Below, piece after piece: positions 1 through 64,000 of a DNA stretch of 64,000 nucleotides. A program made the position numbers and the translations under genes. The notes beneath the pieces were generated by a model. That model did no database searches, had not been told where the DNA came from, and saw nothing but the letters and a program-made list of their open reading frames with translations. How positions within the stretch are numbered: the stretch's first letter is position 1; each line of letters opens with the position of its first letter. The stretch covers positions 1 to 64,000 of IMG/VR virus record IMGVR_UViG_3300038463_000277; one strand, 5' to 3'. The stretch comes from a virus.

Positions 1-446
<446 letters not shown>

Positions 447-450
<4 letters not shown>

Positions 451-1442
451 GCCTCAACCTCCACGCGGGCTTGCAACTGCACTTCGCGGCGGGCGAGAAC
501 TTCTTTCTGATAGCAGAGATAGTCATCGAGCCCGAAGGCATACGAGCCCATGTGTCCGGGGCGCACCGTGGTATCGACGAAGATCGGGATGCCGCACTCG
601 CGCGCCTTGAAGCAAAACGAGAGGTCTTCGCCATACTCGCCATCGCCCCATGGGTGCTTGAGAAATTCAAACCACCATTCGTTACCCGTCTCGCGCGCGT
701 GCTTGCGTCGTCCCGCTTCCATCTTCGCGGCAACTTCGGCACTCATCCCGAGATACTCGCGTTCATAGCGGCAACTGAGGTAATACTCTCCAACCTTGTC
801 GAGCACCGTCGTGCGCACGAGCATGAAGGCAGCGCCGACGGCAGCGACATCGAGCAAGCCGTCTGACTCCCACTCGAATGCCGTGCGATAGCTGCGCAGC
901 TCGGGCACCCAGACGCGGAAGTTAGGTAAGGGCGGGTCTTTGCGCACCGTACAAGCTCCGGCCACAATGTCAACCGGATGCGGGCCGTTCATGTGTGCGA
1001 GGAGCTTAATGAGCGCGTCGCGCGGCGGCGTCATGTCGTCGTCCATCATGAGAACGAAGTCGGCGGGTTGCCCACTCGCGCGCAACTTCACGAGCAAATC
1101 GTTGCGCACCCAATGCACCACGCTCGAAGAAATGCCCGGCGCGGGTGTAACGATGCAGTGATTTTTCGAGGCTTGCAGCATCTCGAAAACCGCTTTGTTC
1201 GTCTCCGGGGCGGGTGAGGATCGCGTCGGCATGAGCAGGCTAATGAGCGGTCGCCCGTCGTCCATCGCTTCGTCGGCAAATAGAAAGTTGTATCCCAGCT
1301 CGCGCCGCAGCGCCTCGCGTCCTTCTGCCGTTTTCAGGATGGAACGCACACGCCGCTTGGAGTCTTCCAAGTCGAGAGGATTGAGCCCCTCGGTGCGCTT
1401 CTGTTCCATCGCAAACTCGGCGATGAGTTTCTTATCGTCCAC
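447..1442 (-). CDS. GT-A fold glycosyltransferase (family 2-like)
   Basis: 331 residues. The core resembles GT-A glycosyltransferases that use a nucleotide-sugar and a divalent metal: a beta strand ending in MMDDDM (Asp134-136, the DxD-type metal site), an [10 protein letters not shown] strand near 201-210, and GEDLSFC near 271-277 followed by a His at 297, as in GT2-like enzymes where the ED pair is the catalytic base region. The N-terminal 60 residues are helical and charged and not recognised. It overlaps the fibre gene downstream and the Cys-rich gene upstream by a few bases, so it is translated within the late operon. A likely substrate is a virion protein (the fibre) or host surface sugar; this is inference. 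Confidence 0.75.
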
Positions 1443-1872
1443 TCGCGACCTCTGCGTCCTTCGGTTGCATTGCGCCGACTACCGCGCCCATGCCATGCGC
1501 GCGGAGTAGCGGAGCGAGAACTTCCACGCCCCACTTGCGCGTTTTCTCCAGCTCTTCGGCAGTGAGCGGTTCGGTGCGCCGGGTCGCGCGTTTCAAATCC
1601 TTTGCGCGCTCGGTTGGCCCCTTGTCCCACTTCTCTACCGTGTCAGAGATGAGTTCGTCCTTGGCCTGATACACGCCGTTCGCATCCTGCTTGTAGAGAG
1701 TCGGCATGGCCTGCGGGCCGGTGTAGATTTTGTTATCCGAGGGGTCGGTGATCGGCCCTTCGAACTTCGATGGATCGCAGCCGGGGCAAACTTCTTTCAC
1801 GAGCACGCCCTTGAGGTCGTAGGTCGTGCATCCCCGGCTCGTCTCACGTCCGCACCCGCAGGTCCAAGCCAT
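1432..1872 (-). CDS. Conserved-looking small protein with N-terminal Cys motif
   Basis: 146 residues. The N-terminus has CGCG (residues 5-8), C15 and CPGC (29-32), a spacing that could bind zinc. The rest is charged and helical with no recognised domain. The gene sits between the capsid gene and the glycosyltransferase in the leftward virion operon, directly abutting its upstream neighbour (stop at 1873), which suggests a virion or assembly role. Function unknown. Confidence 0.65.
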   Translation of the reverse strand: MAWTCGCGRETSRGCTTYDLKGVLVKEVCPGCDPSKFEGPITDPSDNKIYTGPQAMPTLYKQDANGVYQAKDELISDTVEKWDKGPTERAKDLKRATRRTEPLTAEELEKTRKWGVEVLAPLLRAHGMGAVVGAMQPKDAEVASGR

Positions 1873-2406
1873 TTATTGCCTCACTTCCGGCTTCTGTCCG
1901 GGGCCGGGGGGCGTGGCCGCGCGGGTCTTCACCGCGTCAAGTAGCGCATTGCCTTCGCGTAACTGCCGCTGCATGTCGGCGAGGCGCGTCGTCGTGCGGT
2001 CGAGTTGCTGAGCAGGCGTGAGATACATCTTTTCCCACGCGGCATGACCTTCGTCGCCGCTGAGCACGGCAGGATGCTGATCGAGATAGAACTGCTCCTG
2101 CGGGTCGGTCGTGTCGTAAATGCCACTTTCGCGGAAGGTCACGAGCACGCCCGGCGTCGAGCTAATCTGGCCGGTGAGCTTGTCGCGAGTCTCTTCGTTT
2201 GCCTTGAGGTTCAAGGTCGGCGTGAAGAGGCGGCGCTCTTTGATGTTTTGAATGTGGCCGCCGCCGAGATGGTAGTAAGTTTTCTTTTCTACTGTGTGGC
2301 GACCGGGCTGCGCTGCGCAATCGAAGCCATCGGGATAGCTGAAAGTCTTGTCACAGACTTCGCAAGTCGCGCGCCAGCTTTTCGCTTTGAAAGCTCTGGG
2401 GTCCAT
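1873..2406 (-). CDS. Unknown protein downstream of capsid gene, N-terminal CxxC
   Basis: 177 residues. An early CEVC (about residue 16) and a later Cys may form a small zinc site; residues around 55-110 look globular, and the C-terminal third (QLDRTTTRLADMQRQLREG) is coiled-coil-like with a Pro/Gly-rich tail. It follows the capsid gene with about 70 bp between. Position suggests a head-associated or head-tail role, but no family is recognised. Confidence 0.65.
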   Translation of the reverse strand: MDPRAFKAKSWRATCEVCDKTFSYPDGFDCAAQPGRHTVEKKTYYHLGGGHIQNIKERRLFTPTLNLKANEETRDKLTGQISSTPGVLVTFRESGIYDTTDPQEQFYLDQHPAVLSGDEGHAAWEKMYLTPAQQLDRTTTRLADMQRQLREGNALLDAVKTRAATPPGPGQKPEVRQ

Positions 2407-2475
2407 CGGTTCCTTTCAAGAAAAACCCGGCGCGGGTCGCACTCCGCGCCGGTCGAGGGGGTTGGGACAACGTGT

Positions 2476-3663
2476 TTAGGCGAACGCGCCCACGTCGTAA
2501 AGACGCGCGTGCCGAGCTTGGTGCCAGATGCGCCAACCCGCCTGCGTCATGATCAAATCCTTCATGACCTTCGGGTTGGTGGTGTCGTAATCGGGATACA
2601 TCTTGGTGTCAAGATTGATCCCGTTTTCCACCAACGGACAGAATTCAACGCTCGGCAAGTCGATGCCGAGAGCCTCACCCTGCACGCCCGCGTCAAAGTT
2701 GTAGTTATTGGCGATGAGCCAATTCCCGTTTGAGGTCACGAACCGCTTGAGGCTGACACCGAAAACCTTGTCCTCGGCCTTGGTCAGCGCCTTGTTGACG
2801 GCCCAATAATCCATCGCCTCTTTCACGAGCGGCGAGGCCATGAGCAGTTTCTCGGGGCTACCGTAACGGAACGCGAAACGGCTCCAGTTGAGGAACACCA
2901 TGAGGGTCGTCGGGGTGGTGGTGCCGCCGCCATCCGTCAGGTAAGACGAGATGATGGAGCGGATTCCCATGGTGGTGTACTTAGTCGCGGTGCCGTTCAA
3001 CTGCTCGGAGAAGCTGGAGAACAATCCGGCATTCTCGATTTCGAGCTTCTGACGGCGCATACCGAGCCACTGCAAGCGCGCCCGCTCGGGCCGGTCGCCG
3101 TAAATCTTCGTGGCGGCGGCGGTGCGGGTGATCTGGATCGGCCACTCAAAAATCTGAGCGCCCGAAGTGCAGGGGGTTTTGATCGGCGTGCGGGGCACGT
3201 CAATCGCACCCGCCTCGGACTGTGCCACGCCCAAAATTTTCAGCGTGGTGCCCGAGCCGATGGTGTTGACGGTCGTGCCTGCGAAAGCACGGGTGACGGT
3301 GAGCACGTTCGCGGCAGAGGTTACAACCTGAATCAGTTCCTCAACCGTTGACGTGGCGGCGTTCGTCATTTGCACGGCGACGACATCGTTGACGCCGAAC
3401 AGCGTCGAATCGACCACGCTGACGGTGTTCGCGGTCGTGGTGTTCGCGACGGCGGCGTTGGCGGTGCCGAGCATGACAAGATCGGCATCCTGAAACCACT
3501 CGATGCGTGGCGAGAAGACGTTCACTTTCCGCTTGCTGTTGTTGGTCAGCACGTACAGCGGGGTGCGGTCGGGCTCAAGAGTGAGCAGGCGAGTCGAGAC
3601 ATCGCGCACGTTCGATGTTTCGGTCGTGAATGAGTTGAAGCTGGAAATGTTGCGAGTGCTCAA
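2476..3663 (-). CDS. Major capsid protein, SU10/DUF5309-like
   Basis: 395 residues. The protein has the organisation of SU10-type (DUF5309) major capsid proteins: a short N-arm, a beta-barrel-like insertion (about 80-150, VVAVQMTN...VLTVTRAFAG), a spine helix region rich in Arg (DRPERARLQWLGMRRQKLEIE) and a C-terminal A-domain with GVQGEALGIDLPSVEF and a final RIWHQARHARLY segment. The start is TTG at 3663-3661, chosen because TAGGAG lies 6 nt before it and the N-terminal sequence begins there. It follows the scaffold-like gene, the usual order portal-scaffold-capsid. Family recognition is from sequence pattern only. Confidence 0.82.
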   Translation of the reverse strand: MSTRNISSFNSFTTETSNVRDVSTRLLTLEPDRTPLYVLTNNSKRKVNVFSPRIEWFQDADLVMLGTANAAVANTTTANTVSVVDSTLFGVNDVVAVQMTNAATSTVEELIQVVTSAANVLTVTRAFAGTTVNTIGSGTTLKILGVAQSEAGAIDVPRTPIKTPCTSGAQIFEWPIQITRTAAATKIYGDRPERARLQWLGMRRQKLEIENAGLFSSFSEQLNGTATKYTTMGIRSIISSYLTDGGGTTTPTTLMVFLNWSRFAFRYGSPEKLLMASPLVKEAMDYWAVNKALTKAEDKVFGVSLKRFVTSNGNWLIANNYNFDAGVQGEALGIDLPSVEFCPLVENGINLDTKMYPDYDTTNPKVMKDLIMTQAGWRIWHQARHARLYDVGAFA

Positions 3664-3688
3664 GGGGTGCTCCTATGGGCTAGAACGC

Positions 3689-5011
3689 TTAGCGCCCGCC
3701 GCTTCGTCCCCGCACTGGCACGTTCGTCTCTTGCGCCGAAATCTCTCGGTCAAGAGCTGCCATCATGGGGTCTTCTTCGGCGTCCGCGATTCTGTTATCA
3801 AGCGTCTTCGCTGATCCTTGTCCCGCTCCCAGAGCGCGACCGGCTTGGCGCTGTTGATCGGCGCGGCCTGCCATTTTCTTTCCGGTTGCAATTGCTTGTG
3901 CTACCACGGCGGGATTCACTCTCTGCCCCGATGCAACACGGGCCAGCATGGCGTACTTCATTGATGCCTGCTGTTCCCTCGGCAGAACACGCCCTTGCGG
4001 GTCGGTGAATACCATGGAATCGAATCCCGTAATCTGCGCGGCGGCGGCTTCAAGCATGTCGCCGAACTTCTGCGCATCGGGCGTACCCGCGACTGCGGGA
4101 TAGCCCGGCAACCCCGGATAAAGAGGCTTACCTGCGGCATCGGTCGTAGCGCGCACGGTTTCCCATGCCCGACCATACGACTGACGTTCGTAGGTTTGCT
4201 GCCATCCCGGCGCAATCATTTCCATTGCGGCGGGTAGTACGTGAGGGAGCACGGTCGAAACTGTGTCCGCCATGTACCGGGCAATCGTCGGTGCTTCTTT
4301 TTGCACGCTCTGAATGAGCCCGCCGAGAACGGCTTTGTCTTCTGCCGAGACGTTCGGGTCGTCCATGAGCTTCGTATTCACGTTAAACATGCGCAAAAAG
4401 GTATCGCCGACCTCTTTCAAGGATTGCTGATCGAAGCCCGTCTTCACCAAATTGTCGATTGATGCGTAATAGGCTTCGCGTTGTTTCGCGGGTTCGAGAA
4501 CGGCTGCGGGTTCGGCGGCGGCTACCTCGGCGGTTGGCTCGCTTTCGGTTTGCTGCTCCTCGCTCGCAATGCGTCGTTGAATTTCGTGGTCGCTGTCAAT
4601 CTTGTCGAGTAGCAGATGCTTCAAGTCCTCCGGTGTTTTGGGGTCTTGCAACATCTTCCATGCAGTCGGATAGCGTTCGCTGTAGCTCTCCAGTTCGCGC
4701 GGAAGAATATCCTTGAGACGCTCCTCAACGGATGGCGGCTGTTCGGCTTCTTCTTCGGTGGCGGCTTCGGCTTCTACCGCTGGCTCTTCTGACTCGGCGG
4801 GCTGTTCTCCCTCAAGTACCTGTTCCTCGCCGGATAATTCCGGTTCGGCTTCGGCCTCTGTGCCTTCCCCCTCTGCGCTGGGTTCGGAACTTTCTTCCGC
4901 AGATAGGTCGGGCTCTAGAACGGTCCCTCCCAAGAACGAACTGAAATCGTTCGCCCCTTGTGCTGGCGTAGTCTCCTGCGGTTGGCTCGCAGTTTCCGGC
5001 GCTTCGCTCAT
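3689..5011 (-). CDS. Scaffold / capsid assembly protein
   Basis: 440 residues. The first ~110 residues are very acidic and low in complexity (runs of Glu/Ala/Pro/Ser); the middle is helical, and the C-terminus is basic with Gln/Arg-rich helices (MAALDREISAQETNVPVRGR). This acidic-helical-basic layout, and its position between portal and capsid genes, fit a scaffolding protein that fills the procapsid and binds capsid subunits through its basic C-terminal helix. No protease motif was found. Recognition rests on position and composition. Confidence 0.7.
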   Translation of the reverse strand: MSEAPETASQPQETTPAQGANDFSSFLGGTVLEPDLSAEESSEPSAEGEGTEAEAEPELSGEEQVLEGEQPAESEEPAVEAEAATEEEAEQPPSVEERLKDILPRELESYSERYPTAWKMLQDPKTPEDLKHLLLDKIDSDHEIQRRIASEEQQTESEPTAEVAAAEPAAVLEPAKQREAYYASIDNLVKTGFDQQSLKEVGDTFLRMFNVNTKLMDDPNVSAEDKAVLGGLIQSVQKEAPTIARYMADTVSTVLPHVLPAAMEMIAPGWQQTYERQSYGRAWETVRATTDAAGKPLYPGLPGYPAVAGTPDAQKFGDMLEAAAAQITGFDSMVFTDPQGRVLPREQQASMKYAMLARVASGQRVNPAVVAQAIATGKKMAGRADQQRQAGRALGAGQGSAKTLDNRIADAEEDPMMAALDREISAQETNVPVRGRSGGR

Positions 5012-5062
5012 AACTTTCCTCGCTTCTCATGCCCTACCGGGTTGGCTCCGGCTGGGGTCGAT

Positions 5063-5320
5063 CTAAACTTGTTTGTCCGCACTCAATGCCTGATCGAGCG
5101 TTTCCCATAATTCGGAAAGCTCTTGCGCCTTCGCCGCGTAATCAACCGCGTGCTCGACGTTGCGCGGCACCGTCGCCAATTGCATCGCGCTGTTATTCCG
5201 TAAGTGCTGCGCGCGATAGGCGATAAACTTTTCGAAACCGCTGCGCAGCGGCCCGCTCGACGCGATGAAGTTAACAAGCGCGCCGTGCTCGATCTGTGTC
5301 CAGCCGACCTCATCCGCCAT
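5063..5320 (-). CDS. Small helical protein between portal and scaffold genes
   Basis: 85 residues, helical, with no Cys and no membrane segment. Its start overlaps the 3' end of the portal gene by 11 bases, so it is probably translationally coupled to it. Proteins of this size at this place are common in podovirus-like head modules but I do not recognise the family. Confidence 0.6.
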   Translation of the reverse strand: MADEVGWTQIEHGALVNFIASSGPLRSGFEKFIAYRAQHLRNNSAMQLATVPRNVEHAVDYAAKAQELSELWETLDQALSADKQV

Positions 5321-7919
5321 TGTTCTTTCCCATGCCGCGAACGCCCGGCTGTTTCACGCCCGCCGCGTCGAGACCTACCTGCTGCTGCTTTTCCTGCGAG
5401 GCGAGCTGATTCTTTTGCGCCGCTGCGGTCGCGGCGAGTGCCGTCTTCTGCTGGCTCGCCTGCGCATCCTGCTGGTTCTCTTGCTGCTCGGCCTGCGCGG
5501 CCTGTTGCTGGTTTTGCTGCGCCATGGTGTGTTCGTGCGACTGCTGGCCTTCGACGAGCTTCTGTACGTGCGCAACGGTGCCTTGGTGCAACGCACCCAG
5601 ATGGTCACGGATCGCGCTCACGTGGTCGTGCTCTTGCTGGCCGACGCGCTGTTGATGTTCGTGCGCCTGACGGCTGACTTCCTGCGCCTGCTGGGTGCCT
5701 GCGGCGTGCTCGGCCTTCTCTTGCTCGCCCGGTCCTAGTAGGTTGTCGGCAGCATCGCCCGCCTGCCCGGCTCCGACGGCGGTCTTGATGGCGTCGTTGT
5801 GGACAAGCGTCTGACTCGGTTGCAATCCAATCTCGCCGAGGAGTTGGTTGGTGACATCGGCGGGCATCTTGTCGATGGGGATATTGATATTGACGCTGAT
5901 CTTCGGCGGCGGCGGTGACGGCGGAGCCTGCGGCAGAAAATAGTCGTCCGGGTTGCCGATACCGCGAATCGTAGACATCTGGAAGCGAATCACTTTCCGC
6001 TTGTCGATAATCTCGGGGTTCGCCATGGCGACTTGTGTCAGGGTGAGCGCAGCCTGCTGCCGCATCTCATCGTCTACCGCAAGGTACGAACCTGCTTCCG
6101 GTTCGCAATCGAAATCCTCTTGGATTTCACTCGGGTCGAGGCGGATGGCGACAACTTTGTCGTAGTGATCGGAGAGCGCCCAATCCGGCATTTGCTGCTG
6201 CTTTGCCTCGTCCTTGCCGAGCGCATCGACGCGCTCGCGCGTGCCCTGATTCCAATAGCTCGACTGAATTTCGAAAGCTGCGTCATGCTGTTGCTGTTGA
6301 TTCATCCACAGCTTTTTGAGTCCCAGCTCGCGCAGGTAGCGGTTGCGTCCGTCAAACTTGAATTGCGTGAGAGCGTCGGCAGCCTTCGAAGAGAGTAGCG
6401 CCGTCGTCGCCGTCTTGCCCGCTTGCGGATTCGCATCCGTGCCGTTATCGACGGCGGTCAGCGAGGGCTCGGCAATCGACATCATGCGCATGATTTGCGC
6501 TTCGCGGTCGAATGCGCCGTTCGGCAAGGGCGGTTCCGTCAAGGGCTTGATGCCGTTGAGGTCAGAAATTTTCAGCTCACGGAAGAGCCCCCGCACTACC
6601 ACTTCCGGCTCAACCGTCACGCCAATGCGCGAGAGGATGAAAGGCTTGAGCAGGTTCGTGATGTAATCGAAATTCTGCGCGACGGTGAGGTTGTGCATGG
6701 CATACAAGTGCCGGAGCAGGCGCGGAGTCGAGTCGCCATAGGCCGAAATCAGGTCAGGCAGCGGCGTCATGTCGGTGTAGAGATACTTCCCGTAAAGGTC
6801 GTAGGGATAGGGCCGCCTGCCGAGCGGTTTGTCACGGAACTTTTCAGAAACGTAGGTAATCCAGATTTGCCCGTCGTCGGCATCCTGCGAATGCTGTTCG
6901 AGGATGCGGTACTTGCGCCGGGGCCGCAGATTAAAAGGCAAAGAACTGTCCGGGTCTTTCTCGCGCCCGATGGACGAATTAAACATATCGCGCAGGTCGT
7001 CGCCTTCGTCGCGCTGGTCAGTGTCGCCGCCCATGCTCATAAGTTCCTGCAAGGCATCCGGGTCGAAGGCGGGAACCGGCGCGCCCGTCTTCTCGTCCTC
7101 ATAGTTGAGCTTCGACATCTTCTTGAGCCAGAGGTCGGTCTCAACGTACTGCTCAATGGTGTAAGACGATTGGTCGAGGGTGCGGCAATTCGGTTCGAGA
7201 AAAAGGTCGCCGTTGAAGATGAACTTCACAACCGGCCCCTCGTACTGCTTGACTTGAGTCGGCAGATTGACCTCGCTGCCACTCTTCGACATGAAGTCGG
7301 CGATTTCGTCGTCATCCATCTCGGGACCAAGTTCGTCTACTGCTTCATCGACTTCATCGTCGGCAGCACCCTGAAAACGCATGATCGACGCGCGGTCGCG
7401 ATACACAACGTCCGAGCCCTTCATGATGGCGCGGCGAAATTTCATCATCCGCGTGAGCGTGTCTTGATAGAGCTTTGTGTACCCCCAGCCGAACGCCTCG
7501 GCGGCGAGCACCATGCGGACATCGTGAAAGGCTTCGTTCGAGCGCGCGTATTGCTGCATCGCGAGACCACTGAGCGCGTCCGTCACAGTCGGGTCGCTGC
7601 CGCCCGTGTAGCGCAGCCGGTAGGGTTGCGCCGTCATGCGGGCCGCGTTGCGGCGATAGATAATGTTGAGGTCCGGCATGGCGACGTTCGTCCGGCTCTT
7701 ATCTTCGTTGTGCGTTTCTGCGCCGGAACGGTCCTTTTTATAGATCGGCGGCGTCTTACACTTGATGGCCTGCCATACCTCGGTCATCTCGCCATAGAGG
7801 TTTTTGCGCATCCACTTTTGCGACTCGTTGCGTCGCCCGATGATGTCGGTAACGAGACGCGCCGGGTCTTTTGGCATACCGGGCGAACCGATTTTCGCGA
7901 GTGCTGTCGTGGTGGCCAT
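5310..7919 (-). CDS. Portal protein
   Basis: 869 residues. The N-terminal ~600 residues have the layout of portal proteins of the P22/SU10 kind: an N-terminal helical clip (RRNESQKWMRKNLYGEMTE), a conserved MPDLNIIYRRNAARM segment, a long alpha/beta wing (SYTIEQYVETDLWLKKMSKL) and a stem region with AGKTATTALLSSKAADALTQF. Residues from about 700 form a Gln/Ala/His-rich coiled coil with heptad-like Gln runs, which could be the barrel that enters the capsid. It forms a dodecamer at one vertex through which DNA is packaged. Its ATG overlaps the stop of the terminase nuclease gene by one base. Confidence 0.85.
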   Translation of the reverse strand: MATTTALAKIGSPGMPKDPARLVTDIIGRRNESQKWMRKNLYGEMTEVWQAIKCKTPPIYKKDRSGAETHNEDKSRTNVAMPDLNIIYRRNAARMTAQPYRLRYTGGSDPTVTDALSGLAMQQYARSNEAFHDVRMVLAAEAFGWGYTKLYQDTLTRMMKFRRAIMKGSDVVYRDRASIMRFQGAADDEVDEAVDELGPEMDDDEIADFMSKSGSEVNLPTQVKQYEGPVVKFIFNGDLFLEPNCRTLDQSSYTIEQYVETDLWLKKMSKLNYEDEKTGAPVPAFDPDALQELMSMGGDTDQRDEGDDLRDMFNSSIGREKDPDSSLPFNLRPRRKYRILEQHSQDADDGQIWITYVSEKFRDKPLGRRPYPYDLYGKYLYTDMTPLPDLISAYGDSTPRLLRHLYAMHNLTVAQNFDYITNLLKPFILSRIGVTVEPEVVVRGLFRELKISDLNGIKPLTEPPLPNGAFDREAQIMRMMSIAEPSLTAVDNGTDANPQAGKTATTALLSSKAADALTQFKFDGRNRYLRELGLKKLWMNQQQQHDAAFEIQSSYWNQGTRERVDALGKDEAKQQQMPDWALSDHYDKVVAIRLDPSEIQEDFDCEPEAGSYLAVDDEMRQQAALTLTQVAMANPEIIDKRKVIRFQMSTIRGIGNPDDYFLPQAPPSPPPPKISVNINIPIDKMPADVTNQLLGEIGLQPSQTLVHNDAIKTAVGAGQAGDAADNLLGPGEQEKAEHAAGTQQAQEVSRQAHEHQQRVGQQEHDHVSAIRDHLGALHQGTVAHVQKLVEGQQSHEHTMAQQNQQQAAQAEQQENQQDAQASQQKTALAATAAAQKNQLASQEKQQQVGLDAAGVKQPGVRGMGKNNGG

Positions 7920-8992
7920 TAGTAACTAAAACCTCTCACCATGGGCTCGAAGTCCGACCGATTTGTCTCTTCCTTGATGTGGATGGGGTTGCACATTTCG
8001 ATGTAACGCAGGTTGTCGGTCATGTGATTCCTGACCTTGACGGGCTTGCCGGTCGGGTCTTGCCGCTCGACTTGTGTCGGCGTGAGTTGCTGGCGGCGGT
8101 TGTTCTTGAGCTGGTACACAAGCTCGGGGCAACGGTCGCCGAAGATGTGAATGCGGCTCGACTTCTTATAGACATCGTTGTTACCCAAAACCTCGATGAC
8201 CTTGAGCCCTTCATTGACGACTTCGACGCCGACTTGCCGGTCCTTCTTTGCGTCGTCGAAATAGGTGCGGCTCATGTGCATTGCCTGCATGTGCATCTCG
8301 TAACGTTGCTGGTAATTCTCCTGCTCCGGGTCGTCGTTACTGCCCTTGCCGAAGGCGCGCGCGGCGTAATCAATCACGCGCTCAAAAACTTCTTCCTCGA
8401 CCTTCGTGTGTGTTTGCGGGTCGAAGTTCTCGGGGTTCTGATCTGATTCGAGGTACTTGATGGTCTCGACATATTCCTGAATGCGCGGGCCGCGCTCATC
8501 CTGCCGACATGGCCCTGACTTGCCGTAGAGGATTCCGTTTTCCCAGCGGAAGCAAACACTCGACGGCCACAGCTCGCGGTAATACCAGCGGTCGCCCCAC
8601 GGGTCGGTCGCGCACCACAAAAAAGCGTGCGGGATGCCGGGATGCGGATCGACGGACATGCGCCGCGTCCAATCGTGCGGGATGGGGAACGACTGCTCGA
8701 CCGAAACCTTTTCGTCGAACTGGAAGAGCAGCGAGCCGAGCGTCGCCTCGGCGTCAATCTCGTACTCTTTCAGGTACAGCGTTGGGTCGGTCATGCGCCC
8801 GTAGGCATTGAGAGCCCAAGGCGAGAGAGACTTGTTTATCTCCGGCACAAAGGTCTTCTCGCCTTCGCCCTTCATCGGATCGGCTTCGTAGTGCAGGCGC
8901 AGAATCGTGATGCCGTGCGCGTTCTTCCACGTAGACATTCCAACGTGGGGATACTCGACCGGCATTTCGACGGGCGCGCCATCATTTGCCAT
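7919..8992 (-). CDS. Terminase large subunit, nuclease domain only
   Basis: 357 residues. This is the RNase H-like C-terminal half of a large terminase. It begins near the usual inter-domain linker (TWKNAHGITILRLHYEADP) and carries MSVDPHPG with the first metal-binding Asp (115), CATDPWGDRWYYREL (Asp130) and a late HMTDNLRYIEM with a further acidic site. It cuts concatemeric DNA during packaging. There is no ATPase domain in this gene: that domain is encoded 2.3 kb upstream at 11252-11947, with three genes between. Start and stop abut neighbours without gaps, so the split is not a simple recent frameshift. Confidence 0.85.
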   Translation of the reverse strand: MANDGAPVEMPVEYPHVGMSTWKNAHGITILRLHYEADPMKGEGEKTFVPEINKSLSPWALNAYGRMTDPTLYLKEYEIDAEATLGSLLFQFDEKVSVEQSFPIPHDWTRRMSVDPHPGIPHAFLWCATDPWGDRWYYRELWPSSVCFRWENGILYGKSGPCRQDERGPRIQEYVETIKYLESDQNPENFDPQTHTKVEEEVFERVIDYAARAFGKGSNDDPEQENYQQRYEMHMQAMHMSRTYFDDAKKDRQVGVEVVNEGLKVIEVLGNNDVYKKSSRIHIFGDRCPELVYQLKNNRRQQLTPTQVERQDPTGKPVKVRNHMTDNLRYIEMCNPIHIKEETNRSDFEPMVRGFSY

Positions 8993-9298
8993 TTAGTACC
9001 TTGACTGCGCCCCCGCGCCCATCATCGGCGTCGAGGATGCCCCTTGCGGAGCTTGCGGGCCGAGAATGTTGTGCTGCCGTGACAGTTCCGATTCCAAGTC
9101 GCTCAGTGTGCGATGGAGTTCGTGAGCAAGATTCACAAGGCAAATTTCGCTCTGCGGTTCGAGAGTTTTTTCCGTCGGCGATGAGCCAACGAGTTTCGCG
9201 GTGATTGCTTGCGTCGAACTGAGAAGAGCCGACGCGCGTTTGTTTGCTTCGCACATAATCCCTAGCAAGGGATCGCTAACAGCCTTCGTACCTTCCAT
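8993..9298 (-). CDS. Small helical protein inserted between terminase halves
   Basis: 101 residues. Helical with a heptad-like centre (LVNLAHELHRTLSDLESELSRQ) and a Pro/Gly/Ala tail. Its TAA is followed directly by the ATG of the terminase nuclease gene, so the two are likely co-translated. It could be a packaging accessory or a virion protein; no family recognised. Confidence 0.55.
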   Translation of the reverse strand: MEGTKAVSDPLLGIMCEANKRASALLSSTQAITAKLVGSSPTEKTLEPQSEICLVNLAHELHRTLSDLESELSRQHNILGPQAPQGASSTPMMGAGAQSRY

Positions 9299-9313
9299 TG
9301 ACTGCCTCCGTTT

Positions 9314-9931
9314 CTAAGCACCAAAAAATGCGCCGCGTCCGCTCGCGCGACCTTTAGAGAAGATTGCGCCGCGCTCTTTCGCTGACAGCTTTGAAGACTG
9401 GCCCATGCCGCCCGAGACAATTTTCGGCGTGGGAAACGCGCCATCGAGCACGGGATTCGGCGGGCCGCCTGCCGGGGGCGGCATCGGCGAAGTGCTCTTG
9501 CCCATGTTGCCGTCGCTGCCGATGGGATTGCGCGGAGCCTTTGCGACCGCTCCGCCCTTTGTGGGTCCGCCTAAGCCGAGAGGCAAAGGTCCATTGCCGC
9601 CGCCGAAGCTGCCGGGCGTTGCTTTGCGCGGAGCCGCTGCGAGGTTGCCGACTACCGTCTTGCGCGGTGCGCCTGCAAGAGAGCCCACCATGGTTTTGAC
9701 TGGTTTCACGCTCCGCATCGGAACGATGGTTTTGATTGGGTTCATCTGTGCTCCCTTCAAGGCTTGCGCCGCCATCTGCATTGGGTTTCCCAGCGGGTTC
9801 GGGGCGGGGCCTGTGCCCTGTGCCCGAGCCGCTAGATGTGGTCTGAGTTGCGCCGGAGTCTTCGGCGACTTGAGGGCCGCGAGTACCCCGGCGCGCATAT
9901 GGCCGGACTGTGATGGATCGCCGAACGCCAT
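9314..9931 (-). CDS. Low-complexity Pro/Gly/Ala/Lys protein with internal repeats
   Basis: 205 residues, basic and low in complexity, with an imperfect repeat around residues 65-110 (units of about 14 residues containing AGAPRKTVVG and AAAPRKATPG). No enzyme motif, signal peptide or membrane segment. Similar Pro/Gly/Met-rich proteins occur at 51052-51432 and 58061-58543, so it may be a minor virion or DNA-associated protein. It lies between the two terminase genes. Confidence 0.55.
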   Translation of the reverse strand: MAFGDPSQSGHMRAGVLAALKSPKTPAQLRPHLAARAQGTGPAPNPLGNPMQMAAQALKGAQMNPIKTIVPMRSVKPVKTMVGSLAGAPRKTVVGNLAAAPRKATPGSFGGGNGPLPLGLGGPTKGGAVAKAPRNPIGSDGNMGKSTSPMPPPAGGPPNPVLDGAFPTPKIVSGGMGQSSKLSAKERGAIFSKGRASGRGAFFGA

Positions 9932-9943
9932 GACTAACCTCCG

Positions 9944-11239
9944 TTACAAATTCCGAACATCGACAACAAACACGTCGCCGCGCGGCACCGCTTTGCCCTT
10001 GACCACGGTCATACCGAGCGAGCCCATGGCGTCCGAAGTGAACGCAACGAAGCTGCCCGTCTGCGAAGGAACGCCGATAGCGTTCTGCACGATGAAGCTC
10101 GGCGAGTTGCCGCTGTTAAAGGTGTGGCAGGCGCGCGAGACGACGCCCGTCTGCGCGTTGTATCCGCGTACTTCGTTCATCCACGCGCTCGTGAAGGGCG
10201 TCACTTGCGACTGACTCGTGTCCCAAAACGTTGCGTTGTCGAGCGGGTCGAACTTGCCAAAGCCGGTGTGCTGATCGCCGCAATACTTCTGCCCGTTCTG
10301 CCCCGGCAAGCCGGTGCGCGGAACAATCATGCGAGTCGCGGCGATGTTCGCGTAAGGCACTTCGAGGTACTGCCCGCCGCCCGGCCCGCCGAAATAGGCG
10401 TGCAGGTAACCCTTGGCCGCATGGCCGCCGCCAAGCATGTCGGTGAGGTTGAGCGTGGCCGTGTCCCACACAAGCGGATAGCCTTCCGCGCCGTGCGCAG
10501 GCGAGGGGCTGACAATCGCATACTGCGGGTTCGCGGTCTGCATCGCTTCGTGAATGACAAAAGGAAACGTCGTGTGCGGGGAGACCATGTTGCACGCGCC
10601 AGTGATGCCCCAATCGCCGGTAATCTGGCCCTTGGTGATGTCGAGCATCCGGTAGCCGCCGCCCGCGTGTCCGGTTTGGAACACACAGATGTTCGAGCCG
10701 CTGTTCTGCTGGCCTTCGGAGAAGCCCGCGACGAAAGTCGTATCGTCCGCCGAGACCATGAAACTCGAAGTCCACTTGACCTTGAAGCCCGCAGGCAGAC
10801 TGCCCGCAAAATCGCATACTGGTGTCGCCGTGCCGGTGTAGGACATGACGGAGCCGACCGTTTTGAACGTCAGCTTTGCGATCTTCGTGCCGATCAAGCG
10901 ATAGAGCACTGCCGGGTCGGTGCGCGAGAAACATAGGTTGCCGTCAAACTTGCCGGTGAGCTGCTTGCCTTGCAAGGTTGCCGGGTTGAACTGGATGACA
11001 ACGGAGCTGCCGCCCGTGTTCCTGACTAGGAGCAAGGTGTCGTTCGCGTTCCACAAACCGCATTCCGGCTGATCGGCGGTTTGCATGGAAGAGCCGAGGC
11101 AAGTCATGCCGTCGGTGAGGCGAACAATCTTCGTGCCGAAATCAGGGTCGGTCTGGATGGTGTTCTTGCCGGTGAGCGCGCCCCAATTCGGGAGCGGCGA
11201 GGGAAGCTGCGTAATTTTTAGATCGGTGCGGAGAGTCAT
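9944..11239 (-). CDS. Beta-propeller-like protein (TolB/WD-like blades), probable virion protein
   Basis: 431 residues with repeated beta-strand blades (SGLWNANDTLLLV, KWTSSFMVSADDTTFVAGF, FVAFTSDAMGSLG) such as occur in TolB-like or seven-bladed propellers. No signal peptide. The pattern IVRLTDG near the start is typical of TolB-like blades. It may be a surface or receptor-contacting virion protein. It separates the ATPase gene (11252-11947) from the nuclease gene of the large terminase, an unusual place for such a gene. Confidence 0.6.
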   Translation of the reverse strand: MTLRTDLKITQLPSPLPNWGALTGKNTIQTDPDFGTKIVRLTDGMTCLGSSMQTADQPECGLWNANDTLLLVRNTGGSSVVIQFNPATLQGKQLTGKFDGNLCFSRTDPAVLYRLIGTKIAKLTFKTVGSVMSYTGTATPVCDFAGSLPAGFKVKWTSSFMVSADDTTFVAGFSEGQQNSGSNICVFQTGHAGGGYRMLDITKGQITGDWGITGACNMVSPHTTFPFVIHEAMQTANPQYAIVSPSPAHGAEGYPLVWDTATLNLTDMLGGGHAAKGYLHAYFGGPGGGQYLEVPYANIAATRMIVPRTGLPGQNGQKYCGDQHTGFGKFDPLDNATFWDTSQSQVTPFTSAWMNEVRGYNAQTGVVSRACHTFNSGNSPSFIVQNAIGVPSQTGSFVAFTSDAMGSLGMTVVKGKAVPRGDVFVVDVRNL

Positions 11240-11251
11240 TGGGGGAGTCCT

Positions 11252-11947
11252 TTAGCGCTTCGTTTCAGAGTGAAACCAGCCCATGCCGTCGGAACTGACG
11301 GCGATGATCTGCTTACACACAGGTCGGACTGCGTTAAACGACTGCTCAGCCTCGGGCAAGAATGCGGCTTCGTCCATGGCGAATCCGTAGGGATGGAACA
11401 AACGAACCTGATTTTCTCCCTGCGGAACAGCCAAGATGTGCGAGCCGTTTTTTCGCTTCATCTCAACTGAGTTATCGACCACAACCGGGTTGCGTTCCTT
11501 CATCCAGTCGGGTTGACGGTTGAACAAGATGCGGCAGTAGTTAATAAGCTGCGTCGCCTTGTCCTCTTTCTCCGTCTGCATAATCCAAAAAATGTGTGGC
11601 AGCCATTGCGTCATCCATGCGATGTATCCGCAGACGAGCCACGAGGTCATCATTTCGCGCGACTTTGGAATGAAAAGCGTGTCCTGTGTGAGCATCGCTT
11701 TCATGGCGGGCACAAAGTAACTCCACGCCGGGAAGGGTGAGACCGGCTCCGTGCCCTTACTCAGCCAGTGCTGATCCTCGGTCATCGTGTGCTGGGTCAG
11801 CCACAGAAGCGGCCCCGCTTCGAACGATGCAGTGCGGCGGCTGCACTTCTCCCAAACCTCGCGCTCCGCCATCTCTTTCTTGATGAGAATGTTCATCACC
11901 ATGCCCTCGCGTTTGATCGGCGAGAGGTTCGGCGTGACTTGGCTCAC
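11252..11947 (-). CDS. Terminase large subunit, ATPase domain only
   Basis: 231 residues. This is the packaging-motor ATPase half of a large terminase: an adenine-binding region with PAWSYFVP, a deviant Walker A PKSREMMTS (94-102, as in terminases that lack the classical GK), Walker B YGFAMDEAAF with catalytic Glu (192-193) and coupling motif AVSS (216-219). The protein stops shortly after motif III (GMGWFHSETKR), exactly where the linker to the nuclease usually begins; the nuclease is at 7919-8992. The motor is expected to assemble on the portal as a ring. Confidence 0.85.
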   Translation of the reverse strand: MSQVTPNLSPIKREGMVMNILIKKEMAEREVWEKCSRRTASFEAGPLLWLTQHTMTEDQHWLSKGTEPVSPFPAWSYFVPAMKAMLTQDTLFIPKSREMMTSWLVCGYIAWMTQWLPHIFWIMQTEKEDKATQLINYCRILFNRQPDWMKERNPVVVDNSVEMKRKNGSHILAVPQGENQVRLFHPYGFAMDEAAFLPEAEQSFNAVRPVCKQIIAVSSDGMGWFHSETKR

Positions 11948-12609
11948 TTAACCCCCCTGAAAAAATTTACCGCGATGTTCGCGATGGTAAGAAGAGTTAG
12001 AATCGCGCCGATAGATAAGATGGCCCAGTGCCAGCCGTCTCGGTTGCCTACCTTGCGATCCTCGACCGAGGCCGCCGTCTTCGTGAGCGCGTCAATTTTC
12101 TCTGTCAGAACCTTGTTGACTTGCGACAACTTCTCATCCGTCGCGCGGTGCAACGCCTCGGACTCGCTGCGCGGCATTAACATGCGTTGCTGATCGCCGA
12201 GGGTGCTCCTGAATTCGTTCACACTCTCAAATCTTTTTTCTGCGGCAGTCTCCGCTTTCTGAATCGCGCGGTCGGCGGCTGCCATGGCACTCGTAACCGC
12301 TTCTTTCTGCGCCTGAAACGCCGCGTCAATCGCGGCTTTTTGCGCTATGGTTCTCTCGGTAAGCGCCTTTTCCTGCGCCTCCGAGGCAAGATCAACCGCC
12401 CGCTCATGCGCCTCGAAGGCGATGTGACTCTGTTTTTCCGCCGCCTGCCAACGCTCAATCGTGACGTGCTCTAGCGCGTCGATGCGCGTCGTTACTACGC
12501 TGGCAAGCCCCTCTATCTTCGCGAGCACGTAGGCGCGCAGCGTTTCCGTGTTCCAGATAGGAACAACCGGAGCGCCGACGCCGTTTTCTTCTGCCTCTCG
12601 CCTAATCAC
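11944..12609 (-). CDS. Long coiled-coil protein with C-terminal membrane anchor
   Basis: 221 residues. Residues about 30-185 form an Ala/Glu/Lys-rich coiled coil; residues about 195-215 (WAILSIGAILTLLTIANIAV) are one hydrophobic segment followed by a short basic tail. This resembles tail-anchored coiled-coil proteins found near terminase genes in many phages, sometimes annotated as holin- or spanin-related. It overlaps the terminase ATPase gene by ATGA. Lysis or membrane function is inference. Confidence 0.6.
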   Translation of the reverse strand: MIRREAEENGVGAPVVPIWNTETLRAYVLAKIEGLASVVTTRIDALEHVTIERWQAAEKQSHIAFEAHERAVDLASEAQEKALTERTIAQKAAIDAAFQAQKEAVTSAMAAADRAIQKAETAAEKRFESVNEFRSTLGDQQRMLMPRSESEALHRATDEKLSQVNKVLTEKIDALTKTAASVEDRKVGNRDGWHWAILSIGAILTLLTIANIAVNFFRGVK

Positions 12610-12838
12610 CGCGCTGCACGCTCGTTTCTGGAGCTGGAGCGGGAACGATTGCGGAAACCATCGTGTGAATCGCCCTCAATTGTTCCGTGTGTTGCGCCGA
12701 GACCTCGGTAGCTTTCGCGCTCCGTGTGGCTGCCATGCTCGCGGTTACAAGGTTCACCACGGCGAGCAGAGCGACCGCTAAGGGCGTCAGGAACGCGAGC
12801 CATTCGGCAGTCGATGGGATGGGCGGCGATATGATCAC
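12602..12838 (-). CDS. Small single-span membrane protein, holin-like
   Basis: 78 residues with a hydrophobic segment at about 12-32 (WLAFLTPLAVALLAVVNLV) and a polar C-terminal helix. Overlaps neighbours on both sides by 4-8 bases. Size and place next to another membrane-anchored protein suggest a holin or membrane partner, but no lysin gene is adjacent (the endolysin is at 26478). Confidence 0.5.
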   Translation of the reverse strand: MIISPPIPSTAEWLAFLTPLAVALLAVVNLVTASMAATRSAKATEVSAQHTEQLRAIHTMVSAIVPAPAPETSVQRGD

Positions 12839-13236
12839 TGCACGCTTTCCTCGGGAAAGTGCCCGTGCTCAAGGTGGTAGAGCAGGTCGGAATCGCTGCG
12901 CGCGCGCAAGTCCGCCGTGACATCGTTCACGTCGATCTGCTGTTTCGGTTTGCCTTCGCAGCGATCTACGATTTGATCCATGGCCATGAGGCGCGTCTTA
13001 TCGACCTCGGGGTCGGGATGAATCACGCAATGGTAGTAAATGTCGGCGATGCGCTCGGCGCACGTCGTCTTCGTCTCCGGGTCCATGGATGCGAGCTTCT
13101 CGCGCAAGGCGATGGTGACGAGCGTAATCATGCGCGACGCTTTGCCGGTTGGATTCGTGACGACGCCCCTCTTAAAAGGGGTTCCGCCCGGTATCGCTTG
13201 CCCTTGTACGATTCTCGGTTTCTTCGGCGTTACCAT
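12835..13236 (-). CDS. Probable small terminase subunit (DUF5681-like N-terminus)
   Basis: 133 residues from the ATG at 13236, which overlaps the TAA of the upstream gene (ATGGTAA). The N-terminal PFKRGVVTNPTGKAS segment is like DUF5681-type proteins (K/R-G...NP.G), the middle is helical, and the end has DRCEGKPKQQIDVND, a motif common in phage small terminase-type proteins that recognise packaging DNA. It lies at the head of the packaging genes. Assignment is moderate because no pairwise comparison was run. Confidence 0.55.
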   Translation of the reverse strand: MVTPKKPRIVQGQAIPGGTPFKRGVVTNPTGKASRMITLVTIALREKLASMDPETKTTCAERIADIYYHCVIHPDPEVDKTRLMAMDQIVDRCEGKPKQQIDVNDVTADLRARSDSDLLYHLEHGHFPEESVQ

Positions 13237-13454
13237 AGACTTTTGAGCCACTCGACCCACGCATTTTTGTGCGGGGTCTTCTCGACGAGTTCGTTCGGAT
13301 CGAGTTCGAGGTCAACCGCCAGCGGTTCGGCGGGGATTTCCGGCGCGCCGACTACTTCAAGCTCCAGATTCACGCGATGAAGCTCGGGCGCGACCGCGAC
13401 GACCTTCGTCACCTTGACCTTTTTGACCGTGGCCTTTTTCTTTTTTTGTGCCAT
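13230..13454 (-). CDS. Small Lys-rich then acidic protein
   Basis: 74 residues from ATG 13454 (a longer upstream frame would run through the terminator and the next gene). Residues 4-22 are Lys/Val-rich; the rest is acidic. It lies just downstream of a terminator hairpin and overlaps the small-terminase-like gene. Function unknown. Confidence 0.5.
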   Translation of the reverse strand: MAQKKKKATVKKVKVTKVVAVAPELHRVNLELEVVGAPEIPAEPLAVDLELDPNELVEKTPHKNAWVEWLKSLW

Positions 13455-13465
13455 GAGGCTCCAAT

Positions 13466-13492
13466 AAAAAGGGAGAGCGCGAACGCTCTCCC
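13466..13492 (-). terminator. Rho-independent terminator after the Ig-like gene
   Basis: A perfect 9-bp stem (13471-13479 with 13484-13492) with a 4-nt loop, followed on the minus strand by TTTTTATT (13470-13463). It lies 24 bp after the stop of the Ig-like gene and 12 bp before the ATG at 13454, so it limits leftward read-through into the packaging genes. Confidence 0.8.
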
Positions 13493-13515
13493 CCCAGAAC
13501 AACAAACCGGGCTTG

Positions 13516-13866
13516 TTACTGCTCGGTGACCTGAAAGCCGCTCGCGCCGCCCGATACAACGTCAATCGGGTTGCCGCTGCCGCTGATCGCGGTGCCGCTC
13601 GCCAGAGTCGCCGAGACGGTGATGACTGCGCCAGTGACAAGCACGGGTGGGGTTGCCGGGGCGACGGTGGCGGTCAAACCGCTCGCGTCGGTCGCGACGG
13701 GCGTAACCGTGACGCCGGGGTCGCTCGAAGTCCATGAAGGGGTCGAGGTTCCGGTCGGCAGCGTGGTCGCGAGTCCGGCAGCATCCTGCGGGGTAGCAGT
13801 TGCGAGGGCGGTGCCGTTGTCGAGAAGCTGGAAATCGACGCTTGCTTTTGCGATTACTTTGCTCAT
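13516..13866 (-). CDS. Ig-like beta domain protein, possible capsid decoration protein
   Basis: 116 residues, Thr/Ala/Val/Gly-rich, with the strand pattern of a bacterial Ig-like (Big_2-type) domain: PSWTSSDPGVTVTPVATDASGLTATVAPA, then a closing strand VITVSATLASGTAI. No signal peptide. A strong terminator follows it, so it may be expressed at a high level, as decoration proteins are. Binding partner unknown. Confidence 0.6.
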   Translation of the reverse strand: MSKVIAKASVDFQLLDNGTALATATPQDAAGLATTLPTGTSTPSWTSSDPGVTVTPVATDASGLTATVAPATPPVLVTGAVITVSATLASGTAISGSGNPIDVVSGGASGFQVTEQ

Positions 13867-13895
13867 GAAATTTCTCCTAATGGTTTTGGGTTGAG

Positions 13896-14090
13896 TTACC
13901 GCTGCGTTTGAAACGTCACACCAAAGCCAACGGGTAACGGGGGGATGAGAATGCGCAGGATTTCTTGTAACTGCCCCTGCACATCGACGATGAGTAAATT
14001 CTGTGCGGCGAGAGCCTTCTGTAACTTCTCTTGCCCGGCGAGTAACTCTTGCAGCTCGCGCTGAAACGGTAGTTGAAGCGGGGATTCCAT
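13896..14090 (-). CDS. Short coiled-coil protein
   Basis: 64 residues, Leu/Gln-rich heptads over residues 8-48 and a Pro-rich hydrophobic end. No recognised family. Possibly an oligomerisation or chaperone peptide in the late operon. Confidence 0.45.
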   Translation of the reverse strand: MESPLQLPFQRELQELLAGQEKLQKALAAQNLLIVDVQGQLQEILRILIPPLPVGFGVTFQTQR

Positions 14091-14094
14091 AGCC

Positions 14095-14313
14095 CTACCC
14101 TTCGTTGTTAATTACGTTGTCGATCACGAGCACGCCGCCGCTGTGAATGTAGTAACCGCCAGCGGGATAAGTCGTCGCGAGATAGAGCCCTAGTTGTTTT
14201 TGCGCGTTCGCCTGCGTGTCGGACGCAACGCATAAGTCGCCGGGGGGCGCGGAAGCGACTCCCAACTTCTTGTGAACTAAAAACTTGTAGACTTTCAAAA
14301 GCGGTTGCGCCAT
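14095..14313 (-). CDS. Small unknown protein downstream of the peptidase gene
   Basis: 72 residues from ATG 14313, which lies just after the stop of the papain-like gene. A longer in-frame extension exists but would overlap the peptidase gene. Sequence has KVYKFLVHKKLG and a C-terminal GGYYIHSGGVLVIDN, probably a small alpha/beta protein. Function unknown. Confidence 0.5.
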   Translation of the reverse strand: MAQPLLKVYKFLVHKKLGVASAPPGDLCVASDTQANAQKQLGLYLATTYPAGGYYIHSGGVLVIDNVINNEG

Positions 14314-14315
14314 TT

Positions 14316-15089
14316 CTATGCCCTCCAAGGTCGTCCGGTATGGACAACCCAAAGATCGGTATCCGGTGAGGCGATGACTTGGAACGGCATCCAGAAATAG
14401 CCCTTCTGCCCCCATGCAGTGCCCCAACTGTTCTGAATCAGCGCCAGCTCTTTCGGCGCGTCATAGCCGAGACAAAGGGTCTCGTGACCGCCGTCCAGTC
14501 GTTCGCCCGGCTTCGGGATCGGCATGATGCCGGTGTCCGCAACCTGCTGCGACATGAATGACTCATAGACCGTGAAGCCAACCGTGACCGGCCACGGCGA
14601 GGGGTCAGACAAGCAAGTCATGAAGTCGTCGAGGTTCGCGATTCGGTGGTAGGCACCCGTCTTGTACTTGAGGGCGTTCGCCGCTTGTTCCGGCGTCGGG
14701 ATCGTGAAGACGCCCGGCTTGTAGGGATAGAGCGCCGCCTCGCAGCATCCGAGCGCGGTGAGCTGCGCTGCACCCGAGCGCGGCATCGCGCCGTCGTCGT
14801 TCGGGTAAGAGCCTTCGGCGCGCAGCTCCTCGACATAGAGGCACTGCGGGCTCAAGATCGGCGATGACTTTTCGTAGCGCCGCGCAATCCACTCGCGCGC
14901 CGAAGAAAAAGCGTGCCCGGTGCAACTGCCTTCGTCGCCCTGATCCTTGATCGGGCCGCCCCATGGGCGCGTATCGACGTACTGCACAATGGGACGCGCG
15001 GGCGATGCGGCGCGATAGAGCCGGTCGCGCACGTCATGAACGTCGCGCTTCGCTCCGAACTTGCGACCTTGCACTAAGGGGAAATTCAT
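14316..15089 (-). CDS. Papain-like (C1 family) cysteine peptidase
   Basis: 257 residues. The C1 peptidase signature is complete: oxyanion-hole Gln50 and nucleophile Cys56 in KDQGDEGSCTGHA, catalytic His202 in GGHETLCLGYD, and Asn220 in IQNSWGTAWGQKGYFWMPF. The short N-terminus (about 35 residues) leaves no room for an inhibitory propeptide and shows no signal peptide, so it may act in the virion or host cytoplasm. It overlaps the lipoprotein gene upstream by ATGA-type coupling. Possible roles are processing of virion proteins, peptide-bond lysis or attack on host proteins; none is proven. Confidence 0.8.
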   Translation of the reverse strand: MNFPLVQGRKFGAKRDVHDVRDRLYRAASPARPIVQYVDTRPWGGPIKDQGDEGSCTGHAFSSAREWIARRYEKSSPILSPQCLYVEELRAEGSYPNDDGAMPRSGAAQLTALGCCEAALYPYKPGVFTIPTPEQAANALKYKTGAYHRIANLDDFMTCLSDPSPWPVTVGFTVYESFMSQQVADTGIMPIPKPGERLDGGHETLCLGYDAPKELALIQNSWGTAWGQKGYFWMPFQVIASPDTDLWVVHTGRPWRA

Positions 15090-15703
15090 TTAATGGCGTA
15101 TGCCTTCTGCTCCGCTGGGAGCTGCCGATTGAAGTCAGCCTTGAACTGCGCGACGCTGCGCATCTTCGGCGTGGCGTTGATGAGCTTGGTGTCGGGGATC
15201 GCCGAGCGTTTCGCGCGCATCTCTTTCGAGCTGGCGGGCGCGGGGAGCTGCGTGCCGAAGCCCATGAGGGTCGAAACGATGACTTGCAGCAAGCCCTCGA
15301 CAAGCGTCGCCGTGCTTCCGGCTGGCAGGTTGAGGTTCGACCAAAAAAGTTGGATGTTGGTTTCGGCGTCGGCGACGACGGTAGAAATCTTGCCGAGTAG
15401 CGTCGCCTTGTCGGCGGCGGGCGCGGCTTGGTAATCCTGCACCGCGACGGTCACATCCGCGAAAGCTGCTTTCACGGCAGTGATAAGCAACTGCACTGCG
15501 GTGCCGGTGCCGAGCGGAAGGACGCCAGCGCCCGCGAGCAGGTTCACCACTGCCGTGAATCCTTGTAGCCCGACGGGCACGTATTTCTCGATGGCGGCAA
15601 AGATGTTGCCGCAGCTCGCAACGCCGAGGAAACTGCCAGCGGCGGCGATGGTCACGGCGGCTTTGGCGATGCTGGTTGCGAACGCTCTGCGATTCAAATT
15701 CAT
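15086..15703 (-). CDS. Exported lipoprotein with twin-arginine-like signal
   Basis: 205 residues from ATG 15703 (preceded by GGGAG). The N-terminus has NRRAF (residues 4-8), a hydrophobic stretch and a lipobox-like GVASC with Cys31, as in Tat- or Sec-exported lipoproteins of diderm bacteria. The body is an Ala/Val-rich helical bundle with a C-terminal Lys/Arg-rich part. A phage lipoprotein may sit in the periplasm and block superinfection; that is inference. Confidence 0.65.
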   Translation of the reverse strand: MNLNRRAFATSIAKAAVTIAAAGSFLGVASCGNIFAAIEKYVPVGLQGFTAVVNLLAGAGVLPLGTGTAVQLLITAVKAAFADVTVAVQDYQAAPAADKATLLGKISTVVADAETNIQLFWSNLNLPAGSTATLVEGLLQVIVSTLMGFGTQLPAPASSKEMRAKRSAIPDTKLINATPKMRSVAQFKADFNRQLPAEQKAYAIK

Positions 15704-15713
15704 AAGTCTCCCT

Positions 15714-16448
15714 TCACTGCAAAACCCGGACACTGTAAAACTCGGCGGCGGGTGTCCCCGCGCTGACGGCGCACACTTCAACCGTTACCGTGTTCGCGGC
15801 GGTCACGCTCGCATCGACCTTGAAACTCGCGCCCGGCAGACTGCCATCGGTTGCACTGGCGACGGCTGGCATCCCAACGGTCGCGCCGGTGATGGTTGCG
15901 GTTCCGACCGCGCACGCTCCGGCTGCGAGCGCGGACCCGCCGATATTCGTGCTCGTTCCCGCAAGCGATTGCACTGCCGGGGGGATTGGAGCGACGGGGC
16001 GAAGGTCAGAAACACAATTCGTAATGACAGACACGGTGCAGGCAACGGCGGCGTCCACGGTGAACGTGGTATTGCTCTCGATCTGATAGGTGTAAGCGGG
16101 ACCGGCAACGCCGTTGAAGTAGGGCGTGATGCGCCAGCGCGAAAGCCCGAGGGTCGCGCCGCAAGTAATTTGATCGTTACCGAAAAGCGAAGTGGAATAA
16201 ACCCCGCTCGAATTGGTGTGAACGTCGAAGGGCACGAAGGCGACGAGGCTCGCCCCGGTGACGCGGCCCATGTTGCCGCCGCAATAGGTGAGTTCGAAGC
16301 GCGCGAAGGTATTCAGCGCGGGCGTGCCTGCGGGAGTTTGCAGAGTGCCGGTGACAGTCGCCGGGGGTGTGGTCGCGGCATGGGCCACGGGCAGCAAGAG
16401 CATGGCGATGGCGGTGCGCAGCAAGTAGGTCTTCCAGCGCATTACCAT
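15714..16448 (-). CDS. Secreted beta-rich protein with signal peptide
   Basis: 244 residues. A typical signal peptide (basic start RWKTYLLR, hydrophobic AIAMLLLPVA, cleavage after AHA at about residue 24) precedes a Thr/Gly/Ala-rich beta protein: a first domain (TVTGTLQTPAGTPALNTFARFELTYCGG) that resembles fibre or carboxypeptidase-regulatory domains, and a C-terminal Ala/Thr-rich domain. It is followed by the lipoprotein and peptidase genes. A signal peptide is unusual for a tail protein. Confidence 0.6.
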   Translation of the reverse strand: MVMRWKTYLLRTAIAMLLLPVAHAATTPPATVTGTLQTPAGTPALNTFARFELTYCGGNMGRVTGASLVAFVPFDVHTNSSGVYSTSLFGNDQITCGATLGLSRWRITPYFNGVAGPAYTYQIESNTTFTVDAAVACTVSVITNCVSDLRPVAPIPPAVQSLAGTSTNIGGSALAAGACAVGTATITGATVGMPAVASATDGSLPGASFKVDASVTAANTVTVEVCAVSAGTPAAEFYSVRVLQ

Positions 16449-16774
16449 GACGCTCCGCCCGGCACGAGTTGCATGACCGGCATCCCGAGCCCGCTCGGGA
16501 CTCGCTTCCAGCTCCGCGAGCGTTCAATCACGAGCATCCGGCCCTTCGAAATCCAGCGGACATCGCAGAGCCGCACGGGCACGGTTTCCATGCCGCGCAC
16601 TCCGCCTGTCAGAACGACAACACTGTCGTTCACCATCTCGTTCGCGAGCCTTCGGGAAATGTGGTGGTGATGGCGGCAGTCGGATACTGCGCCGTGCATT
16701 TCGAATGCAGAGGCTTGCTTAGGAGTCAGGATGCAGACGCCGTTGCTGTGCATTGATTGGGGTAGTAGGGGCAC
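16442..16774 (-). CDS. Unknown protein, first gene of the left late cluster
   Basis: 110 residues with a GTG start at 16774, or 103 with ATG at 16753; neither has a convincing Shine-Dalgarno site. Contains a His run (HHHH near 36) and strands VVVLTGGV and GRMLVIERSRSWKRV. Overlaps the secreted protein gene by 7 bases. Not recognised; its end may be partly dispensable. Confidence 0.4.
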   Translation of the reverse strand: MPLLPQSMHSNGVCILTPKQASAFEMHGAVSDCRHHHHISRRLANEMVNDSVVVLTGGVRGMETVPVRLCDVRWISKGRMLVIERSRSWKRVPSGLGMPVMQLVPGGASW

Positions 16775-17026
16775 CTACGGCGTAGGCGCACCCGGACGCG
16801 GTTGAAACTGAGGATGGTCGGCTCGCGCAAGCCGGACTGATTGGAAGACCCGAGGTCTCTCAGTGCTTCCGAACTACCAAAGAGGTGCCGAGGTGTGATC
16901 GGCACCCTCTGCGGTTCTAGAGTGGGCTACCTCTGGCGAAATAGCAAGAGCTAAGTTCCGCCAGAGGTTCACCCACTCTTTTCGGCCCACACTCTGATAA
17001 CCGCGTAGAGGCTGTAAAGAAGTTTA
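16775..17026. other. Gene-free structured region with two stable hairpins
   Basis: No convincing reading frame. Two hairpins are visible: 16881-16891 with 16899-16910 (11 bp with one bulge) and a compound stem in which 16919-16926 pairs with 16972-16979 and 16929-16938 with 16959-16968 (18 bp around a small internal loop, 20-nt apical loop). A short T run follows on the plus strand. It could be a structured leader RNA of the leftward late operon or a factor-dependent termination site. Confidence 0.4.
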
Positions 17027-17491
17027 CTACTGAACCGTCGTGGCGGGCTCCGGTTGTCGCGGACCCGGCGCAGGCGGCGCATTCGGTTTTGGGTTGAAGA
17101 GCGGAGTCGCCTCGGTGATCACATCCGAAACGGCCACAGTGCCGGAACTGACTTTGTAATGGGGCCGGTCGTAGATGTGACTGCGCTCGCTGTCATAACT
17201 GGATTCGCGCCGATGGGGATCGGGCGGAGCGTTCGGGCCAACGAGGCGGGGCTTGGGGTTGTTCGGGTCCGGGGCTGGGGTAGCTGGGTCGTGCGGATCG
17301 TGTGGGGCGTTCGGGCCGAGCCCGGTGCCGTGGCGTGCTTCAATGTGCTTGATGAGGAGCTGCTTCGCATCGCCCTCGCTCGTGCCGAGCACATGGGCGC
17401 GATAGCCGCCAGAGGGTTCGTTGCCAAGGTTGTAGGAGAAAGTGAAAACGTGAAGCGGTTTCGGCTTGCCGTCCTTCGTTGGTTCTGTCAT
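17027..17491 (-). CDS. Pro/Asp-rich unknown protein
   Basis: 154 residues from ATG 17491, chosen because GAGGAGG lies 6 nt before it. The first ~60 residues look globular (PLHVFTFSYNLGNEPSGGYRAHVLG with an alpha/beta pattern); the rest is Pro/Asn/His-rich linker with two PNAPxDPH-type repeats. Function unknown. Nothing larger than 100 bp lies between it and the next gene. Confidence 0.5.
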   Translation of the reverse strand: MTEPTKDGKPKPLHVFTFSYNLGNEPSGGYRAHVLGTSEGDAKQLLIKHIEARHGTGLGPNAPHDPHDPATPAPDPNNPKPRLVGPNAPPDPHRRESSYDSERSHIYDRPHYKVSSGTVAVSDVITEATPLFNPKPNAPPAPGPRQPEPATTVQ

Positions 17492-17594
17492 CTGACCCTC
17501 CTCGGGGCATACGCCTCCGAGGGTAGAGCTGTACCTCGGGGAAAGCAAGGGGAGAAATGAAAGGGGCGGGGGAGAGTACCCCCCCTCCTCAAGG

Positions 17595-17948
17595 TCAGGC
17601 TTTCTTTTTCTTCATGAAGCCGGGCAGCTCGCCGCGATCCTTGCGGGCTTGCGCCGTGGCCCTTCCCGAGATGCTGCGGCGGCGCGTGGTCAGTGAATCA
17701 CGCTGCGACGCGACGGCGTTCGTCACCTTCGCAGGCATATAGAGCCGCACCGTTCCATCGCGGTCGATCTGTTCGACGAAGACGGTATCGCCCGCTTCCT
17801 CGCGCGCGGTCTGGATGATATAGGTCTTCGTCGAGCCCGTCATCTTCTCCACGTACTTGATGGTTGAGGGTTTGGTCATGAGGGCGTTGCCGTCCTTCAT
17901 GGCCGCATAGAGCCGGTCGTACTCGTTTGTCTTTTGGAATTCGTCCAT
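17595..17948 (-). CDS. Small basic unknown protein
   Basis: 117 residues; start supported by GAAAGG 9 nt before ATG. A beta-rich centre (KTYIIQTAREEAGDTVFVEQIDRDGTVRLYM) is followed by a very basic C-terminus ending in KKKK, which may contact nucleic acid. No family recognised. A 110-bp spacer without a frame separates it from the next coding segment. Confidence 0.5.
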   Translation of the reverse strand: MDEFQKTNEYDRLYAAMKDGNALMTKPSTIKYVEKMTGSTKTYIIQTAREEAGDTVFVEQIDRDGTVRLYMPAKVTNAVASQRDSLTTRRRSISGRATAQARKDRGELPGFMKKKKA

Positions 17949-18059
17949 TGGTATTTTCCTTTCGAGCTACATCCATTATTTCATGGCGTTCTCGGCGGGA
18001 CACACGTTTCAACCAATATCCATGGGGTTGCGAGCGAGGTCGCGTTGACAGGAAGGGAG

Positions 18060-18245
18060 TTAATTTTTTTCTTGACAGTCGGGCGGAGATTTTTTAGAGG
18101 GTCGCCCTCTGAATGGGATAAAGTCGGGATTGCCGACGTTGAGCCGGTTCACGAGCGCAATCCAATCGCCCTCCTCTTTCAAGCCGCGCGCATAGCCGAG
18201 CGCGAGCAGGATGAAACGGAAGTCGTCCGGGCTCCATGGTGAGAA
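18060..18245 (-). pseudogene. Coding segment lacking a start, directly in frame after a TAG
   Basis: 61 codons (FSPWSPDDFRFILLAL..., then GDWIALVNRLNVGNPDFIPF) ending in TAA. The sequence looks like a genuine protein, while the only ATG here is in another frame and gives nonsense. It continues the frame of the gene at 18246-18515, separated only by TAG (18248-18246). It is either the broken end of a longer gene, a read-through extension, or a gene with a rare start codon. Confidence 0.45.
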
Positions 18246-18515
18246 CTATGTCTCCGTTTTCCGTGCGAGAATATCCGCGCATCGTTGCTTCTCCGCTTCT
18301 AGGTGGTCTGTGAGTTCTTGATATAGGTCATCCATTTTCACTAGGTCGGCGGGCGTCGCCTCGGTGCCGGGTGAGAGCATACCCATGACGACATCGAACA
18401 GCGCCGACGCCCCGGCGTAGAAGGATCGCCGCATCTCCTCGACTTGCGTCGGGCTCGCTTGCCGATGAATGACAACCGCCCGGAAGACTTGCCATTGCGC
18501 TTCAAGCCGCCTCAT
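18246..18515 (-). CDS. Small conserved-looking phage protein
   Basis: 89 residues, helical (EEMRRSFYAGASALFDVVMGML, then DDLYQELTDHLEAE). Small proteins with this pattern are common in early gene clusters of soil phages; function unknown. It overlaps the upstream gene by 14 bases and is followed in frame by another coding segment after its TAG. Confidence 0.6.
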   Translation of the reverse strand: MRRLEAQWQVFRAVVIHRQASPTQVEEMRRSFYAGASALFDVVMGMLSPGTEATPADLVKMDDLYQELTDHLEAEKQRCADILARKTET

Positions 18516-18723
18516 GTTCCTGCCTCCAGTGTTCCTCGAATTCTTCGAACGACTGCGGGAGCCCGCGGACCTCGGACCCCTTCAAGCCGTGCCGCGCGAT
18601 GCACACCCGGCAAGCGAGACCGCGATGCGCCGAGGTCATAACGAGCGCCGGTTCCCGCCACTTCACCCACGGGAAACGCTCCTCCAGTTGCTTGATTGTC
18701 CACGGCCCTTCGGGGATGCTCAT
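18502..18723 (-). CDS. Small protein with CxxC and HxxxxH zinc-type pattern
   Basis: 73 residues. CRVC near residue 38 and HWRQEH at the end form a C2H2-like set. Starts with ATG overlapping the upstream stop (ATGA). Function unknown; one of a run of tiny zinc-type proteins in this operon. Confidence 0.55.
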   Translation of the reverse strand: MSIPEGPWTIKQLEERFPWVKWREPALVMTSAHRGLACRVCIARHGLKGSEVRGLPQSFEEFEEHWRQEHEAA

Positions 18724-19046
18724 GCACGTTTCAATTCCCGGTGCTTGCGAAAGAGGTCATGGCTGCGCTTCACTTGCAGCCGCATCAAGTTCATGGGCGC
18801 GAAGGGATACTTCTTCACCATGGCCGCAAGCGCGTGCTCGCGCAGCTCCTCCCACTTCTCCGCCGCGATCAGGGCCGCGCACTCCTGACAGGCAAGCCAG
18901 TCGCCGCGCGAACGCATCTCGGGCAAGCCCGGCCTTTTCTCATCCATGAGGAAATTATCCTCGGCGCGCAGGGCGACGACTGGTTTCGGGTCGGAACAGA
19001 AATCGCAAATGTCGTTTGGCGAAACGCGGACCTCTAGTTCGATCAT
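18720..19046 (-). CDS. CDFC-type zinc protein, paralogue of the gene at 47596
   Basis: 108 residues from ATG 19046 (overlaps the upstream stop as ATGA). Has CDFC near residue 15 and WLACQECAALIAAEKWEELREHA near 50-75, then a basic helix. The pattern C..C...W.AC..C..LI.A..W..L is repeated in the protein at 47596-48072, so the two are paralogues about 29 kb apart. Such proteins may bind zinc; role unknown. Confidence 0.6.
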   Translation of the reverse strand: MIELEVRVSPNDICDFCSDPKPVVALRAEDNFLMDEKRPGLPEMRSRGDWLACQECAALIAAEKWEELREHALAAMVKKYPFAPMNLMRLQVKRSHDLFRKHRELKRA

Positions 19047-19372
19047 GGCTCGGGCGGTCGCTCCCCTTTCGGAAAGTATTTGATCTTCGGGCGCGTCGTG
19101 ACTTCCGTCACCCAATCCATGTAATCGTAGGTCGGTCGCATCATGCAACTATCGACGTGCCCCGGCAGAACTTGCAGGCAGTTCACGCAACGCGGCGGCA
19201 AGGTCACACCGCGCTTGCGCAGGTCGGTCTCGTAAGCCCATATAATTTCGCGCATCGCCTGTAACTGGCGGCCACGGCGCAGATTCCGCCACGCGCTCGG
19301 GATGAGAATGAAGAAACAGATGGCCATGTTTCCGCAGGCGATGATGAGGCCGACCCCGGTGTTAAGCGTCAT
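19043..19372 (-). CDS. Membrane-anchored small protein with CxxC
   Basis: 109 residues. Residues 5-26 form one hydrophobic segment (GVGLIIACGNMAICFFILI) followed by a basic stretch, then CVNCLQVLPGH and a further Cys. Likely anchored with a small cytoplasmic zinc-type domain. Overlaps both neighbours. Function unknown. Confidence 0.55.
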   Translation of the reverse strand: MTLNTGVGLIIACGNMAICFFILIPSAWRNLRRGRQLQAMREIIWAYETDLRKRGVTLPPRCVNCLQVLPGHVDSCMMRPTYDYMDWVTEVTTRPKIKYFPKGERPPEP

Positions 19373-19586
19373 TTTGGCCGTCGTCCTCCATATTGATTCT
19401 CACGATGTCGTCCACGACGATGCCCGACGCCTTCTGTAACGCATCATTGAGAAACTTCACTACTAATAATCCCTCCAGCGGGTTCGCGGTCTCGGCGATG
19501 AGTATGTCCACAAGCCGCTTCGTGACGTTCTCGATATGCTGTTGGCGCTCAGGCGTCAGTTCGAGGAGTCTTATTTTCTGTGTCAC
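19362..19586 (-). CDS. Small helical protein
   Basis: 74 residues, charged helices (QQHIENVTKRLVDILIAET), no Cys. Overlaps the gene downstream by 11 bases. Function unknown. Confidence 0.5.
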   Translation of the reverse strand: MTQKIRLLELTPERQQHIENVTKRLVDILIAETANPLEGLLVVKFLNDALQKASGIVVDDIVRINMEDDGQNDA

Positions 19587-19589
19587 GGC

Positions 19590-19802
19590 TCAAATTTCTC
19601 CCCTGTCTATGCAGTTGCGAAGCGCCTCGTTGTCGATCAGGGAAGCGTTGCGGCAGAGCTTCGCGTACTCCGCCTTTTTGATAATCAGAAAATCGCCGTC
19701 CGGCAAGCGCAGGTCACACCACAACGCGAGCAGGGCGATAAATCCCTGCTGCTCCTCTTCGGAGAGCTGGCGAAAGAATTCGAAAACGTGCGTGCCCGTC
19801 AT
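19590..19802 (-). CDS. Small acidic protein
   Basis: 70 residues with EFFRQLSEEEQQGFIALLALWCDLRL, a helix-loop pattern, and an acidic C-terminus. Start overlaps the upstream stop by ATGA. Function unknown. Confidence 0.5.
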   Translation of the reverse strand: MTGTHVFEFFRQLSEEEQQGFIALLALWCDLRLPDGDFLIIKKAEYAKLCRNASLIDNEALRNCIDRGEI

Positions 19803-20146
19803 GCGGTTAGCTTTCTGAGTTTAGCGGAGAGAAACAGTTCCGAGATGTGCTGCGCCGTCGCGAGCCGGAAGTCGATCATGCAATAGCTGCAAACCATCTC
19901 GCCATCGTCGCCGTACCTGTATTCTGGCGGGCACTCGTGATGCTCCCAGAGCAAGCGCCGCAGGGTCATCTCGCGGGCATGAGAGAGTTTCGCATCACGT
20001 TGCCCGATAAACTCGAAGAAGGCCGCGCCCGCTTCGCCCTCATCCGCGTAACCCTCGACGGGATGCGCATCGAAAAACGAATTCAGGTTGTGCATGACGT
20101 GCGCGAAGATCGCGACCGTCACGGCGCGCTCATGCGCTTTTTTCAT
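19799..20146 (-). CDS. Small protein with CSYC motif
   Basis: 115 residues from ATG 20146 (GAGAGG upstream; a longer form would start at 20182). Helical with HHECPPEYRYGDDGEMVCSYCMIDFR near the middle-to-end, a possible zinc site. Function unknown. Confidence 0.5.
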   Translation of the reverse strand: MKKAHERAVTVAIFAHVMHNLNSFFDAHPVEGYADEGEAGAAFFEFIGQRDAKLSHAREMTLRRLLWEHHECPPEYRYGDDGEMVCSYCMIDFRLATAQHISELFLSAKLRKLTA

Positions 20147-20561
20147 GGCGGGCCGCCTCTCGTTGTTCCATAAGTTTCTCATTGGGCGGGATGGTGCCGA
20201 GGGTCGCGCCGCACTGCGGGCAAAAGATCAGCCACACCGGGCTCTCGTTCGAGTAGGTGCCGAGCTGCTCGACGGTTGACTTACACTCCGGGCAGTGTGG
20301 CAGCTTCTTCGCCGCCGTCGCCGCGCGTGTGTCTTCGTGGATGCCGCCCGGCTCGACCATCTTCGCAATTTCGCGGGCGTCGGCTACCGGCGTCTCGCTG
20401 AAAGCGATGGCGATGCTCATCTGCGCCGGGAGCCCGCGCGGGAAGAGGTCGCGGGTATTGAATTCGATGGGCTTACCCTCTTTCAGCCGTTCGAGGTTGC
20501 CCGGCTCCAGAATGCAGAGCAGGAACTTGCCGTTTTTGCCGTCGCCTACGATTTTATTCAT
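20130..20561 (-). CDS. Zinc-ribbon protein
   Basis: 143 residues from ATG 20561. N-terminal part has a beta pattern (GKFLLCILEPGNLERLKEGKP), the C-terminal part a zinc ribbon: CPEC near 96-99 and CPQC near 120-123. The gene overlaps its upstream neighbour by ATGA. Function unknown. Confidence 0.55.
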   Translation of the reverse strand: MNKIVGDGKNGKFLLCILEPGNLERLKEGKPIEFNTRDLFPRGLPAQMSIAIAFSETPVADAREIAKMVEPGGIHEDTRAATAAKKLPHCPECKSTVEQLGTYSNESPVWLIFCPQCGATLGTIPPNEKLMEQREAARHEKSA

Positions 20562-20734
20562 GCCGGTCTCACCACCTTGATTTCGATAACGCCATGCTCG
20601 CTCACCGCGCGCGCGCTGTGCTTGTCGCACTGATCGCAGGTAAAGCCGAAGCACTTTCTTTTCGGCGACCAAATGACAAAAATCTTGTGCCCCTTCAGGC
20701 ACGTGACGTAGTTCGCTTTTTCGTTGTCGCTCAT
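20558..20734 (-). CDS. Tiny CxxC protein
   Basis: 58 residues from ATG 20734. Contains C12 (VTCLKGH) and CDQC, a compact zinc-knuckle pattern. Overlaps both neighbours by ATGA. Function unknown. Confidence 0.5.
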   Translation of the reverse strand: MSDNEKANYVTCLKGHKIFVIWSPKRKCFGFTCDQCDKHSARAVSEHGVIEIKVVRPA

Positions 20735-20958
20735 ACCCCGCTCCGTGAGTCCGTCGTCGGCCACTGTCCCGACTTCGCCCAATATTTATGCTCGTCCGTG
20801 CGAATCATCAAGAGATGCGCGATTACTTCGTCCGTCGGCGTCATGAGCCCGGCGTGCGTGAACTGATAGAAGCCCATGGGATGCAGGCAGAGCGCCGCGA
20901 GCACCTTGCCGCCCGTTTCCTTGTCGCCCTTGATGCTGTGCAGGATTTCAACGTCCAT
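20731..20958 (-). CDS. Small alpha/beta protein
   Basis: 75 residues (VEILHSIKGDKETGGKVLAALCLH...). No motif recognised. It is the first gene of the run from 20958 to 17.6 kb; a 370-bp gene-free, structured stretch lies upstream. Confidence 0.5.
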   Translation of the reverse strand: MDVEILHSIKGDKETGGKVLAALCLHPMGFYQFTHAGLMTPTDEVIAHLLMIRTDEHKYWAKSGQWPTTDSRSGV

Positions 20959-21328
20959 AGAGTCCTCGTTTTCTCACTCCGGCAGAAGGACAAGATGAAG
21001 CACGTCGCATCCAACATGCTCAACCCGATGGCCTTCTGCCGGGGATTGTTGGAGCGGCAACTTATATCCAGCGCAATGCGGTAGCTCTGAGCACTTCTTA
21101 CCGGGGCCGCAAAGCTCGCTCTGTTAAAACGTGAGAACGATCAAGTTTGCACCTTGACCGCAGCCTCGTACACCCCTCCCGCTCTCGCTGGAACTTCATT
21201 GCCGCAACTCCCCGGCTGGGATATGGCGACCACAGCCGGAAACAAGTAAGGCAGCCGCACGCCCCGATAGGTAGCCCACGGCTGCCCTAGTGGGTCAGAA
21301 AGGAGAAATATTATCTGACCCAACGCGT
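20959..21328. other. Gene-free region with two hairpins below the zinc-finger gene
   Basis: No convincing frame. On the minus strand, just after the stop at 21329, 21314-21322 pairs with 21291-21299 (perfect 9 bp, 14-nt loop) and, further on, 21279-21286 pairs with 21250-21257 (perfect 8 bp, 21-nt loop). The rest to 20959 shows nothing clear. It may terminate one leftward transcript and hold a leader for the next, but no strong promoter is seen. Confidence 0.4.
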
Positions 21329-21748
21329 TTAGGCCGGTAGGGCGAACCCCGACGGCGCGGTATTCGCTAAGTCGCGATCCTTGGCCTGCTCGGCGCTGAG
21401 CAAAACATTCTGCGTCGCGCGAAGCTGATCGAGCTTGAGCACGTGCTCCGTCATTTCGATTTTCAGGCGCTCAATAGTCTGCTCTTCGCTCTTAATCTCG
21501 CCCGCGAATTGTTCCTTGAGCGCGGTGAGCTGGCCGAAGGCTTGGCTCTCTGCGCGCAGCTCGGGCGCGTGCCCGTTCGTCTTCGCGACGATCTTCGCCT
21601 TCCCGACAAACGTGTGCTTGAGCTGCGTGTGCTTCGGTTTGTAGCTCGGGCGGTGTGAGGGGTTCGCGTTGTAGTGACGGCCTAAATCGCCGGGGCCGCC
21701 GTAGGTTTCGCCGCAATTTTTGCACGTGTAGATTCTCGCGGTTCTCAT
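21329..21748 (-). CDS. C2H2-like zinc finger with coiled-coil tail
   Basis: 139 residues. Residues 8-31 read CKNCGETYGGPGDLGRHYNANPSH, close to a C2H2 finger; residues 75-120 form a coiled coil (EIKSEEQTIERLKIEMTEHVL). Likely a DNA- or RNA-binding dimer. Good AGGAAAAAGATC-type upstream region. Function unknown, regulatory role possible. Confidence 0.6.
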   Translation of the reverse strand: MRTARIYTCKNCGETYGGPGDLGRHYNANPSHRPSYKPKHTQLKHTFVGKAKIVAKTNGHAPELRAESQAFGQLTALKEQFAGEIKSEEQTIERLKIEMTEHVLKLDQLRATQNVLLSAEQAKDRDLANTAPSGFALPA

Positions 21749-21781
21749 GATCTTTTTCCTTTTCAGTTTGGCTGGATTTTA

Positions 21782-22654
21782 CTAGCTGGCTTTCGCCGGG
21801 TCGGTCCAATCGGAGAGACAGAGCTTGCCGTCGATTTCGACGATCTGGCCCGCCCGTTTGCGCGAGGAGACGGCAACGCTTATCACTGTCCGGTCTCTCC
21901 CGCTTGCTGCCTGTAGCGCGTCGGTGAGTTCTTTGCCGGTCATCGGCTTGGTGAGAACTTGGCTTACTAGGCCGGGCCACTTGGCGCTTCCGTTCCCGTT
22001 CCCGTTCCCGTTACCGTTCGCGCTCCTCACCATGGCGAGCGGTTGCGTGGTGAGGCTTATGACCGATTTCAGCGAGGTTGCAACCTCACGCCAGCGCGCC
22101 GCTTCCGCCGCGCAGCGTTTTTGCTCCGCGTCATAGAAACGAACTTTCGTTTCGGCGTCGGTGAGCGCCGCCTCCATCGTCCCGGTAACGACTTCGGATA
22201 CTGCCGGAGCTTCGTTTCTCCGAAGGCCCGCTTCCATTTGTTCTGTGTGAAATGACATTGAAGTTTTCTCCTTTACTCGGTTGAGATACTCGCGAACAGC
22301 GGCGTCTCCACCTTGCGCGCGCAGTATGTTGACATGATTGATGACTTCGGGGCTGTATTGAAAGCAGGGCGCTTTCTCGTGGTAAGTCGCGCGTTGCCGG
22401 ATTTCCACGGGATTATGTGCAAAAATCCGTGAAGCAACCGCCATGCGCGGCGCACCTTCGAGAAACTCATCGGGGCGTGCCTCGGTCAAATGCAGCATCC
22501 CGCCTTGCGGGGGAGTGTTTTCGACGATGCGAAACTTCTTAGCTCCGCCCCTTGTTCCGGGGCGGCTGTTTCTTACTGAGACTGGTTTGGGTGAGCCTAA
22601 GACACGGCGAGCGCCGTGCCGTATTTCGTTTGCAACATCATAGGTTGTTCGCAT
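21782..22654 (-). CDS. Multidomain protein: unknown head, coiled coil, Asn-Gly linker, winged-helix-like tail
   Basis: 290 residues. Residues 1-132 are an unrecognised head; from Met133 (22258) the protein has a strong separate Shine-Dalgarno (AAGGAG 9 nt upstream), so a shorter form may also be made. Residues about 140-200 are a coiled coil, then an (NG)5 linker, and about 228-280 (PGLVSQVLTKPMTGKELTDALQAA) look like a small winged helix. First gene behind the promoter at 22713-22739. Could be a regulator or assembly factor; not recognised. Confidence 0.6.
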   Translation of the reverse strand: MRTTYDVANEIRHGARRVLGSPKPVSVRNSRPGTRGGAKKFRIVENTPPQGGMLHLTEARPDEFLEGAPRMAVASRIFAHNPVEIRQRATYHEKAPCFQYSPEVINHVNILRAQGGDAAVREYLNRVKEKTSMSFHTEQMEAGLRRNEAPAVSEVVTGTMEAALTDAETKVRFYDAEQKRCAAEAARWREVATSLKSVISLTTQPLAMVRSANGNGNGNGNGSAKWPGLVSQVLTKPMTGKELTDALQAASGRDRTVISVAVSSRKRAGQIVEIDGKLCLSDWTDPAKAS

Positions 22655-22712
22655 AGAGATAAAGTTACTAACTGTCTTGCGAGGCCCAATGTACTAAAGT
22701 AACAATGCCCGC

Positions 22713-22780
22713 ATGATACACCTTTTTGTTCCGTGTCAAGAACAATATTTAATCCCTACCAGACAGAGGGGGTATCCCTC
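22713..22780 (-). promoter_or_regulatory. Leftward sigma70-like promoter with upstream operator-like block
   Basis: Minus strand: TTGACA (22739-22734), 15-nt spacer, TATCAT (22718-22713), about 60 bp before the ATG at 22654. Upstream on the same strand lie GTTCTTGACACGG, an AT-rich run, GTCTGGT and a GAGGGATACCCCCTC block. The same order of elements stands before the rightward genes at 35959-36027, which supports a real control site. Confidence 0.6.
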
Positions 22781-23000
22781 ACTCTTCCTCATTCTCTCCG
22801 ACCGGCAAACCCCGCGTCCAGCGCGTTGTCCACCATGCCGAGGCGATTCCGTTGTGCGGATCGACCTCACGCGCAAGGCAGCGCCAACAATAGTTAAAGC
22901 CGGGGCGCAAGGGCTCCGGGTGAAACTGACAGAGGGGCGCGAGACCTTGGTAGGGCGCTCGTTCCGGGGCTGGTCCGGCAGAGGCCATGAGGTCACCCAT
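22779..23000 (-). CDS. Small CxxC protein
   Basis: 73 residues from ATG 23000, which overlaps the upstream stop (ATGGGTGA). Has FHPEPLRPGFNYCWRCLAREV, a possible zinc site, and a Glu-rich end. Function unknown. Confidence 0.5.
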   Translation of the reverse strand: MGDLMASAGPAPERAPYQGLAPLCQFHPEPLRPGFNYCWRCLAREVDPHNGIASAWWTTRWTRGLPVGENEEE

Positions 23001-23421
23001 CGCTTTCTGTAGTAGGCCCGCGCGGTTCGGGCGGAAAGCTGACGGCAAACTTCTCCGGCTCGCCCTTCTGATAGCGGACCTCGTACCATGCTTCGTGTTT
23101 TGTCCAATGCTCGACCGGCAAATGAATGCGGTGCCGGGAGCCGCACTCGTGGCGCTCCGATAAGCGCCAGAAGGTATCCTTTGCGACCGTGTAGATTGCG
23201 CCCGAGGCGTCCACGAAATGAATCTCTTTCACTTCCGGGGCGTGCTGCATCAAGTACCACGCGGCGCGCTCATCGAGCGAGAACGAGCCCGTAGCGAGCG
23301 ACTCGCGGGGCTTCGAGCGATGGAAAACCGTCGCGTCGGGGAGTGAGACGATGCGCCCCTCAACCTGCTTTTTGCCCTTCACCGTGACGATGACGGCGCA
23401 TTCTGTTTCAGCCTGCCACAT
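22993..23421 (-). CDS. Unknown protein with beta-rich N-terminus
   Basis: 142 residues. N-terminal CAVIVTVKGKKQVEGRIVSL suggests a small beta barrel; a middle SLDERAAWYLMQHAPEVKEIHFVDASG looks alpha/beta. One CGSRH. Overlaps neighbours at both ends. Not recognised. Confidence 0.55.
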   Translation of the reverse strand: MWQAETECAVIVTVKGKKQVEGRIVSLPDATVFHRSKPRESLATGSFSLDERAAWYLMQHAPEVKEIHFVDASGAIYTVAKDTFWRLSERHECGSRHRIHLPVEHWTKHEAWYEVRYQKGEPEKFAVSFPPEPRGPTTESDG

Positions 23422-23596
23422 CTAGACTCCTCTCCCGCCGTTCCTTGCGTTCGTGCTCCGCGAAGACCGCGAGCAGCACCCAGATTGTGACCGACCCCTT
23501 GTATTCGTTCGGCAGCTCGTGCCACCAATCGCGAGCGCGCCGCGCTTCCAGTTCGCCGACGTTGTAACGGTTGAGCATTTCTAGGTCGAGGCTCAT
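23408..23596 (-). CDS. Small helical protein
   Basis: 62 residues (LNRYNVGELEARRARDWWHEL, then a hydrophobic-helical GSVTIWVLLAVFAEHERKER). Start overlaps the upstream stop as ATGA. Possible peripheral membrane helix. Function unknown. Confidence 0.5.
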   Translation of the reverse strand: MSLDLEMLNRYNVGELEARRARDWWHELPNEYKGSVTIWVLLAVFAEHERKERRERSLDVAG

Positions 23597-23703
23597 GATT
23601 TTGGCTCCATTCCCGTCGGTCCATAAGACGGCTCGTGCTCCAGAAACGCGCCGTCCGTTTCACCCATCCATGACACTCCGGTAACGAATCCGCCCGGAAC
23701 CAT
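23593..23703 (-). CDS. Short frame after the RNA ligase, own peptide or out-of-frame ligase end
   Basis: 36 residues (MVPGGFVTGVSWMGETDGAF...) ending in TGA that overlaps the next ATG. The composition looks coding while the ligase's own last ~15 residues in this stretch do not. A one-base shift inside the ligase after Ile120 would join the two. Weak ribosome site, so a remnant of a longer ligase is as likely as a separate peptide. Confidence 0.4.
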   Translation of the reverse strand: MVPGGFVTGVSWMGETDGAFLEHEPSYGPTGMEPKS

Positions 23704-24067
23704 CACGAATGTCTGGCGAATAGTCGCCGCCACCCTTCTGAATCCCGGCGCCGTACCCTTCGCCATAGATCACGACGTTATTCCCATCGCCCTCTTCTGT
23801 GGGGAACAACTCCTGCAACTTCGCCGCCGAGACATGCTCATACAGCCACTTAATGAGATCGGCGTGAATCTGCGCGTTATCAGTCTTGCCGCCAAAGGTG
23901 AGCTTCCCGCCCGCCCAGACGCAGCGGATATTCGTCCCGTCAACCTTCTCAGTCCAGTGCCAAGTTTTAAGCAAGCCGTAAGTGCGATTCTTTAGCTCGC
24001 CCACGTGAACCTTGAAAGTCTTCAGGTCACGCTCGTAAAGAGTCTCGATCTTGCCGTACTCGCTCAT
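23660..24067 (-). CDS. RNA ligase family protein, C-terminus missing
   Basis: 135 residues. Motif I is KVDGTNIR with the nucleophile Lys41 that takes AMP; GGKTDNAQI and motif IIIa/III-like VVIYGEGYGAGIQ (98-110) follow, as in Rnl2-like phage RNA ligases. The chain ends soon after (YSPDIR then unrelated residues), so motifs IV and V needed for adenylation are absent. Complete family members are about 200-350 residues. Either a truncated remnant, or broken by a frameshift near 23709. Confidence 0.65.
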   Translation of the reverse strand: MSEYGKIETLYERDLKTFKVHVGELKNRTYGLLKTWHWTEKVDGTNIRCVWAGGKLTFGGKTDNAQIHADLIKWLYEHVSAAKLQELFPTEEGDGNNVVIYGEGYGAGIQKGGGDYSPDIRDGSGRIRYRSVMDG

Positions 24068-24135
24068 GCTCTCACCCTCCGCTAAAACTCTTGTGCACGC
24101 AAATATTATTTGCGTTCCCGCAATTTGTTTGGGAT

Positions 24136-24697
24136 TTATATACTTAACTCCCTAACCTCTGACAAATGAACATCGGACTGCACTTCGTTGCCCCACGTCT
24201 CCCAGCCGTTTCGTTTCTGCCGAGCGAATAGCTCCAAACGAGGACCGTGTGACACTTTCTCGATTAACTCGTAGGCCGCGTCAGGCTTCTGGGAGTGCCG
24301 CACTGGATCACCCGTCTGTATCAGGTTCGGAAAGTACCTCAACTGATCGAAGATGCACCGCTCCCGGTATCCGAGAAGCAGCGTTTGGCTCCGATGGATG
24401 ACATAATTCCCGATACCGGACGGTTTAATCCAATGAATCGGGGCTAGATATTTGAATCCCCATGAGCGAAGCACCTTGGAAACCCGATTCCAGAAACGCA
24501 TTCGTTGTCCACAGCCAGCAATGGCAGCCCACGTCCGCATACTCACGCACAGGCAGCCCGCAAATCGCTTCCAGCGTCATCGTGGGATACGGCAACGATG
24601 GAGGAGACCCGCCTTTCGGACGAGTGCGCTTGCCCGTCATCGGCTGTTGCCAAGGCGGATCAGCGAGGATCGTCCGAAACTGAGTCAAGGGAGTCAT
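24136..24697 (-). pseudogene. MT-A70-type adenine methyltransferase split by a +1 frameshift
   Basis: The N-terminal frame (24697-24425) has TILADPPWQQ with the catalytic DPPW (13-16) and TTNAFLESGF; the C-terminal frame (24546-24136) continues the same protein: VLRSWGFKYLAPIHWIKP, IGNYVIHRSQTLLLGYRER, HSQKPDAAYELIEKVSHGPRLELFAR. The joint lies at about 24475-24479, where skipping one base restores the whole N6-adenine methyltransferase (about 185 residues). It would methylate phage or host DNA to avoid restriction. The shift may be real decay, programmed, or a sequencing error. Confidence 0.75.
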
Positions 24698-24828
24698 CTA
24701 TATAATTCCCATTTGTTTCTGCCTATCCCGCACGATTTGCGAGCATCCATCGCGAGAATCACGCAAACAGCTAACACTACCGCCGCGCAAGCTAACAATA
24801 TCGCCCCACAAGCTGCCCAGATGCTCAC
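24694..24828 (-). CDS. Tiny single-span membrane protein
   Basis: 44 residues from GTG 24828, with AAAGGG 6 nt upstream; its TGA overlaps the methyltransferase ATG (ATGA). Residues 5-27 are hydrophobic (CGAILLACAAVVLAVCVILA), followed by a basic tail. Function unknown. The stretch 24829-24914 shows no gene. Confidence 0.5.
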   Translation of the reverse strand: MSIWAACGAILLACAAVVLAVCVILAMDARKSCGIGRNKWELYR

Positions 24829-24914
24829 ATTTCCCTTTCAAAACTCTTTCGCCCCCTCTAGTGTCCCTTTTTTATCTGCACTTCGTTTACGTTGAGAAGG
24901 TGCATTCGAGGTAC

Positions 24915-25826
24915 CTACCTACCGTCAGTCTGCTCGTTTACAATTTCACCGAAAGCAAATTCTTGCTGCCCGAATGGTTCACAGCTTTCCGAGCATCCTG
25001 AATCCTCGTCGCCGTCGTCTGCGATCCGCGAGTTGACTAGTTCTGCTATTCCGATAATGTCGCCGGTAGTGCGTTGCTCGCGGAAGAACCGTCTTGGCCT
25101 GCCATCAGCATAGGTTCCGTACTTTTCTTCCATGCGTGCGGGGAACTCGAATACTTCTGGAGTCTCCTGCGCGATTGCCACGAGTTTGTTGATATTTTTC
25201 TTCCAGCACCAAGTACAGTTGCCCTGATAAGACTTCAGGTTTAGTCGGTAAGCATGATCCTCCCAGAAGCGATTCACGCCTCCCTTATCCGTTGGGAACA
25301 TCGTAACTAGTGGGTAGATGATCTTTGCCGCCTCGGCATCGGCTCTTATACGGGAAGGCTCATCTACCCTGATGCCGATAGCCGTAAAATAGCTATCCCA
25401 GCCGATTGATGCCATGTATGAACGGATCGGATTCAGCTTCAACTCCCGAGTGCAATGCGGATACTTCTGATTCGGGATGCCGTATTTGTCGATCACGGCC
25501 TCGAAAGGCTCACCCTTCATCGCAACGCCATCAAGAGATACCAGCCGATGCGTGCAGCCGATCCTGCCCTCGTGTGTCACGGCCTCAAGTACGTGGATCG
25601 GGAAGCCCCACTCTTCATCCATTTGCCGCAAAAACTCGAACGTCTCGCGCCGCTCCTGCCCTGTATTCGCCATCACGAAGCACATTTCGTAAATGTCGTT
25701 GTAGTTTGCGAGCAACTCCTGAGCCATAAAGGCTGAAGTTTCTCCACCCGACACGCTTACGCAAAGACGCTCCTTGCTCAAGTTTGTAGCTGCAAGCCTC
25801 GGCTCTTGGTGCTTGTGTTCGCTCAT
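24915..25826 (-). CDS. PP-loop ATPase of the PAPS-reductase-like family
   Basis: 303 residues. The PP-loop SVSGGETSA (24-32) and the family's later motifs are present: ANTGQERRETFEF, HCTRELKLNPIRSYM (Cys125), GIRVDEPSRI and CTWCWKK (204-209). It belongs to the adenine-nucleotide alpha-hydrolase group that includes PAPS reductase and DndC-type proteins, in which ATP is used to adenylate a substrate or sulfur is transferred. In phages such genes are often of unknown role; nearby DNA/RNA modifying genes suggest nucleic-acid modification, but this is inference. Confidence 0.75.
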   Translation of the reverse strand: MSEHKHQEPRLAATNLSKERLCVSVSGGETSAFMAQELLANYNDIYEMCFVMANTGQERRETFEFLRQMDEEWGFPIHVLEAVTHEGRIGCTHRLVSLDGVAMKGEPFEAVIDKYGIPNQKYPHCTRELKLNPIRSYMASIGWDSYFTAIGIRVDEPSRIRADAEAAKIIYPLVTMFPTDKGGVNRFWEDHAYRLNLKSYQGNCTWCWKKNINKLVAIAQETPEVFEFPARMEEKYGTYADGRPRRFFREQRTTGDIIGIAELVNSRIADDGDEDSGCSESCEPFGQQEFAFGEIVNEQTDGR

Positions 25827-26041
25827 CGAATTCCACCCTGTTCAAATCCTGCTTTCATGCCTGCGATAAATGCTCTCCAGAGGCGATTTTCGAGATAATT
25901 CCCGCGCAAGAGACAATCCTCTTGCTTCGTGGCCTGCTGCCCTTCTGAACTGTCGAGCCAGTCATACCACGGACCCTTCCCTGGCCTCGTTATAGCTTCC
26001 GCGGACTTTTTACGTTTGGCCTGCTTGGATTCAGCGCTCAT
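25823..26041 (-). CDS. Small Trp-rich protein
   Basis: 72 residues from ATG 26041. Basic start (ESKQAKRKKSAE) and GNYLENRLWRAFIAGMKAGFEQ helix. Overlaps the PP-loop gene by ATGA. The next gene begins with the same MSAES, so the N-termini may be related by duplication. Function unknown. Confidence 0.5.
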   Translation of the reverse strand: MSAESKQAKRKKSAEAITRPGKGPWYDWLDSSEGQQATKQEDCLLRGNYLENRLWRAFIAGMKAGFEQGGIR

Positions 26042-26367
26042 CCTAAATCTCCATTTATGCGGGTCAGAAGAAGATGGGCTACCTCTTCCGCCTCTACTCT
26101 GTTCCTCGGCAAGCGTCCAGCCTTCGCCTCTTCCCGTGTCGCAAATACTCGGCATCCCGGATAACAGTCCCACCACAATTCCCCGTCCAGCGAGTACCCT
26201 TCCCCATTCGGATACCAAGGATGACGCCCGTGATGTTCATGCTGCTCTCGGACCGTCGCCTCCACGACCTTACATCCACGCGGATACCTATAATCGCGGA
26301 CCCACACTGTCTGCCCCGCGTTGAATCGGAAGATGGATTCCTGTCCGTCCGTGGATTCAGCGCTCAT
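26038..26367 (-). CDS. Unknown protein with SH3-like N-terminal pattern
   Basis: 109 residues from ATG 26367. FNAGQTVWVRDYRYPRGCKVVEATVREQ (residues 12-40) resembles a short SH3-like barrel; then a His/Trp-rich stretch and a helical end. Overlaps the next gene by ATGA. Not recognised. Confidence 0.5.
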   Translation of the reverse strand: MSAESTDGQESIFRFNAGQTVWVRDYRYPRGCKVVEATVREQHEHHGRHPWYPNGEGYSLDGELWWDCYPGCRVFATREEAKAGRLPRNRVEAEEVAHLLLTRINGDLG

Positions 26368-26477
26368 CGCTTCACCTTTTCGTGAACACTGGCGGCGGCC
26401 CCGGCTTTCCCCTCTTTCGTTCCGATCATCATCCCTATCAAGGAGAGGGGTCGGCAGTCCTCCGCCGCCAACTCGCA

Positions 26478-26888
26478 CTACCAATGTGTCAAGAGCCCAC
26501 TCGCGCCGATAGAGATGTAATTGCCCTTCACCCGCGCCCAGCGCGTCTTTTGATCGCGCGTATCGACATGAATAAACCCGCCGTCATAGACTCCAATGCC
26601 GCCCATGCGGAAGGCGGGCACCGCTTCCGCGAGGTTATACATTTCCTGCAACGTCTTCCCCGGAATCTTCACGTCCGCCGCCCTGCCCTGCATGTGCTGA
26701 CTCTTCGAGACCCCGCCCGCTTCCGCGTTGTAGATCGGGCAGCGATACCCGCTATCGACCTCGACCGGCCCGCCCGCTGCCGCGCGCAGCTCTTCGAGCG
26801 CCGGGATGAGCGAAGGGTCAAGCCCGATCTTCCCGCAGTGCGGGCAAGCCAGTTCACTCGTTGAGAAATGCTCGCTTAGGTCGCCCAT
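26478..26888 (-). CDS. M15A-type peptidase, endolysin
   Basis: 136 residues from ATG 26888 (GGGGCGACCC upstream). Matches M15A/VanY-like DD-carboxypeptidases: DSGYRCPIYNAE, zinc ligands in SQHMQGRAADVKI (His65, Asp72), and the third His with catalytic-side Asp in FIHVDTR (His107, Asp109). It cuts peptide cross-links of peptidoglycan and would serve as endolysin. No signal peptide; no holin is adjacent. The 109-bp stretch 26368-26477 shows no other gene. Confidence 0.8.
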   Translation of the reverse strand: MGDLSEHFSTSELACPHCGKIGLDPSLIPALEELRAAAGGPVEVDSGYRCPIYNAEAGGVSKSQHMQGRAADVKIPGKTLQEMYNLAEAVPAFRMGGIGVYDGGFIHVDTRDQKTRWARVKGNYISIGASGLLTHW

Positions 26889-27075
26889 GGGTCGCCCCTT
26901 TCGTCTCGGCATTCTTGCCGGGCTTGATGTCGTACAACGCGAACGCGCTCTCGACTGTGTGCTCCGCGTCTACGGTTCCGTCCGCCGTGAGCCATACCGG
27001 AACTTCTCCCGTGCCCTCGCCGATGAAACGCCGCAAGGCGTCAATCCAGCCCTGATCTACCGCGCTCATTTTCAT
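26854..27075 (-). CDS. Small acidic unknown protein upstream of endolysin
   Basis: 73 residues from ATG 27075 with GGAGG 5 nt before. Contains WIDALRRFIGEGTGEVPVWLTADG and AEHTVESAFALYDIKP. Overlaps the endolysin gene by 35 bases. Preceded by a long structured RNA element (27096-27174). Function unknown. Confidence 0.5.
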   Translation of the reverse strand: MKMSAVDQGWIDALRRFIGEGTGEVPVWLTADGTVDAEHTVESAFALYDIKPGKNAETKGATHGRPKRAFLNE

Positions 27076-27095
27076 GTTCTCCTCCAAGAACTAGC

Positions 27096-27174
27096 GGGAC
27101 CGGCCCCTGCAATCGTGGGACACAAGCGATTTGGTTCCTGCCACAGAACCCCGCGATTGCCGTCCTCCGGTCCC
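27096..27174 (-). ncRNA. Nested three-helix RNA element before the 27075 gene
   Basis: Outer helix 27096-27103 with 27167-27174 (8 bp), middle helix 27109-27118 with 27151-27160 (10 bp with one GU), inner hairpin 27133-27137 with 27146-27150. It lies between two leftward genes, ending about 20 nt before the ribosome site of the next ATG. Pattern resembles a structured leader or riboswitch-type element, but it matches no class I can name. Confidence 0.5.
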
Positions 27175-27177
27175 AAC

Positions 27178-27555
27178 TCATAAACTGCGCCACAGCTCAA
27201 AGCGAAACTCCGCTAGCGTCTCCGGTCGCCCTTGCAGCTTCAAGGTCGCGTTCTCCGTGTTCCCCGGCTCCCAGCTCCGCAGGAATATGCCAAGCGAGAA
27301 TTCATCGAGCCCGAGCACCGAGCAAATCCATTTCTCCTGATTGCTCAGCCGCATCGGCTCCGGCTTCCCCATGACGTGCCGAAACTCCGCGCCCGTCGTC
27401 AAGCGATATTTCTGCGTCTTCGGCCAATACGTGACCTCGTGGTACATATCCGGCAGCCCGCGATTCGAGAATTCCGTGCAGCCCATCGCGTTCCCCGGCT
27501 GACACTCGACTATCGGGATCATCCTGCCGTGATCGAGCCGAAAGCGCGGTTTCAC
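27178..27555 (-). CDS. Unknown 125-residue protein
   Basis: 125 residues, alpha/beta, with EVTYWPKTQKYRLTTGAEFRHVMGKPEPM and KWICSVLGLDEF. No motif recognised. Overlaps the Fis-type gene by ATGA, so it belongs to the replication operon. Function unknown. Confidence 0.5.
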   Translation of the reverse strand: MKPRFRLDHGRMIPIVECQPGNAMGCTEFSNRGLPDMYHEVTYWPKTQKYRLTTGAEFRHVMGKPEPMRLSNQEKWICSVLGLDEFSLGIFLRSWEPGNTENATLKLQGRPETLAEFRFELWRSL

Positions 27556-27854
27556 TCCTCCGTCTCCGCCTTCGCGGCCTCTGCCGCCGCGTCTTCCTTC
27601 GCGTAAAGTTTGAGCTTGACGTACAGCGTCGAGCGCCCAATGCCGAGCGCCTTCGCCGTCCGATCCAAGTCGCCATTCAGATCGCGCAAAGTTCTCTGAA
27701 TCCAGTTTTTCTCGACCTCGTAGAGCGTCAAAATGCCATGCGTTTTTTCGTCCATCGCGTCTGACCGCTCCTGTGCCCGATCATTCTGCCCGCGCTCCAG
27801 ATCGCGCACCGTGCTATCAATCCAACGCTTCTCGCCTTCGCCCTTTTCCGTCAT
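27552..27854 (-). CDS. Fis-type HTH protein (NtrC C-terminal HTH_8-like)
   Basis: 100 residues. Residues 45-85 (EKNWIQRTLRDLNGDLDRTAKALGIGRSTLYVKLKLY) match the Fis/NtrC-type helix-turn-helix. Residues 8-30 repeat its first half in a weaker form (EKRWIDSTVRDLERGQNDRAQ), suggesting a duplicated half-domain. No receiver or AAA domain, so it is a stand-alone DNA-binding protein, perhaps a regulator or DNA-bending factor of replication. Overlaps both neighbours. Confidence 0.7.
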   Translation of the reverse strand: MTEKGEGEKRWIDSTVRDLERGQNDRAQERSDAMDEKTHGILTLYEVEKNWIQRTLRDLNGDLDRTAKALGIGRSTLYVKLKLYAKEDAAAEAAKAETEE

Positions 27855-28471
27855 GCGCTCCTCCGGTCCTGATTGAGAACACCAATGCGGTAGTAGCTGC
27901 CAAGCCTTGACGCGAGCCGCTCATCGACCAAGCGCGCCACGTCCTCCAGCCCGAAATTCGTCGTCACGACCGTCGGCAGAAGCGCGTTCCCTCGGCGGTC
28001 GATCAGGTCGAGCAGACTGCGCCGCTCGTGATCGCTCAAGCTCCCACTCGCAATGTCGTCGAGTACGAGCCACATCGCCCCGGCATACTTCCGCAGGATG
28101 TCCATCTCGCTCGGCAAAGCGAGCGGATCGCGGTAGCTCTCCCGCAGCTCGGCGTAGAAGTCCGCCGCCCGTACAAAAACGGGACGCTTCCGCGCCTCGT
28201 ACAAACTCCGCATCATGGCGCAAGCGAGATGCGTCTTCCCCGAGCCCGTCGGCCCCCAGAGCATTAACCCCTCGGTCGGTTTCAGGATGAACTCGGAGAC
28301 ATCCCGGCGAATGTCCGGGTCGAAGTCCGCGAGCTTTGCCCCGTGGAACTTTGGCGGCAAGACCGTGCGCAGGGTTTTGTCGAGAATGCACGGGCACCGC
28401 GTCGTCGAACAGTCCGGCCCGACAATCCAACCCGTATCCCCGCAGTGCGGGCACTCGCTATTTTTTTTCAT
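27851..28471 (-). CDS. DnaC/IstB-like AAA+ helicase loader
   Basis: 206 residues from ATG 28471. N-terminal zinc-type cluster CPHC...CPC (7-28), then an AAA+ core: Walker A GPTGSGKT (73-80), Walker B LVLDDI (135-140), sensor 1 TTN (170-172) and Arg finger ASR (187-189). Loads a replicative helicase onto single-stranded DNA; no helicase gene is in this window, so it probably recruits the host's. Overlaps the replication gene upstream. Confidence 0.85.
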   Translation of the reverse strand: MKKNSECPHCGDTGWIVGPDCSTTRCPCILDKTLRTVLPPKFHGAKLADFDPDIRRDVSEFILKPTEGLMLWGPTGSGKTHLACAMMRSLYEARKRPVFVRAADFYAELRESYRDPLALPSEMDILRKYAGAMWLVLDDIASGSLSDHERRSLLDLIDRRGNALLPTVVTTNFGLEDVARLVDERLASRLGSYYRIGVLNQDRRSA

Positions 28472-29321
28472 CTCGGCTACTCGTGTACTTGCTAAGGTCG
28501 GCCCTCGTGTCATGAACGGCTCCTGTCGTTTCCCGCTTCACCACATCCCGGCTCCACGTCTTCGGGTCACGCCGGTACTGCGACTCGTGGAAGAACTTCG
28601 CAGCGCCGGGGATGAAATTGAATTCCGCCTTGTCCCACTTTCGGACTACCTCGGCCATGCTCTTCGTCCCCGCAAAAACCAGATCGCGACCGTCCCGCGC
28701 CACGGCCTCGACGATGGCGACCTCGACGTCATGGGGTAGGTGTTGGGGATCGAGCACCTTGGGGTACAGCTTCGCTATCTCCATCACCACGGCGTCGAGG
28801 TTGCCGTTGCTTTTCGTGAGATTTTGACTTTCGAATTTCAAACCCGCCCGGTTTTGACTCGCCGCTTTTTCCGGCTTCTCAACCGAAAGGGGGGTAGGGG
28901 GGTTCTTGGAATCAGGAATCAAAGAATCAGGAATCAAGGAATCAGCCGGGCTAGTACCATGCTCGTCTGGTGCGAGTCCGGTGCGAGTCCGGTGCGAGTC
29001 TGGTGCTGGTATGGTGCTCTGCGCCTCTTTCACGTGTGGATTCTGATGTTTACGAAAGTTCACTATCTGCACGGCTTCGCGACCATCCGCCACGCCATAG
29101 CGACGAATGAAGCCAGCTTTCTCAAGCTCTACGCACAGTAGCGCCACGCTCACGCGACGGTATGGCAACACCTCCGCTTTGATCTGCTCCGGGCGATACC
29201 AAAGTCGCCCTTCCCGGTCGGCCATACACCACATGCCGATGAACAGGATTTGAGCCGCAAGCGGTAGGTTTGCCAGCTCCGCGTTCTTAAAAAATCCCGG
29301 CTTAATGTTCCTAGCTCTCAC
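28458..29321 (-). CDS. Replication protein with N-terminal winged helix (DnaD/lambda O-like role)
   Basis: 287 residues. Residues 1-75 (NLPLAAQILFIGMWCMADREG, then VALLCVELEKAGFIRRYGV) resemble winged-helix phage replisome organisers. The Pro/Ser-rich middle carries the repeated coding sequence described separately; the C-terminal part has EVAIVEAVARDGRDLVFAGTKS. Followed by the helicase loader, a usual pair. A related gene lies at 29997-30821. Confidence 0.7.
   Translation of the reverse strand: MRARNIKPGFFKNAELANLPLAAQILFIGMWCMADREGRLWYRPEQIKAEVLPYRRVSVALLCVELEKAGFIRRYGVADGREAVQIVNFRKHQNPHVKEAQSTIPAPDSHRTRTGLAPDEHGTSPADSLIPDSLIPDSKNPPTPLSVEKPEKAASQNRAGLKFESQNLTKSNGNLDAVVMEIAKLYPKVLDPQHLPHDVEVAIVEAVARDGRDLVFAGTKSMAEVVRKWDKAEFNFIPGAAKFFHESQYRRDPKTWSRDVVKRETTGAVHDTRADLSKYTSSRDEKK
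28909..28945. repeat. 15-bp tandem repeat (GAATCAGGAATCAAA-type) inside replication gene
   Basis: Two copies of a 15-bp unit (28909-28923 and 28924-28938, one difference) plus a 7-bp third partial (28939-28945). They encode SLIPDSLIPDS. Located within the replication gene, like iterons in lambdoid O genes. Confidence 0.75.
28970..29016. repeat. 11-bp tandem repeat (GTGCGAGTCCG-type) inside replication gene
   Basis: Three near-perfect copies (28970-28980, 28981-28991, 28992-29002) and two decayed ones to about 29016. Together with the AT-richer repeat just before, they suggest a replication origin within the gene. Confidence 0.75.
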
Positions 29322-29336
29322 TGTTCCCCTTCCCCA

Positions 29337-29525
29337 TCAGTGCCCCACGTGCCATCCCTCGCAGTACCAGCATCGGTATGCCGATAGCCCCTCCCGTTTC
29401 TTCCCCGCCAACGCCCTCACTGCCGCCTTCGCTGTACGTCTATCCCCATAGCGTTGCTTCCCGTAGCAGCTCGACTTGAAGCTCGGCGTTCGCATCGCGT
29501 CCGCTTTTCGGAATTTCATCGCCAA
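29337..29525 (-). CDS. Small Cys-His protein
   Basis: 62 residues. Basic, ending in AYRCWYCEGWHVGH, a CxxC...HxxxH zinc pattern; similar small proteins lie next to replication genes in some phages. Function unknown. Confidence 0.55.
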   Translation of the reverse strand: MAMKFRKADAMRTPSFKSSCYGKQRYGDRRTAKAAVRALAGKKREGLSAYRCWYCEGWHVGH

Positions 29526-29996
29526 AGCCCTCCAGAGCCTCTAGGACGTTTTCCGGGTGTCACAGGGCCACCCCTTGCAATTCCGCCAGCCTACCCCTGT
29601 TTCCTGCCCCGCCTCGGCCATCCTGCGCAATCCTCGAACCCGGTTAGATCGCCCCGCGCCGGAAGTGAGGCTACCCCCCTTTTGGGAAAAGTCTCGTATT
29701 CGGACAACGAACCGGAAAAAGTTCAAGCGCGTGGGGGAGAAGCAGGGACCGGGCTCAGCACCCCGCCGCCTTCCCTCGGGTCCGACGGGGGTCTCTCCAT
29801 GGCCGGGATGGTCAAGACCCCTCCCCCCATGCCTCAAAAAAAACTTTAGTACCCTGCGTGTGTGTTACGTGACGTTGGTAACCTCGACCGTGTGACCGGC
29901 TGCCGTGTGTACGCTGTGTGTACACTGGCAAGGTGCGAGCGTCTAGCGCATTGCAAGCAATAGGCTTAACGTTGGTGGCGTGGGTTCGGTGTGAAC
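29526..29996. other. 471-bp stretch without a convincing gene
   Basis: Weak frames on both strands look like shadows (Pro/Arg-rich, no start signals). Visible are a GTTAC...GTAAC inverted repeat near 29871-29890 and a T-rich patch on the minus strand near 29835-29850. No clear promoter or RNA gene. It separates two replication genes. Confidence 0.5.
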
Positions 29997-30821
29997 TCAT
30001 GCTGCACCCTGACCTCGGAAATACTCGACCCAATTCGCAGGGGCCTTACCCTGTGCCTTGAGTAGAGCCGCAGGGCCGAATACCTTGTTCCCGGCTGCCT
30101 CTAGAGATAATCCCTCATGCCTCGCCTTAACTCTGATTGCCTCAATAACTGTATCGGTTAGTGTTAGGCTGACAGGTATACCCAATGCGTCTAGCATCCT
30201 CGCTGCAAAAACTTCGATAGCTCTTCGCCTTGTTTCGCGGTCCTTTGCCCCTAATCCTTCGAGGTCACTCTCTAGTACAAAGTCGTGAGTATTACCCTCT
30301 GCGGGCTCTTCTAGTGCATCGCTTTCATTTTGCAGTGCTTGCGCATCATCGGAGTGCAACGGCTTCGCTACAGGTCCGTTATGCGCCTGCACTGCGGCTG
30401 TGCGTTCCACGTGAAACGCATCCGCCTTACACTTCGCGCAATAGCACGCGGCGTGATGCTCGTGAGGAGATTTCGGGATAGTGGAATGGCTAGGACGGTT
30501 TAGAACCAAGTCGGCAATATTGACTATGCGCAGGTACTCGCGGCGTTCGACTTTGTAACGTTCGATCAGGTCCGCATCGGCGAGCTGTGCAAGCCATTCG
30601 ACAACGTTCGCGATGGTAGCGTCGCCTTCGGCGGGGAAGATATAGCTTTGGAGAGCACGCGGCGAATACTCCATCCGCCCCATGTCGTCACAGAAACACG
30701 TGAGGCCAACGTACAGCCACCGGGCGGAGTGCGAGCACTCGGCGAGGGCGTCATCTGAAAAGTAAGTGGGGCGAATCTTGCGAACTCTTGGCAAGGGTAA
30801 AACCTTTCGGTTTACCCTCAT
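29997..30821 (-). CDS. Second replication-type winged-helix protein
   Basis: 274 residues. Residues 15-110 (CSHSARWLYVGLTCFCDDMG, then VVEWLAQLADADLIERYKV) share the pattern of the winged-helix region of the protein at 28458-29321. Two Cys pairs (CYCAKC near 135) follow, and a C-terminal DLxDAL-type helical region. It is the first gene of the leftward early operon. ATG 30821 has an overlapping hairpin (GGTAAA...TTTACC), so initiation may be regulated. A paralogue by likely duplication. Confidence 0.6.
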   Translation of the reverse strand: MRVNRKVLPLPRVRKIRPTYFSDDALAECSHSARWLYVGLTCFCDDMGRMEYSPRALQSYIFPAEGDATIANVVEWLAQLADADLIERYKVERREYLRIVNIADLVLNRPSHSTIPKSPHEHHAACYCAKCKADAFHVERTAAVQAHNGPVAKPLHSDDAQALQNESDALEEPAEGNTHDFVLESDLEGLGAKDRETRRRAIEVFAARMLDALGIPVSLTLTDTVIEAIRVKARHEGLSLEAAGNKVFGPAALLKAQGKAPANWVEYFRGQGAA

Positions 30822-30856
30822 TCCTGATCAGCTCGGGGAAGCGGTTAGGAGTCCGA

Positions 30857-30886
30857 ACTGTACTACCGGAAGAACTTTGGTGTCAA
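30857..30886 (-). promoter_or_regulatory. Leftward early promoter
   Basis: Minus strand TTGACA (30886-30881) followed by TAGTAC after 15 nt (30865-30860) or TACAGT after 18 nt (30862-30857). It stands 36 bp before the ATG at 30821, back to back with the rightward promoter at 30909-30937. Confidence 0.55.
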
Positions 30887-30908
30887 GCGGAATGTTACGC
30901 AAGTTATC

Positions 30909-30962
30909 TATACAGGGATACCCTCTACCTTTACTCTAGTTACATAAGCCGAACGAATCGGC
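30909..30962 (+). promoter_or_regulatory. Rightward early promoter and 5'-UTR hairpin, copy 1 of 4
   Basis: TATACA (30909-30914), 17-nt spacer holding GGGATACCCTCT, TACTCT (30932-30937), then hairpin 30948-30952 with 30958-30962 (loop ACGAA) just before the GGGAG ribosome site and ATG 30976. Confidence 0.7.
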
Positions 30963-30975
30963 AGGGAGCAAAAAA

Positions 30976-31518
30976 ATGAGAACCGCAGGCGCACTAAATG
31001 CACAAATGATTCTGAGCGATGCCGGGCTAGATGGCGCATGGGCGCTGTTCATCGGCGAAATTCCCGAGGGTCGGCAACCGTTCGAAGAGACCACAATTCG
31101 CGACATCGTAGGCAAGCTGGTACGTTACGGCAGCGTCTCCGAAAAGCAAACCAACTTCGTGCGCTCACTACTGGCAAAGATTCCCCAGCGCGCGCAGATC
31201 GCAGCCGAGCGCGCAACCGAGCGCGACGCGGCGAGCGATGCACCCGAGGGTAAGCAAGTCGTCACGGGCGAGGTACTCAAGGCGGAGTATCGCGAATCGC
31301 AGTACGGCGAACAATACAAGATGCTCGTGAAATCGGCAGCCGGGTGGCTGGTTTGGTCAACCGTGCCCGCAGCCCTTGGCACTGTCAAGCGCGGCGATGT
31401 GGTCACATTCCAAGCAACATTAGAGCGTTCGAAGGATGACGCGAAATTCTGCTTCGCGAAACGTCCAACCGTACCGAATGCACTGCGGGTAGTCTCGACC
31501 ACGGAAGGGGGCCAGTAA
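30976..31518 (+). CDS. Early protein with C-terminal OB-fold-like region
   Basis: 180 residues. Helical N-terminus with SEKQTNFVRSLLAKI; residues 95-170 (VVTGEVLKAEYRESQYGEQYKMLVKSAAGWLVWSTVP) look like an OB-fold. May bind single-stranded DNA, but no family recognised. First gene of the rightward early operon, start preceded by GGGAG. Overlaps its neighbour (31518). Confidence 0.6.
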   Translation: MRTAGALNAQMILSDAGLDGAWALFIGEIPEGRQPFEETTIRDIVGKLVRYGSVSEKQTNFVRSLLAKIPQRAQIAAERATERDAASDAPEGKQVVTGEVLKAEYRESQYGEQYKMLVKSAAGWLVWSTVPAALGTVKRGDVVTFQATLERSKDDAKFCFAKRPTVPNALRVVSTTEGGQ

Positions 31519-31847
31519 TGTCGAACTCAATCGCCAACACAATTCTCGAACAGCTCGGCGGGCATAAATTCGCGGTCATGACCGGCGCGAAAAACTTTAT
31601 CGGCTCGGCTGACTCTCTCTCCTTCCGCCTACCGGGCGGGGGCGGATTCTGTAAGGCGGGCATTAACGGTGTGCGCATCACGCTGGCGGCTGACGATACT
31701 TACACCGTGATATTCATGAAAACACGCGGCAGTGTGGTGCCTAAGCTCATCTCCGAGCACACCGGCATTTACTTTGACGGACTGCGCGAGCTGTTCGAAC
31801 GCGAGACCGGATTGCGTACCGCGATGGGGAAAGTGATCTTTCAGTAA
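31518..31847 (+). CDS. Small widespread phage/plasmid-type protein
   Basis: 109 residues: NTILEQLGGHKFAVMTGAKNFIGSADSLSFRL and INGVRITLAADDTYTVIFMK. This pattern is familiar from small proteins of phages and plasmids, function unknown. Its ATG overlaps the previous stop (TAATG). Likely co-expressed early. Confidence 0.65.
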   Translation: MSNSIANTILEQLGGHKFAVMTGAKNFIGSADSLSFRLPGGGGFCKAGINGVRITLAADDTYTVIFMKTRGSVVPKLISEHTGIYFDGLRELFERETGLRTAMGKVIFQ

Positions 31848-31872
31848 CTCGCAGAATGTTACTAGGGTGCCG

Positions 31873-31929
31873 TTGACAGGGGCACCCTCTGTGCTAGACT
31901 AGGAACATCAAAGCCGATAACGAAACGGC
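31873..31929 (+). promoter_or_regulatory. Promoter and 5'-UTR hairpin, copy 2 of 4
   Basis: TTGACA (31873-31878), 16-nt spacer with GGGGCACCCTCT, TAGACT (31895-31900), then AGGAACATC and hairpin 31913-31916 with 31926-31929 (loop with ACGAA) before GGGAG and ATG 31942. Confidence 0.75.
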
Positions 31930-31941
31930 AGGGAGAAAAAA

Positions 31942-32478
31942 ATGTTAGGTTCAAACAAAATCAGCTTTTTACGCGGCGCGGTCAACGTCACACCGACCGA
32001 TGCAAAGCACATTCACGTGAGCACGAACAGCGAACCGCTTACCGTCAACAACGTGGTTATCAATGCGAGCGCGCACTATCACTTGTGGGCGGATGGCGCT
32101 TGGCACATCGGCCCGGAAGATAACCGCAACATGGCGCAATGGCACGCGCTCAGCCTGTCCAAAGTGAACCGCAAAAACTACAACGACACACCGTCGAACT
32201 CGGCGCGCGAAAAGGTCGCGGCGATCCTGACACCGTTGGTCAATGAATGGGTTCTCGCGAACCCGGTCGCGGTTTTTAACGCGGAACTGGCGGACATCGA
32301 AAAGCAGATTGAGCGCGCGTCAATCAAGGCGATGGAAACGCGCTCGGCTGCGGCGCTGGCACAGCAAGAATTAGAAGCACTGGAGTTAAAGCTCGCCGAG
32401 GCAAAAGGCGAACCGACAACGCGGTTGACGTACTCGCAAACTTGGCAAGCGAACCTCGACGTGAAAGGGGGCAAATAA
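31942..32478 (+). CDS. Unknown early protein with C-terminal coiled coil
   Basis: 178 residues. Beta-rich first half (GAVNVTPTDAKHIHVSTN, HYHLWADGAWHI), helical second half with a coiled coil (DIEKQIERASIKAMETRSAAA). No family recognised. Behind its own promoter cassette. Confidence 0.55.
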   Translation: MLGSNKISFLRGAVNVTPTDAKHIHVSTNSEPLTVNNVVINASAHYHLWADGAWHIGPEDNRNMAQWHALSLSKVNRKNYNDTPSNSAREKVAAILTPLVNEWVLANPVAVFNAELADIEKQIERASIKAMETRSAAALAQQELEALELKLAEAKGEPTTRLTYSQTWQANLDVKGGK

Positions 32479-32747
32479 TGCGCGCGCCGTCTGTACTCTG
32501 TTCCTGCGGTAATACCGTGTCACTGCCAGTAGTCAAGGGCTTGCCGATGTCCTACCAGTGCGTATGTGGGAAGAACTACGATGCGCAAGGGATGGAAGAG
32601 TGCGACGCGGATGACATTTGTCTCTGCGGCGCGCCGTCGCGCGCTGGGGTTTGCTCGGATCGGGTTTGCGTGTGCTCGCCGAAGGGCTCGGCATTCACTC
32701 CCGACACCGACGCGGAGAACGCCGCAAAAAAGAAATCAGGTAACTAG
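32478..32747 (+). CDS. Two-knuckle zinc-type protein
   Basis: 89 residues from ATG 32478 (overlaps the previous TAA as TAATG). Cys pairs CSCG, CVCG, CLCG, CVC fit one or two zinc ribbons. Function unknown. Confidence 0.6.
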   Translation: MRAPSVLCSCGNTVSLPVVKGLPMSYQCVCGKNYDAQGMEECDADDICLCGAPSRAGVCSDRVCVCSPKGSAFTPDTDAENAAKKKSGN

Positions 32748-32760
32748 TACCGAAGTTATC

Positions 32761-32828
32761 TAGACAGGTTCACCCTCTGCAAGTAAGATCATCACAGTAA
32801 GCAACTAGAAAAACCGGATACGAACCGG
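32761..32828 (+). promoter_or_regulatory. Promoter and 5'-UTR hairpin, copy 3 of 4
   Basis: TAGACA (32761-32766), 17-nt spacer with GGTTCACCCTCT, TAAGAT (32784-32789), then hairpin 32814-32817 with 32825-32828 (loop ATACGAA) before AAGGGGAAA and ATG 32845. Confidence 0.75.
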
Positions 32829-32844
32829 CTAAGGGGAAAATAAA

Positions 32845-33696
32845 ATGCGTTACTCGAATTTCAACCGCTCATCCAACCGCAACAATCAGCCGCTCACAAT
32901 CGAGCAAGTCGCGCAACTCGCGCCGTCCGCGTTCGCAACTGAGGCGCATAGCTCGCGCTCCTCCAAGTACACGTACATTCCAACCGTGGACGTTATCAAG
33001 GGTATGATGGCTGCCGGGTTCGTGCCGTTCAAGGCGCAACAATCCTCCTCGCGCATCGAAGGCAAAAGCGAATTCACAAAACATATGATTCGCTTCCGCT
33101 TTCAGGGCTCGACCGCGATGACCGCAGTCGGCGACACCACACCCGAGATTGTGATGGTTAACTCGCACGATGGTACTAGCGCGTATAAGCTCATGGCGGG
33201 CATCTTCCGCTTGGCTTGCCTGAATGGCATGATGGTGTGCGAGTCGGAGATTGGATCGGTCTCAGTGTTCCACAAGGGGAACGTGCTCGATAACGTGATT
33301 GAGGGCTCTTGCAGAATCGTAGACGACTCCGCTAAGATGCTCAATTCCGTGAACACGTGGAAGCAACTCCAGTTAACGAACGGCGAACAGAACGCACTCG
33401 CCGAGGCTGCGCACACCCTGCGGTTCTCGGACACCGAAGGCAAGGTAACGACACCGATCACTGCGGCTCAGTTGCTCGGTGTGCGACGCTCGGAAGATAC
33501 CGGCGCGGACCTTTGGACGACATTCAACCGCGTGCAAGAGAACGTGATTCGCGGTGGGCTGCATGGCGTGACGCGCGTGAATGGCGTTCGCCGCAACGTG
33601 ACGACTCGCGAGGTTCGCGGGATCGACCAAGACGTTAAATTGAATCGCGCACTCTGGCAGCTCGCCGCGAAAATGGCTGAGCTGAAAGGCGCATAA
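32845..33696 (+). CDS. DUF932 family protein
   Basis: 283 residues. Matches DUF932/TIGR03299-type phage/plasmid proteins in pattern: YIPTVDVIKGMMAAGFVPFKAQQ, HMIRFRFQG, IVMVNSHDGTSAYKLMAGIFRLACLNGMM. These are found in many phages and mobile elements, biochemical role unknown; some early expression is known. Start behind a promoter cassette. A terminator-like hairpin follows about 80 bp on. Confidence 0.75.
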   Translation: MRYSNFNRSSNRNNQPLTIEQVAQLAPSAFATEAHSSRSSKYTYIPTVDVIKGMMAAGFVPFKAQQSSSRIEGKSEFTKHMIRFRFQGSTAMTAVGDTTPEIVMVNSHDGTSAYKLMAGIFRLACLNGMMVCESEIGSVSVFHKGNVLDNVIEGSCRIVDDSAKMLNSVNTWKQLQLTNGEQNALAEAAHTLRFSDTEGKVTTPITAAQLLGVRRSEDTGADLWTTFNRVQENVIRGGLHGVTRVNGVRRNVTTREVRGIDQDVKLNRALWQLAAKMAELKGA

Positions 33697-33908
33697 GCTC
33701 ACTAGGGCGCTTGGTGGGGCCTCCCGGCCCTTTCCGCTCCCGTCCTAGTAGGCGCTCTGGGGGTCGTGCCCCGGCAAGGCGGAACGCGATAGGGTCCGCC
33801 AAAGTTTTTTATCCTCGCGCCGAAGAGCCTGCAACAATCGGACGGCCTACGGCAGCCAAAAGCGCACCGGGCGGGCGGCGCGAGGGTAACAATCTGAAAG
33901 GGGACAAC
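33697..33908. other. Gap of about 210 bp holding a terminator, no gene
   Basis: Contains CTAG.GGCGC-type repeats near 33705-33756, the hairpin given separately, and the ribosome site AAAGGGG at 33896-33904. No clear reading frame or promoter. Confidence 0.5.
33778..33810 (+). terminator. Rightward terminator after DUF932 gene
   Basis: 6-bp stem 33778-33783 with 33795-33800, then AAAG and six T (33805-33810). The tail AAAGTTTTTTATCCTCG is very similar to the tail after the hairpin at 43158. Confidence 0.55.
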
Positions 33909-34193
33909 ATGACGGCAGCATGGGTAATAGTACCGGGCGCACCCGCAGGTAAACGGATCGGGATAGTAAAGCTCAATGAGAGCGGCTACTACCTGTCAGA
34001 CTACGACAACGCGAGATATTCGGACGACGACGCGCGCGAAATAGTCGAGCACCAAAACAAGGGGCTCGGCATCTCGAAAGAGGTAGCAGAGTCGGCGCTC
34101 GCGGGCTCCATGTTCGGTTGGCACGTTCCGGCAGCCGCGCAAGCGGTCGAGTATTTCAAGGCGCTGGAACTGGAGCAAGCGGCCCGTCGGTAA
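33909..34193 (+). CDS. Small unknown early protein
   Basis: 94 residues from ATG 33909 with AAAGGGG 5 nt upstream. Begins AAWVIVPGAPAGKRIGIVKLNESG, then an acidic helical end. Function unknown. Confidence 0.55.
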   Translation: MTAAWVIVPGAPAGKRIGIVKLNESGYYLSDYDNARYSDDDAREIVEHQNKGLGISKEVAESALAGSMFGWHVPAAAQAVEYFKALELEQAARR

Positions 34194-34208
34194 CACTCCA
34201 AAGTTATC

Positions 34209-34266
34209 TAGACAGGCTCACCCTCACGTTCTACTATAGGAACATCAAAGCCGGATACGAACCGGC
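34209..34266 (+). promoter_or_regulatory. Promoter and 5'-UTR hairpin, copy 4 of 4
   Basis: TAGACA (34209-34214), 17-nt spacer with GGCTCACCCTC, TACTAT (34232-34237), AGGAACATC, then hairpin 34250-34254 with 34262-34266 (loop ATACGAA) before AAAGGGGAAA and ATG 34282. Confidence 0.75.
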
Positions 34267-34281
34267 AAAGGGGAAACGAAA

Positions 34282-34494
34282 ATGGCAAAACTTCAAGGCA
34301 CACCGATTGCGCTACCCGGAATGGAACGGCACGAAGCGGAGCGCGCGGAAGTCGCAGGCGTCGAACTCGCGGCTGATCTGACCGCGAAGTTACTTCAACC
34401 TACCAACATCGAGGCGCGCGCGGGCGCGTTAGAGATGAACTCGCCGCTGTTTCGCGGCACGGATGCGAGCCCGCAGACGGAGTTATTCTCATGA
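34282..34494 (+). CDS. Small protein carrying an NSPLFRGT motif
   Basis: 70 residues. N-terminal part is helical and charged; the end reads AGALEMNSPLFRGTDASPQTELF. A very close segment (about 18 of 23 residues) is found at residues 847-869 of the 1393-residue polyvalent protein (51883-56064). The motif may be a targeting or interaction peptide shared between an early protein and an injected virion protein. Role otherwise unknown. Its start lies behind promoter cassette 4. Confidence 0.6.
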   Translation: MAKLQGTPIALPGMERHEAERAEVAGVELAADLTAKLLQPTNIEARAGALEMNSPLFRGTDASPQTELFS

Positions 34495-34736
34495 GCGTTC
34501 GATTGGTTGTGATGAACGGCTCGTATCCGATGGAAGTACACGCCGAAGGGTGCCGCGACATGAATATGCCGAAGTACCGAAGCGCGCCGAAAGACTGGAT
34601 TCTGACGGGCGACTCAGTGCAAGCGGTCATTGACGCCGAGGCGGAAGAACTCAATTCGCAGTTCGACCGGCCTTACAGCACTGACGAATTGTTTCGCGTC
34701 ATGCCGTGCGCGGAGAAACTGCGGGGGGCGAAATGA
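34491..34736 (+). CDS. Small unknown early protein
   Basis: 81 residues, one beta-hairpin-like start (VRLVVMNGSYPMEVHAEGC) and an acidic helical end. ATG overlaps the previous stop as ATGA. Function unknown. Confidence 0.55.
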   Translation: MSVRLVVMNGSYPMEVHAEGCRDMNMPKYRSAPKDWILTGDSVQAVIDAEAEELNSQFDRPYSTDELFRVMPCAEKLRGAK

Positions 34737-34755
34737 CACCGGGCGCACGGCGTTT

Positions 34756-34787
34756 CATAATTACCCCATAATTATAGGGTAATTATG
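34756..34787. promoter_or_regulatory. Perfect 11-bp inverted repeat after the early operon
   Basis: 34756-34766 and 34777-34787 are exact inverted repeats (CATAATTACCC/GGGTAATTATG) with a 10-bp AT-rich centre. No T tract follows, so an operator, origin-type or protein-binding palindrome fits better than a terminator. Confidence 0.5.
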
Positions 34788-34890
34788 GATTGGTGTATCA
34801 GACGCCCGACATGGCGGAAGTATGGTATAAATATAGAAGTTTTGATGTTTGAAGTCCAAGATTGGCCGTCTGTAGCTACGCGGCCAACGT

Positions 34891-34962
34891 GGTGGAGGTA
34901 GTCGGAGTTGAACCGACAGGCGGAAGTTCTCAAGGCTCTCACCTGCAACCGTGCTACCCCCA
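34891..34962 (-). tRNA. tRNA-like element with encoded CCA, D arm not formed
   Basis: Minus strand, 72 nt. The 7-bp acceptor (34962-34956 with 34901-34895, one GU), discriminator A, CCA (34893-34891) and a perfect T arm (5-bp stem, TTCAACT loop) are clear. Only 37 nt lie between, forming one 27-nt hairpin (AGGTG...CGCCT) with a TTGAGAA-type loop and no D arm. It may be an armless tRNA, a tmRNA-like mimic or an att remnant. A 7-bp hairpin follows on its 3' side (34863-34887). Confidence 0.4.
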
Positions 34963-35007
34963 GAACGATACGGGACTGACACTGACGCCCTGTCGCAATC
35001 AGGGTTC

Positions 35008-35139
35008 TTAGTTTAGAGGCTTTCCTTGCTGGGATTCTCTAGACTCAGAAGCTTCCCGAACCTCGCGCGATGCGCCTACAACGAAATCTTGAATCACGGG
35101 GGCCATCTCTGCTAGGATGTCCCCATATTTTCCTTTCAC
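35008..35139 (-). CDS. Possible short leftward peptide gene
   Basis: 43 residues from GTG 35139 (MKGKYGDILAEMAPV..., ending QQGKPLN). Composition looks natural but ribosome site is weak. It lies upstream of the tRNA-like element on the same strand. May be a small regulatory peptide or a chance frame. Confidence 0.3.
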   Translation of the reverse strand: MKGKYGDILAEMAPVIQDFVVGASREVREASESRESQQGKPLN

Positions 35140-35161
35140 AGTTGTTCGTTCCGGTTCGAGT

Positions 35162-35200
35162 AAAGGCTCGGCGTTCCGTACCCGGCGCTGAGCCTTTTTA
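35162..35200. terminator. Bidirectional terminator
   Basis: AAAGGCTC (35162-35169) pairs with GAGCCTTT (35190-35197), extended by a GC stem with one mismatch, and has A-run before and T-run after, so it can end transcription in both directions. Confidence 0.65.
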
Positions 35201-35217
35201 GTTGGGGGCCGCCCGCA

Positions 35218-35535
35218 ATGATTCACTGGTTTGGCAATAGCTGGGGCTCGGCACTGAATGACGATTGCCCGCAGGCGCGGACGCCGGTAGGCTGGCCTTG
35301 CACGCACTGCGATGAGCCTATCGCCGAGGGCGATCAAGGCATCATCTACAGTAACGCCCCGGTCGCGCATCTCGACTGCTTCATACGCGGCACGATTGGA
35401 AGCGTCGCGCACCAATTGAAAACCTGCTCGTGTTTCTTCCCCGGCGCAACCGAGGGCGACCCGCCCGAACTCTCGCGACGCGAAGCCGCCCGGCTCGCGG
35501 TCGAACTCTGGGAGAAAGCGAACCCGCAACGGTGA
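35218..35535 (+). CDS. Cys/His treble-clef-type protein
   Basis: 105 residues. CTHCDEPI near 28, HLDCFIRG near 51 and CSC near 70 suggest a zinc fold of the kind found in many small phage proteins. Start 18 bp after the bidirectional terminator without an obvious promoter. Function unknown. Confidence 0.6.
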   Translation: MIHWFGNSWGSALNDDCPQARTPVGWPCTHCDEPIAEGDQGIIYSNAPVAHLDCFIRGTIGSVAHQLKTCSCFFPGATEGDPPELSRREAARLAVELWEKANPQR

Positions 35536-35798
35536 CCGAATCAAGTTACGATCTTGTACACGTGAACGTGCTGCCGGAAACGCGGCGCGCGCTCGAACGC
35601 TACGCCGAGAAGCATGGCTATGACGAATGGGTCCGGCGCTGGAGTGAGCCGCAATGGCTCGCTTGGCTGATCGCGCTACTGCAAGAGGAGCCCGATTCGC
35701 CCGAACTCTTCCCCCATGGCAAATGGGCCACGATTCAGCACATGCGAACCCTGCTCGCCGAGGCTGCGCGCGCCGAAGTGAAGAACCGCGCGACATGA
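35532..35798 (+). CDS. Small Trp-rich helical protein
   Basis: 88 residues from GTG 35532 (overlaps the TGA of the previous gene as GTGA). Begins LVHVNVLPETRRALERYAEKHGYDEW; helical. Function unknown. Confidence 0.55.
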   Translation: MTESSYDLVHVNVLPETRRALERYAEKHGYDEWVRRWSEPQWLAWLIALLQEEPDSPELFPHGKWATIQHMRTLLAEAARAEVKNRAT

Positions 35799-35959
35799 GC
35801 GTTTACTGGGAAGCGTTTCGCCCGCTGGCGTTCATGATGGCTTGGTCTGTGTGGTGTGGCATCCTGTCGCACGTTTTCCGGCAATCCAAGCAGGCGGACC
35901 TCGCCGCGACGTTCTTAGGGTTGGCCCTCTACCTAGTCGCCGACAACATGCCGCACTGA
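35795..35959 (+). CDS. Small membrane protein
   Basis: 54 residues from ATG 35795 (ATGA overlap). Two hydrophobic stretches (LAFMMAWSVWCGILSHVF and AATFLGLALYLVADN). Possibly a two-span holin-like or membrane-modulating protein; not recognised. Confidence 0.5.
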   Translation: MSVYWEAFRPLAFMMAWSVWCGILSHVFRQSKQADLAATFLGLALYLVADNMPH

Positions 35960-36027
35960 CAGGGTTGCCCTGTGTCTGGTGCAGAACAAATTAGTTCTTG
36001 ACACGGTACGTCAACGTACATTACATT
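35959..36027 (+). promoter_or_regulatory. Rightward promoter of the recombination operon with palindromic operator
   Basis: Palindrome ACAGGGttgCCCTGT (35959-35973), GTCTGGT, an AT-rich run, GTTCTTGACACGG with TTGACA at 35998-36003 and TACATT at 36022-36027 (18-nt spacer). Order and key words match the leftward promoter at 22713-22780. A further CAGGGGAACCCTC overlaps the ribosome site before ATG 36121. Confidence 0.65.
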
Positions 36028-36120
36028 CTGTTTCTCCAACGCATACTCTACCCCGCTGGGTCGCCCAAAACAGGCAGAACGCGCTGAGATGTTCCACGGC
36101 TGTTTCTCAGGGGAACCCTC

Positions 36121-37212
36121 ATGGCGGCTTCATCGCATTTTCCCATTGTTGAGAGTCTACCCCCCTCGCACGAAATCCGACACACCTTCATCGGCGGCAG
36201 CGAAGCCTATGAATTGCTCAACGAAAAGCAGTACGGCAAGGGCTGTGTGCGCGCGCTCGGCTATCGCAAGAGTCAAGTGCCCGAAGACTTCGAAGAGCGC
36301 GCAGCGCGCGGCGTGACGCTCGCGGGCATCTTCCGGCGCGGGCATTTGCTTGAAGACATCATCGCGAAACTGTACATGGAAGACACGGGGCGCTCGCTCA
36401 TCCGGCGCGAGCGCATCATCCACGCGCGTGACTATCCCGGCGCGGCGGTTCACACAGATCGCATTATCTTGAGTGACGCGCTCGCGAACCGTCCGACCGG
36501 CGACGCGGAATTAAAGAGCCATGGGGAAGGCCCGTTCCTCGGCATCCTGCGCAATGGGTTACCCCCCGGCCACAATCTACAGCTTCAATGGAGCCTGTTC
36601 TGTACCGGGCACACGTGGGGCGCGTTTATCATCCTCGGCGTTTTCGGCGAGCTGCCGCTAAAGCATTTCGATGTAGCCCGCGACGAAGAGGTAATCGACA
36701 TCTTCAAGCGCGAGACGGATAAATTCTGGAGCACACTCGCGCGCGGCGAGCTACCCCCGCCACCGTTCCCCGCAGACGATGTGCGTTGCAAGGTTTGCCC
36801 ATGGCGCTTGACGTGTCGCGGAGAGAGCGAACTCGATCACGAAGAGCTGCAACGGCTGCGCGCGGAGCGCGATAACAAGACGCCATTGCGCACCGTACAA
36901 GACGAAGAGCTTGGCGACCTACTGCTTAACCGCGCGCTCATCCAATCGGAAATCGCGGCGCTCGACTCGGACAAAGAAGACGACCCCGGCGCGCTGCAAC
37001 TCGTGACCGAGCGCATTAAGGAACTCATGGGCGACACCGAGGCGGCGCTAGTCAATGGGCAATGGCGCGTGTACTCGCAGCCGAATTTCTGGAGCGGCGT
37101 CGATCAGCAAAAGCTCAGAGTCGAAGCCCCCGAAGTTTACAAAAAGTTTTTTGTGCGACGCGCGACCGGCAAGAAGCGGTTGCAGGTTCACCCGGTAAAG
37201 CGGGCGCAATGA
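36121..37212 (+). CDS. Cas4/AddB-like PD-(D/E)XK exonuclease
   Basis: 363 residues. PD-(D/E)XK features are Glu79 region (GHLLEDIIAKLY), HTDRI (Asp113) and AELKS (Glu130, Lys132). Cys42 in GKGCVRALGY and C-terminal Cys223, Cys226, Cys232 (CKVCPWRLTC) match the four ligands of a Cas4/AddB-type iron-sulfur cluster. It likely resects double-stranded DNA ends for the RecT annealase encoded 0.8 kb downstream. Start supported by AGGGGA 7 nt upstream. Confidence 0.8.
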   Translation: MAASSHFPIVESLPPSHEIRHTFIGGSEAYELLNEKQYGKGCVRALGYRKSQVPEDFEERAARGVTLAGIFRRGHLLEDIIAKLYMEDTGRSLIRRERIIHARDYPGAAVHTDRIILSDALANRPTGDAELKSHGEGPFLGILRNGLPPGHNLQLQWSLFCTGHTWGAFIILGVFGELPLKHFDVARDEEVIDIFKRETDKFWSTLARGELPPPPFPADDVRCKVCPWRLTCRGESELDHEELQRLRAERDNKTPLRTVQDEELGDLLLNRALIQSEIAALDSDKEDDPGALQLVTERIKELMGDTEAALVNGQWRVYSQPNFWSGVDQQKLRVEAPEVYKKFFVRRATGKKRLQVHPVKRAQ

Positions 37213-37481
37213 AACTGCTCACGCAAAAACTCGATAGCGGCGTGATGGCGCGCTGTGATGCGCGCTGCTACGACGCGAAGGCGGGCGGGCATTGCGACTG
37301 CGTTTGTGGCGGGCGGAATCACGGCGTCGGGCTCGCGAAGGCGCTCGCGAACATAGTCGCCATGGTACGGGACAACAATTTGAAAGGCACCACGATACGA
37401 GTCACACGGGCCGCCGAGCGGGCGATAGAACGCCGCGACCAGACAGAGAAACGAGAGGAGAACTTTCAAAATGCCGACTGA
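37209..37481 (+). CDS. Small Cys-rich protein
   Basis: 90 residues from ATG 37209 (ATGA overlap). CDARC near 16-20 and HCDCVCGG near 28-35 may bind zinc; the end is a basic helix. Function unknown. It overlaps the HNH gene by 11 bases. Confidence 0.55.
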   Translation: MKLLTQKLDSGVMARCDARCYDAKAGGHCDCVCGGRNHGVGLAKALANIVAMVRDNNLKGTTIRVTRAAERAIERRDQTEKREENFQNAD

Positions 37482-37983
37482 CCACATGTGCGAATGCGGA
37501 TGCGGGACGGAACTGCGAGCCAACTATCGCGGTCACTTCTATGCGTTCGCCCGTGGGCATCGCATCACGAAGCGCAAACCAATCGAGGAGCTACAGCGAA
37601 CGCACATCTGCAACGGCTATGTCATGGAACGCGCTCCGGGGCACCCGCACGCGAATCGAGACGGGTTTGTTGGACAGCATATTCTCGTCGCGGAAAAGGC
37701 GCTCGGCTACTACTTGCCGGACGGTGCCGAGGTCCATCACTGGAACTTAAACCGCAGCAACAACGCGAATAGCAATCTCTTGGTTTGCCCGAGCAAAGCC
37801 TACCACTTGCTGATTCACCGCAGGATGGAAGCGAGAGCAGCCTGCGGCAATCCGAATTTCAGAAAGTGCTACATCTGCAAAAAGTGGGACGACGAGAGCG
37901 CCTTGTACATTCGCGCGCGCACGGCCTACCACACCGAATGTCACCGCATTTATCAGGCACAACGAAAGGCTATCGCCGCGTGA
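37471..37983 (+). CDS. HNH endonuclease-type protein
   Basis: 170 residues. N-terminal zinc-type CECGC, then HNH motif: EVHHWNLNRSNNANSNL (86-103) with His89/His90 and Asn pairs, followed by HLLIHRR; a second Cys set (CYIC near 133-136) ends the protein. It resembles phage HNH proteins that nick DNA or act as homing endonucleases. It sits between exonuclease and RecT genes with no intron signs, so it may be a free-standing homing endonuclease or a recombination enzyme. Confidence 0.75.
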   Translation: MPTDHMCECGCGTELRANYRGHFYAFARGHRITKRKPIEELQRTHICNGYVMERAPGHPHANRDGFVGQHILVAEKALGYYLPDGAEVHHWNLNRSNNANSNLLVCPSKAYHLLIHRRMEARAACGNPNFRKCYICKKWDDESALYIRARTAYHTECHRIYQAQRKAIAA

Positions 37984-37988
37984 AAACC

Positions 37989-39134
37989 ATGACAGAAGAA
38001 ATCGCAAAAACACCGGGACGGGGCGCGGATCGCCTCGCCCAATCGTCGTTTCCGCAGATGCTCCAAAACTTCAAGAGCGAGATTGCGCGCGCGCTGCCGC
38101 GACACTTGAACCCTGACCGCATGTGCCGCATCGCGCTTACCGAATTCCGCAAGAATCCGAAGCTCGCCGACTGCGACCCCCGGAGCGTCTTTGCGGCCAT
38201 CATCATCGCGTCGCAACTTGGACTAGAGCCGGGCGTGCTCGGACAGTGTTACCTGATTCCGTTCAAGCGTGAGTGTCAGCTCATCGTCGGGTATCAAGGG
38301 CTCGTCGATCTGGTTCGGCGCTCGGGGTTCGTGAGTCGCATCGAGGCGCATGTCGTGCATGAGCGCGACCAGTTCACCTACAAGACCGGGCTCAGCACCG
38401 TGCTCGAACATGAGCCGACCTTGGAAGGCGATCCCGGCAAGCCGCGCCTTGTGTACGCCGTCGCCGAATTCAAGTCGGGCGGCTATCACGTCGAGGTCAT
38501 GACCGAGGAGCAAATCAACCGCATCCGCGACCGCTCGCAGGCCGTCATCAACGCGAAGAACTACGGGAAGTCAACGCCGTGGGACACGGACACAGATGAA
38601 ATGTGGCGCAAGACTGTGTTGCGGCGCATCTGCAAGTTTCTGCCGAAGTCGCCGGAGATTGCGACCGCCATCGCACTCGATGAAGCGAGCGAGCAGGGGC
38701 GGCAGGCTATCGGCGTACAAGATGCGATTGACAACACGTGGCAAGCGCCCGTTCTCGAAGTCACTACCACGCAGGATGACAGGCTCGCGGGCAAGAGCGC
38801 GGCGAATCTCGAAGCGGTGAAGGAGCGCCACCAACTCGAAGCGCAGCCGGAAGACAACACGCGACCGCTCACGCCCCTCGAAGCGAACGAGGCGAGCGCG
38901 CGGCGCAAAGAACTTGAAGCGCAGGCGGAGCGCGTCAAACAATCTCGGGCAGTCCAGCAGTCCCCGCAGTCGGAACCGCAACCCGTCGCGCCTGTTGAGG
39001 CAGGGGGCGAGACGCCCCCGCCCGAGGAGTATCAGCTCAGCGACCCGCTCGAACTAGAGCCGGTCGAAACCACAACCGAACACGCGAGCCCGGCACTCGA
39101 TTTCGACGGCCCGGCGAAGAAGACACGGAGATGA
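37989..39134 (+). CDS. recT: RecT-type single-strand annealing protein
   Basis: 381 residues from ATG 37989 (an in-frame GTG at 37980 overlaps the previous TGA and could also start it). RecT features: HLNPDRMCRIALTEFRKNPKLADCDPRSVFAAIIIASQLGLEPG, QCYLIPFKRECQLIVGYQGLVDLVRRSG, and EMWRKTVLRRICKFLPKSPEIATAI. The last 120 residues are Glu/Pro-rich and disordered. It anneals complementary strands during recombination with the upstream exonuclease. Confidence 0.9.
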   Translation: MTEEIAKTPGRGADRLAQSSFPQMLQNFKSEIARALPRHLNPDRMCRIALTEFRKNPKLADCDPRSVFAAIIIASQLGLEPGVLGQCYLIPFKRECQLIVGYQGLVDLVRRSGFVSRIEAHVVHERDQFTYKTGLSTVLEHEPTLEGDPGKPRLVYAVAEFKSGGYHVEVMTEEQINRIRDRSQAVINAKNYGKSTPWDTDTDEMWRKTVLRRICKFLPKSPEIATAIALDEASEQGRQAIGVQDAIDNTWQAPVLEVTTTQDDRLAGKSAANLEAVKERHQLEAQPEDNTRPLTPLEANEASARRKELEAQAERVKQSRAVQQSPQSEPQPVAPVEAGGETPPPEEYQLSDPLELEPVETTTEHASPALDFDGPAKKTRR

Positions 39135-39331
39135 CGCATGGGACACATGGACGACGGGACGGAAGAGCCGACGCACAAACGGTCAAAATCTTTTGGCCGC
39201 ACGCCGGGATGCCGGAGCACTATCGCGGCTGCACGAACTTGGACACCGACGTGAACGAATTGACGTTCACCGACTCGGCGGGCAAGCAACATCAAGTTTT
39301 CGGGCTACCTTACGAAGTTTTGGAAGAGTGA
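39131..39331 (+). CDS. Small unknown protein
   Basis: 66 residues, ATG overlapping the recT stop (ATGA). End LDTDVNELTFTDSAGKQHQVFGLP looks coding; the first 15 residues are compositionally odd, and another ATG at 39138 opens a different frame that also reads naturally for ~20 residues. Start uncertain. Confidence 0.45.
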   Translation: MTHGTHGRRDGRADAQTVKIFWPHAGMPEHYRGCTNLDTDVNELTFTDSAGKQHQVFGLPYEVLEE

Positions 39332-39375
39332 CCGCGTTTACCCCGTTCCAACCGGCAAAGGGGAAGCGGATGGAG

Positions 39376-39436
39376 ACCGGGGCAAACCCGGTGCAACGTG
39401 GCTGCACGCTGGCCACGGCACCGGGAGCTAAGTTCC
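39376..39436 (+). ncRNA. RNA element with two mutually exclusive hairpins before xre
   Basis: CCCGGTG (39387-39393) can pair with CACCGGG (39419-39425), enclosing CGTGGC/GCCACG (39397-39402 with 39412-39417), or its first six bases can pair with the earlier ACCGGG (39376-39381). This alternative-pairing layout is typical of a regulatory leader. It lies about 25-85 nt before the Xre gene start, in an otherwise gene-free 129 bp. Confidence 0.4.
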
Positions 39437-39460
39437 CCAACATCAATCAAGGGATGAATA

Positions 39461-39739
39461 GTGAAAAAGAAAGTGCGAGAGGCGCTGAGTATCGCAGCGC
39501 GCGGACGACGCCGGAAGCCGGGACCGCCCGACGCGCTCGGACGTTTCGGGCCTTACCTCAAAGAACGACGGAGAGCAAAGAAGCTGTCTATCCGGGCGCT
39601 CGCGAAGCGCGCGGAGATGGCGCACACGAACATCTTTCAATTCGAGCGGCTGGGAAAAAATCCCCGACTCACCGAATTGGTCGCCCTAGCGGGAGCGTTC
39701 AAGGAACCCCTCTTGACGTTCATGCAACCGCTTGGCTAA
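39461..39739 (+). CDS. Xre/CI-type HTH regulator
   Basis: 92 residues from GTG 39461 with AAGGGA 7 nt upstream. Basic N-terminus, then HTH_3-like domain LKERRRAKKLSIRALAKRAEMAHTNIFQFERLGKNP (residues 33-68). No C-terminal peptidase domain, so unlike full CI. Likely binds operators near early promoters; might be a lysogeny or transition regulator. Confidence 0.7.
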   Translation: MKKKVREALSIAARGRRRKPGPPDALGRFGPYLKERRRAKKLSIRALAKRAEMAHTNIFQFERLGKNPRLTELVALAGAFKEPLLTFMQPLG

Positions 39740-39750
39740 CCACACCCCGA

Positions 39751-39793
39751 CCACGGAGAGAGTTTCTAGCTTCCCGCTTTTCTCTCTCCGTGG
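39751..39793. terminator. 12-bp hairpin after xre
   Basis: 39751-39762 pairs perfectly with 39782-39793 (19-nt loop). No T tract on the plus strand follows, so it may be a weak terminator, RNase III site or protein-binding structure. Confidence 0.45.
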
Positions 39794-39816
39794 GGCGGCG
39801 GAACTGAGGCACACAC

Positions 39817-40404
39817 ATGGGACGCATTCGGCTACCCAAGGGGCAAACGCCGGACGACACGGCGGCGGGGCAACGCATTCAGGCAACCGCCACGCTGCAC
39901 AACCGTGAAATGAATCGCACGGAACGCAAGTATGCCGACCATCTGCGCGAGCGGCTCATGATCGGCGAGATTCGATGGTGGGAGTACGAGGCTTGGAAGT
40001 TCCGCCTCGCGGACAACACGTATTACACGCCCGATTTCATCGTCGTCACGAACGATATGCGGATTGAGGCGCACGAGGTCAAAGCGTACTGGCCGGGGCG
40101 CGACGGCAAGCTCGGTAAGACGGGATGGACGGACGACGCCCGCGTAAAGATCAAAGTCGCGGCGGAAGAGCATCCCGTGCGTTTCATCGCGGTCACGCTC
40201 ATGCCAGATCAGCAATGGCACATTGAGCAGTTTCAGAAAGACACGGAAGAGACACCGGCACTCGAAACCGAGAGCCGTCAGCAAGAGCTGCGGCAGATCG
40301 CGGACGCGCTACACATGCCGGACGGCATGGTCAACGTGGATGGCATCGTGCGCGCCATCGCGGAACTCGATGCGGCGGCGCACACCACTAGCAGGGGAAT
40401 GTGA
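39817..40404 (+). CDS. PD-(D/E)XK endonuclease-like protein (DUF1064-like)
   Basis: 195 residues. NRTERKYADHLRERLMIGEIRWWEYEAWKFRL, then TYYTPDFIVV and IEAHEVKAYW give the E...PD...ExK layout of DUF1064/Holliday-junction-like nucleases. Likely resolves or trims recombination intermediates. Start ATG 39817. The last 60 residues are charged and variable. Confidence 0.65.
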   Translation: MGRIRLPKGQTPDDTAAGQRIQATATLHNREMNRTERKYADHLRERLMIGEIRWWEYEAWKFRLADNTYYTPDFIVVTNDMRIEAHEVKAYWPGRDGKLGKTGWTDDARVKIKVAAEEHPVRFIAVTLMPDQQWHIEQFQKDTEETPALETESRQQELRQIADALHMPDGMVNVDGIVRAIAELDAAAHTTSRGM

Positions 40405-40414
40405 GAGGAACCCA

Positions 40415-40807
40415 ATGGAAGCGAATGTACCGCGTCAGGAACTAAGCCTCTTTGACATTTGCCGGGGAGCCGTGCCGGAAGTTTTCGCGCGCGAGCTGGC
40501 GGAAGTGTTGGAGAACATTGCGGACGTGAATACCTCGGCGAGCGGCAAGCGGCGCATCGTGCTCACCTTCGAATTTACGCCCTACCCGGATCGCTCGGCG
40601 TTCTCGTGCTCGCTGCAATGCAAGAGCGGGCTCGCGTCGGTCGAGGCTATCGACGGCATCGGCTACCTCGTCAAGACGGGCGGCAAGATCACGGCCTACT
40701 CGAAAGACATCCGGCAGCAATCGCTCTGGGATAAGGACGACGACGCAACGGCGAAGGACGGCAAGAGCGCCGGGGCCGGGGACAAGGTTGTAGGGATTGG
40801 ATCATGA
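40415..40807 (+). CDS. Unknown 130-residue recombination-operon protein
   Basis: 130 residues from ATG 40415. KRRIVLTFEFTPYPDRSAFSCSLQCKSGLASVEAI suggests a beta-rich core; Asp/Lys-rich end. No family recognised; seen in similar place in related-looking phage operons, between nuclease and small membrane genes. Confidence 0.55.
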   Translation: MEANVPRQELSLFDICRGAVPEVFARELAEVLENIADVNTSASGKRRIVLTFEFTPYPDRSAFSCSLQCKSGLASVEAIDGIGYLVKTGGKITAYSKDIRQQSLWDKDDDATAKDGKSAGAGDKVVGIGS

Positions 40808-40896
40808 GGACGGCGGAAGGCGTCATCTGGTTCCTGCTCGTCATCCTGTGCGCGGGCACCGTATTGGTTGCCTGCATTCTTGCGACGCAGCCATGA
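40804..40896 (+). CDS. Tiny single-span membrane peptide
   Basis: 30 residues; ATG overlaps previous stop (ATGA). EGVIWFLLVILCAGTVLVAC is a hydrophobic segment. Its own stop overlaps the next ATG. Function unknown. Confidence 0.45.
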   Translation: MRTAEGVIWFLLVILCAGTVLVACILATQP

Positions 40897-41162
40897 GCAT
40901 TGGCTTACATGACGCGCTGTTGCTCGCGGTCGATGTACTGCGGGAAGACCAAAGCAATTGGCGCACTTGTTGCGTAGTCGCTACGTACCAAGAGCGCAAG
41001 CAGGCTGCCGACGTGCTGCGCATGTTCCTCGGCAGGAAACGCCGAGAGTCCAAACTTTCAATGCGGAAAATCCGCGAGGAGAAGAAAAATGGCAACAAAA
41101 AACCTGTTCGAGTACGCGATTCTTCATCAGCCAAAAGCCACGCGCGACGCGCAAGGCAATGA
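40893..41162 (+). CDS. Small basic helical protein
   Basis: 89 residues from ATG 40893. ALLLAVDVLREDQSNWRTCC then a very basic tail rich in Lys/Arg. It overlaps the next gene (41089) by 74 bases in another frame, so the last 25 residues may be unimportant. Function unknown. Confidence 0.45.
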   Translation: MSIGLHDALLLAVDVLREDQSNWRTCCVVATYQERKQAADVLRMFLGRKRRESKLSMRKIREEKKNGNKKPVRVRDSSSAKSHARRARQ

Positions 41163-41310
41163 CACCACACCCGACACCACGATTCTGAAACCGATCACGC
41201 CGGTACTCGCGGCCTGCGAGAACGACGTGAAGATTCTCGCGGCGCGCGCCATCGACGAAAAGCATTTGCAGCACCTTGATGAAGTGGTCATCATCGTCCG
41301 CCCTTTATAG
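41089..41310 (+). CDS. Small alpha/beta protein
   Basis: 73 residues: FEYAILHQPKATRDAQGNDTTPDTTILKPITPVLAACENDVKILAARAI. GGAGAAGA ribosome site. The pattern resembles small phage proteins of unknown role. Confidence 0.55.
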   Translation: MATKNLFEYAILHQPKATRDAQGNDTTPDTTILKPITPVLAACENDVKILAARAIDEKHLQHLDEVVIIVRPL

Positions 41311-41318
41311 CCCCCGGC

Positions 41319-41609
41319 TTGCCCGCGATGTGGATACAGCCGGGAGCGGCGGCGAAGCAGAGACCGGGGGCATTGATACGGGCGAACGACATGCAGAAGC
41401 TCGAAATGCAAAAGCTCGGGCAGGCACTCGGACAGAACGCGCTCGGGATGCAAGGCGGGCAGCTCGGGCAGCAAGGTTGGCCCGTGCAAACGGTTAAGAA
41501 CTGCAACGTCAACACTGTCTACACAACAACCGGCTCGGGCTCGGGCTTGCTCGCGCGCACCGTGGCCGCTACCAGTAACCGCTATAACGCCGCGTCGATC
41601 AAGGGGTAA
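41319..41609 (+). CDS. Gln/Gly-rich small protein
   Basis: 96 residues (ATG 41319 or 41328). Gln/Gly-rich centre (LGQALGQNALGMQGGQLGQQ) like virion proteins at 58565-59140, but placed in the early operon. Function unknown. Confidence 0.45.
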   Translation: MPAMWIQPGAAAKQRPGALIRANDMQKLEMQKLGQALGQNALGMQGGQLGQQGWPVQTVKNCNVNTVYTTTGSGSGLLARTVAATSNRYNAASIKG

Positions 41610-41614
41610 GTGCC

Positions 41615-42451
41615 ATGGGATACGCAGCCGACCAAGAAATCAGGGACCGCGCGCGGGCGCGTGGCGACTCTTACAAACTCGAACCCGTACCGGAAGAAAG
41701 GAATTCTATGCTTCGTGAAGCAATCGACAAAATTCTCAATCTCGCTCAGCCGGAGCGGTGGGAAGTAGACGACGGGCGTGTCTACACGAGCCGCCCCATG
41801 ACCGAAGTTCTCAAACCCCTCTTGCCGCCGATCCACGTGCAAACTCTCACCGGGCTCGCCGAGCTGTACGAGCTGCAATGCGATGAGGGCACGCTCGAAG
41901 GGCCGGATGAGGGCGGTCTCATCATCCACGTTACGGGCCATGACAGGGTAAGCGTCATCACGCGCGGAGCCGACGAATGGAGCCGACGCACGGAGTACGT
42001 GCGCGCCAAGGTTCCCGATGGAGTGCAGCATTTCCGATTCGGTCAGTACCTCGAACCGGATGACTTTATCGTCGGCCTGCAAACTCTCTTCGAAGCCGGG
42101 CCGAAGCTCGGCGACCACTATCGACTGCTCAAACTCGTTTCCAACCTCTCCGCCGAGGCGGTCACCATCGCGAGCGACGACGGCTATTCGCAGACGGTTG
42201 CGACGCGGCAAGGCGTAGTCATGAAGGCAGAAGAGAAGATCGCGCCGCGCGTGAAGCTCTCACCCTATCGCACCTTCCGCGAGATTGAGCAACCGACTAG
42301 CGAGTTTGTGCTGCGGTTGAAATCGCGGCAGAACCAAACGCCCATGGTCGCGCTCTTCGAAGCTGACGGCGGCGAGTGGATGAATACCGCCGTGCTCAGC
42401 ATCAAGAAGTGGCTCGGGGACAAACTCAAAGACGCCGATATTGTGGCCTAA
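41615..42451 (+). CDS. Unknown 278-residue protein
   Basis: 278 residues. Globular alpha/beta, SRPMTEVLKPLLPPIHVQTLTGLAELYELQ, then LKLVSNLSAEAVTIASDDGYSQTVATRQGVVMKAEEKI. It recalls phage DUF2303/YfdQ-type proteins in length and order but I cannot confirm it. Strong start context. Confidence 0.55.
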   Translation: MGYAADQEIRDRARARGDSYKLEPVPEERNSMLREAIDKILNLAQPERWEVDDGRVYTSRPMTEVLKPLLPPIHVQTLTGLAELYELQCDEGTLEGPDEGGLIIHVTGHDRVSVITRGADEWSRRTEYVRAKVPDGVQHFRFGQYLEPDDFIVGLQTLFEAGPKLGDHYRLLKLVSNLSAEAVTIASDDGYSQTVATRQGVVMKAEEKIAPRVKLSPYRTFREIEQPTSEFVLRLKSRQNQTPMVALFEADGGEWMNTAVLSIKKWLGDKLKDADIVA

Positions 42452-42477
42452 CCCAAAACCCGAAAGGAACTCACCTT

Positions 42478-42639
42478 ATGAAAGCACCGTTCCACTTGAT
42501 TCTGATAGTCCTCGCGATGTTGCTGTTTTTGCTCGCTGGCCTCGGAGACTTTCTCGCGGGCGGCCCGTGGGCGTGGACCTATCGCCTGATCGCGTGGGGG
42601 CTGTTCTGTTGGGCACTGAGCGAGATTGTGACCACGTAA
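42478..42639 (+). CDS. Two-span small membrane protein
   Basis: 53 residues from ATG 42478 with AAGGAA upstream. Hydrophobic ILIVLAMLLFLLAGLGDFLAG and WAWTYRLIAWGLFCWALSEI. Holin-like size but no lysin gene is near. Confidence 0.5.
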   Translation: MKAPFHLILIVLAMLLFLLAGLGDFLAGGPWAWTYRLIAWGLFCWALSEIVTT

Positions 42640-42687
42640 ACGAGTGTAGTTAGTAAGTCAAATCAAAAGCAGGAAAGGACAACAAAG

Positions 42688-43074
42688 ATGGCGAACAAAA
42701 AGTATTGGGACGACAACATGGAACTCCATCGCAACGCGCAGCTCGACCTCGAATCGGTCCTCGCGCTCAAACTCATCGAGCATTGGGGCCTGATCGCAGG
42801 CAAGCCGAGCGGCAAAGAAGACAGCGCGGGGCGGGCAATCCTCGCGCTACAAACTCCCGAGGAACTCGTCGAGCGGGCGTTCATAACCGCTGGCCTCTTC
42901 ATCGCGGAAGCAGAAAAGCGGGACGGCATCAAGCCACTACCGCCGATGAAAGAGCGGATCGACATCATGGCCGAAATGCAATGCGCGCGCTTCGATGCAG
43001 CGTTTGACCGACGGCACGAGAACGCACGTCCCGCCAATGAGGAACCAGTACAGGCGCAGACGCAACCTGACTAA
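42688..43074 (+). CDS. Unknown helical protein
   Basis: 128 residues, helical and charged (LDLESVLALKLIEHWGLIAGKPSGK). GGAAAGGACAAC ribosome site. Function unknown. The strong terminator that follows closes this transcription unit. Confidence 0.5.
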   Translation: MANKKYWDDNMELHRNAQLDLESVLALKLIEHWGLIAGKPSGKEDSAGRAILALQTPEELVERAFITAGLFIAEAEKRDGIKPLPPMKERIDIMAEMQCARFDAAFDRRHENARPANEEPVQAQTQPD

Positions 43075-43098
43075 CAGTTTCCGGTTCATACCGGAAAA

Positions 43099-43170
43099 GG
43101 GTGAGCCGGGGAAGGGAGCGCGGTGACTGGCAAGCTGCCGCGCTTCTGGGGCTCACCCAAAGTTTTCTAA
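43099..43170 (+). terminator. Large compound terminator hairpin
   Basis: GGGTGAGCC (43099-43107) pairs with GGCTCACCC (43150-43158), and inside GCGCGG (43118-43123) with CCGCGC (43138-43143); AAAGTTTTCTAA follows. The tail matches that at 33801-33816. A CCGG/CCGG hairpin stands just before (43081-43094). About 100 bp to the next gene show nothing else. Confidence 0.6.
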
Positions 43171-43272
43171 TCCTCGGGTTCATTCGAGTGGCCCGATGGT
43201 TGGGATAGTGAGCGGGTCGAGGGGGCGGGTTCACTGGCCCGTTCCCTTCGCTCACAGAAAAGGAAAATTCTC

Positions 43273-44241
43273 ATGCTGCTGAAAGATCGCTTCATCGCTG
43301 CCGGGTTTACCGGCAAACTTCTCTGTCACGTCATGGGCTGGTTCGGAGACGGCAACATTCACAGAATGAATCGCTATCAATCGAACGACCCGTATGTGAT
43401 CGCGCACCAACTGGAATGTATGCAAGCCGTCGGCATCGACGGCGTGATTTTCACGTGGCAGGGGCCGCTCGCACCCTTCCAGCACGAAACCGCGCAGATT
43501 ATGGCCGTCGAGTGTGGCGAGCGCAATATGCCCTTCGTCCTGCTCCTCGATCCATGGGCCGCGAAGCTCGGCAAGAACTTTCAGGCGTTGGCGTCGTCGT
43601 CGGCTGTCGTCCACGTGCCGAGGCGCAAGACCTTGACCGAGCCCGCCATCATGTCGGCGCACCGGAAGGAACTCGCCGCGCTGGGGCAAGTGCCGAACTA
43701 CACCGCGAACGTCACCGACGCGCTCAACGATCCAACCTCGCAGGCAATGCTCAACTCGTTCGCCTACGTCCCCGAAAAGTACGTTCTCGATTTTGGAACC
43801 GGGGCCAACCTCGCGACACTCGGGACCACGTTCCCGGCGCTCAAGTTCCTCGCCATGGATCAGGGCTTCTCGTGGATTTCTATCCCGACGACCACTCCCG
43901 TTTCTGGATTGAACGCGGTCGCGGTCTCGGCGCTCGCTGGGTTCAACAAGAATCCGGCGATGAAGATACCCGGCCTATGCAGGAACTTCATGGACTCCGG
44001 TATGCCGACGCCCGCAGGCGTGCAGCTCGCGCAATGGACCGGCAGCCGAGACTTTAGTCAGTCGGTTTGGGGCGGGATGCCTGCGCGCGTCCTAGACGGT
44101 CAGGCGGGGCATCTGTTCTTCGATCAGCTCGCTGTGACGCCCTCGGCGATAGCTTACGCGGCGCTCGTAACGTGGAACGACCACGACGAGCAGACGGAAA
44201 TCGAGAGCTTTTGCTCCATGCTCGCGGGAATCCAGATTTAA
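43273..44241 (+). CDS. Glycoside-hydrolase-like TIM-barrel protein (GH71/99-type)
   Basis: 322 residues; AGGAAA 7 nt before ATG. HVMGWFGDGNIHRMNRYQSNDPYVIAHQLECMQAVGIDGVIFTWQGPLAP resembles the start of GH71/GH99-type barrels, and AALVTWNDHDEQTEIES near the end matches the TWND(x)xEGTEIE loop of such enzymes with an acidic pair that can serve as catalytic residues. No signal peptide. In the early rightward region, so it may not be a tail depolymerase; a role against host or competitor polysaccharide is open. Confidence 0.6.
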   Translation: MLLKDRFIAAGFTGKLLCHVMGWFGDGNIHRMNRYQSNDPYVIAHQLECMQAVGIDGVIFTWQGPLAPFQHETAQIMAVECGERNMPFVLLLDPWAAKLGKNFQALASSSAVVHVPRRKTLTEPAIMSAHRKELAALGQVPNYTANVTDALNDPTSQAMLNSFAYVPEKYVLDFGTGANLATLGTTFPALKFLAMDQGFSWISIPTTTPVSGLNAVAVSALAGFNKNPAMKIPGLCRNFMDSGMPTPAGVQLAQWTGSRDFSQSVWGGMPARVLDGQAGHLFFDQLAVTPSAIAYAALVTWNDHDEQTEIESFCSMLAGIQI

Positions 44242-44244
44242 GGA

Positions 44245-44718
44245 ATGGCTATGGGCGATCAAGGGAATCTGTTCGAGGAGCGGATGCCGGTAAGGTTTGC
44301 GGTGCGCGTGTCGGTGCCAAGGCTGTCGGTGCCAAGGCGCGAGCCGCCGCAAACTAGCCGAGCTATCGACATTCAGCGCCCCTTGCCGCGCGAGGCGCAC
44401 AAAGCTATCGCCGAGGGTATGGCGATGGCCGATGCTGGCGCGAACGAGCTTTGGAAGGCGGCCTTCCGCACCCTGATCCTCGACGTTGCTCATCGCATGG
44501 ATTTCTTCACGGTTGACGATTTGCTCGACGAAGCGGACGCGCATCCCCTGCCAGCAAACACGGGCAACCTGTCAGCGATAGGCCCGTTGGTGCGCGAAGC
44601 CGTGCGCAACGGCGTCATCGTTTTCACCGGCAGAGTGCAACGCTCCCGGCGAGCCGTCAAACATGGGATTACTCACCGAATTTGGCAATCTCAAGTTCGA
44701 GGGAAGGCAGCGGCGTGA
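44245..44718 (+). CDS. Winged-helix-like phage protein
   Basis: 157 residues. GANELWKAAFRTLILDVAHRMDFFTVDDLLDEADAHPLPANTGNLSAIGPLVREAVRNGVIVFTG (about 65-130) fits a winged helix of the type seen in many phage early proteins; the end KHGITHRIWQS is a conserved-looking tail. May regulate or take part in replication; function not known. Confidence 0.55.
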   Translation: MAMGDQGNLFEERMPVRFAVRVSVPRLSVPRREPPQTSRAIDIQRPLPREAHKAIAEGMAMADAGANELWKAAFRTLILDVAHRMDFFTVDDLLDEADAHPLPANTGNLSAIGPLVREAVRNGVIVFTGRVQRSRRAVKHGITHRIWQSQVRGKAAA

Positions 44719-44798
44719 AGAAAATTATCAAACTCCCAGCTCGGCGACGGCGCGCGGATCGCGAGATACCCGCGCCGAAGCCAAAGAAGGCAGCATGA
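44715..44798 (+). CDS. Short basic peptide
   Basis: 27 residues from GTG 44715; GTGA overlap at the start and ATGA at the end, so well placed between two genes. Highly basic (LPARRRRADREI), so may bind nucleic acid. Function unknown. Confidence 0.45.
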   Translation: MKKIIKLPARRRRADREIPAPKPKKAA

Positions 44799-45085
44799 AG
44801 ACTGACATTTACAGCGTGAAGTGTTTCGAGTGCGGAACGGTGATAGCAGAGGTCGCCGGTGCCCGCTCTCAAGTGCGCGCTCACCTGAAAGCGCAAGGGT
44901 GGGACGTGGCGATTCCATATTTCGCGGTCGTGCCAGCGGGCGAGGCTCGCGAAGCAAAACGAACTCACGCGCGGCAAACCGTCGATATTTGTCCGCCGTG
45001 CCAGCAAACGCGGATCAATCGAGCGTGTTTGGCGCTCCAGAAGTATTACGAAGAGGGGCGGCATGAAACCCACACAAAAATATAA
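44795..45085 (+). CDS. Zinc-type small protein
   Basis: 96 residues from ATG 44795. CFECG near 10 and CPPCQQ near 71 suggest one zinc site; between them a helical region. Overlaps the HTH gene by 23 bases. Function unknown. Confidence 0.5.
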   Translation: MKTDIYSVKCFECGTVIAEVAGARSQVRAHLKAQGWDVAIPYFAVVPAGEAREAKRTHARQTVDICPPCQQTRINRACLALQKYYEEGRHETHTKI

Positions 45086-45272
45086 CGCCCGGCAAATCGC
45101 GAAGCTCTATGCGGTGTCCTACGGCACCGCTCGCAATTGGATTATGAAGCTAAACGGCGACGATGCGGCGATGGGAGTGAATAAGCTCAAGGGGCGCGGA
45201 AAGCGCCCTTATCGCCTGCGGAGACTCGACGACTCGCAAATGGCGGAACTCGATTCGCTCATCAACGGCTAG
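45063..45272 (+). CDS. Small HTH protein, possible excisionase or regulator
   Basis: 69 residues. ARQIAKLYAVSYGTARNWIMKLNGDDAAMG is a winged/MerR-type HTH of the sort found in recombination directionality factors. Its stop lies 4 bp into the convergent integrase gene, a common place for excisionase genes. Role in excision is inferred. Confidence 0.6.
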   Translation: MKPTQKYNARQIAKLYAVSYGTARNWIMKLNGDDAAMGVNKLKGRGKRPYRLRRLDDSQMAELDSLING

Positions 45273-46702
45273 GCGCTTTCCTTTTCGAGTGCCAACATGC
45301 GATCCAGCTCCGCCACGTCTTTTTCGGATTGCTGTAAGCTCTCTAGGTCTTCGTTGCTCCATGTCCGACGATTCGCCTGATTCGCCTTTTCCTGCAACCG
45401 CGTTGAGAATTTGTAATAGTGTTTGCGCACCACGTCGGGCGTGTCGCCGATTAGGGTCGCAACCTCGGGAACATCCGCGCCCTTGAGGAAAAGGTTTTCG
45501 ACAAACGAGTAGCGGAAGTTATGGAAGGTTGGCCAGTTCGGTTGATCGTATTCATCGACGCCCATGTCCTCGCGTACCATCTTCTCATCGAGAAACTCGC
45601 GCAGCCGCACGAACGACTTTTGCCAAGTGTCGGCGGCGTTCGTGACCTCGCCCGATCCCGCCCAAAAGAAATAATCCTTGTGGGTGTTGGTCGTCGGCAC
45701 GTCCATCAACTCTTTCGCGAACTTCGGCGAGATTTCGACATAGACCGGGTTGCCTGTTTTTTGGCGGTTCACGTCAAAGAAGAAATGGTGCCGCACTTTC
45801 TTTAGGCGATCCCGGCGCGCGGTGAAGGCGTCAGTGAGCGCGAATCCCGTCCTGTACATCAATTCGCAACCGATCTTCATGCGCTGCCCGAAGCCCGCAA
45901 CCGATTTCTGGTTTGGGGTTTTAATCGACGCTCCGAGATGTCCCCACGCCGCGAGGATGGCTTTGTAGAGGCGCGGAGTAAGCGGCCTGCGCTCGCGCGG
46001 TTTCCTGCTCTTGCCGCGCACCTTGAGAAAACGCGCGGGGTTGTCCTTCGAGACCAACTTTTCGCCTCTGCGGGTCCGCACCGGCAAGAATTGCTGCGTG
46101 CTTTCGATCCAGTTGCGCGCGATACAAAAATCAAAAAACGCGATCAAAAAACCTTTTCGCTTTTCCTTGGTGAAGCCTGACATCTGCTTTTGCTTTCCGT
46201 CCGGGCCGAGTGGCATCGAGGTTTCCCATGTCTTCTGGAACTCATCGAGGAAATCAACCGTCACGTCATTGGGGGTCGCGACGTTCTTCTCTTCGGCGAA
46301 GGCTTTTAGTTTGCGATGCAGAGACTCGTATTTCACGAGGTCTCTGATTCCCTCGCCGCTTCTCTTCGAGTCGATGAATTTCAAGAACGCATCCGAGAGA
46401 GGGATCGCGATGACGCCCGGTCTGGCTCGCTCCGCTGCCTCTTGCAATTTGCGAGCGCGGGCGGTTTCTGGATCGTGGTACTTCATCCACTCCTTCGCGC
46501 GAGTGCGGGCCATCTCCCAGCTCTCCGTACCTGCGGGAGCACGGAGTCTTCCCGGCGCGATATAGAAACTCTTTGGGCAATCGCAATCTTTTTCGCGTTC
46601 GGTTTTCGGGTGCTTACATTCCGGGCGATGCTGTTTGACGATGACGGAAAACTCGGGGCGGACATTGAAGACCAATTTTTTCAGGTCGAGTTTAGCTCTC
46701 AT
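45269..46702 (-). CDS. Tyrosine-family integrase
   Basis: 477 residues. N-terminal CPECKHPKT..CDCPK zinc-like arm-binding domain, SAM-like core-binding region (about 115-215), catalytic domain with KTG near 340 (NRQKTGNPVYVEIS), HNFRYSF (His/Arg of HxxR) and KHYYKF (Tyr). However the first catalytic Arg position in the usual TGLR box reads TGFALTD, so an Arg-to-Ala change may impair activity; the second His is also replaced (GDTPD). Catalyses site-specific integration at attP. Start ATG 46702, with the GGAG inside a hairpin. Confidence 0.8.
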   Translation of the reverse strand: MRAKLDLKKLVFNVRPEFSVIVKQHRPECKHPKTEREKDCDCPKSFYIAPGRLRAPAGTESWEMARTRAKEWMKYHDPETARARKLQEAAERARPGVIAIPLSDAFLKFIDSKRSGEGIRDLVKYESLHRKLKAFAEEKNVATPNDVTVDFLDEFQKTWETSMPLGPDGKQKQMSGFTKEKRKGFLIAFFDFCIARNWIESTQQFLPVRTRRGEKLVSKDNPARFLKVRGKSRKPRERRPLTPRLYKAILAAWGHLGASIKTPNQKSVAGFGQRMKIGCELMYRTGFALTDAFTARRDRLKKVRHHFFFDVNRQKTGNPVYVEISPKFAKELMDVPTTNTHKDYFFWAGSGEVTNAADTWQKSFVRLREFLDEKMVREDMGVDEYDQPNWPTFHNFRYSFVENLFLKGADVPEVATLIGDTPDVVRKHYYKFSTRLQEKANQANRRTWSNEDLESLQQSEKDVAELDRMLALEKESA

Positions 46703-46705
46703 GGC

Positions 46706-46729
46706 GGGTGCTCCTATCTAGGAACACCC
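46706..46729 (-). promoter_or_regulatory. Hairpin hiding the integrase ribosome site
   Basis: GGGTGCTCC (46706-46714) and GGAACACCC (46721-46729) form an inverted repeat with one mismatch and a 6-nt loop. On the minus strand the GGAG of the integrase ribosome site lies in the last arm, so translation may be gated or a repressor may bind here. Confidence 0.5.
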
Positions 46730-46741
46730 TATCACGATTGC

Positions 46742-46918
46742 GTCCGTCTTGTGTCTATCGAAAGTAACAAACTCTCGATTTCAGCCAAAAAGAAGTGTTG
46801 CGGGGGGTGGATTTGAACTCCGAACATGCTTTTAGAATGTGCAAGTTACTGAAAACACGTTTTGAATGATTTCAAAGATTGCAATAATTGCAGCCACGTG
46901 TGTCCGTCCTGTGTCTAT
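46742..46918. other. attP: attP-like region: direct repeats around a tRNA 3'-end-like core
   Basis: 46742-46758 and 46902-46918 are 16/17-identical direct repeats (GTCCGTCyTGTGTCTAT), as expected of integrase arm sites. Between them 46797-46829 reads on the minus strand like the 3' third of a tRNA (GTTCGGAGTTCAAATCC then CCCCCGCAA). Adjacent to the integrase start, and no functional tRNA can be folded, so this looks like a core site copied from a host tRNA gene. Confidence 0.6.
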
Positions 46919-46920
46919 GC

Positions 46921-47208
46921 TCAATACTTCCCCAACACTGCTCTCGCGATGGCCTGCGCCTTCTCGCTTTCTTCGAGCACGGGGCGAGCTTCGTCCATGG
47001 TCTTGAACTTGGTCGCCATGTCTTCGTACTGCCACGCGGTCGAACCGCATATGCCGCAGTGCGGGTTCGCGAGCTGCCGGTCGAGCGCCGCCTGCACAAC
47101 CTCGCGGAAACCTTGCATCGCTTCTTCGGGAGAGATGTCGGCGGGATCGTAGGCCATGCCGAAGATGCAGTGCCGGTCGGGGCACAGGCATTGGATGACG
47201 TGAATCAT
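46921..47208 (-). CDS. Small Cys/His protein with helical tail
   Basis: 95 residues from ATG 47208. VIQCLCPDRHCIFGMAYDP then CGICGS near 56-61 form two Cys clusters; the end is helical. Overlaps its upstream neighbour by ATGA. Function unknown. Confidence 0.6.
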   Translation of the reverse strand: MIHVIQCLCPDRHCIFGMAYDPADISPEEAMQGFREVVQAALDRQLANPHCGICGSTAWQYEDMATKFKTMDEARPVLEESEKAQAIARAVLGKY

Positions 47209-47450
47209 TTGCCCTCCTCCGTCTCGCGCAACACTTCGACGACTTGCAGGCGGCAGAAATAGATTTTCTTTCCGTAGAGCGCCGCTTGCTCCTCGGCCTG
47301 AGTCCAATACTTCGCGAGCTTCTCGCGGTCAATCGCGACCATGGGGATGCAGCCAGCGGGGACGATGCCCTGCTTGAGCCCGATCTTTCCCGAGCCGAAT
47401 TCATCCTCGCCGATCCATGCGAAGACTTCGAGCGCCGTGAGGTTGGTCAT
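47205..47450 (-). CDS. Small unknown protein
   Basis: 81 residues from ATG 47450. LEVFAWIGEDEFGSGKIGLKQGIVPAGCIPMVAI, then a charged helix. No motif recognised. ATGA overlaps on both sides. Confidence 0.55.
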   Translation of the reverse strand: MTNLTALEVFAWIGEDEFGSGKIGLKQGIVPAGCIPMVAIDREKLAKYWTQAEEQAALYGKKIYFCRLQVVEVLRETEEGK

Positions 47451-47599
47451 TTGAGAATCCTCCAGACTGCGAACGCGGCGACGGTGAGACAGATACCGCA
47501 AAACAATCCTCGGAGAAACCCGAGCGTGCGCGGATGCCATTCGCGAAAGTCGTCGTAACCCGCGAGCATGATGTCGAGTTGGCGACGGAGCCAGATCAT
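47447..47599 (-). CDS. Small single-span membrane protein
   Basis: 50 residues from ATG 47599. WHPRTLGFLRGLFCGICLTVAAFAVWRILK contains one hydrophobic helix at the C-terminus. Function unknown. Confidence 0.5.
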   Translation of the reverse strand: MIWLRRQLDIMLAGYDDFREWHPRTLGFLRGLFCGICLTVAAFAVWRILK

Positions 47600-48072
47600 A
47601 GCTCTCCTAAGTGCATTGCGGTCGGGTGCCCCTCGCCACATTTTGAGCAGAGAATCTCGCCCTCGAAAATTGCGTAGATCATGTACAAGTATCGGAGCTT
47701 GAGCGCCTCGCCCCGGTGAATGAGGTTTGGATTATTGGCGAGGTTGCCCGCGACGGAAGCGTCGGCGAGGTCGTTCCAACGTTTCGCGTCGATCAGCTTT
47801 TTGCAGTCGGCACACGCGCCCCACAAACCGGAATCGACGAAAATCTGTCCGTTGTGCAGCTCGCCGCTGACGGCGCTCTTCGCGGTGTAGTTGCCGGGCA
47901 GCGGTCCCTCGGCGAGACAGAAATCGCAGTGCGTATCGTCTTCGAGGAAGATGTGACAGCTCGCGCAATACTTCGCCTCGACATCGTTCGGGTTCGTGCT
48001 CGTCATCTTGCAGTGGTCGCACGTGATGGCGAAGGTGTCGCCGCGCATTGAGATGCTGTAATGGGTTTTCAT
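47596..48072 (-). CDS. CDFC-type zinc protein, paralogue of 18720-19046
   Basis: 158 residues from ATG 48072. Several Cys pairs: CDHC, CASC, CDFC, CADC, CSKC. WGACADCKKLIDAKRWNDLADASVAG matches the paralogue at 18720-19046. Likely binds one or more zinc ions; role unknown. Confidence 0.6.
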   Translation of the reverse strand: MKTHYSISMRGDTFAITCDHCKMTSTNPNDVEAKYCASCHIFLEDDTHCDFCLAEGPLPGNYTAKSAVSGELHNGQIFVDSGLWGACADCKKLIDAKRWNDLADASVAGNLANNPNLIHRGEALKLRYLYMIYAIFEGEILCSKCGEGHPTAMHLGEL

Positions 48073-48434
48073 ACCCAAGGCTCTTTTCGCGCATCCTCGC
48101 CGAGCATCGCGGCGGCCACTTCGCAGAGCGCGACGCCAGCAATCTGGTTGGTGGTCGGATACCAGTCATCGAACGTGCAACCCCACTCCATGTAAGTGAT
48201 GCCCGCGACGCTTCGCCAGCTATGACCTTCGACGCAGCGCAGATGCCGGATGCGTTGGGCGTCCGGGCGGTTCATCTTCGCCTTGACGACTTCTGTGATT
48301 TCGCGGTGACGCTCGCCCGTCGCCTTCGCCAGCTCGGTTATCTCCTCGACGCTCGCGACGTGGGAATTCGCGACTAGCTTTTTTATTTCCGAGGGCGATG
48401 CTTTCGGGTCGCCCCAATAGATCGGGTCCGTCAT
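48069..48434 (-). CDS. Small phage protein with His/Cys
   Basis: 121 residues. Helical ELAKATGERHREITEVVKAKMN, then RHLRCVEGHSWRSVAGI and GCTFDDWYP. No family named. ATGA overlap with neighbours. Confidence 0.55.
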   Translation of the reverse strand: MTDPIYWGDPKASPSEIKKLVANSHVASVEEITELAKATGERHREITEVVKAKMNRPDAQRIRHLRCVEGHSWRSVAGITYMEWGCTFDDWYPTTNQIAGVALCEVAAAMLGEDARKEPWV

Positions 48435-48637
48435 AGCTTTATGACCTCCACGGGTGAATTTGTAATGAGGTCGCGGTATCCGTCCCCCCAGTCGAGCACG
48501 GGCATCATGCCAGCATATCCGCCGAGGAGTGCCTCGAACTCTAGCGCGAGGCTGTTGCCGTTCTCCGAGGCGAGCACGACGACGCCCTCGACCTCGCGCC
48601 CCTTGAAGCGGATTTTCACGCGGTCACCTTTCGTCAT
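48431..48637 (-). CDS. Small SH3-like protein
   Basis: 68 residues: KGDRVKIRFKGREVEGVVVLASENGNSLALEFE gives an SH3-like barrel; the end is less ordered. GAAAGGTG-type start. Function unknown. Confidence 0.55.
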   Translation of the reverse strand: MTKGDRVKIRFKGREVEGVVVLASENGNSLALEFEALLGGYAGMMPVLDWGDGYRDLITNSPVEVIKL

Positions 48638-48897
48638 GGGTTTATATACTCCTTCTCAGGATCGCCGCCCGGTCGCCGTCTGCCGGTGTCAGGGTGCCGC
48701 ATCCACCCCTCGGGCTCGCCGGTGCCGTCCCAGCTCTTGAGCGCAGCGACCGCCGCGCCGGGTGTGTCGTATCACCATGCGTTCTCGGTCCACTGTGCCT
48801 CGGTAGGTCCGTAGATGAGGCGCGCGCGCCCGAAGGTGAGCGGGATCACCCACGCCGTTTTGCCGTCCGCGAAATCTTTCTGCGCGAAGTAGTTCAT
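48634..48897 (-). pseudogene. 88-codon small gene with an in-frame TGA
   Basis: Reads AQKDFADGKTAWVIPLTFGRARL... then TENAW, TGA (48774-48772), YDTPGAAVAALKSWDGTGEPEG and ends before 48634. Both halves look coding and both ends are coupled to neighbours (start overlaps the upstream TGA; end overlaps the next ATG), so the gene is one unit broken by codon 42. Could be a mutated gene, read-through or a sequence error; TGA is used as a normal stop elsewhere. Confidence 0.6.
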
Positions 48898-49202
48898 CAC
48901 TGGCACCGCTTATCGGTCTGCATGATTTCCGTGACGGCCTTTTGCACGCGCTCCTGAAAATCCGGCTCTCCTATGTCACCCTCGACGATGGCGTCGGCGA
49001 GGCGGCGAAGGCGCGCCGGTATTGTTCTGCCGCGTGTGACGATGAGGATGAGCGGTTTATCGAGCAGAAGCGACGCGCCAAGCTCTAAGCAAATCTTCGG
49101 ATCGGGATGCCCGCCGGGGGTAATTATGAGCGTGATGGCGGACTCAATCATCGGCAACACTTCATCCGCGAAGCGTTTGAGATATTTATCGTTGGCGTCC
49201 AT
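48897..49202 (-). CDS. Rossmann-like protein resembling deoxyribosyltransferases
   Basis: 101 residues from ATG 49202. ESAITLIITPGGHPDPKICLELGASLLLDKPLILIVTRGRTIPARLRRLADAIVEGD has the strand-helix order and GG..P...ELG segment of nucleoside 2-deoxyribosyltransferase-like or TIR-like folds. Catalytic residues are not certain. May act on nucleosides or NAD-like molecules; inference only. Confidence 0.55.
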   Translation of the reverse strand: MDANDKYLKRFADEVLPMIESAITLIITPGGHPDPKICLELGASLLLDKPLILIVTRGRTIPARLRRLADAIVEGDIGEPDFQERVQKAVTEIMQTDKRCQ

Positions 49203-49203
49203 T

Positions 49204-49425
49204 TCAATTTTCCTCGAACTTCGCGATGAACTCGCGCATAGTCGCAATCATGCCCTCGCGCTCGGCGGAAGAGATGTAGAAAAGTTCCTTGCCCTTGTAG
49301 GAGAACACGAGTACGGTGAAGCCGAAGCCGTCGGGCATGGACTCTTTGAGCGTCCGCCCGATTTCTCGGAGCTTCTTCTCGGCGGCTTCGTTGCGAACTT
49401 CGTAGCGCATGGGATCGTTTGCCAT
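49204..49425 (-). CDS. Small conserved phage-type protein
   Basis: 73 residues: RYEVRNEAAEKKLREIGRTLKESMPDGFGFTVLVFSYKGKELFYISSAERE. A small alpha/beta protein of a type common in phages, function unknown. It is the first gene of the leftward run 46921-49425. Confidence 0.6.
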   Translation of the reverse strand: MANDPMRYEVRNEAAEKKLREIGRTLKESMPDGFGFTVLVFSYKGKELFYISSAEREGMIATMREFIAKFEEN

Positions 49426-49506
49426 CCGGGGATTTTACTCCCGTTCCTATCCGGGCACAACGGTGTTAGTATGTCGTTCGGGCCAGAGTTACACCCTCTT
49501 GTTTTT

Positions 49507-49902
49507 ATGGCTTGGATTGGGCAGTACATTCTCGATGAGAACGGCGACGCGCAGCCGGAGCCGGACACGTTTCGGTGGGGGCGCTGGTTCGAACACTCGC
49601 ACGAATCCACGGGCAAAGATAACCGCATCGTGCGGCGGGATGAGGTTGGCGACATTAGCGTCTCGACCGTGTTCCTCGGGCTCGATCACGCTTACACCCT
49701 CGACGCGCACGAGCCGGTGCTTTGGGAGACGATGATTTTCGGCGGGGCGCACGATCAGTACCAGCGGCGCTACACGAGCCGCCGCGATGCCGTGGCGGGG
49801 CACATGGAAGCATTGAAGCTCATCGAGGCGTGGGCGCTCGACATCGACGAACTCAATCGGATGCTCGCGCTCGAACCGGCGTGGGTGCGGAAGGTGCAAT
49901 GA
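49507..49902 (+). CDS. Small conserved phage-type protein
   Basis: 131 residues from ATG 49507 (an upstream start at 49471 is possible). DEVGDISVSTVFLGLDHAYTLDAHEPVLWETMIFGGAHDQYQRRYTSRRDA is a pattern I have seen in many phage hypotheticals. Preceded by an ACACCCTCT motif like those in the early promoters. Function unknown. Confidence 0.6.
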   Translation: MAWIGQYILDENGDAQPEPDTFRWGRWFEHSHESTGKDNRIVRRDEVGDISVSTVFLGLDHAYTLDAHEPVLWETMIFGGAHDQYQRRYTSRRDAVAGHMEALKLIEAWALDIDELNRMLALEPAWVRKVQ

Positions 49903-50051
49903 CCGTAAGACAGTTCGTTTTGCGCTTTAACGATGACGCATTTCGCACGGCGATGCGGCGACTGCTCGCGCTCGTGCGCCGGGCGTGGTACGGGCCTGAC
50001 TTTCGGACCCGTCGCCGTCGCTGCCGCGAGCTGAAACGCCGCAAGAGATAG
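49899..50051 (+). CDS. Small basic peptide
   Basis: 50 residues, ATG overlapping the previous stop. Very basic Arg-rich end. May bind nucleic acid. Function unknown. About 115 bp upstream of the next gene contain a possible TTTACA promoter (50090). Confidence 0.45.
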   Translation: MTVRQFVLRFNDDAFRTAMRRLLALVRRAWYGPDFRTRRRRCRELKRRKR

Positions 50052-50168
50052 CACATTATTACCATTGTGTTTCACTAAGAACAGGTTTACAAACGCTTAA
50101 CACATCCGGTAGGTAGTTTCTCGGGCCTCGCTGTAAACTTTCCAACATTTATCAAGGAACCCCTTTTT

Positions 50169-50441
50169 ATGGTCAAGGATGTCCCGCGTCCATCTGTCAA
50201 GCAGCTAAAAACATTCAAGCTCACCCTCACTCAGTACGACATTTTGGAGCTACTCAAAAAGACTCGCCGCCCCATGTTGCCGGGTGAGGGCCGCACCATT
50301 AACCGCGCCGTCGAAGACCTCTTAGAGCGCCGCCTGCTGACCCGCTGGCCGGAAGATGCCGACGAGGTTCGCCTGACGAAAGCCGGGCGGGCCGTGGCTC
50401 TTGCCGTGGTGACTGCGGTAACGTCAAGGGGTAAACCCTAG
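50169..50441 (+). CDS. Winged-helix regulator
   Basis: 90 residues. TLTQYDILELLKKTRRPMLPGEGRTINRAVEDLLERRLLTRWPEDADEVRLTKAGRAV fits a compact winged helix. Likely a transcription regulator. Starts after a plausible promoter region; the end is followed by a hairpin. Confidence 0.6.
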   Translation: MVKDVPRPSVKQLKTFKLTLTQYDILELLKKTRRPMLPGEGRTINRAVEDLLERRLLTRWPEDADEVRLTKAGRAVALAVVTAVTSRGKP

Positions 50442-50469
50442 AGTGCATGGTGACAATTTTTGGCCTTGT

Positions 50470-50500
50470 GTTCCTGACTAGGAACGCGCTATTTTTGTTT
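50470..50500 (+). terminator. Short hairpin with T tract after winged-helix gene
   Basis: GTTCC (50470-50474) pairs with GGAAC (50481-50485); TTTTTGTTT follows at 50492-50500. May terminate the upstream unit or be an operator, since AGGAAC also appears next to early promoters. Confidence 0.45.
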
Positions 50501-50563
50501 CTAGTCTGTCCCATTCGCACGCTAGGAATTCCCCAAATGGGCTAAACCGATAGGAGCCCAACA

Positions 50564-51055
50564 ATGTCACTAGGCCAAAAGCAAGCGCTGGAAGTGTTAG
50601 AAAGGGAGCTTAAACAAATACGCGAGGAAAATCGCCTTGAAGAGCAAAGCCTCGAAGAGACCATCAACGCGCTGCGCCGGAACATGGAGAAAACGGAGCA
50701 GTCCAAAAAGAAGAGGAGAGATTTGACTGTCAAGAAAGGCGGCTGGGTAGGTATGGCCGCCCCGGATGCAATTCACGCCTACCTTGCGCAAGCGGATGGC
50801 CCGGTCTCGTTTCTCGCGCTGGTCGATGCGCTAATAACGGGCGGGGTCGATCTAGGCACGGACCCGAAACGGTACGAGCGGAACGTGCGCTCGACGCTCG
50901 GGAACACTCGCGACCGCTTTCTTTATGATCCTGAAAAAGAGATGGTGGATTTATTGCCGTCGTCGGGATTGTTGAAACGTGCGAAGGCGAAGCGCGAGGC
51001 GAAAACGAAGGCTAGAAAAGCAGAAAAGAAAGCGCACAAAGAAGCAACCGCTTAA
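50564..51055 (+). CDS. Coiled coil plus HARE-HTH-like domain protein
   Basis: 163 residues. N-terminal coiled coil (10-50); a winged HARE-HTH-type domain about 62-128 (DAIHAYLAQADGPVSFLALVDALITGG then NVRSTLGNTRDRFLYD); Lys/Glu-rich tail. Probably binds DNA, perhaps modified DNA, as proposed for HARE-HTH domains. Ends in convergence with the leftward gene at 51052. Confidence 0.6.
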   Translation: MSLGQKQALEVLERELKQIREENRLEEQSLEETINALRRNMEKTEQSKKKRRDLTVKKGGWVGMAAPDAIHAYLAQADGPVSFLALVDALITGGVDLGTDPKRYERNVRSTLGNTRDRFLYDPEKEMVDLLPSSGLLKRAKAKREAKTKARKAEKKAHKEATA

Positions 51056-51432
51056 CCCCCGCCAAAGAACGCCTTCGAAGGATCGGGCGCGCCGGGCGCT
51101 AGAAGGCTCTTACGATACTGCGGCAGCAATCCCCCTGCTGGCCCGCCCCGGCCCGCCCCATAAGGATTCAAAGGTGTCTGCCCCATAGCTGGCGGCGGTG
51201 CCTGTCCCGTACCGAGCGAAGTTGAGCCGATAGCGCCGCCGAGCTTTGGCAGCGGCGCGATGGGCTGCATCGGCGTGGCAGCCTGAGCCGGTTGCATGGG
51301 CGTCGGGGCGCTTAGAGCAGTGCCCGGCAGCAAGGGCGATGCGGTCGGCCCCTGCGCGGCGCTGACGCCGTTTGACTGTGCGCCGCCGATGCCACTTGGT
51401 GCTGCGAAAGTCTTTGCTGAATTCGCGCCCAT
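51052..51432 (-). CDS. Pro/Gly/Ala-rich virion-type protein
   Basis: 126 residues, low complexity with MQPIAP/MQPAQA repeats. Starts ATG 51432 right after the TAA of the upstream gene. Similar to proteins at 9314-9931 and 58061-58543; probably a minor virion protein. Confidence 0.5.
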   Translation of the reverse strand: MGANSAKTFAAPSGIGGAQSNGVSAAQGPTASPLLPGTALSAPTPMQPAQAATPMQPIAPLPKLGGAIGSTSLGTGQAPPPAMGQTPLNPYGAGRGGPAGGLLPQYRKSLLAPGAPDPSKAFFGGG

Positions 51433-51606
51433 TTATTTTCCTTTTTCACGCCGGTAGATAAGCCCTAATTTGTACGCCACGGGATCAGCGGCACGCTTCG
51501 CGTCATCCTCCCGCGCGAACTTCAAGGCGCGCGTGACTCTAGCCCAACCCTCGGGCGTGAGCTGCTCGAAAGGCTTTTTCTGGGACTCGGTTGATTGTTT
51601 CTCCAT
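51433..51606 (-). CDS. Small charged protein
   Basis: 57 residues from ATG 51606 (MEKQSTESQKKPFEQ...). TPEGWARVTRALKFAREDDAKRAA helix, basic end. TAA directly before the ATG of the next gene. Upstream 51609-51624 holds a GTTCT...AGAAC palindrome with CACCCT centre. Function unknown. Confidence 0.5.
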   Translation of the reverse strand: MEKQSTESQKKPFEQLTPEGWARVTRALKFAREDDAKRAADPVAYKLGLIYRREKGK

Positions 51607-51716
51607 AAGTTCTCACCCTAGAACAAAACGCGCGCTTTTACAACGTCACAAAGTAACCGCGAGTAATGCCACTTTCGGGTGTGGTGAAAGCCCGCACGGC
51701 AACCTATATTCACAGC

Positions 51717-51929
51717 ATGATGATTCTCTTCGACTCATTCGACTTGAAGAACCTCCGCGAGTTTGCCTGTCCGATATGCTTCGAGCCGAGCCCGGTCACG
51801 CTCGGCGAAAAGTGGCAAGTGTGCCCGCAGTTCCATTTCACGAAGACGAAGACGATTTGCCCAACCGACCGAACGATTGACCCTAATAGTGCCCCTTCTC
51901 GCCTTCCTTCACCGCATCCGCATCAATGA
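51717..51929 (+). CDS. Possible Cys-containing rightward protein
   Basis: 70 residues. CPICFEPSPVTLGEKWQVCPQFHF suggests a zinc site; the rest is less convincing. It overlaps the end of the large leftward gene by 47 bases and stands alone in this direction, so it may be a chance frame. Confidence 0.3.
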   Translation: MMILFDSFDLKNLREFACPICFEPSPVTLGEKWQVCPQFHFTKTKTICPTDRTIDPNSAPSRLPSPHPHQ

Positions 51930-54900
51930 CAATCACTCGTCCATCGGGCAGCCTGCCCAAGTTATAGGTCGCGGCATCCCAGCTTAAACCCTGAGCGTCG
52001 AGTTTTTTGGTCATCGCGATGGAGTCTGCCTCGGTGATGCCCGAAGTGTCTACCCACGGGTAAATTCCGACATGCACTTTCTTGCTTGCGCCCTGAATCA
52101 CTTCTGTTTTGATCGGCGCAATCACGTCGGGACTCTTGATTGTGCTCGGGGGCTCATCGCTGACTCGCATCACGTTGCCGTTCTTCAAGTCGAACACTAC
52201 AGCCTTAGTGCCGCTGTTCAAGTACGAGATGGGCTCGGTACTGTTCTCCGCCGCGAACTTGCGAATGCTCGACATCGTTTGCGGCCCGGTGGGGATGGTG
52301 TTGTTAACGTGGTAATTGAAGTCGGCGCTTTCATCGTCCGACATGGGGCGAGGTTCGTGAGCCGCTGGAGCTGGAGCCGTGGCTCCGGGCGCGGGCTCTC
52401 CTCCTTCGGGAGCTTGTCCAAGTTCTTTGCCGATGGCGGCGCGAATCTGCGGGTAGATTTCCTTAAAAACTCCATCGAGCTTCTCGCCCTGCGTAACGCG
52501 CTTGCCCGCGTCTTCTAGGATTGAGCCCACGGGGCCAGATTTGTACTGCACTCGGTTGAAGTGTTCCGCGAGTTGCTGCGCGCCCGCCGCTTGCTGCGCG
52601 GATTCGTTCATGTCAACGATGTTCTTGCCACGGGCGAGAGCCGCTTGCCGCGATGCGTCCGCCTTCGAGATGAACTGCAAAGCGGAAGTTTCTCCACGGA
52701 GCGCGCCGTCGATCTTCGAAGCGAGGCGGCCCGTTGCGACCGCGTTCGATACCGAGTCTTCTTGGTCGCCGAAGAGCCCTTGTGTGGTGGTCGCGGTGTT
52801 GCCCTGCTCCTTGATGCGCAAAGCCTGCTGCTGTAGGTCCGCCGCCGAGAGGCGATGCGAGGTTGCCATCTGCGCGAGCGCGGCCTGCTGCTTCGGATCG
52901 TCGAGACCTCCAACCGCGACGGCTTTGTTCTCGTCAATCTCACCCGAGCGATACTTGTCCCACATCGCATCGGAGAGATTGGAGAGGGCGGAGCCTTTCT
53001 TTATTACGTCGCCCGTCAGATTGATGCCGCGAGCCGCGAGCGCGCCGGTCGTTGTGCCGGTCTGCCGCAGATAGCTCGCAGCGTCGAACGGTGTCGCATT
53101 CCCCGCCTCTAGATTTTTCTCCGCTCCAAAGCGTTTCGCTTCGGCGGCGTTTGCAAAATCATGAAACCGCGCTTCGATTTCCGGCGTGCCCGTCGCGACG
53201 GCGTGATTGTAACGATGATGCCCATCGACGACTTTGACCTTGTTGTCGGCTGGATCGCGCCAAACGTCTATCGGCCCGGCCTTGTCCTGATCCCATGGCG
53301 CGCCTTCGGGTATAGTCGGGCGCGGCATCTGCCGCCATTGGAAAGTCGCGGGGTCAGCGGTCAGGTCTTTGGTCTGCACCATGCGCACTGCCGAGGGGCG
53401 GCCCATGGTCTCGCCGTCGGGTTTGGTCGCGGCGGGTTCGGACTCTGGCGAACCGCCAAACATTTCGTTCTGCGGGCTCGCGCCGGTTCCACGGAAGAGC
53501 GGCGAATTTGACTCCATCGCGCCCGCTGCGCGCTCGATGTTGCCTTTGGGTTGAGCGAGGTCGGCGGTCATGCTCGCGCCAGCTTCGGCGCTGCGCACGG
53601 TCGCACGTTCGGCTACGTGGTTTTCCATGCCCGGCAGTGATGGCTCTGAGGTAGCACCCTGCGGCTCTCTCACCATATAGCCGAGCGCCGGATCGGTGCC
53701 GGGCTCGGGAACGAAGCCGTGTTGCCCGTACCATTTGACTAAATTGTCTTTCCCTAACCGCGTTGCTTCATCGCCATAGGGGGACGCCGTTAGCTCCATG
53801 GTCACGCCGTGCTTGTCCGCGATGTCGGTGATAGACCGAAGTGCGGAATTCCCCGCGCCGGTGCCGGGCTTTAAGGTTTGGATTCCTTTCAGCCGTAGCC
53901 TGCCATCGTTTTCGGCGACGGTAAAGGTCGCGTTCGGCCCGTCCTTGCCCATCGAAGCATATTCTTTCGGATTGGTGCCCGCGCCCGGATTGTTGGGGTT
54001 GACGGGGAACTGCTTGTCGATTTCCTGTAACGCTCCATGGACTCCGGTCGCCGTTGGCTCGGGAGTGGCCGCTGCCGGGGCTGGCGGGGCCGCTGGGGCG
54101 CTCGCTGGCGGTGGCGTGGTCTGAGGGGTGCCCTCTGTGAGCTGGCGAGGCTTCGAACGCCCTGCCTCCCATGGCATGACGGGGCGGGTTTGGGCTGGGA
54201 TCGTGGCCGGGCCTGCCGGAATCGGACCTCTTTCGGTCGGTACATACTGTTGGCTGTCCATGAGCTGCCGGGGGACGACTCCAGAGACCGGGTTGTGTTG
54301 TGGCGCGGCGTATTGGCCTGCGGGCAACGCGCCCTTGATGGTCGGCGGCGGGGCCGTCGCTTCCGGCATGTACTGGCCTTCGTGAACTTCGTTTGGCAGC
54401 ATGAGGCGCGACGGAACGGGAATGGGCGATGCGCCTGCGGGTCTAGCACCGGGCGCGGCGGCGGCATTGACGGCGCTTGTCGCGCTCGTGGCCGAGGTCG
54501 CGGGGAGCTGCGGCGGTACTGGCCTCGGCGCGGCGGTTGCCTGCGGCCCCGGCCCTCCGGCGAGAGGCGGCCCTTCCGGCATCGCGTTTGCGGCGCGCTG
54601 CGCGAGCATGTCAGGCGCGTTGAAATACTTGTGAATTTGGCTCGCCGCAATCGACCCGACGCCGCCCAAAGCTGCGAGGGGATGCCCGGCCATGAGCGCG
54701 GCGAGAGCTTCGCCGCCGCCGCCTAGCAAAGTTAGTTGCTGTTGGAGAGTCGAGCCTTGGTGACGCGCGTTTACCACGGCGCGCTTGTCGAAGACTTTTT
54801 GAATCTGCTTGAGCGCGCCGTACTGCTGGCGCAACCCGGTCGGATCAGTCTCGCCGTTGGCGGTGAGCTTATCGTCGATGGCAGTGCGCAAACCCGCTGC

Positions 54901-56064
54901 CGCGTCTTCCATTGCCGAGATGCTGCCGCTCGTCATGCCTGCGGCGTGCTGCATGTCGGGCGTCATTCTGTAATAGCCCTTTAGTTCCGCGTTGAGCGTT
55001 TGCAGATAGTCGCTCGCTTTCGCGATGGTGATAGGGCCGTCGAACTTGCTGGCGAAGTCAGTTGCCCGCTGCGCTTTTTCAGGGAAGAGGTCTCTCATCC
55101 CATCCGTGACACCGGAGCGAATTTTGTCGCCGATGGGTGAGCCGTCGATAACTGCCGTCGCGTTGCGGTCGATCTGCGGTTGATAGAACTGTTTATAGAG
55201 CCTGTCAGCGGCTTCGTGTGCGCCGTCCGCCATGTTCTCCGCGCTCTTGATCGGCTTAATTTTGTTTTGCTCGGCGATGCGCGGCCCCGCCGTATCTACC
55301 GCGTCAGAAAATCCACGGTCGAGGACGGACGGCCCTCCGGCCTTGTTCATTAACTCTTGACCTGAAAGCCCGATGCCCGTCGCGTTCTTCCCTGCATTCA
55401 AGACGGCCTTCGTGCCTGCCGTTGCGCCTTTCACTACGCCGCCGCCGACGGTATCGACTACGGAGTTAGTAACCCCCTCGCCCGTCTTTGTGCCGAGCCC
55501 GAGCATCGCCAATTGCGCCGATGCCGAGCCTAAGCCGTGCGCGATCTGTTCCGGGTCGCCCGACTTGATACCCTGACCAACTTCCTCGCCTGCTCCAACC
55601 GTCGCGGGTCCGAGGAGCGGGATCGCCGCGCCGACCGCATGAACGACGCCGCTAAATTTATTGGCTAGACCCTCACTCCGTAGCTCTTGCTGACCCTTTT
55701 CGAAAAGCGCGTTCTGCGAGTCGTACATCGAGCCGCCGACTAACTTCGCCGATTCGACCGGATGTTTGATGATGTTCCACAAGCCGGGGACGCCCGTGAA
55801 GTCTGAGGCGTGCGAGGTCTCGGGCAATCCAGCGCCACTTGCCGCACCTAACATTCCCTCGCGCAATACTCCGCCGACCTTTTGGTCAACGGTGCGCGGG
55901 GTTGCCGGTGTCGCCACAACTGGCGGCGGACCCGTAGTAACCGGCTTACCCCCTAGATCGGAGAAGTCAATCGGGCCGGGTGCTGGCGCGGGCGGCGGCG
56001 GACCAACCGGCTTGCCCCCTAGATCGGAGAAGTCAATCGGTTGAGTACCAGAGTTACTTGCCAT
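51883..56064 (-). CDS. Large polyvalent (injected) protein with GNAT-like, ParB-like and kinase-like parts
   Basis: 1393 residues. Two N-terminal IDFSDLGGKPV repeats (10-20 and 32-42); an Ala/Gly helical part (150-240); a Pro/Ala linker (500-670); a GNAT-like domain (675-800: LKPGTGAGNSALRSITDIADKHG, WYGQHGF); the NSPLFRGTGASPQNEMF motif (853-869); a ParB/Srx-like domain (895-1060: VDGHHRYNHA); and a C-terminal protein-kinase-like fold (about 1280-1385: LNSGTKAVVFDLKNGNVMRVSD, VIVIDADA). Such multi-domain proteins are known as phage polyvalent proteins, delivered with the DNA to counter host functions. Activity of each domain is not shown. Confidence 0.65.
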   Translation of the reverse strand: MASNSGTQPIDFSDLGGKPVGPPPPAPAPGPIDFSDLGGKPVTTGPPPVVATPATPRTVDQKVGGVLREGMLGAASGAGLPETSHASDFTGVPGLWNIIKHPVESAKLVGGSMYDSQNALFEKGQQELRSEGLANKFSGVVHAVGAAIPLLGPATVGAGEEVGQGIKSGDPEQIAHGLGSASAQLAMLGLGTKTGEGVTNSVVDTVGGGVVKGATAGTKAVLNAGKNATGIGLSGQELMNKAGGPSVLDRGFSDAVDTAGPRIAEQNKIKPIKSAENMADGAHEAADRLYKQFYQPQIDRNATAVIDGSPIGDKIRSGVTDGMRDLFPEKAQRATDFASKFDGPITIAKASDYLQTLNAELKGYYRMTPDMQHAAGMTSGSISAMEDAAAGLRTAIDDKLTANGETDPTGLRQQYGALKQIQKVFDKRAVVNARHQGSTLQQQLTLLGGGGEALAALMAGHPLAALGGVGSIAASQIHKYFNAPDMLAQRAANAMPEGPPLAGGPGPQATAAPRPVPPQLPATSATSATSAVNAAAAPGARPAGASPIPVPSRLMLPNEVHEGQYMPEATAPPPTIKGALPAGQYAAPQHNPVSGVVPRQLMDSQQYVPTERGPIPAGPATIPAQTRPVMPWEAGRSKPRQLTEGTPQTTPPPASAPAAPPAPAAATPEPTATGVHGALQEIDKQFPVNPNNPGAGTNPKEYASMGKDGPNATFTVAENDGRLRLKGIQTLKPGTGAGNSALRSITDIADKHGVTMELTASPYGDEATRLGKDNLVKWYGQHGFVPEPGTDPALGYMVREPQGATSEPSLPGMENHVAERATVRSAEAGASMTADLAQPKGNIERAAGAMESNSPLFRGTGASPQNEMFGGSPESEPAATKPDGETMGRPSAVRMVQTKDLTADPATFQWRQMPRPTIPEGAPWDQDKAGPIDVWRDPADNKVKVVDGHHRYNHAVATGTPEIEARFHDFANAAEAKRFGAEKNLEAGNATPFDAASYLRQTGTTTGALAARGINLTGDVIKKGSALSNLSDAMWDKYRSGEIDENKAVAVGGLDDPKQQAALAQMATSHRLSAADLQQQALRIKEQGNTATTTQGLFGDQEDSVSNAVATGRLASKIDGALRGETSALQFISKADASRQAALARGKNIVDMNESAQQAAGAQQLAEHFNRVQYKSGPVGSILEDAGKRVTQGEKLDGVFKEIYPQIRAAIGKELGQAPEGGEPAPGATAPAPAAHEPRPMSDDESADFNYHVNNTIPTGPQTMSSIRKFAAENSTEPISYLNSGTKAVVFDLKNGNVMRVSDEPPSTIKSPDVIAPIKTEVIQGASKKVHVGIYPWVDTSGITEADSIAMTKKLDAQGLSWDAATYNLGRLPDGRVIVIDADAVKEGEKGHY

Positions 56065-56108
56065 TACCTGTTCCCCCGTGAGAACGTGCCAGTTGAGGTA
56101 CTATTCTT

Positions 56109-56237
56109 ATGTTTCAACCGTGGCCCTGCTTCCTTATCTGCTCAGCCTGCGCAGTCGTTTTCTGGCTCTCAACCCTCAAGCAAGCCCGCGACATTGAACG
56201 CGAGCAACGCCATCTCGATTGGTCTAAGAAACCCTAG
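56109..56237 (+). CDS. Possible short rightward membrane peptide
   Basis: 42 residues (MFQPWPCFLICSACAVV...) with one hydrophobic helix and a charged end. It is alone in this direction between two leftward virion genes and overlaps one by 4 bases, so only tentative. Confidence 0.3.
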   Translation: MFQPWPCFLICSACAVVFWLSTLKQARDIEREQRHLDWSKKP

Positions 56238-58057
56238 TGTGTGGGCATCACCGTCAATCCGGGGTCTCGTATCCTCGCCTTTGCCAGATTTGCAGTCGGA
56301 ATATCGTGGGGCCGTCCATCGGATGCGGTGATTCGCGTGTACCCAGCGGCGGGCGGTTGCGTAATGACCGGCGGCGCGGCAGCGGGCGGCCCGCCTCCGG
56401 CAGCCTGTTTAGCTTTCGGCTGCGATTTGTTGATTGCGGCTTGTTCCTGCTGATTCAGCATGGTCATCTTCGACTGCGCGAGCGACTGATATTTATCGAG
56501 CGCCGAGAGCATGGTTTCTGCGTTCGCGTTGTCCGGCAAGGTCGCGCCGTTCTCTTTGATTTCGGTGTCGGTCATGTGGCTCGCGGCCAACATCTTCGTA
56601 ATTTCATGGGTGTACGCGCCAGCGACGACCTTGAAATCGTTAAGGTCTTTCGAGCCGAATTCCGCCTCGAATCTATTGCGCAGGCTGTTGATCGTGCGCT
56701 CGTCGCCATTGTCCAAAGCCGTGACAACCTGCTTCAAGAGTTCGGCGTGTTGAATCGCGGTCGTGAATGCAACCTTCTGGTCGCCGATGTTGCTCGGCAC
56801 TTCCGCGCCCATGGCCTTCTTCGCAACTGTCATACTTGCCGAGTTCGGTCCCGCTGCGCCAGTAGCGAGCGCCGTCGAGCCTGAGACATACTTGCTTTGT
56901 CCGGGGTTATCTGGGTCCGCGATTAAATGCGGCCCCGCGAGCGAAGCCGGGCCGTAACCTTGTCCGCCCGGACCTTTCACGGGCGTCGCCGACGAATCGC
57001 CTCGATTGACGACTACGAGACCGGCATCGGTCATCACCGGCATATTCTGGAAAACTTGCGCCCTCTCAAGGGAAGCGAGATTCGACATGCTCATCTGCTT
57101 GCCGATGAAGTCGGTTGGGATTTTATATTGCTGCGCGAGTTCGGGAGTGATCGCTACGCCTTGCGCGCTGCCCGGCACCATTTGATTCGTCTTCGTGTCG
57201 AACAATCCGACGCCGGGGACGGCCTTGTAATGCTGTGTGCCCTGCTGCGTCGCCTTCGCGTCGTTCAATCCAGCCGTGGATTGGTTCTTGTTGATGAGCG
57301 AGTCCTGCACATCCATCGCCTTTTGCGCCTGCAACCTTTGGAAAGCCATTTGGTTCGGCAAGTACGCAAGCGCCGCGCGCTGCGTTTGTAGGTTCATCTG
57401 GTGCTGCTGCATCGCCTGATTTTGCGCTTGCTGCTGATCTTGCGCCTGCTGCGCCATGGCGAAGCCCTGACCGAAGTTGTGACCCTGTGACCCTTCGGCT
57501 GCGCCTGTCCCCGCGATGCGGAGCAAGGTGAAGAGCTTGCCGAGCTTCGAGAGTCCCGCGCCCGCCGCGCTCGGTAGTCCTGTGTTCGGATCGGTCGAGG
57601 CTTGCCCGTAGCCCGGCGTAACAAGTTTTGGAGCCCCTGCGACGGCGGGCATACTCGCGTCGAGACTGCCATTCGGCGCGGTCGTTTGGTTTGGGTTTTC
57701 CGGCGTCGGCAACGCTGGCACGGTGAGCGGTTGCGACATGACCGGCGCTTGCGCTTGCTGACTCGGCGGCCCGGCAGCGACCGCTCCGGGCGGCGCGTCG
57801 GCGGGTGTCTGCGGCGGAACGGATACGTCCGGTTGCGGCGTGACGTTGGTCACCGCAGGCGGGTTGATGGTCATGGGCGCACCTTCTGCCGCGCCTTGGC
57901 GCTGATCTAGCAGAGTGTTCGCAGTCGCAATCGCGTCGCCCTTTTTCATGTACTTGATGTTTTTGGGCGGGGGCGGAGTTCCGCCCGCGAGGTCTTGCGC
58001 GGTCAGCGGCGGCGTGTAATCAACGCCGGTTTGCGTGAGTGTCGGCCATCCTGACAT
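56234..58057 (-). CDS. Gln/Ala-rich internal virion protein
   Basis: 607 residues. Pro-rich N-terminus, Gln-rich coiled-coil (AQQAQDQQQAQNQAMQQHQ), then a helical domain (IGDQKVAFTTAIQHAELLKQVVTALDNGDERTINSLRNRFEAEFG) and a Pro-rich tail ending in YTRITASDGRPHDIP. Typical of internal (ejection) proteins of podovirus-like virions. Function in DNA ejection is inferred. Confidence 0.6.
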   Translation of the reverse strand: MSGWPTLTQTGVDYTPPLTAQDLAGGTPPPPKNIKYMKKGDAIATANTLLDQRQGAAEGAPMTINPPAVTNVTPQPDVSVPPQTPADAPPGAVAAGPPSQQAQAPVMSQPLTVPALPTPENPNQTTAPNGSLDASMPAVAGAPKLVTPGYGQASTDPNTGLPSAAGAGLSKLGKLFTLLRIAGTGAAEGSQGHNFGQGFAMAQQAQDQQQAQNQAMQQHQMNLQTQRAALAYLPNQMAFQRLQAQKAMDVQDSLINKNQSTAGLNDAKATQQGTQHYKAVPGVGLFDTKTNQMVPGSAQGVAITPELAQQYKIPTDFIGKQMSMSNLASLERAQVFQNMPVMTDAGLVVVNRGDSSATPVKGPGGQGYGPASLAGPHLIADPDNPGQSKYVSGSTALATGAAGPNSASMTVAKKAMGAEVPSNIGDQKVAFTTAIQHAELLKQVVTALDNGDERTINSLRNRFEAEFGSKDLNDFKVVAGAYTHEITKMLAASHMTDTEIKENGATLPDNANAETMLSALDKYQSLAQSKMTMLNQQEQAAINKSQPKAKQAAGGGPPAAAPPVITQPPAAGYTRITASDGRPHDIPTANLAKARIRDPGLTVMPTH

Positions 58058-58060
58058 ATG

Positions 58061-58543
58061 TCACCTTCCGTAAAAAGCGTTGCCGGGTCCGCCCGTGTCG
58101 CCCATGCTCCCGGTCGTTAACCCTGTCACGTTCCCGTTCGCGTCCTTTTGCACGGCATAGCCGGGCATCCGAGGGGGTTGCGCCATTTGTGCTTGCTGCA
58201 CGGGCGGCGGAACATATTGCATCGGCGGCAGGGTGAACTGCGGAGCCGGGCCACCTTGCCTTGGTTGAAGTGATTTCGCGAGTCCACTCGACGGCGCTGT
58301 TCCAGTTCCCGCCCCACTGAGAGCTTTCATTAGGTTCGGGTGATTCTGCGCGAAGTTTTTATTTGGCGCTAAGCCCGCTTGCAGAGGCATAGTCGCTGCC
58401 GGACCCATCTGCGTCGGCGGCATGGCCGGTGCTGGTCCCGCCGCGCCCGGCAATGGCATCGGCGGCGCTGCGCCCATCTGTGTCGGCGGCATGTTTGGTG
58501 CCGGTCCTGCTCCTCCACCACTACCCGCGCCCGTTGCTCCCAT
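58061..58543 (-). CDS. Pro/Gly/Met-rich virion-type protein
   Basis: 160 residues with two copies of MPPTQMGxAPP/MPPTQMGPAA and a Pro/Gln centre. No domain. Between internal virion genes, so likely a minor virion or linker protein. Confidence 0.5.
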   Translation of the reverse strand: MGATGAGSGGGAGPAPNMPPTQMGAAPPMPLPGAAGPAPAMPPTQMGPAATMPLQAGLAPNKNFAQNHPNLMKALSGAGTGTAPSSGLAKSLQPRQGGPAPQFTLPPMQYVPPPVQQAQMAQPPRMPGYAVQKDANGNVTGLTTGSMGDTGGPGNAFYGR

Positions 58544-58564
58544 ATAAAACCTCCGTTGAACTTG

Positions 58565-59140
58565 TTACTTCCCTGCGTAGGCCGCGCCAACCTGACCCGC
58601 TGCTTGGATTCCAGACTGTGCGAGCCCGCCGATAACACCCAGCGCCGTCGGCTTCTGAGGTCCGCTGATAATCGACTGGTTTGCGTTGCCCTGCATCCCG
58701 CCGTAACCCATGGCCTGCTGACCGGCGATCTGCTGTTGTCCCTGCACTCCAGCCGCGCCCTGATTTTTTGCCATCTGTTGCGCCATCATGTTTTGCGTCA
58801 TCGAGGCGTCGAAGGAATTCGCTTGCTGCGCGCCGAGGTTCGAGGTCAATGAGTCGCGATAGCCCGAGGGCATGTTCCCGTATTGCGACGTTTGCCGAAG
58901 CATCTGCGCGCGCGCTGGGGCATAGGCTTGCGCGTTCGCACCCGCGCTGTAGTCGGTGAGGGAGTTATAGAACGGCAAGCCCTGCTTCATCTGATTGTTG
59001 TAAAAGCCGGTGGCCCCGGTTTGATCGGCGTTCTGCTGGCCTTGCTGCTGGATCATCTGCGAATTCGCATTGCCCGCGAGACCCTGCTGCCCGCTGATTG
59101 AGCTATTCAACTGCCCCGCTGATACTCCTCCACCGCCCAT
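58565..59140 (-). CDS. Gln-rich helical virion protein
   Basis: 191 residues, very rich in Gln, Asn, Gly, Ala; helical (ARAQMLRQTSQYGNMPSGYRDSLTSNLGAQQANSFD) with a Gly-rich C-terminal hydrophobic end (GVIGGLAQSGIQAAGQVGAAYA). Likely an internal ejection protein that may form a membrane channel; inference. Confidence 0.55.
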   Translation of the reverse strand: MGGGGVSAGQLNSSISGQQGLAGNANSQMIQQQGQQNADQTGATGFYNNQMKQGLPFYNSLTDYSAGANAQAYAPARAQMLRQTSQYGNMPSGYRDSLTSNLGAQQANSFDASMTQNMMAQQMAKNQGAAGVQGQQQIAGQQAMGYGGMQGNANQSIISGPQKPTALGVIGGLAQSGIQAAGQVGAAYAGK

Positions 59141-59149
59141 AAATCCCCC

Positions 59150-59590
59150 TTACTTAATTTCGTAGGTGTAACGGTCTGCGGGCTTCATGCCGAAGGCTGT
59201 CATCCAATCGAGATAGTTAGGACATCGCTCCTCGGGAGCTTCGTCCTTCGCGATGTGAACGAGCACTTGCGCGCCTCGGTAACCCTGATCGTGTAAGTAG
59301 TCGGAAGCTCTATCGACGAGCTTCTTAGTCGCCGCGTTGTCGGTGAAGCGGCAGACGGGAAAGTCGGGGCGCAACACTAAGCAAAGCAACCCGAGCCCGC
59401 GCACCGGCTTGCCTGCCTCATCCACTTCGCAGGCGAACCATGCGTTCTTGTAGTCGAGGAAATTGATTGGCTTCGGACTCGTGACGTGCTTGTCGGCGTA
59501 GTCGGCAGCCAACTGAAACAGCGCGTCATCCACGGGGACAAGCGCCCCGCCAACCGCTTTCCACATAAGTTGAAAAACGTGAACCTTCAT
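59150..59590 (-). CDS. GNAT-like or unknown alpha/beta protein among virion genes
   Basis: 146 residues from ATG 59590. The centre (CEVDEAGKPVRGLGLLCLVLRPDFPVC) and later VLVHIAKDEAPE resemble acetyltransferase strand order, ending in WMTAFGMKPADRYTYEIK (a GNAT C-terminal motif type). Similar GNAT-like proteins occur among tail genes of some podoviruses. Not proven. Confidence 0.45.
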   Translation of the reverse strand: MKVHVFQLMWKAVGGALVPVDDALFQLAADYADKHVTSPKPINFLDYKNAWFACEVDEAGKPVRGLGLLCLVLRPDFPVCRFTDNAATKKLVDRASDYLHDQGYRGAQVLVHIAKDEAPEERCPNYLDWMTAFGMKPADRYTYEIK

Positions 59591-60078
59591 TGCTGACGCA
59601 CTCCGCTCGGCGGCCCGCTCTGTGTCTTGTCGAGCCCGCCAGAAAATACATTCGTCCAATCGGTCGGCGGCGTCGGGTTCGGCCCCGGCGCGGTCGTATC
59701 CGGCAAGGGCTGCGCTTGAATGTGAACGCGCGGGCCTTCGCGAAATCCGTTAATGGTGCTGACAAAGAGGTTGGTGACGGGCGGCGTTGCTCCGCTTGAT
59801 AGCGGGATGAAGAGCTGCCGCGTGCCACGGTCGCGAATCTGCGCGTGCAAGTTGCTCTCTGTGCCGAGATAGACGCGGTAGCCGGTGACGTTCTCGGAAT
59901 TGACGGGCAACTTCCAAGTCAGAAGCGTGCCGCCTGCGCCCGGCTGTACCTGCGCATCGCGCGCCATAAGTGGCAGCTTCGAAGTGCCATGGGTGCGCAC
60001 CTTGTTGACCGCTTGGTTCCGCTGTTGCAGCATCGCCGTGCGGTTCGAGCCGAGCTGCGGGCCGATGGAGCTTTTCAT
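59587..60078 (-). CDS. Fibronectin type III-like protein
   Basis: 163 residues from ATG 60078. Residues 50-135: GGTLLTWKLPVNSENVTGYRVYLGTESN, then RQLFIPL and TINGFREGPRV fit an Fn3 fold, common in phage tail surface proteins. Helical start (LQQRNQAVNKVRTH). Likely a tail accessory protein. Confidence 0.65.
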   Translation of the reverse strand: MKSSIGPQLGSNRTAMLQQRNQAVNKVRTHGTSKLPLMARDAQVQPGAGGTLLTWKLPVNSENVTGYRVYLGTESNLHAQIRDRGTRQLFIPLSSGATPPVTNLFVSTINGFREGPRVHIQAQPLPDTTAPGPNPTPPTDWTNVFSGGLDKTQSGPPSGVRQQ

Positions 60079-63000
60079 CTTCCCCTCGAATCGCCCATGA
60101 CCGGCGTGACCATGAGAATGCGGCCATACGTCTCGACCGGGATGTGAGGCGGCACATTGTTCGCCGTCGGGTGTGTCGGATCGGGCGCGTCGGCAGCGTG
60201 CGATAAGAGCCGAATCCAGAGATACACATGCGTCATCTCGGGGTTCTGTACGTCGGCCATGTAATGCGAATCCTGTTCCTCGCCGGGCACGGGTCGCACT
60301 TGGTCGGTGAGGTCTGTCCACTGCGTCGGGTCAAAGGGCGAGTTAAGATTTGCCGCGATGAAGAACTGCACCGTGCCGTCGCCGTACCAGTCGATGAGCT
60401 TGAGCGCGGAGTTTTCGGAGCCGATGTAGGTCAGGGCCACGGCGTCGGCAGTGAAGGCTGTCCCCGCATCGTCTCCGCCGAGATAGAGCTGATAGAGGTT
60501 GCCATCGCTTGCGCCTACCCAAACACGGCCATGCCCGAGCGCATCGCGCAAAAAGAACTGTGTGTACTCGGCGGCGAGCGGCCCGAGGAAATTCTCTTGA
60601 TAAGCCTGCCCGTAGGGGCTGCGCGCGACTGAGGTGTAAGTCGTCTGATCGCGCAAGTTGAAATCGTGGATGACGGTGAAGGGGTTGCCGCTCGCATCCC
60701 TGCACTTGATGCGGAGAATTTCAATCTGCCGTTCCGTCTCGCGGAAGTAGGTCACTTCCGTGTCTTGAATGTAGGCGTCGCCGATCTGCGCGAGAAGCGC
60801 CGCTTCGTACTCACCCGAGATAGGCACGGGGCCGTTGCCGCTCGGCAACATGGTGCAAAGCTGCTTGTCATGCGAGACCCAATACGGCAAGCCGTTCCAT
60901 CCCTGATCGAAGGAATGAGGCCCGGCGATGCCGACGTTATAAGGTCCGTTCCATGCGGTCTCGCCTGAGAGTTCGGAGAGCTGGCCACAATCGTTCTTGG
61001 TGTAAACCCATGACTCTTGCATGTAGCCAAAGCCCGCGATAATGCTCGCGGCGGTTGGGAAAGTTTCGACTAAGCGCGGGGGCCATGCCTGCGCCGGGTC
61101 GCCCATGAAAATGCCGGTTGTCGCATCCAGCTCTGAGCCTGAGCGATAGCAGAACGGCTCATTGAGGATCGCGCCGCACATGCGATCACCCTCGCGCCAG
61201 AACGAAATGAAGGGCGGCGGGATGTCGTTCTCAAACGGCAGTTCGGCGTTGCCGTCGATTTGGCTTTCGGTGATCGTGATCGTGGTCGTACCATTCGGGA
61301 CTGTGATCCAGTTCCCGCCTGAGTCCATGACCGCATAAGGCACTTCGCCTCCGTCGCCCGTGCGTCCAATCAAGAGCACCCATTCCGAATCGACTAGCGA
61401 GAGGTCGGGCAAGTCGTCGATGACGGCGTTACATGCGGCAGTCGAGAAAAGCCGGTTGCCGATAGCGATGCGGTTGCCGATGTGTTGCCCGCCGACGGGG
61501 TTATAAACCGAGGCATAGAACTGAAAGCCGGGCTGTGTGCCTCCGACGGAAGAGCCGGGGATGCCTTGCTGAATGAAGCCCTCGCCGCCGCTCAAGTCGG
61601 GCCACATATTTTCTAGCGGGATGACGGAGTAAGCGGGCGTGAGAATCGTTGCGGTTGTGACTGCGCTCGCGACCCAATAGAGCGGCTGCACATAGCCATC
61701 GAAGCCGACATACAAGCTCGCCTGATTCAGCGCGGTGTTAAAGGTGAAATTGTTCGCGTCGATGACGGTCACGGCGAACGGCCCGGCAGAGGCGAAGGGC
61801 GGAACCGTGTCGCTGATCTGCTGCACGAGCAGGCAGATAATATCGCCGGTTGCGAGGCCGTGCGCCGTCGCTTCCATTTGAACTTGGTAGTTGTAGGGCG
61901 CGGTCGTCGCGAGTACGGGGCCGAAGAGTGGCGGGGCGAGACCATCGCCAATCGGGCCGCCGCCTTCCGCGCCGGTCGAGGGGCCGGGAGCAGGCGTCGG
62001 GGGAATATCTTGCCCGTTGCACTGCAAAGCCATCCGGCTTTGGTCTTTCCAGTTGAACCAGTTAATCTCTCCCGTGATGACGCCAGCAACCGCGACGTTT
62101 ATGACGAGCGTGTCAACCGTTGCGCCCGCATTGTTAGTGCCTGCCATGAGCGGGTAGCCGGTCTTCGCGGCGAGAACGCCCGCGTTGATGGGCTCGGTTT
62201 TGTTCTGCACTACCACACCCTCGACTAAGGTCGCCTTAGTCGGGTCGAAAGCGACCATCATGCCGTCGTCGTGGATGAGCGAGAAGGTGTATTGCCCGGC
62301 GATGGGGAAATTCATGTTGAAGGTAATCGCCGCTTGCCATGGCCCCGGCCCCTTGCCGGTATCGACGGTGCCAGTGATGGCACCCGAGGGGCCGATGGTA
62401 TTCATCTTCATCGTGCCGGAAGCTGCGCCGATCCAACTGAGTGAGGGCGGTGTGGGAAGCGAGAAGTCTGCGGCGCGCGCGGGGTAGGCGATGTTAAAGC
62501 CGCCACTGCCGAGTCCCCAATTCCAGCCATACGAGGCGAGTGAGCCGGGGACGATGCTCGGCTCGGTGACGTTGAAGCCGATAGCGCCGCCTAAGACGGG
62601 AATCGCGTCAGTCGCGCCCGGCAGAGTGACGCCAAAGATTTTGACCACGTTCGCGCTCGGACTCACCGGCAGCCCGGTAATGGCGAGATGTGGGAAGGCC
62701 GAGAGCGCGCCCTCGCCTGCGGGGATTGTGGCGATGGGCGTTGGCCCGGTCATGAGTTCGTTCGTATCGAGGTCGAAGAAGCCCATGTACACGAGCCGGT
62801 CGTAGGGCGCGATATTCCAGCCGCCATCTGTGCCGGTGAGGCTATTGAGCACGGCCTCGGCTTGAATCGTCGTGATACCGGAGAGGCCGGGCGTGACCGA
62901 AGTCCCGAGCACTTGCGCGGCGGTCAGCTCCGGCAATCCGATGTCACGGAAGACAATGCCATCGAAAAACTTGTAGTCCGTGCCGTTGTGCATGTAGATA

Positions 63001-63983
63001 AAGCCGAGCTTGCCGAGCGCGTAGCTCCAGCGTTTCGAGGACGCGATAGCCGCGCCGCGAATGCCGGGCGAAGTAACGCCGAGCGTCGTCAGGTTCAAGA
63101 GCTTCGGTGTGGTGCCCTGCCAGAACAACAAACACTCGGTTCCGTTCGGGAAGGGCGGAGCGCCGAGGAAAACGTTGGCCGTCTTGAAGCCAGCGAGCAC
63201 CGTGCCGCCGCCGATGCCGCCGTAAACAGTGATGCTCCACGTTGGATTGAGCGATGCGCCGCTCGCTGCGATCAGGTAAGACGCGACTGCGGTGACGCCG
63301 TTGCCGCCGCCGACCCCATGGTCAATGCGCAGCGGTACGGAAAAGCCACTGTCAATTGTGATCGAAGCCGAGCCCGAAAGATTTGTGTTTCCCTCCGACG
63401 CCGCGATGACAATATCGTTCACCGACGGGACAATCGCGCCCGCCTGCCACGTTCCCGTATTCGCGATGTCGCCGTTTTGCAGATCGAAGATGCCCGCGCC
63501 CGTGTTCCCAAAGGCGTACACGATGGCCGCGTAAGGATCGGCAATGGTGAATTGGTGCCCCGCGCCGACCGTCGGCGCATAGCAGTAAGCAATCTTCACA
63601 AAGCCGGTGCCGCCGTTGCCGTACCCCGGCAAGTACGCCCAACCGTTGCTCTCGTTATCGGCGATGGTTGGCAAGTCGGGTTGACTTGCGCCGCATCCCA
63701 TCACGGCGATGAGCAACTGCGCGCCCGTGGTGTTGAGCGTGAGGGGCGCGGCCTGTGTGACGACTCCGCTCGCGATGAGGCTCGGCACTAAAAGATTGGT
63801 GACCGCGATAGTCCAGTTGTCGGCCTGCACGGTGAGGTAGGTCTGCCGCACATACTGGTTTTCGTTCCCCGGCCCGATGCCGAAGTAAATGCGCCATGCC
63901 GCCGCGTCCAAGTCCTGCGGAAGATTCGAGACGGTAAAGCCGTGCGTCGCGTCTACGACGATAGGCCCGTACTCGACTGACAT
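60075..63983 (-). CDS. Very large tail/hub protein with PA14-like part
   Basis: 1302 residues, Thr/Gly/Ala-rich beta protein. N-terminal half has jelly-roll and Ig-like strands; around 520-660 (FNMNFPIAGQYTFSLIHDDGMMVAFD, then INWFNWKDQSRMALQCNG) resembles a PA14-type carbohydrate-binding domain. The C-terminal region (GASDGNLYQLYLGGDDAGT, MTHVYLWIRLL) is propeller- or hub-like. Likely a tail shaft or receptor-binding scaffold. Start 17 bp from the right edge; next genes of the late operon follow. Confidence 0.6.
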   Translation of the reverse strand: MSVEYGPIVVDATHGFTVSNLPQDLDAAAWRIYFGIGPGNENQYVRQTYLTVQADNWTIAVTNLLVPSLIASGVVTQAAPLTLNTTGAQLLIAVMGCGASQPDLPTIADNESNGWAYLPGYGNGGTGFVKIAYCYAPTVGAGHQFTIADPYAAIVYAFGNTGAGIFDLQNGDIANTGTWQAGAIVPSVNDIVIAASEGNTNLSGSASITIDSGFSVPLRIDHGVGGGNGVTAVASYLIAASGASLNPTWSITVYGGIGGGTVLAGFKTANVFLGAPPFPNGTECLLFWQGTTPKLLNLTTLGVTSPGIRGAAIASSKRWSYALGKLGFIYMHNGTDYKFFDGIVFRDIGLPELTAAQVLGTSVTPGLSGITTIQAEAVLNSLTGTDGGWNIAPYDRLVYMGFFDLDTNELMTGPTPIATIPAGEGALSAFPHLAITGLPVSPSANVVKIFGVTLPGATDAIPVLGGAIGFNVTEPSIVPGSLASYGWNWGLGSGGFNIAYPARAADFSLPTPPSLSWIGAASGTMKMNTIGPSGAITGTVDTGKGPGPWQAAITFNMNFPIAGQYTFSLIHDDGMMVAFDPTKATLVEGVVVQNKTEPINAGVLAAKTGYPLMAGTNNAGATVDTLVINVAVAGVITGEINWFNWKDQSRMALQCNGQDIPPTPAPGPSTGAEGGGPIGDGLAPPLFGPVLATTAPYNYQVQMEATAHGLATGDIICLLVQQISDTVPPFASAGPFAVTVIDANNFTFNTALNQASLYVGFDGYVQPLYWVASAVTTATILTPAYSVIPLENMWPDLSGGEGFIQQGIPGSSVGGTQPGFQFYASVYNPVGGQHIGNRIAIGNRLFSTAACNAVIDDLPDLSLVDSEWVLLIGRTGDGGEVPYAVMDSGGNWITVPNGTTTITITESQIDGNAELPFENDIPPPFISFWREGDRMCGAILNEPFCYRSGSELDATTGIFMGDPAQAWPPRLVETFPTAASIIAGFGYMQESWVYTKNDCGQLSELSGETAWNGPYNVGIAGPHSFDQGWNGLPYWVSHDKQLCTMLPSGNGPVPISGEYEAALLAQIGDAYIQDTEVTYFRETERQIEILRIKCRDASGNPFTVIHDFNLRDQTTYTSVARSPYGQAYQENFLGPLAAEYTQFFLRDALGHGRVWVGASDGNLYQLYLGGDDAGTAFTADAVALTYIGSENSALKLIDWYGDGTVQFFIAANLNSPFDPTQWTDLTDQVRPVPGEEQDSHYMADVQNPEMTHVYLWIRLLSHAADAPDPTHPTANNVPPHIPVETYGRILMVTPVMGDSRGR

Positions 63984-64000
63984 TTCAGTGAGCGCACCCG

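What the first reader, a model, noticed from the sequence alone, without database searches (positions are those of the whole stretch)
7919..11947. Large terminase split into separate ATPase and nuclease genes by three inserted genes
The ATPase half (11252-11947) ends just after coupling motif III, and the nuclease half (7919-8992) begins at the usual linker. Three leftward genes (a propeller-like protein, a repeat-rich protein and a small helical protein) lie between. Both halves have intact motifs, starts and couplings, so this looks like stable gene fission rather than decay. Fused terminases are the norm.
Basis: partly seen in the sequence, partly recalled or inferred. Interest (0 to 1): 0.75.

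Follow-up and report, generated by a model that had tools for sequence, protein, structure and literature searches.

The report
Phage DNA-packaging motor split in two
In a lineage of uncultured phages the DNA-packaging enzyme, normally one protein, is made as two separate proteins whose genes are held apart by other genes, and it seems to have stayed that way throughout the lineage, so the join between its two parts must be dispensable.

Summary
The window encodes a large-terminase (TerL) ATPase core (11252-11947, minus) and a TerL nuclease (7919-8992, minus) as separate genes, with three genes between. It is not a local accident: 35 of 35 distinct viral loci that carry both halves have them split, 1.2-5.6 kb apart, none fused. 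Both halves end or begin at conserved places, are under purifying selection and co-vary (Mantel r 0.84), and together cover one TerL without overlap. The cut lies just after coupling motif III, so the 'nuclease' half also carries the lid/linker part of the ATPase. No intron was found, with a working positive control. The genes between vary; one low-complexity family (here 9314-9931) clusters in all 35 loci, and 26 of 35 intervals encode proteins ending in a shared [AP]F[FY]G tag. A split TerL with genes between is already annotated in Arthrobacter phage KellEzio, with no detectable kinship to this one, so the kind is known; this is an apparently independent, deep, lineage-wide variant. Most likely the two polypeptides reassemble non-covalently into one motor (inferred, untested).

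The parts
11252..11947 (-). TerL ATPase core gene (231 aa): Walker-A-like KSREMMTSW, Walker B MDEAAFLPE, coupling motif III SSDGMGWF, stop 6 residues later
7919..8992 (-). TerL lid/linker plus RNase H-fold nuclease gene (357 aa)
9944..11239 (-). 431-aa intervening gene, matched only in the window's own population; fold unknown
9314..9931 (-). 205-aa low-complexity intervening gene, ends ...GAFFGA; relatives in all 35 intervals
8993..9298 (-). 101-aa intervening gene; its stop abuts the nuclease ATG
11944..12609 (-). 221-aa gene upstream; overlaps the ATPase start by 4 bases
12835..13260 (-). 141-aa conserved gene in the small-terminase position (assignment by position and look only)
5310..7919 (-). 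869-aa probable portal gene, directly after the nuclease half
   Evidence: phrog_1216 portal, E 0.11; conserved neighbour
2476..3663 (-). SU10-type major capsid protein; marks this as the head/packaging module
   Evidence: PF17236, 6.4e-21

Best explanation
An ancestor of the lineage suffered a fission of the TerL gene in the loop just after coupling motif III. Since then two separately translated proteins, an ATPase core (~230 aa) and a lid/linker-plus-nuclease protein (~310-360 aa), have done the work of one TerL. Most likely they reassemble non-covalently, so that the lid carried by the nuclease protein completes the ATPase site and couples hydrolysis to DNA movement and cutting. Shown: two genes, separate conserved termini, conserved motifs, co-inheritance, purifying selection, no intron detected. 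Inferred: physical reassembly, and that the complex is the packaging motor. The space between the halves has become a place where accessory genes are exchanged.
For: 35 of 35 distinct loci with both halves are split, 0 fused; gap 1,230-5,594 nt, median 2,563. The ATPase half ends 5-11 residues after the motif III Gly-x-Phe in all 35 (34 by the script; L115, where the pattern missed a variant letter, ends the same way in the printout), with all three stop codons in use (TGA 15, TAA 11, TAG 9), and the halves lie in any relative frame (13/11/11). Nuclease start at a homologous place, ATG/GTG/TTG in 31 of 35. dN/dS 0.03-0.16 for both halves in pairs where dS was not saturated; distance matrices of the halves correlate, r 0.84, 0 of 5,000 permutations as high. 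Against a profile of six fused TerLs the halves take columns 18-208 and 221-312. TerL nucleases fill the top 25 rows for the nuclease model; T4 gp17 tops the ATPase model. No other TerL match in the record. A plaque-forming isolate with the same layout exists (KellEzio), and other split phage enzymes are reported to work (split nrdA and gene 43, passages of PMC2988022).
Against: No RNA or protein data. Models are of low confidence (mean pLDDT 54 and 67) and no Foldseek hit reached 1e-3; the ATPase Z of 7.7 is in the range where chance fold matches occur. The nuclease half's hhalign probability to fused TerLs is modest (62.8%). Walker A is atypical (no GK[ST]). In 4 of 35 loci (L058, L104, L105, L117) there is no ATG/GTG/TTG at the expected nuclease start, only near-cognates such as CTG or ACG, and a Shine-Dalgarno-like string was seen before a start in only 8 of 35. 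All members are uncultured contigs. 13 further loci held one half only; they neither support nor contradict.
Confidence: 0.85

Rival explanations
1. The halves are exons: a long self-splicing intron, possibly with genes inside, is removed from the mRNA, as in Jug phages and Bastillevirinae.
For: TerL genes broken by group I introns, with splicing seen in RNA, are reported (passages of PMC12363816; PMC11878797).
Against: No Rfam match in the whole window nor in 7 relatives (99,539 bases) at gathering score, and only one sub-threshold sRNA-family match in the interval at lax threshold; the same search finds three group I introns in 50 kb of phage Twort. Conserved stop and start places, an in-frame stop directly before the nuclease ATG in the window, and several separately coded genes in the gap speak against it.
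Confidence: 0.05
2. Functional separation: the ATPase protein is the motor on its own and the nuclease is a separate enzyme called in only for the first and last cut; they do not form one stable TerL.
For: Separate genes with their own starts would allow different amounts of the two proteins.
Against: The lid/linker segment stays with the nuclease protein, so the ATPase core alone lacks a part that fused TerLs have; the halves co-vary.
Confidence: 0.15
3. Trans-splicing by a split intein rejoins the halves.
For: Inteins in TerL are reported (Mic1, passages of PMC7156551).
Against: The ATPase half stops 5-11 residues after motif III and the nuclease half starts about 21-34 residues before its first conserved motif: no room for intein halves.
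Confidence: 0.01
4. Assembly artefact or decaying gene.
For: Metagenome contigs only.
Against: 35 protein-distinct loci, dN/dS well below 1, motifs kept.
Confidence: 0.01

Closest known systems
Arthrobacter cluster AT phages (KellEzio, Kitkat, BeatusComedenti, DanielleIgnace)
   Same: Annotated TerL ATPase-domain gene and nuclease-domain gene, in KellEzio with five genes between; PMC5513430 notes two TerL-related genes (passage). The ATPase half there also seems to end soon after its motif III stretch (my reading).
   Different: No sequence relation found to either half here (hhalign probability 1.0% and 0.2%); different intervening genes, none of KellEzio's with the C-terminal tag; 6 records, 5 of them at least 99% alike.
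Split phage enzymes associated with homing endonucleases: Aeh1 nrdA/mobE, T4 gene 60/mobA, gene 43A/43B
   Same: An essential gene divided into two polypeptides that must reassemble; nrdA and 43A/43B reported to retain function (passages of PMC2988022).
   Different: Not TerL; no homing endonuclease found in the window's interval; HNH or endonuclease VII genes only in a few relatives (L013; L121 and its family, 3 loci).
Intron-split TerL of Jug phages and Bastillevirinae; intein TerL of Mic1 and of IBB_35
   Same: TerL reading frame broken in the DNA.
   Different: There the product is, or is thought to be, rejoined by RNA or protein splicing (passages of PMC12363816, PMC11878797, PMC7156551, PMC3322345); no such element found here.

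Membership tests
Large terminase (TerL) | ASCE ATPase with Walker A, Walker B, coupling motif III | tested here: met
   Invariant K, R, S-W of the KSREMxxSW-type motif, DE of Walker B, S...G.F of motif III; Walker A lacks GK[ST]; T4 gp17 is the best match
Large terminase (TerL) | RNase H-fold nuclease with conserved acidic residues | tested here: met
   Top 25 VIA-align rows are TerL nucleases, Z 7.1-11.9; the D of DPHP, of RVIDY and of TDNLRY are invariant in the 16 rows of A5; which acids are catalytic is inferred; model pLDDT 54
Large terminase (TerL) | Both domains in one polypeptide | tested here: not met
   0 of 35 fused
Split TerL as in Kelleziovirus | ATPase and nuclease as two genes with others between | tested here: met
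Split TerL as in Kelleziovirus | Common descent of the split proteins | tested here: inconclusive
   No detectable similarity; single-sequence templates, so distant kinship is not excluded
Group I/II intron-split TerL | Intron ribozyme between the pieces | tested here: not met
   control
Intein-split TerL | Intein halves at the break | tested here: not met
   termini too short
Homing-endonuclease 'genes in pieces' | Endonuclease gene at the break | tested here: not met
   None found in the window's interval; present in a few relatives only
Split TerL that works by reassembly | Halves form an active complex | not testable with these tools
   needs protein

The most novel reading that the evidence does not exclude
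The split is kept because the two TerL halves frame a cargo locus. Its mostly small, basic or proline-rich proteins carry a common C-terminal peptide, [AP]F[FY]G(E), that marks them for uptake by the packaging machinery or the capsid (as targeting peptides do for encapsulins, recalled), and recombination in the conserved halves swaps the cargo between phages.
Probability: 0.15. Interest if true: 0.85.

Novelty: new variant of a known kind. Interest (0 to 1): 0.6.

Why it matters
TerL is a widely used marker gene for tailed phages and is treated as one protein. A lineage in which it has long been two shows that the joint between ATPase core and lid can be cut without loss of packaging, gives a natural two-component motor whose parts can be tested separately, and warns that marker-based surveys may miss or misread such phages. 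KellEzio, an isolate with an apparently independent split, makes the reassembly question testable now.

Tried and rejected
Intron: Rfam on the window, on 7 relatives and, at lax threshold, on the interval, with Twort as positive control: nothing. Split intein: no room. Stop-codon recoding: all three stops end the ATPase halves and the halves lie in all three relative frames. Second TerL in the record: only the ATPase half matched a fused-TerL profile over 68,959 bases; that this profile missed the nuclease half shows its limits. Is the shared tag a DNA-level repeat? No: synonymous codons vary at every tag position. Is the tag widespread? One codon pattern for KAFYGE-stop met one contig of the viral collection, and that is in this lineage; the pattern samples only one form of the tag. 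Fused close relatives: five alignment-based scans of viral contigs found none; only distant fused TerLs of other phages. Host: the first genome-contig scan found nothing, the second one contig in an Acidobacteriota MAG, a lead, not proof. Promoter and terminator scan: 0 promoter-like sites and no more terminator-like sites than in shuffles. A Tunturi virus of Acidobacteriota (PP885684) is not in the collection. Phrase hits for Arthrobacter cluster AN phages and phage MD8 did not concern a split terminase. Papers: ten searches, of which looked for a split or fissioned TerL; none listed this lineage, but the library holds only openly licensed papers. VIA-align rows below the terminases were not followed.

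Full report
What is there. On the minus strand of the window lie, in order, a 221-aa gene (11944-12609), the TerL ATPase half (11252-11947), a 431-aa gene (9944-11239), a 205-aa gene (9314-9931), a 101-aa gene (8993-9298), the TerL nuclease half (7919-8992) and a probable portal gene (5310-7919), and further on an SU10-type major capsid protein at 2476-3663. Several neighbours abut or overlap: the ATPase GTG overlaps the stop of the gene before it, and the nuclease ATG follows the stop of the 101-aa gene directly.

Identity of the halves. By sequence the ATPase half matches TerL family phrog_5989 (7.8e-6; 11 of 14 relatives match it) and the nuclease half only weakly phrog_10250 (0.0029; 10 of 16 relatives). 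AlphaFold models are weak (pLDDT 67 and 54), yet the nuclease model's best 25 VIA-align rows are all terminases (D6E Z 11.9, SPP1 11.0, P22 10.9, HK97 10.4, T4 gp17 9.1) over model residues about 83-342, and the ATPase model's best row is T4 gp17 residues 108-304 (Z 7.7). Against a profile of six fused TerLs the ATPase half aligns to columns 18-208 and the nuclease half to 221-312. So the pieces are adjacent, do not overlap, and make one TerL. T4 gp17's nuclease match begins at residue 361, so the cut near gp17 residue 304 falls inside the ATPase domain, before what is known (recalled) as its second subdomain or lid. The 'nuclease' gene brings that segment with it.

It is a lineage, not an accident. 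Searches of IMG/VR with single sequences and then with alignments gave, after removing duplicates at protein level, 35 loci that hold both halves; in all 35 the halves are separate genes on one strand, none is fused. One of the 35 (L003) is the window's own population. Thirteen further loci held one half only and were left out of the count; L022 and L025 have 3.7 and 4.1 kb before the nuclease without an ATPase half, so their gap is larger or the contig is cut. Mean pairwise identity is 53% (lowest 36%) for the ATPase and 58% (lowest 42%) for the nuclease. A more distant nuclease (L076, 36%) has its upstream side cut off.

It is stable. The distance matrices of the halves correlate at r 0.84 (0 of 5,000 permutations reach it); dN/dS is 0.03-0.16 for both halves in the pairs where dS could be computed, many pairs being saturated. 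The ATPase half stops 5-11 residues after motif III in every locus; the script reported 35 for L115 because its pattern missed a variant letter, but the printed end is the same. Stops are TGA 15, TAA 11, TAG 9, relative frames 13/11/11. The nuclease start lies at a homologous place, with ATG/GTG/TTG in 31 of 35; L058, L104, L105 and L117 have only near-cognate codons there, which I count against a fully standard start. Shine-Dalgarno-like strings were seen in 8 of 35.

No splicing found. Rfam finds no intron in the window or in seven relatives (99,539 bases), and at lax threshold only one sub-threshold sRNA match in the interval. The same search finds three group I introns in 50 kb of Twort. 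Intein halves have no room.

What lies between. The interval (1,230-5,594 nt, median 2,563) differs from phage to phage. By single-linkage BLAST clustering one family, that of the 205-aa gene, is in 35 of 35 loci; its members are low-complexity, so chaining is possible, and the listing shows two shapes. A family whose representative is protein-isoaspartate-methyltransferase-like is in 25 of 35, a histidine-phosphatase-like one in 11, and rarer ones include an epimerase, a glycosyltransferase-like protein, HNH and endonuclease VII (one representative of each was scanned). Among the 24 loci the window's 431-aa and 101-aa genes were matched only in its own population.

A shared tail. Unrelated proteins of the interval end in [AP]F[FY]G plus 0-3 residues. 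In the 35 loci, 50 of 618 plus-strand ORFs (45 aa or more) inside the interval have it, against 0 of 1,972 plus-strand ORFs outside and 0 of 2,931 on the minus strand; 26 of 35 loci have at least one. The expression was set after seeing the data. Codons vary, so it is a protein feature. It is not confined to the interval: a DNA pattern over 14 whole records met 14 places in 8 records, 0 for the reversed control; by my reckoning of coordinates 11 lie between the TerL halves and 3 elsewhere, one being window 58061-58543, and a protein at the matching place in L144 (7586-7930) also carries it. Window 51052-51432 ends similarly.

How it most likely works. Two polypeptides reassemble at the natural joint between ATPase core and lid/nuclease, as reported for split nrdA and gene 43 (passages of PMC2988022). 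I rate the two-gene, two-protein reading at 0.85; physical reassembly within it is inference.

What is known. In Arthrobacter phage KellEzio TerL is annotated as two genes with five between, which PMC5513430 mentions in one sentence as two TerL-related genes; six records carry it. Neither half there shows kinship to those here, so the fissions look independent and, as far as I can read from the sequences, near the same joint. Intron- or intein-broken TerLs are reported elsewhere. None of the eight literature searches aimed at this listed the present lineage, in a library of openly licensed papers only.

Verdict. Real, stable and lineage-wide; a new variant of a little-noticed kind. The shared tail on the proteins between the halves is the least explained part.

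Noticed in passing
9314-9931, 51052-51432, 58061-58543; many related loci: Unrelated small or proline-rich proteins share the C-terminal tag [AP]F[FY]G(E/G/Q), concentrated between the TerL halves (50 of 618 interval ORFs, 0 elsewhere in the 35 held loci).
   Followed up: partly
14316-15089: Papain-family cysteine protease (PF00112, 2.4e-11; phrog_16701, 3.2e-20) upstream of the packaging genes.
   Followed up: no
51883-56064: 1393-aa protein whose best family is a 1362-position 'portal protein' PHROG (1.2e-26) with ParB-like matches, although the portal seems to be 5310-7919.
   Followed up: no
45269-46702; 36121-37212; 37785-39134; 24915-25826: Integrase (suggests a temperate habit), RecE-like and RecT-like recombination pair, and a PAPS-reductase-like gene.
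   Followed up: no
28458-29321 and 29997-30821: Two nearby genes that both match replication-initiation families.
   Followed up: no
L108:78-1034: A nuclease half (71% to L100) on a 31-kb contig binned in an Acidobacteriota MAG: a host lead for the lineage.
   Followed up: no
L058, L104, L105, L117: Nuclease halves without ATG/GTG/TTG at the homologous start; near-cognates such as CTG or ACG stand there.
   Followed up: partly
9458-9526: Sub-threshold match to the M23 sRNA family (27.6 bits, cut-off 41.2), probably chance.
   Followed up: no

Follow-up and report, generated by a model that had tools for sequence, protein, structure and literature searches.

Four short plus-strand operons of a virus record each open with the same cassette, in which a promoter carrying a common spacer block is followed by a small 5' leader hairpin with the word ACGAA in its loop. 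Selection on the RNA follows from the position and repetition of such leader hairpins, and from the fixed loops and freely changing stems of their counterparts in related elements. We lean slightly towards a reading in which the hairpins are translational RNA operators common to many genes and read at the loop by a putative factor, and in which the cassettes would in addition share a transcriptional operator. The latter applies to the window, that is, the whole 64,000-base stretch of DNA analysed, out of 68,959 bases of the record.

The record is probably a temperate phage, since the window holds an integrase gene, replication-initiation and DnaC-like genes on the minus strand of its left arm and RecE/RecT-like genes on the plus strand of its right arm. 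The four operons sit between the replication arm and the recombination arm. All four copies of the cassette that a preliminary description had placed at 30909, 31873, 32761 and 34209 were found, base for base. Table 1 lists the features.

Table 1. Cassette elements, genes and candidate regulators in the window (positions count from the first base of the window).
Feature	Positions	Strand	Sequence or family	Remarks
Promoter 1	30905-30937	+	TATACA-17-TACTCT	-35 at 30909; spacer block ACAGGGATACCCTC at 30912-30925
Leader hairpin 1	30948-30962	+	GCCGA(ACGAA)TCGGC	then AGGGAG, ATG 30976
Operon 1, first gene	30976-31518	+	phrog_18425	180 aa, function unknown
Operon 1, second gene	31518-31847		phrog_9437
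Promoter 2	31873-31900	+	TTGACA-16-TAGACT	-35 at 31873; spacer block ACAGGGGCACCCTC at 31876-31889
Leader hairpin 2	31913-31929	+	GCCG(ATAACGAAA)CGGC	then AGGGAG, ATG 31942
Operon 2, first gene	31942-32478	+	no family match	178 aa
Promoter 3	32757-32789	+	TAGACA-17-TAAGAT	-35 at 32761; spacer block ACAGGTTCACCCTC at 32764-32777
Leader hairpin 3	32814-32828	+	CCGG(ATACGAA)CCGG	then AAGGGG, ATG 32845
DUF932 gene	32845-33696	+	PF06067, E 1.7e-43; phrog_12094	driven by copy 3
Promoter 4	34205-34237	+	TAGACA-17-TACTAT	-35 at 34209; spacer block ACAGGCTCACCCTC at 34212-34225
Leader hairpin 4	34250-34266	+	GCCGG(ATACGAA)CCGGC	then AAGGGG, ATG 34282
Operon 4, first gene	34282-34494	+	no family match	70 aa
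Operon 4, second gene	34491-34736
Fis-type HTH_8 protein	27552-27854	-		second candidate DNA-binding regulator (putative)
HTH_3 (Xre-like) protein	39461-39739	+	family match	one candidate spacer-binding DNA regulator (putative)
Integrase gene	45272-46702	-

The promoters score as sigma-70-like, and three of the four stand in a list of eight (2.3 expected by chance). The preliminary description placed AGG...ACCCTC in the spacer. The pattern ACAGGNNNACCCTC has exactly four matches in the 68,959-base record, all at the cassettes and all on the plus strand, against zero for the reversed control. The hairpins would be part of the RNA, as transcripts are predicted to start upstream of them. The preliminary description had suggested dual control by a DNA-binding and an RNA-binding factor. 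Its RNA half gains support from the relatives described below, and its DNA half, a factor acting in the -35/-10 spacer, is plausible: the block ACAGGnnnACCCTC is confined to the four cassette promoters, but the spacer palindrome AGGGnnnCCCT, intact in copies 1 and 2, has degenerated in the other two. A repressor of the Xre/CI-like kind would call for a palindromic spacer operator common to the promoters that it regulates. Among the relatives, the corresponding promoter spacer of both L042 and L015 contains the perfect palindrome CATACTAGTATG, 12 bp long, and L011, L014 and L019 carry other palindromes there. An operator in the spacer combined with a leader hairpin thus appears to recur, although each of these palindromes is single-copy within the stretches examined.

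The window hairpins occupy the 5' end of short leaders and stop 12-16 nt before the start codon, immediately upstream of an RBS that they leave uncovered. No U run of an intrinsic terminator follows them on the plus strand, where the next sequence is the purine-rich RBS. We scanned both strands of the 64 kb for strict leader hairpins (perfect stem of at least four GC-rich pairs, loop of 5-9 nt, RBS, ATG and an open frame of 50 codons). Ten were found, four of them with the loop word ACGAA, whose conservation had been claimed beforehand. It is the only loop word present in more than one independent leader hairpin, and 20 shuffled sequences gave a maximum of one. Within the window, ACGAA was paired at 4 of 14 sites in leader position vs 6 of 153 elsewhere (Fisher p = 0.005). 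The linker between promoter block and hairpin differs in both sequence and length among the four copies; therefore the two blocks have been kept separately, and their likeness is not just the product of recent duplication. We concluded that the fourfold repetition of the cassette is real, exceeds chance and is no artefact.

The stems of the window were also said to covary and so to reveal RNA-level selection. On the four copies alone this argument fails. One pair is compensated, being A-U in copy 1 and G-C in both copy 3 and copy 4, the three inner pairs are invariant, and mismatches occur at the compensated pair of copy 2 (A.A) and at the outermost pair of copy 3 (A.C). Inner cells are paired in 15 of 16 cases vs 14.0 with the arms swapped (p = 0.17), which rules out covariation among the four copies as proof. 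The folding energies of leaders 1-4 are unexceptional as well (z -0.5, -0.7, +0.4 and -0.9). Loops of 5 and of 7 nt aligned poorly with each other. The claim stands by way of the relatives, which show fixed loops, free but paired stems and compensatory changes. RNA-level selection on leader hairpins is strongly supported there and is probable for the window, whose hairpins we would assign to the same fixed-loop class by position, by loop and by analogy.

Relatives were obtained through the DUF932 gene of copy 3, which gave 80 viral loci, the best at 69% identity. Their leaders have the same architecture, with RBS-proximal hairpins and other, element-specific loops; the gap between hairpin and start codon is 11-26 nt (median 15.5, 38 cases). 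A clear example is L058, whose scanned genes include one for a primase/helicase and none for a structural protein. Within ∼4 kb it carries eight leader hairpins with eight different stems, and the loop is AUGGC in 8/8. In this set, chosen partly for good stems, 97.9% of stem cells are paired vs 48.1% in shuffled sets, and each of six stem pairs is changed on both sides in some copies (24 such cells vs 8.0 shuffled). The covariation score is 1.33 vs 0.27 and was reached by 0 of 500 shuffles, and sliding the pairing partner destroys the signal. L063, a phage with terminase and portal genes, has nine hairpins whose loop is AUUG in 9/9, closed by R-U. The loop ACCA is found on unrelated stems in about ten phages (L013, L015-L018, L022, L024, L038, L042 and L048), with 17/26 ACCA hairpins (65%) located in leaders vs 6.9% of all hairpins. 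The ACCA, L058 and L063 sets were in part selected for good stems, a bias that only the leader-enrichment tests avoid: paired ATGGC in L058, counted independently of stem choice, occurs at 8/24 sites in leaders vs 1/185 elsewhere (p = 8e-8), and the corresponding values are p = 2e-7 for ATTG in L063 and p = 8e-6 for ACCA in L011-L048. Of the control words, the sole one to reach significance was CCAA (p = 0.03), a word that overlaps with ACCA.

The leaders of DUF932 genes themselves point in the same direction. A hairpin is present in 38% of 65 such leaders vs 12% after shuffling (other leaders, 23% vs 17%). In five close relatives the DUF932 leader hairpin is 100% paired, with three compensated pairs around the invariant loop region CGAACUA.A.GCG, and L046 has ACGAA in its DUF932 leader loop, like the window. 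Most hairpins of L058 and L063 start 7-67 nt past an upstream ORF, i.e. between adjacent genes, and nearly all genes of a run have one; they are therefore tied to ribosome sites and not to promoters. By inspection, no recognisable shared promoter block accompanies most of them, so the RNA element can exist without one. The dual cassette characterises the window and does not extend to the hairpin class as a whole. Two other groups of leaders came up among the loci. Those of L068, L079, L080, L089 and L090 have fixed stems and changing loops, which is a different thing. Five GGCGA loops shared on the minus strand of L072 were regarded as chance in GC-rich sequence.

The search for the binding factor was carried through the same loci. 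Proteins common to the window and the fetched DUF932 loci amount essentially to DUF932, and no RNA-binding factor was found among them. DUF932 as a universal RNA binder is a weakened candidate and a poor one, because lytic giant phages with DUF932 have no such leader hairpins. Its predicted structure (pLDDT 86) gave no significant PDB match, with weak but recurrent matches to Rad52 at E about 0.5, and no significant match was found by sequence. DUF932 relatives in bacterial genomes are mostly from alpha- and betaproteobacteria; plasmids carry DUF932 too, frequently with an ssb gene nearby. At the bacterial loci fixed-loop leaders are rare outside Rhizobiales, where Bradyrhizobium and Mesorhizobium have an AUUG class. 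No homologue of the exact cassette was found in other viral contigs. The pattern search of such contigs that had been proposed as a check returned three and then two matches, which were rejected: they lie in or apparently in coding sequence and lack the layout.

How the hairpins act can be read in other ways. Their 5' position in short leaders, ahead of an uncovered RBS, and their short, freely varying stems are what one would expect if they merely stabilised the mRNA or kept the Shine-Dalgarno sequence open, with no factor reading the loop. Such a role would leave the invariance of the loop within each element unaccounted for (AUGGC and AUUG at every copy), as these are no standard hyperstable tetraloops, and the window hairpins are thermodynamically unexceptional; we consider it rather unlikely. 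A DNA operator just 3' of the transcription start is improbable. It would suit an inverted repeat that accompanies a promoter, and within the window considered by itself, conservation of the arms (CCG/CGG) equals that of the loop, but the conserved centre ACGAA is asymmetric and most L058 and L063 copies lie between genes. In the relatives the arms change freely around a fixed centre, the reverse of an operator. A centre that is kept while the arms drift and stay complementary indicates an RNA hairpin read single-stranded at its loop.

If the loop is read in RNA, the reader could be an N-like antitermination protein acting on nascent transcripts at boxB-like sites. The size agrees (stem of 4-6 bp, loop of 5-7 nt), the sites lie just downstream of early promoters, and loops vary between phages, as they do among the boxB elements of lambda-type nut sites. 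Yet every operon of the window is served by a promoter of its own, and the plus-strand terminator-like sites are confined to 32255 (inside a gene) and 34987 (after the last gene), with none between the operons; inspection by eye revealed no boxA-like sequence upstream of the hairpins, and sites at almost every gene of a run, as in L058 and L063, would be needless for antitermination. As for an arginine-rich N-like protein, the small basic ORFs were so numerous that none stood out as its gene. We see little probability in this explanation. An antisense or sponge RNA that pairs with the loop in a kissing interaction, in place of a protein, would likewise select a fixed loop and a free stem. The complement TTCGTAT is present on the plus strand only at 4371 and 62761, however, and 4-7 nt is a short target, which leaves this reading very improbable.

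Translational operators read at the loop, the account that we lean to, would work as follows. The sigma-70-type promoters, with ACAGGnnnACCCTC as an operator-like spacer block, may place the four early operons under common transcriptional control. In the 5' leader hairpin the single-stranded loop ACGAA would be the constant part, and the stem would need only to pair. A putative trans-acting factor, most likely an RNA-binding protein encoded by the phage or element, would read the loop and control translation initiation, either by blocking or by assisting the loading of 30S subunits at the neighbouring Shine-Dalgarno sequence; the factor, the direction of control and the binding of a protein are all inferred. 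Each family of elements would have its own loop (ACGAA in the window, AUGGC in L058, AUUG in L063 and ACCA in about ten phages) and thereby a post-transcriptional regulon. A broader proposal, which we put forward tentatively and hold to be possible but doubtful, is that in many temperate phages and related elements a single element-encoded factor reads a private loop word on arbitrary stems before each ribosome site, and that word and factor co-diversify, so that translational control would have a private code alongside repressor/operator immunity. Most known phage translational operators are either single autogenous sites or unstructured sites of the RegA type. Multi-gene, loop-coded operators that switch their loop word between elements would, if true, add a distinct layer to phage gene control, supply orthogonal RNA-protein pairs and open a route to new phage RNA-binding proteins. 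The idea is open to test by simple reporters in L058, with its eight hairpins and single loop, and in L063.

The statement that no named system resembles the cassette agrees with our searches. No Rfam 15 family reached its gathering score in the window, and L058, L063, L042, L016 and L013 gave no match at E up to 0.5, the only matches being weak and unrelated ones at 34.9 kb. A literature search, outside which most subscription journals lay, returned no describing paper. Several known systems share parts of the arrangement. In CsrA/RsmA regulons many mRNAs present a short motif in hairpin loops on variable stems near the RBS, and their motif, GGA, as a rule coincides or overlaps with the Shine-Dalgarno sequence; the loops described here (ACGAA, AUGGC, AUUG and ACCA) contain no GGA and are placed upstream of the Shine-Dalgarno sequence. 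The lambda nut/boxB site is a small early-leader hairpin with a phage-specific loop, from which the present hairpins differ in having no boxA by eye, no terminators between operons and copies before many genes. The gp43 operator of T4 and RB69 is a hairpin before the RBS with a recognised conserved loop, UAAC, which is UAAA in RB49 (PMC3014915). The class described here has the same conserved loop-bearing hairpin ahead of the RBS, but the gp43 operator is one autogenous target ∼40 nt upstream of its start codon, whereas here each element has many target genes and a free stem. Four operons in the window and eight to nine genes in L058 and L063 do not fit gp43-like autoregulation, and no first gene examined matches a polymerase family. 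The 17-bp repeats of Corndog (cluster O) resemble the hairpins as short inverted repeats in many copies per phage genome, but they are repeats of DNA type, with invariant arms and a variable 3-nt centre, and many lie inside genes (PMC4351075). Similar in placement are the start-associated sequences (SAS) and extended SAS (ESAS) of cluster K mycobacteriophages, leader elements repeated just before many start codons with a subcluster-specific consensus. Their constant parts are 17-bp arms around a variable spacer, and a hairpin in the mRNA was considered by the authors and judged to be poorly supported (PMC3203893). The leader hairpins described here show the opposite pattern, with the loop fixed and the arms variable.

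Two further groups of leader hairpins were found among the relatives (listed below). In one, carried by five loci, the long stems, with arms GACGGCCCC/GGGGCCGTC and close variants, are conserved and the loops change, so that the conservation is reversed relative to the fixed-loop, free-stem hairpins. In the other, the loop CGCGTTAT is fixed and the stems have changed; these hairpins belong to one related phage group.

Features located in the window and in the loci fetched for comparison
Feature	Locus	Position	Strand	Remark
Leader hairpins, long conserved stems, changing loops	L068	8846
	L079	9143
	L080	6686
	L089	7619
	L090	6557
Leader hairpins, fixed loop CGCGTTAT	L025	3040, 3340
	L023	3342
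	L035	3855
Second repeated structured element	L058	6800-9125	+
CCCGGCTACGACCGATT-type repeats	L063	7900-12450	+
TROVE (Ro60-like) + VWA domain protein	L097	588-1901	+	same record as L058
DUF932 gene	window	32845-33696
tRNA-like sequence	window	34893-34961	-	RF00005, 22 bits (threshold 29)
Phosphoadenosine phosphosulfate reductase-like gene	window	24918-25826	-	phrog_424

The second element of L058 lies 5' of several of its AUGGC hairpins and runs from a GNAA-type loop through an inner stem, a C/UA internal loop and an outer stem to CTTAAGG or a similar sequence, the stems differing from copy to copy. The same record, which holds the strongest leader-hairpin set, encodes a protein of the RNA-binding TROVE family. 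The L063 repeats lie 5' of the AUUG leader hairpins of that phage.

The tRNA-like sequence in the window has an acceptor-like GGGGGUA...UACCUCC pairing and a T-arm, and ARAGORN called no tRNA there; it may be a degenerate tRNA or the remnant of an attachment site.

Rhizobial plasmids (Shinella and Sinorhizobium, L183-L184) carry an ssb gene close to DUF932. The structure of the window DUF932 protein was predicted confidently (pLDDT 86). Comparison of this model with the PDB gave no significant match; Rad52 was a weak, recurrent match (E about 0.5), hinting that DUF932 might have a single-strand-binding function.

Follow-up and report, generated by a model that had tools for sequence, protein, structure and literature searches.

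A portable module common to a small phage protein and a polyvalent protein ends in a tail resembling clamp-binding motifs

Our analysis indicates that a 70-residue protein and a 1393-residue polyvalent protein of the same phage share one module of about 60 residues. Sequence comparison further indicates that this module has been kept by selection on the protein, that it recurs in other records both embedded in large proteins and as solo open reading frames (ORFs), that its tail lies at the C-terminus of all four solo proteins, and that this tail resembles a site in the DnaE polymerase of Acidobacteriota. We tentatively propose that the module docks phage proteins on the beta sliding clamp (DnaN) of the host, a reading that we regard as plausible but short of probable. 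The window referred to throughout is the whole stretch of DNA analysed, 64,000 nucleotides in length, and its relevant features are the following.

34209..34237, plus strand: sigma-70-like promoter TAGACA-17-TACTAT before the solo gene, agreeing with the consensus at 9 of 12 positions (the promoter type of the host may differ)
34282..34494, plus strand: solo module gene, 70 residues, with the Shine-Dalgarno-like AAAGGGGA shortly before its ATG
34309..34491, plus strand: module in the solo protein, residues 10-70, from alignments
34474..34488, plus strand: clamp-motif-like tail QTELF of the solo protein, one residue from the C-terminus
34491..34736, plus strand: 81-residue ORF from the ORF list, its start overlapping the solo stop
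51883..56064, minus strand: polyvalent protein, 1393 residues, from domain and fold matches
53668..54027, minus strand: GNAT-acetyltransferase-like domain, about residues 680-799, from weak fold matches of the whole segment
53455..53640, minus strand: embedded module, residues 809-870, in a linker, modelled with low confidence, that joins the GNAT-like and ParB-like domains
53458..53472, minus strand: clamp-motif-like tail QNEMF of the embedded module, residues 865-869, from the alignment
52420..53397, minus strand: ParB/Noc-like domain, about residues 890-1215, from fold matches and profiles

The solo gene lies on the strand opposite the major capsid gene, in a region of DUF932, RecE-like and RecT genes, and the 1393-residue gene shares the strand of the major capsid gene.

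The initial annotation had pointed to near-identical peptides in these two proteins, encoded far apart on opposite strands, and this is confirmed: the peptides start at residue 47 of the small protein and at residue 847 of the large one. The likeness was nevertheless understated, as it appears to extend over a module of about 60 residues and not merely a motif of 23. Residues 10-69 of the small protein can be aligned with residues 809-869 of the large one at a BLOSUM62 local score of 183, where 1000 shuffled versions of the small protein averaged 36.5 (sd 4.8) and reached at most 59, and a genome search gave 64% identity over residues 9-69. When the 68,959-base record was searched whole, exactly two matches were returned, the solo and the embedded copy. 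The 70-residue protein consists of a nine-residue leader followed by a free copy of the module, and so is nearly all module. Over 61 codons the two copies differ by 17, 16 and 36 bases at the first, second and third codon positions, and the likeness therefore seems to have been kept at the protein level; 19 of the 41 changed codons are synonymous, and with dN at 0.34 and a saturated dS of 2.09 the dN/dS ratio is about 0.16.

Scanning viral contigs and genomes with patterns and profiles yielded 25 distinct module sequences above 30 bits, matches below that score being left out of the count. Twenty-one are embedded in open frames of 912-3594 residues, several of them cut by the end of the locus, and the remaining four are solo ORFs: that of the window and those at the three loci below.

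L065, 1671-2021: solo ORF, 116 residues
L066, 5956-6174: solo ORF, 72 residues, TTG start
L069, 5920-6180: solo ORF, 86 residues

The first scans of viral contigs had found zero or one relative, while a degenerate pattern picked out 16 stretches that resolved into 11 modules and five unrelated frames. A genome scan gave two matches, both in Acidobacteriota metagenome-assembled genomes (MAGs; L040 in a Granulicella sp. and L041 in an Acidobacteria bacterium), and these two MAGs suggest that the hosts may be Acidobacteriota. A survey of 396 Acidobacteriota genomes, with at most 16 candidates scored per genome, gave a convincing match in the starting genome only, and an overlapping survey of 101 closer relatives added one further convincing genome (G432). 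Matches in G208, G236 and G477 were not counted as modules; they cover only about model positions 1-39, without the tail, and look like one peptidase-type protein family. Queried by tblastn with three module sequences, a set of 50,697 phage records gave no match, and one module sequence searched against plasmids gave a single match at E 4; a module profile found nothing in the PDB up to E 10. Among the DUF932/RecT relatives of the window, none of three records, possibly fragments, held the module at E up to 10. The module is thus not widespread in unrelated proteins of the sequences searched, given the absence of matches in the phage records and the two convincing genomes in the Acidobacteriota surveys; such breadth would have counted against the docking or targeting peptide first suggested. 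That suggestion survives in part. What is shared is a conserved module with no predicted compact fold, common to a small protein and a large multidomain one. As would be expected of a docking peptide, it turns up in varying domain contexts and, in three further phage records, as a solo ORF; its length has to be revised, from 23 residues to about 60, nearly the entire small protein.

The module usually begins with a block of the form [LIF]PG[ML]E, which becomes LPTLE in L065 and FDGMK in L066. A variable stretch predicted as helix follows, then I..xxGxMExxSPLF and the tail, the whole ending reading AGxMExxSPLF...Qxx[LMI]F; in L039 an insertion separates an LPGFE block from the remainder. Eight columns are invariant in a 19-row alignment (P12, G13, G48, E51, P55, L56, F57 and F69), and the tail glutamine is not among them. 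Conservation of the AGxME and SPLF blocks equals or exceeds that of the tail, and these blocks need an explanation other than a clamp motif, either a second contact or another partner. An AlphaFold model of the solo protein built on 19 rows shows no compact fold (mean pLDDT 66, pTM 0.28), with helices at residues 15-38 and 43-52 and a low-confidence helix at 64-69 over the tail. The pLDDT is about 53 in its last ten residues and about 30 at the embedded tail, low values that suggest disorder but do not prove it. Among the large proteins the module precedes the ParB domain in the window, L024 and L046 and follows it in L032, L035, L037, L041, L060, L064 and L068. The large protein of L024 carries Zeta-toxin and ParB domains and that of L032 carries 2H and GGDEF domains, with a RelA/SpoT match below the cut-off. 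A Pfam scan of six related large proteins found no domain in four (L021, L022, L026 and L029), which are called polyvalent from their size and the shared module.

The C-terminus is one of the usual sites of clamp-binding motifs, and all four solo proteins stop within 0-1 residues of the tail pentapeptide. All 25 modules end in [LMI]F, and position 1 of the pentapeptide is Q in 19, N in three, H in two and M in one, so that six modules lack the glutamine, two of the four solos (HPTLF and HPSLF) among them. Counted over the 20 distinct tails, position 1 is Q in 14, N in three, H in two and M in one; positions 2 and 3 vary; position 4 is L in 16, M in three and I in one; and position 5 is always F. 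The bacterial clamp-binding motif is given as QL(S/D)LF, or more loosely as Q-aliphatic-x-[L/M]-[F/L], with a glutamine that is important without being necessary, in passages of PMC9690074 and PMC11139829, the latter describing position 2 as mostly aliphatic. Known examples reported there and in part of PMC3716654 include the internal QADMF of DnaE, QLNLF of UmuC and QLGLF of Pol II, and QxxLF in an unstructured loop has already been used to predict clamp binding, according to a passage of PMC12926913. The window copies, QTELF and QNEMF, have the glutamine at position 1 and LF or MF at positions 4 and 5, but T or N at position 2, where an aliphatic residue would be expected; among the 20 distinct tails this position holds no L, I, V or M, and a single A. 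Because of this departure from the canonical motif we propose that the tail works like a clamp motif, and do not claim that it is a member of that class.

The most telling support for clamp binding seems to us to come from comparison with Acidobacteriota DnaE. The DnaE fragment at L075, in the same genome as the module of L040, contains ASGQHGLFGMF, and that at L073, in the genome of L041, contains EQGQTGLFGLF; here too position 2 is non-aliphatic, H in the former and T in the latter. The modules of L060 and L062 end in ASGQTGLFG, and thus have GQTGLFG in common with the DnaE of L073. The L075 site aligns with GQLDLFG of structure 5fku, which we take to be that of E. coli, and with GQFDLFG of 7pu7. 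The 5fku stretch is probably an engineered site, the native internal clamp-binding peptide of DnaE being given as IGQADMFGV in part of PMC11139829. Two further DnaE loci add no support: the sequence of L074 ends short of the site, and Q..[LMI]F is absent from L076. The DnaE fragments of L074 and L075 also contain QRAIF and QREIF within the polymerase body, which means that such pentapeptides arise outside clamp sites as well. Fifteen large proteins have 13 instances of Q..[LMI]F beyond the module itself, where 300 shuffles gave 4.1 (sd 2.0, maximum 11). The excess is not confined to this spacing: two others are raised as well (Q.[LMI]F, 9 against 4.0; [LMI]FQ, 13 against 4.1), and a third is not (Q...[LMI]F, 5 against 4.2). 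Nor can each of the 13 sites be counted as independent, some being homologous and two lying in the ParB tail, where LFG is invariant and Q is not; we give this enrichment little weight. The invariant LFG of the ParB tail was set aside as a candidate second clamp motif, with a correctly spaced Q in only some rows and predicted strands on either side.

The gene neighbourhoods bear on the same question. A clamp of the DNA_pol3_beta_3 type, the one type searched, was found in none of the 11 phage records (possibly fragments), while the control was positive in 11 of 14 genomes; the host clamp would therefore be the target. The solo ORF of L065 is the third after a gene for an AAA+ ATPase (PF00004, E 3.6e-12; DNA_pol3_delta2, E 2.5e-8), and the ORF directly before it carries QTIELF near its C-terminus; 1.7 kb ahead of the L066 solo, another ORF likewise has SPQLSLF near its C-terminus. 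In a survey of 976 ATG-started frames of at least 60 residues in 22 loci, most of them not genes, Q..(.)[LMI]F lay within eight residues of the C-terminus in five: the window and L065 solos, the ORFs before the L065 and L066 solos, and one frame of L021.

It may be instead that the module contacts some other partner, of host or phage origin (RNA polymerase or a recombination factor, for instance), by means of its helix and its AGxME and SPLF blocks, the Qxx[LMI]F ending being coincidental or secondary. We regard this as possible, if rather doubtful. In keeping with it, the invariant columns exclude the glutamine, six of the 25 tails do without it, and RecT genes lie 3.3 kb from the solo in the window and 2.1 kb from that of L069 (the latter match being below the Pfam cut-off). 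Another partner would leave unexplained, however, why Qxx[LMI]F is retained with variable middle residues and placed at the C-terminus in four solos, why it matches Acidobacteriota DnaE and why clamp-like tails stand beside two of the solos; and the PG block, too, has disappeared from the L065 and L066 solos.

The distribution of the two forms speaks to a further possibility, that the solo protein regulates the polyvalent protein or serves as its decoy, competing for the partner of the module and, for example, protecting the cell from the polyvalent protein of an incoming phage. The window is the only record found with both forms, many records being possibly fragments, and in the tree the two copies are each other's nearest relatives, with a support of 92/90 that is below the program's star. 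The other module-bearing records searched whole held exactly one copy each (19 of 19, 2 of 2 and 8 of 8). The records of L065, L066 and L069 have the solo without an embedded copy, and a pure antagonist would have no target of its own there, although these records may be fragments. G514, the genome of L069, has its solo alongside a large ParB protein without the module, and the module is therefore found in cis or in trans. A decoy role seems unlikely to us.

The 1393-residue protein itself matches Noc (7nfu, E 4.5e-8) and ParB (7bnr, E 5.5e-7) by fold over its ParB/Noc-like domain, in which GHHR is conserved. Residues 888-1174 match phrog_21, labelled portal protein, at 1.2e-26; the domain also matches phrog_1033 and phrog_4715 (ParB-like), and the Pfam HTH_ParB match is below the cut-off. 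The GNAT-like fold matches, to 6iuf (AcrVA5, presumably an acetyltransferase; E 0.011, TMt 0.67) and human GCN5 (E 0.013), are weak; no Pfam match was found for this region, and its placement at residues 680-799 is our own reading of a match list that gives no model range. The protein thus combines at least two disparate domains, a ParB/Noc fold and a more weakly matched GNAT-like fold, which is what defines a polyvalent protein, and by analogy it may be delivered with the virion. Could the module then serve to load polyvalent proteins into the capsid, as a signal for packaging or ejection? The embedded copies do belong to large proteins of a type presumed to be injected, according to passages of PMC5512222, and the window copy is encoded on the strand of the major capsid gene. 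Against this, the solo gene is on the other strand among the DUF932, RecE-like and RecT genes, the large ParB protein of G514 lacks the module, and the N-terminal tandem peptides look to us like better candidates for a packaging tag. We consider a packaging signal improbable.

We take the 70-residue ORF to be a real protein under selection, as judged from its sequence and context. Promoter-like sites number three in the interval 33600-35300, against 0.6 (sd 0.8) in shuffles, and the solo stop overlaps the ATG of the next ORF (ATGA, 34491-34494). The 70-residue protein has no Pfam or PHROGs match up to E 1, and the 81-residue product of the overlapping ORF has no PHROGs match. In 5000 simulations of neutral drift, success being at least 39 of 61 residues kept and an open frame in the solo, no run succeeded when the solo drifted over half of the divergence, 158 over a quarter, 2013 over 15% and 2979 over a tenth. 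In the tree the branch leading to the solo is the longer one, at 0.51, that of the embedded window copy measuring 0.27. That the ORF is a duplicated piece of the polyvalent gene without any function of its own, as a short frame without database matches and neutral drift over a tenth of the divergence would allow, is very improbable in view of the dN/dS ratio, the longer solo branch, the promoter-like site, the Shine-Dalgarno-like sequence, the ATGA overlap and the similarly built solos of three further records.

Docking on the host clamp, if correct, would give one module of about 60 residues two uses: in cis, within the linker of a polyvalent protein beside GNAT-like and ParB/Noc-like domains (in the window) or Zeta-toxin, 2H and GGDEF domains (in relatives), and in trans, as the free 70-residue protein. 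Qxx[LMI]F would occupy the DnaN pocket that also receives the host polymerase DnaE, and the polyvalent enzymes would thereby be brought to DNA under replication. As a free protein, the module might take the same pocket and so slow or redirect host replication, or alternatively recruit phage recombination or replication factors to the fork. More speculatively, and as a conjecture that we hold to be doubtful as a whole, phages of Acidobacteriota may use the module to mimic the clamp site of the host's replicative polymerase, labelling injected acetyltransferase-like, Zeta-kinase-like and ParB-like effectors for the fork, while a free form, presumably made early, takes over or blocks the clamp. 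Few phage proteins are as large or as poorly understood as the polyvalent ones, and no rule is known to us that would govern their position in the cell; the module could be a clamp "address label" for injected effectors. Injected proteins, small takeover proteins and host replication would then be linked through one binding pocket, which is already under study as a target for drugs. A direct handle is offered by a conserved linker module with a free counterpart: a short peptide can be set against one named host protein.

Among the matches listed in our literature search, no paper dealt with the module or with a clamp motif in polyvalent proteins, and we make no claim that none is in print; the main text of PMC5512222, where polyvalent proteins were named, contains neither "LPG" nor "sliding clamp" by term search. 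The large proteins described here resemble the polyvalent proteins of phages and conjugative elements, as outlined in parts of that paper, in their pairing of GNAT-like with ParB-like (window), Zeta with ParB (L024) and 2H with GGDEF domains (L032), but differ in that four of the six related proteins scanned with Pfam gave no domain. Like known clamp-binding motifs, the tail has Q first, L or M fourth and F fifth, stands in a linker or at a C-terminus, and is near-identical to the GQHGLFG and GQTGLFG of Acidobacteriota DnaE; unlike them, it has T or N second in the window and mostly non-aliphatic residues there in relatives, has replaced its Q in six of 25 modules, and is carried on a 60-residue module with further conserved blocks. 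Compared by description only, gp168 of phage Twort is a phage inhibitor acting on the host sliding clamp, as may be the case for the module, but is reported in a passage of PMC11139829 to bind the DNA channel of the clamp and not its peptide pocket. SocB of Caulobacter, likewise compared by description only, differs in being the toxin of a toxin-antitoxin system, but is reported in part of PMC9690074 to block replication elongation through a clamp-binding motif acting on the clamp.

Peptides resembling the bacterial beta-clamp-binding motif, as does the module tail Qxx[LMI]F, were also recognized from sequence in three other open reading frames (ORFs), one of them at L066, the locus with a 72-residue solo module:

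Window 44245-44718 (+), ORF with clamp-like QGNLF at residue 6
Window 40223-40807 (+), putative gene with clamp-like QELSLF at residue 72
L066 3922-4242 (+), 106-residue ORF with clamp-like QPRLF and QLSLF near its C-terminus

The 106-residue ORF also contains cysteine pairs, and a Pfam search with it returned no match. At the tail of the ParB-like domain (window 52420-53397 (-)), LFG is invariant in all 11 rows of an alignment with ten relatives, is flanked by a predicted strand on each side, and in some rows is preceded by Qxx (QVSLFG, QQTLFG, QENLFG, QGGLFG).

Several of the large proteins carry tandem short peptides at the N-terminus, namely that of the window (51883-56064 (-)) and those of loci L021, L022, L024, L037, L039 and L060. 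Their sequence differs from one protein to the next: PIDFSDLGGKPV occurs twice in the window protein, FDPDAFH twice in that of L021, and DPYA[AT]YIASLKTKAPP in two near-identical copies in that of L039. It may be that these repeats serve as a packaging or ejection tag.

Many other minus-strand ORFs of the window, among those tested, had no Pfam or PHROGs family match; window 2476-3663 (-) encodes an SU10-type major capsid protein (E 6.4e-21). The GNAT-like region (window 53668-54027 (-)) may be a candidate for anti-defence activity: among its acetyltransferase-type fold matches AcrVA5, an anti-CRISPR protein, ranked best, although this match is weak (E 0.011, TMt 0.67).
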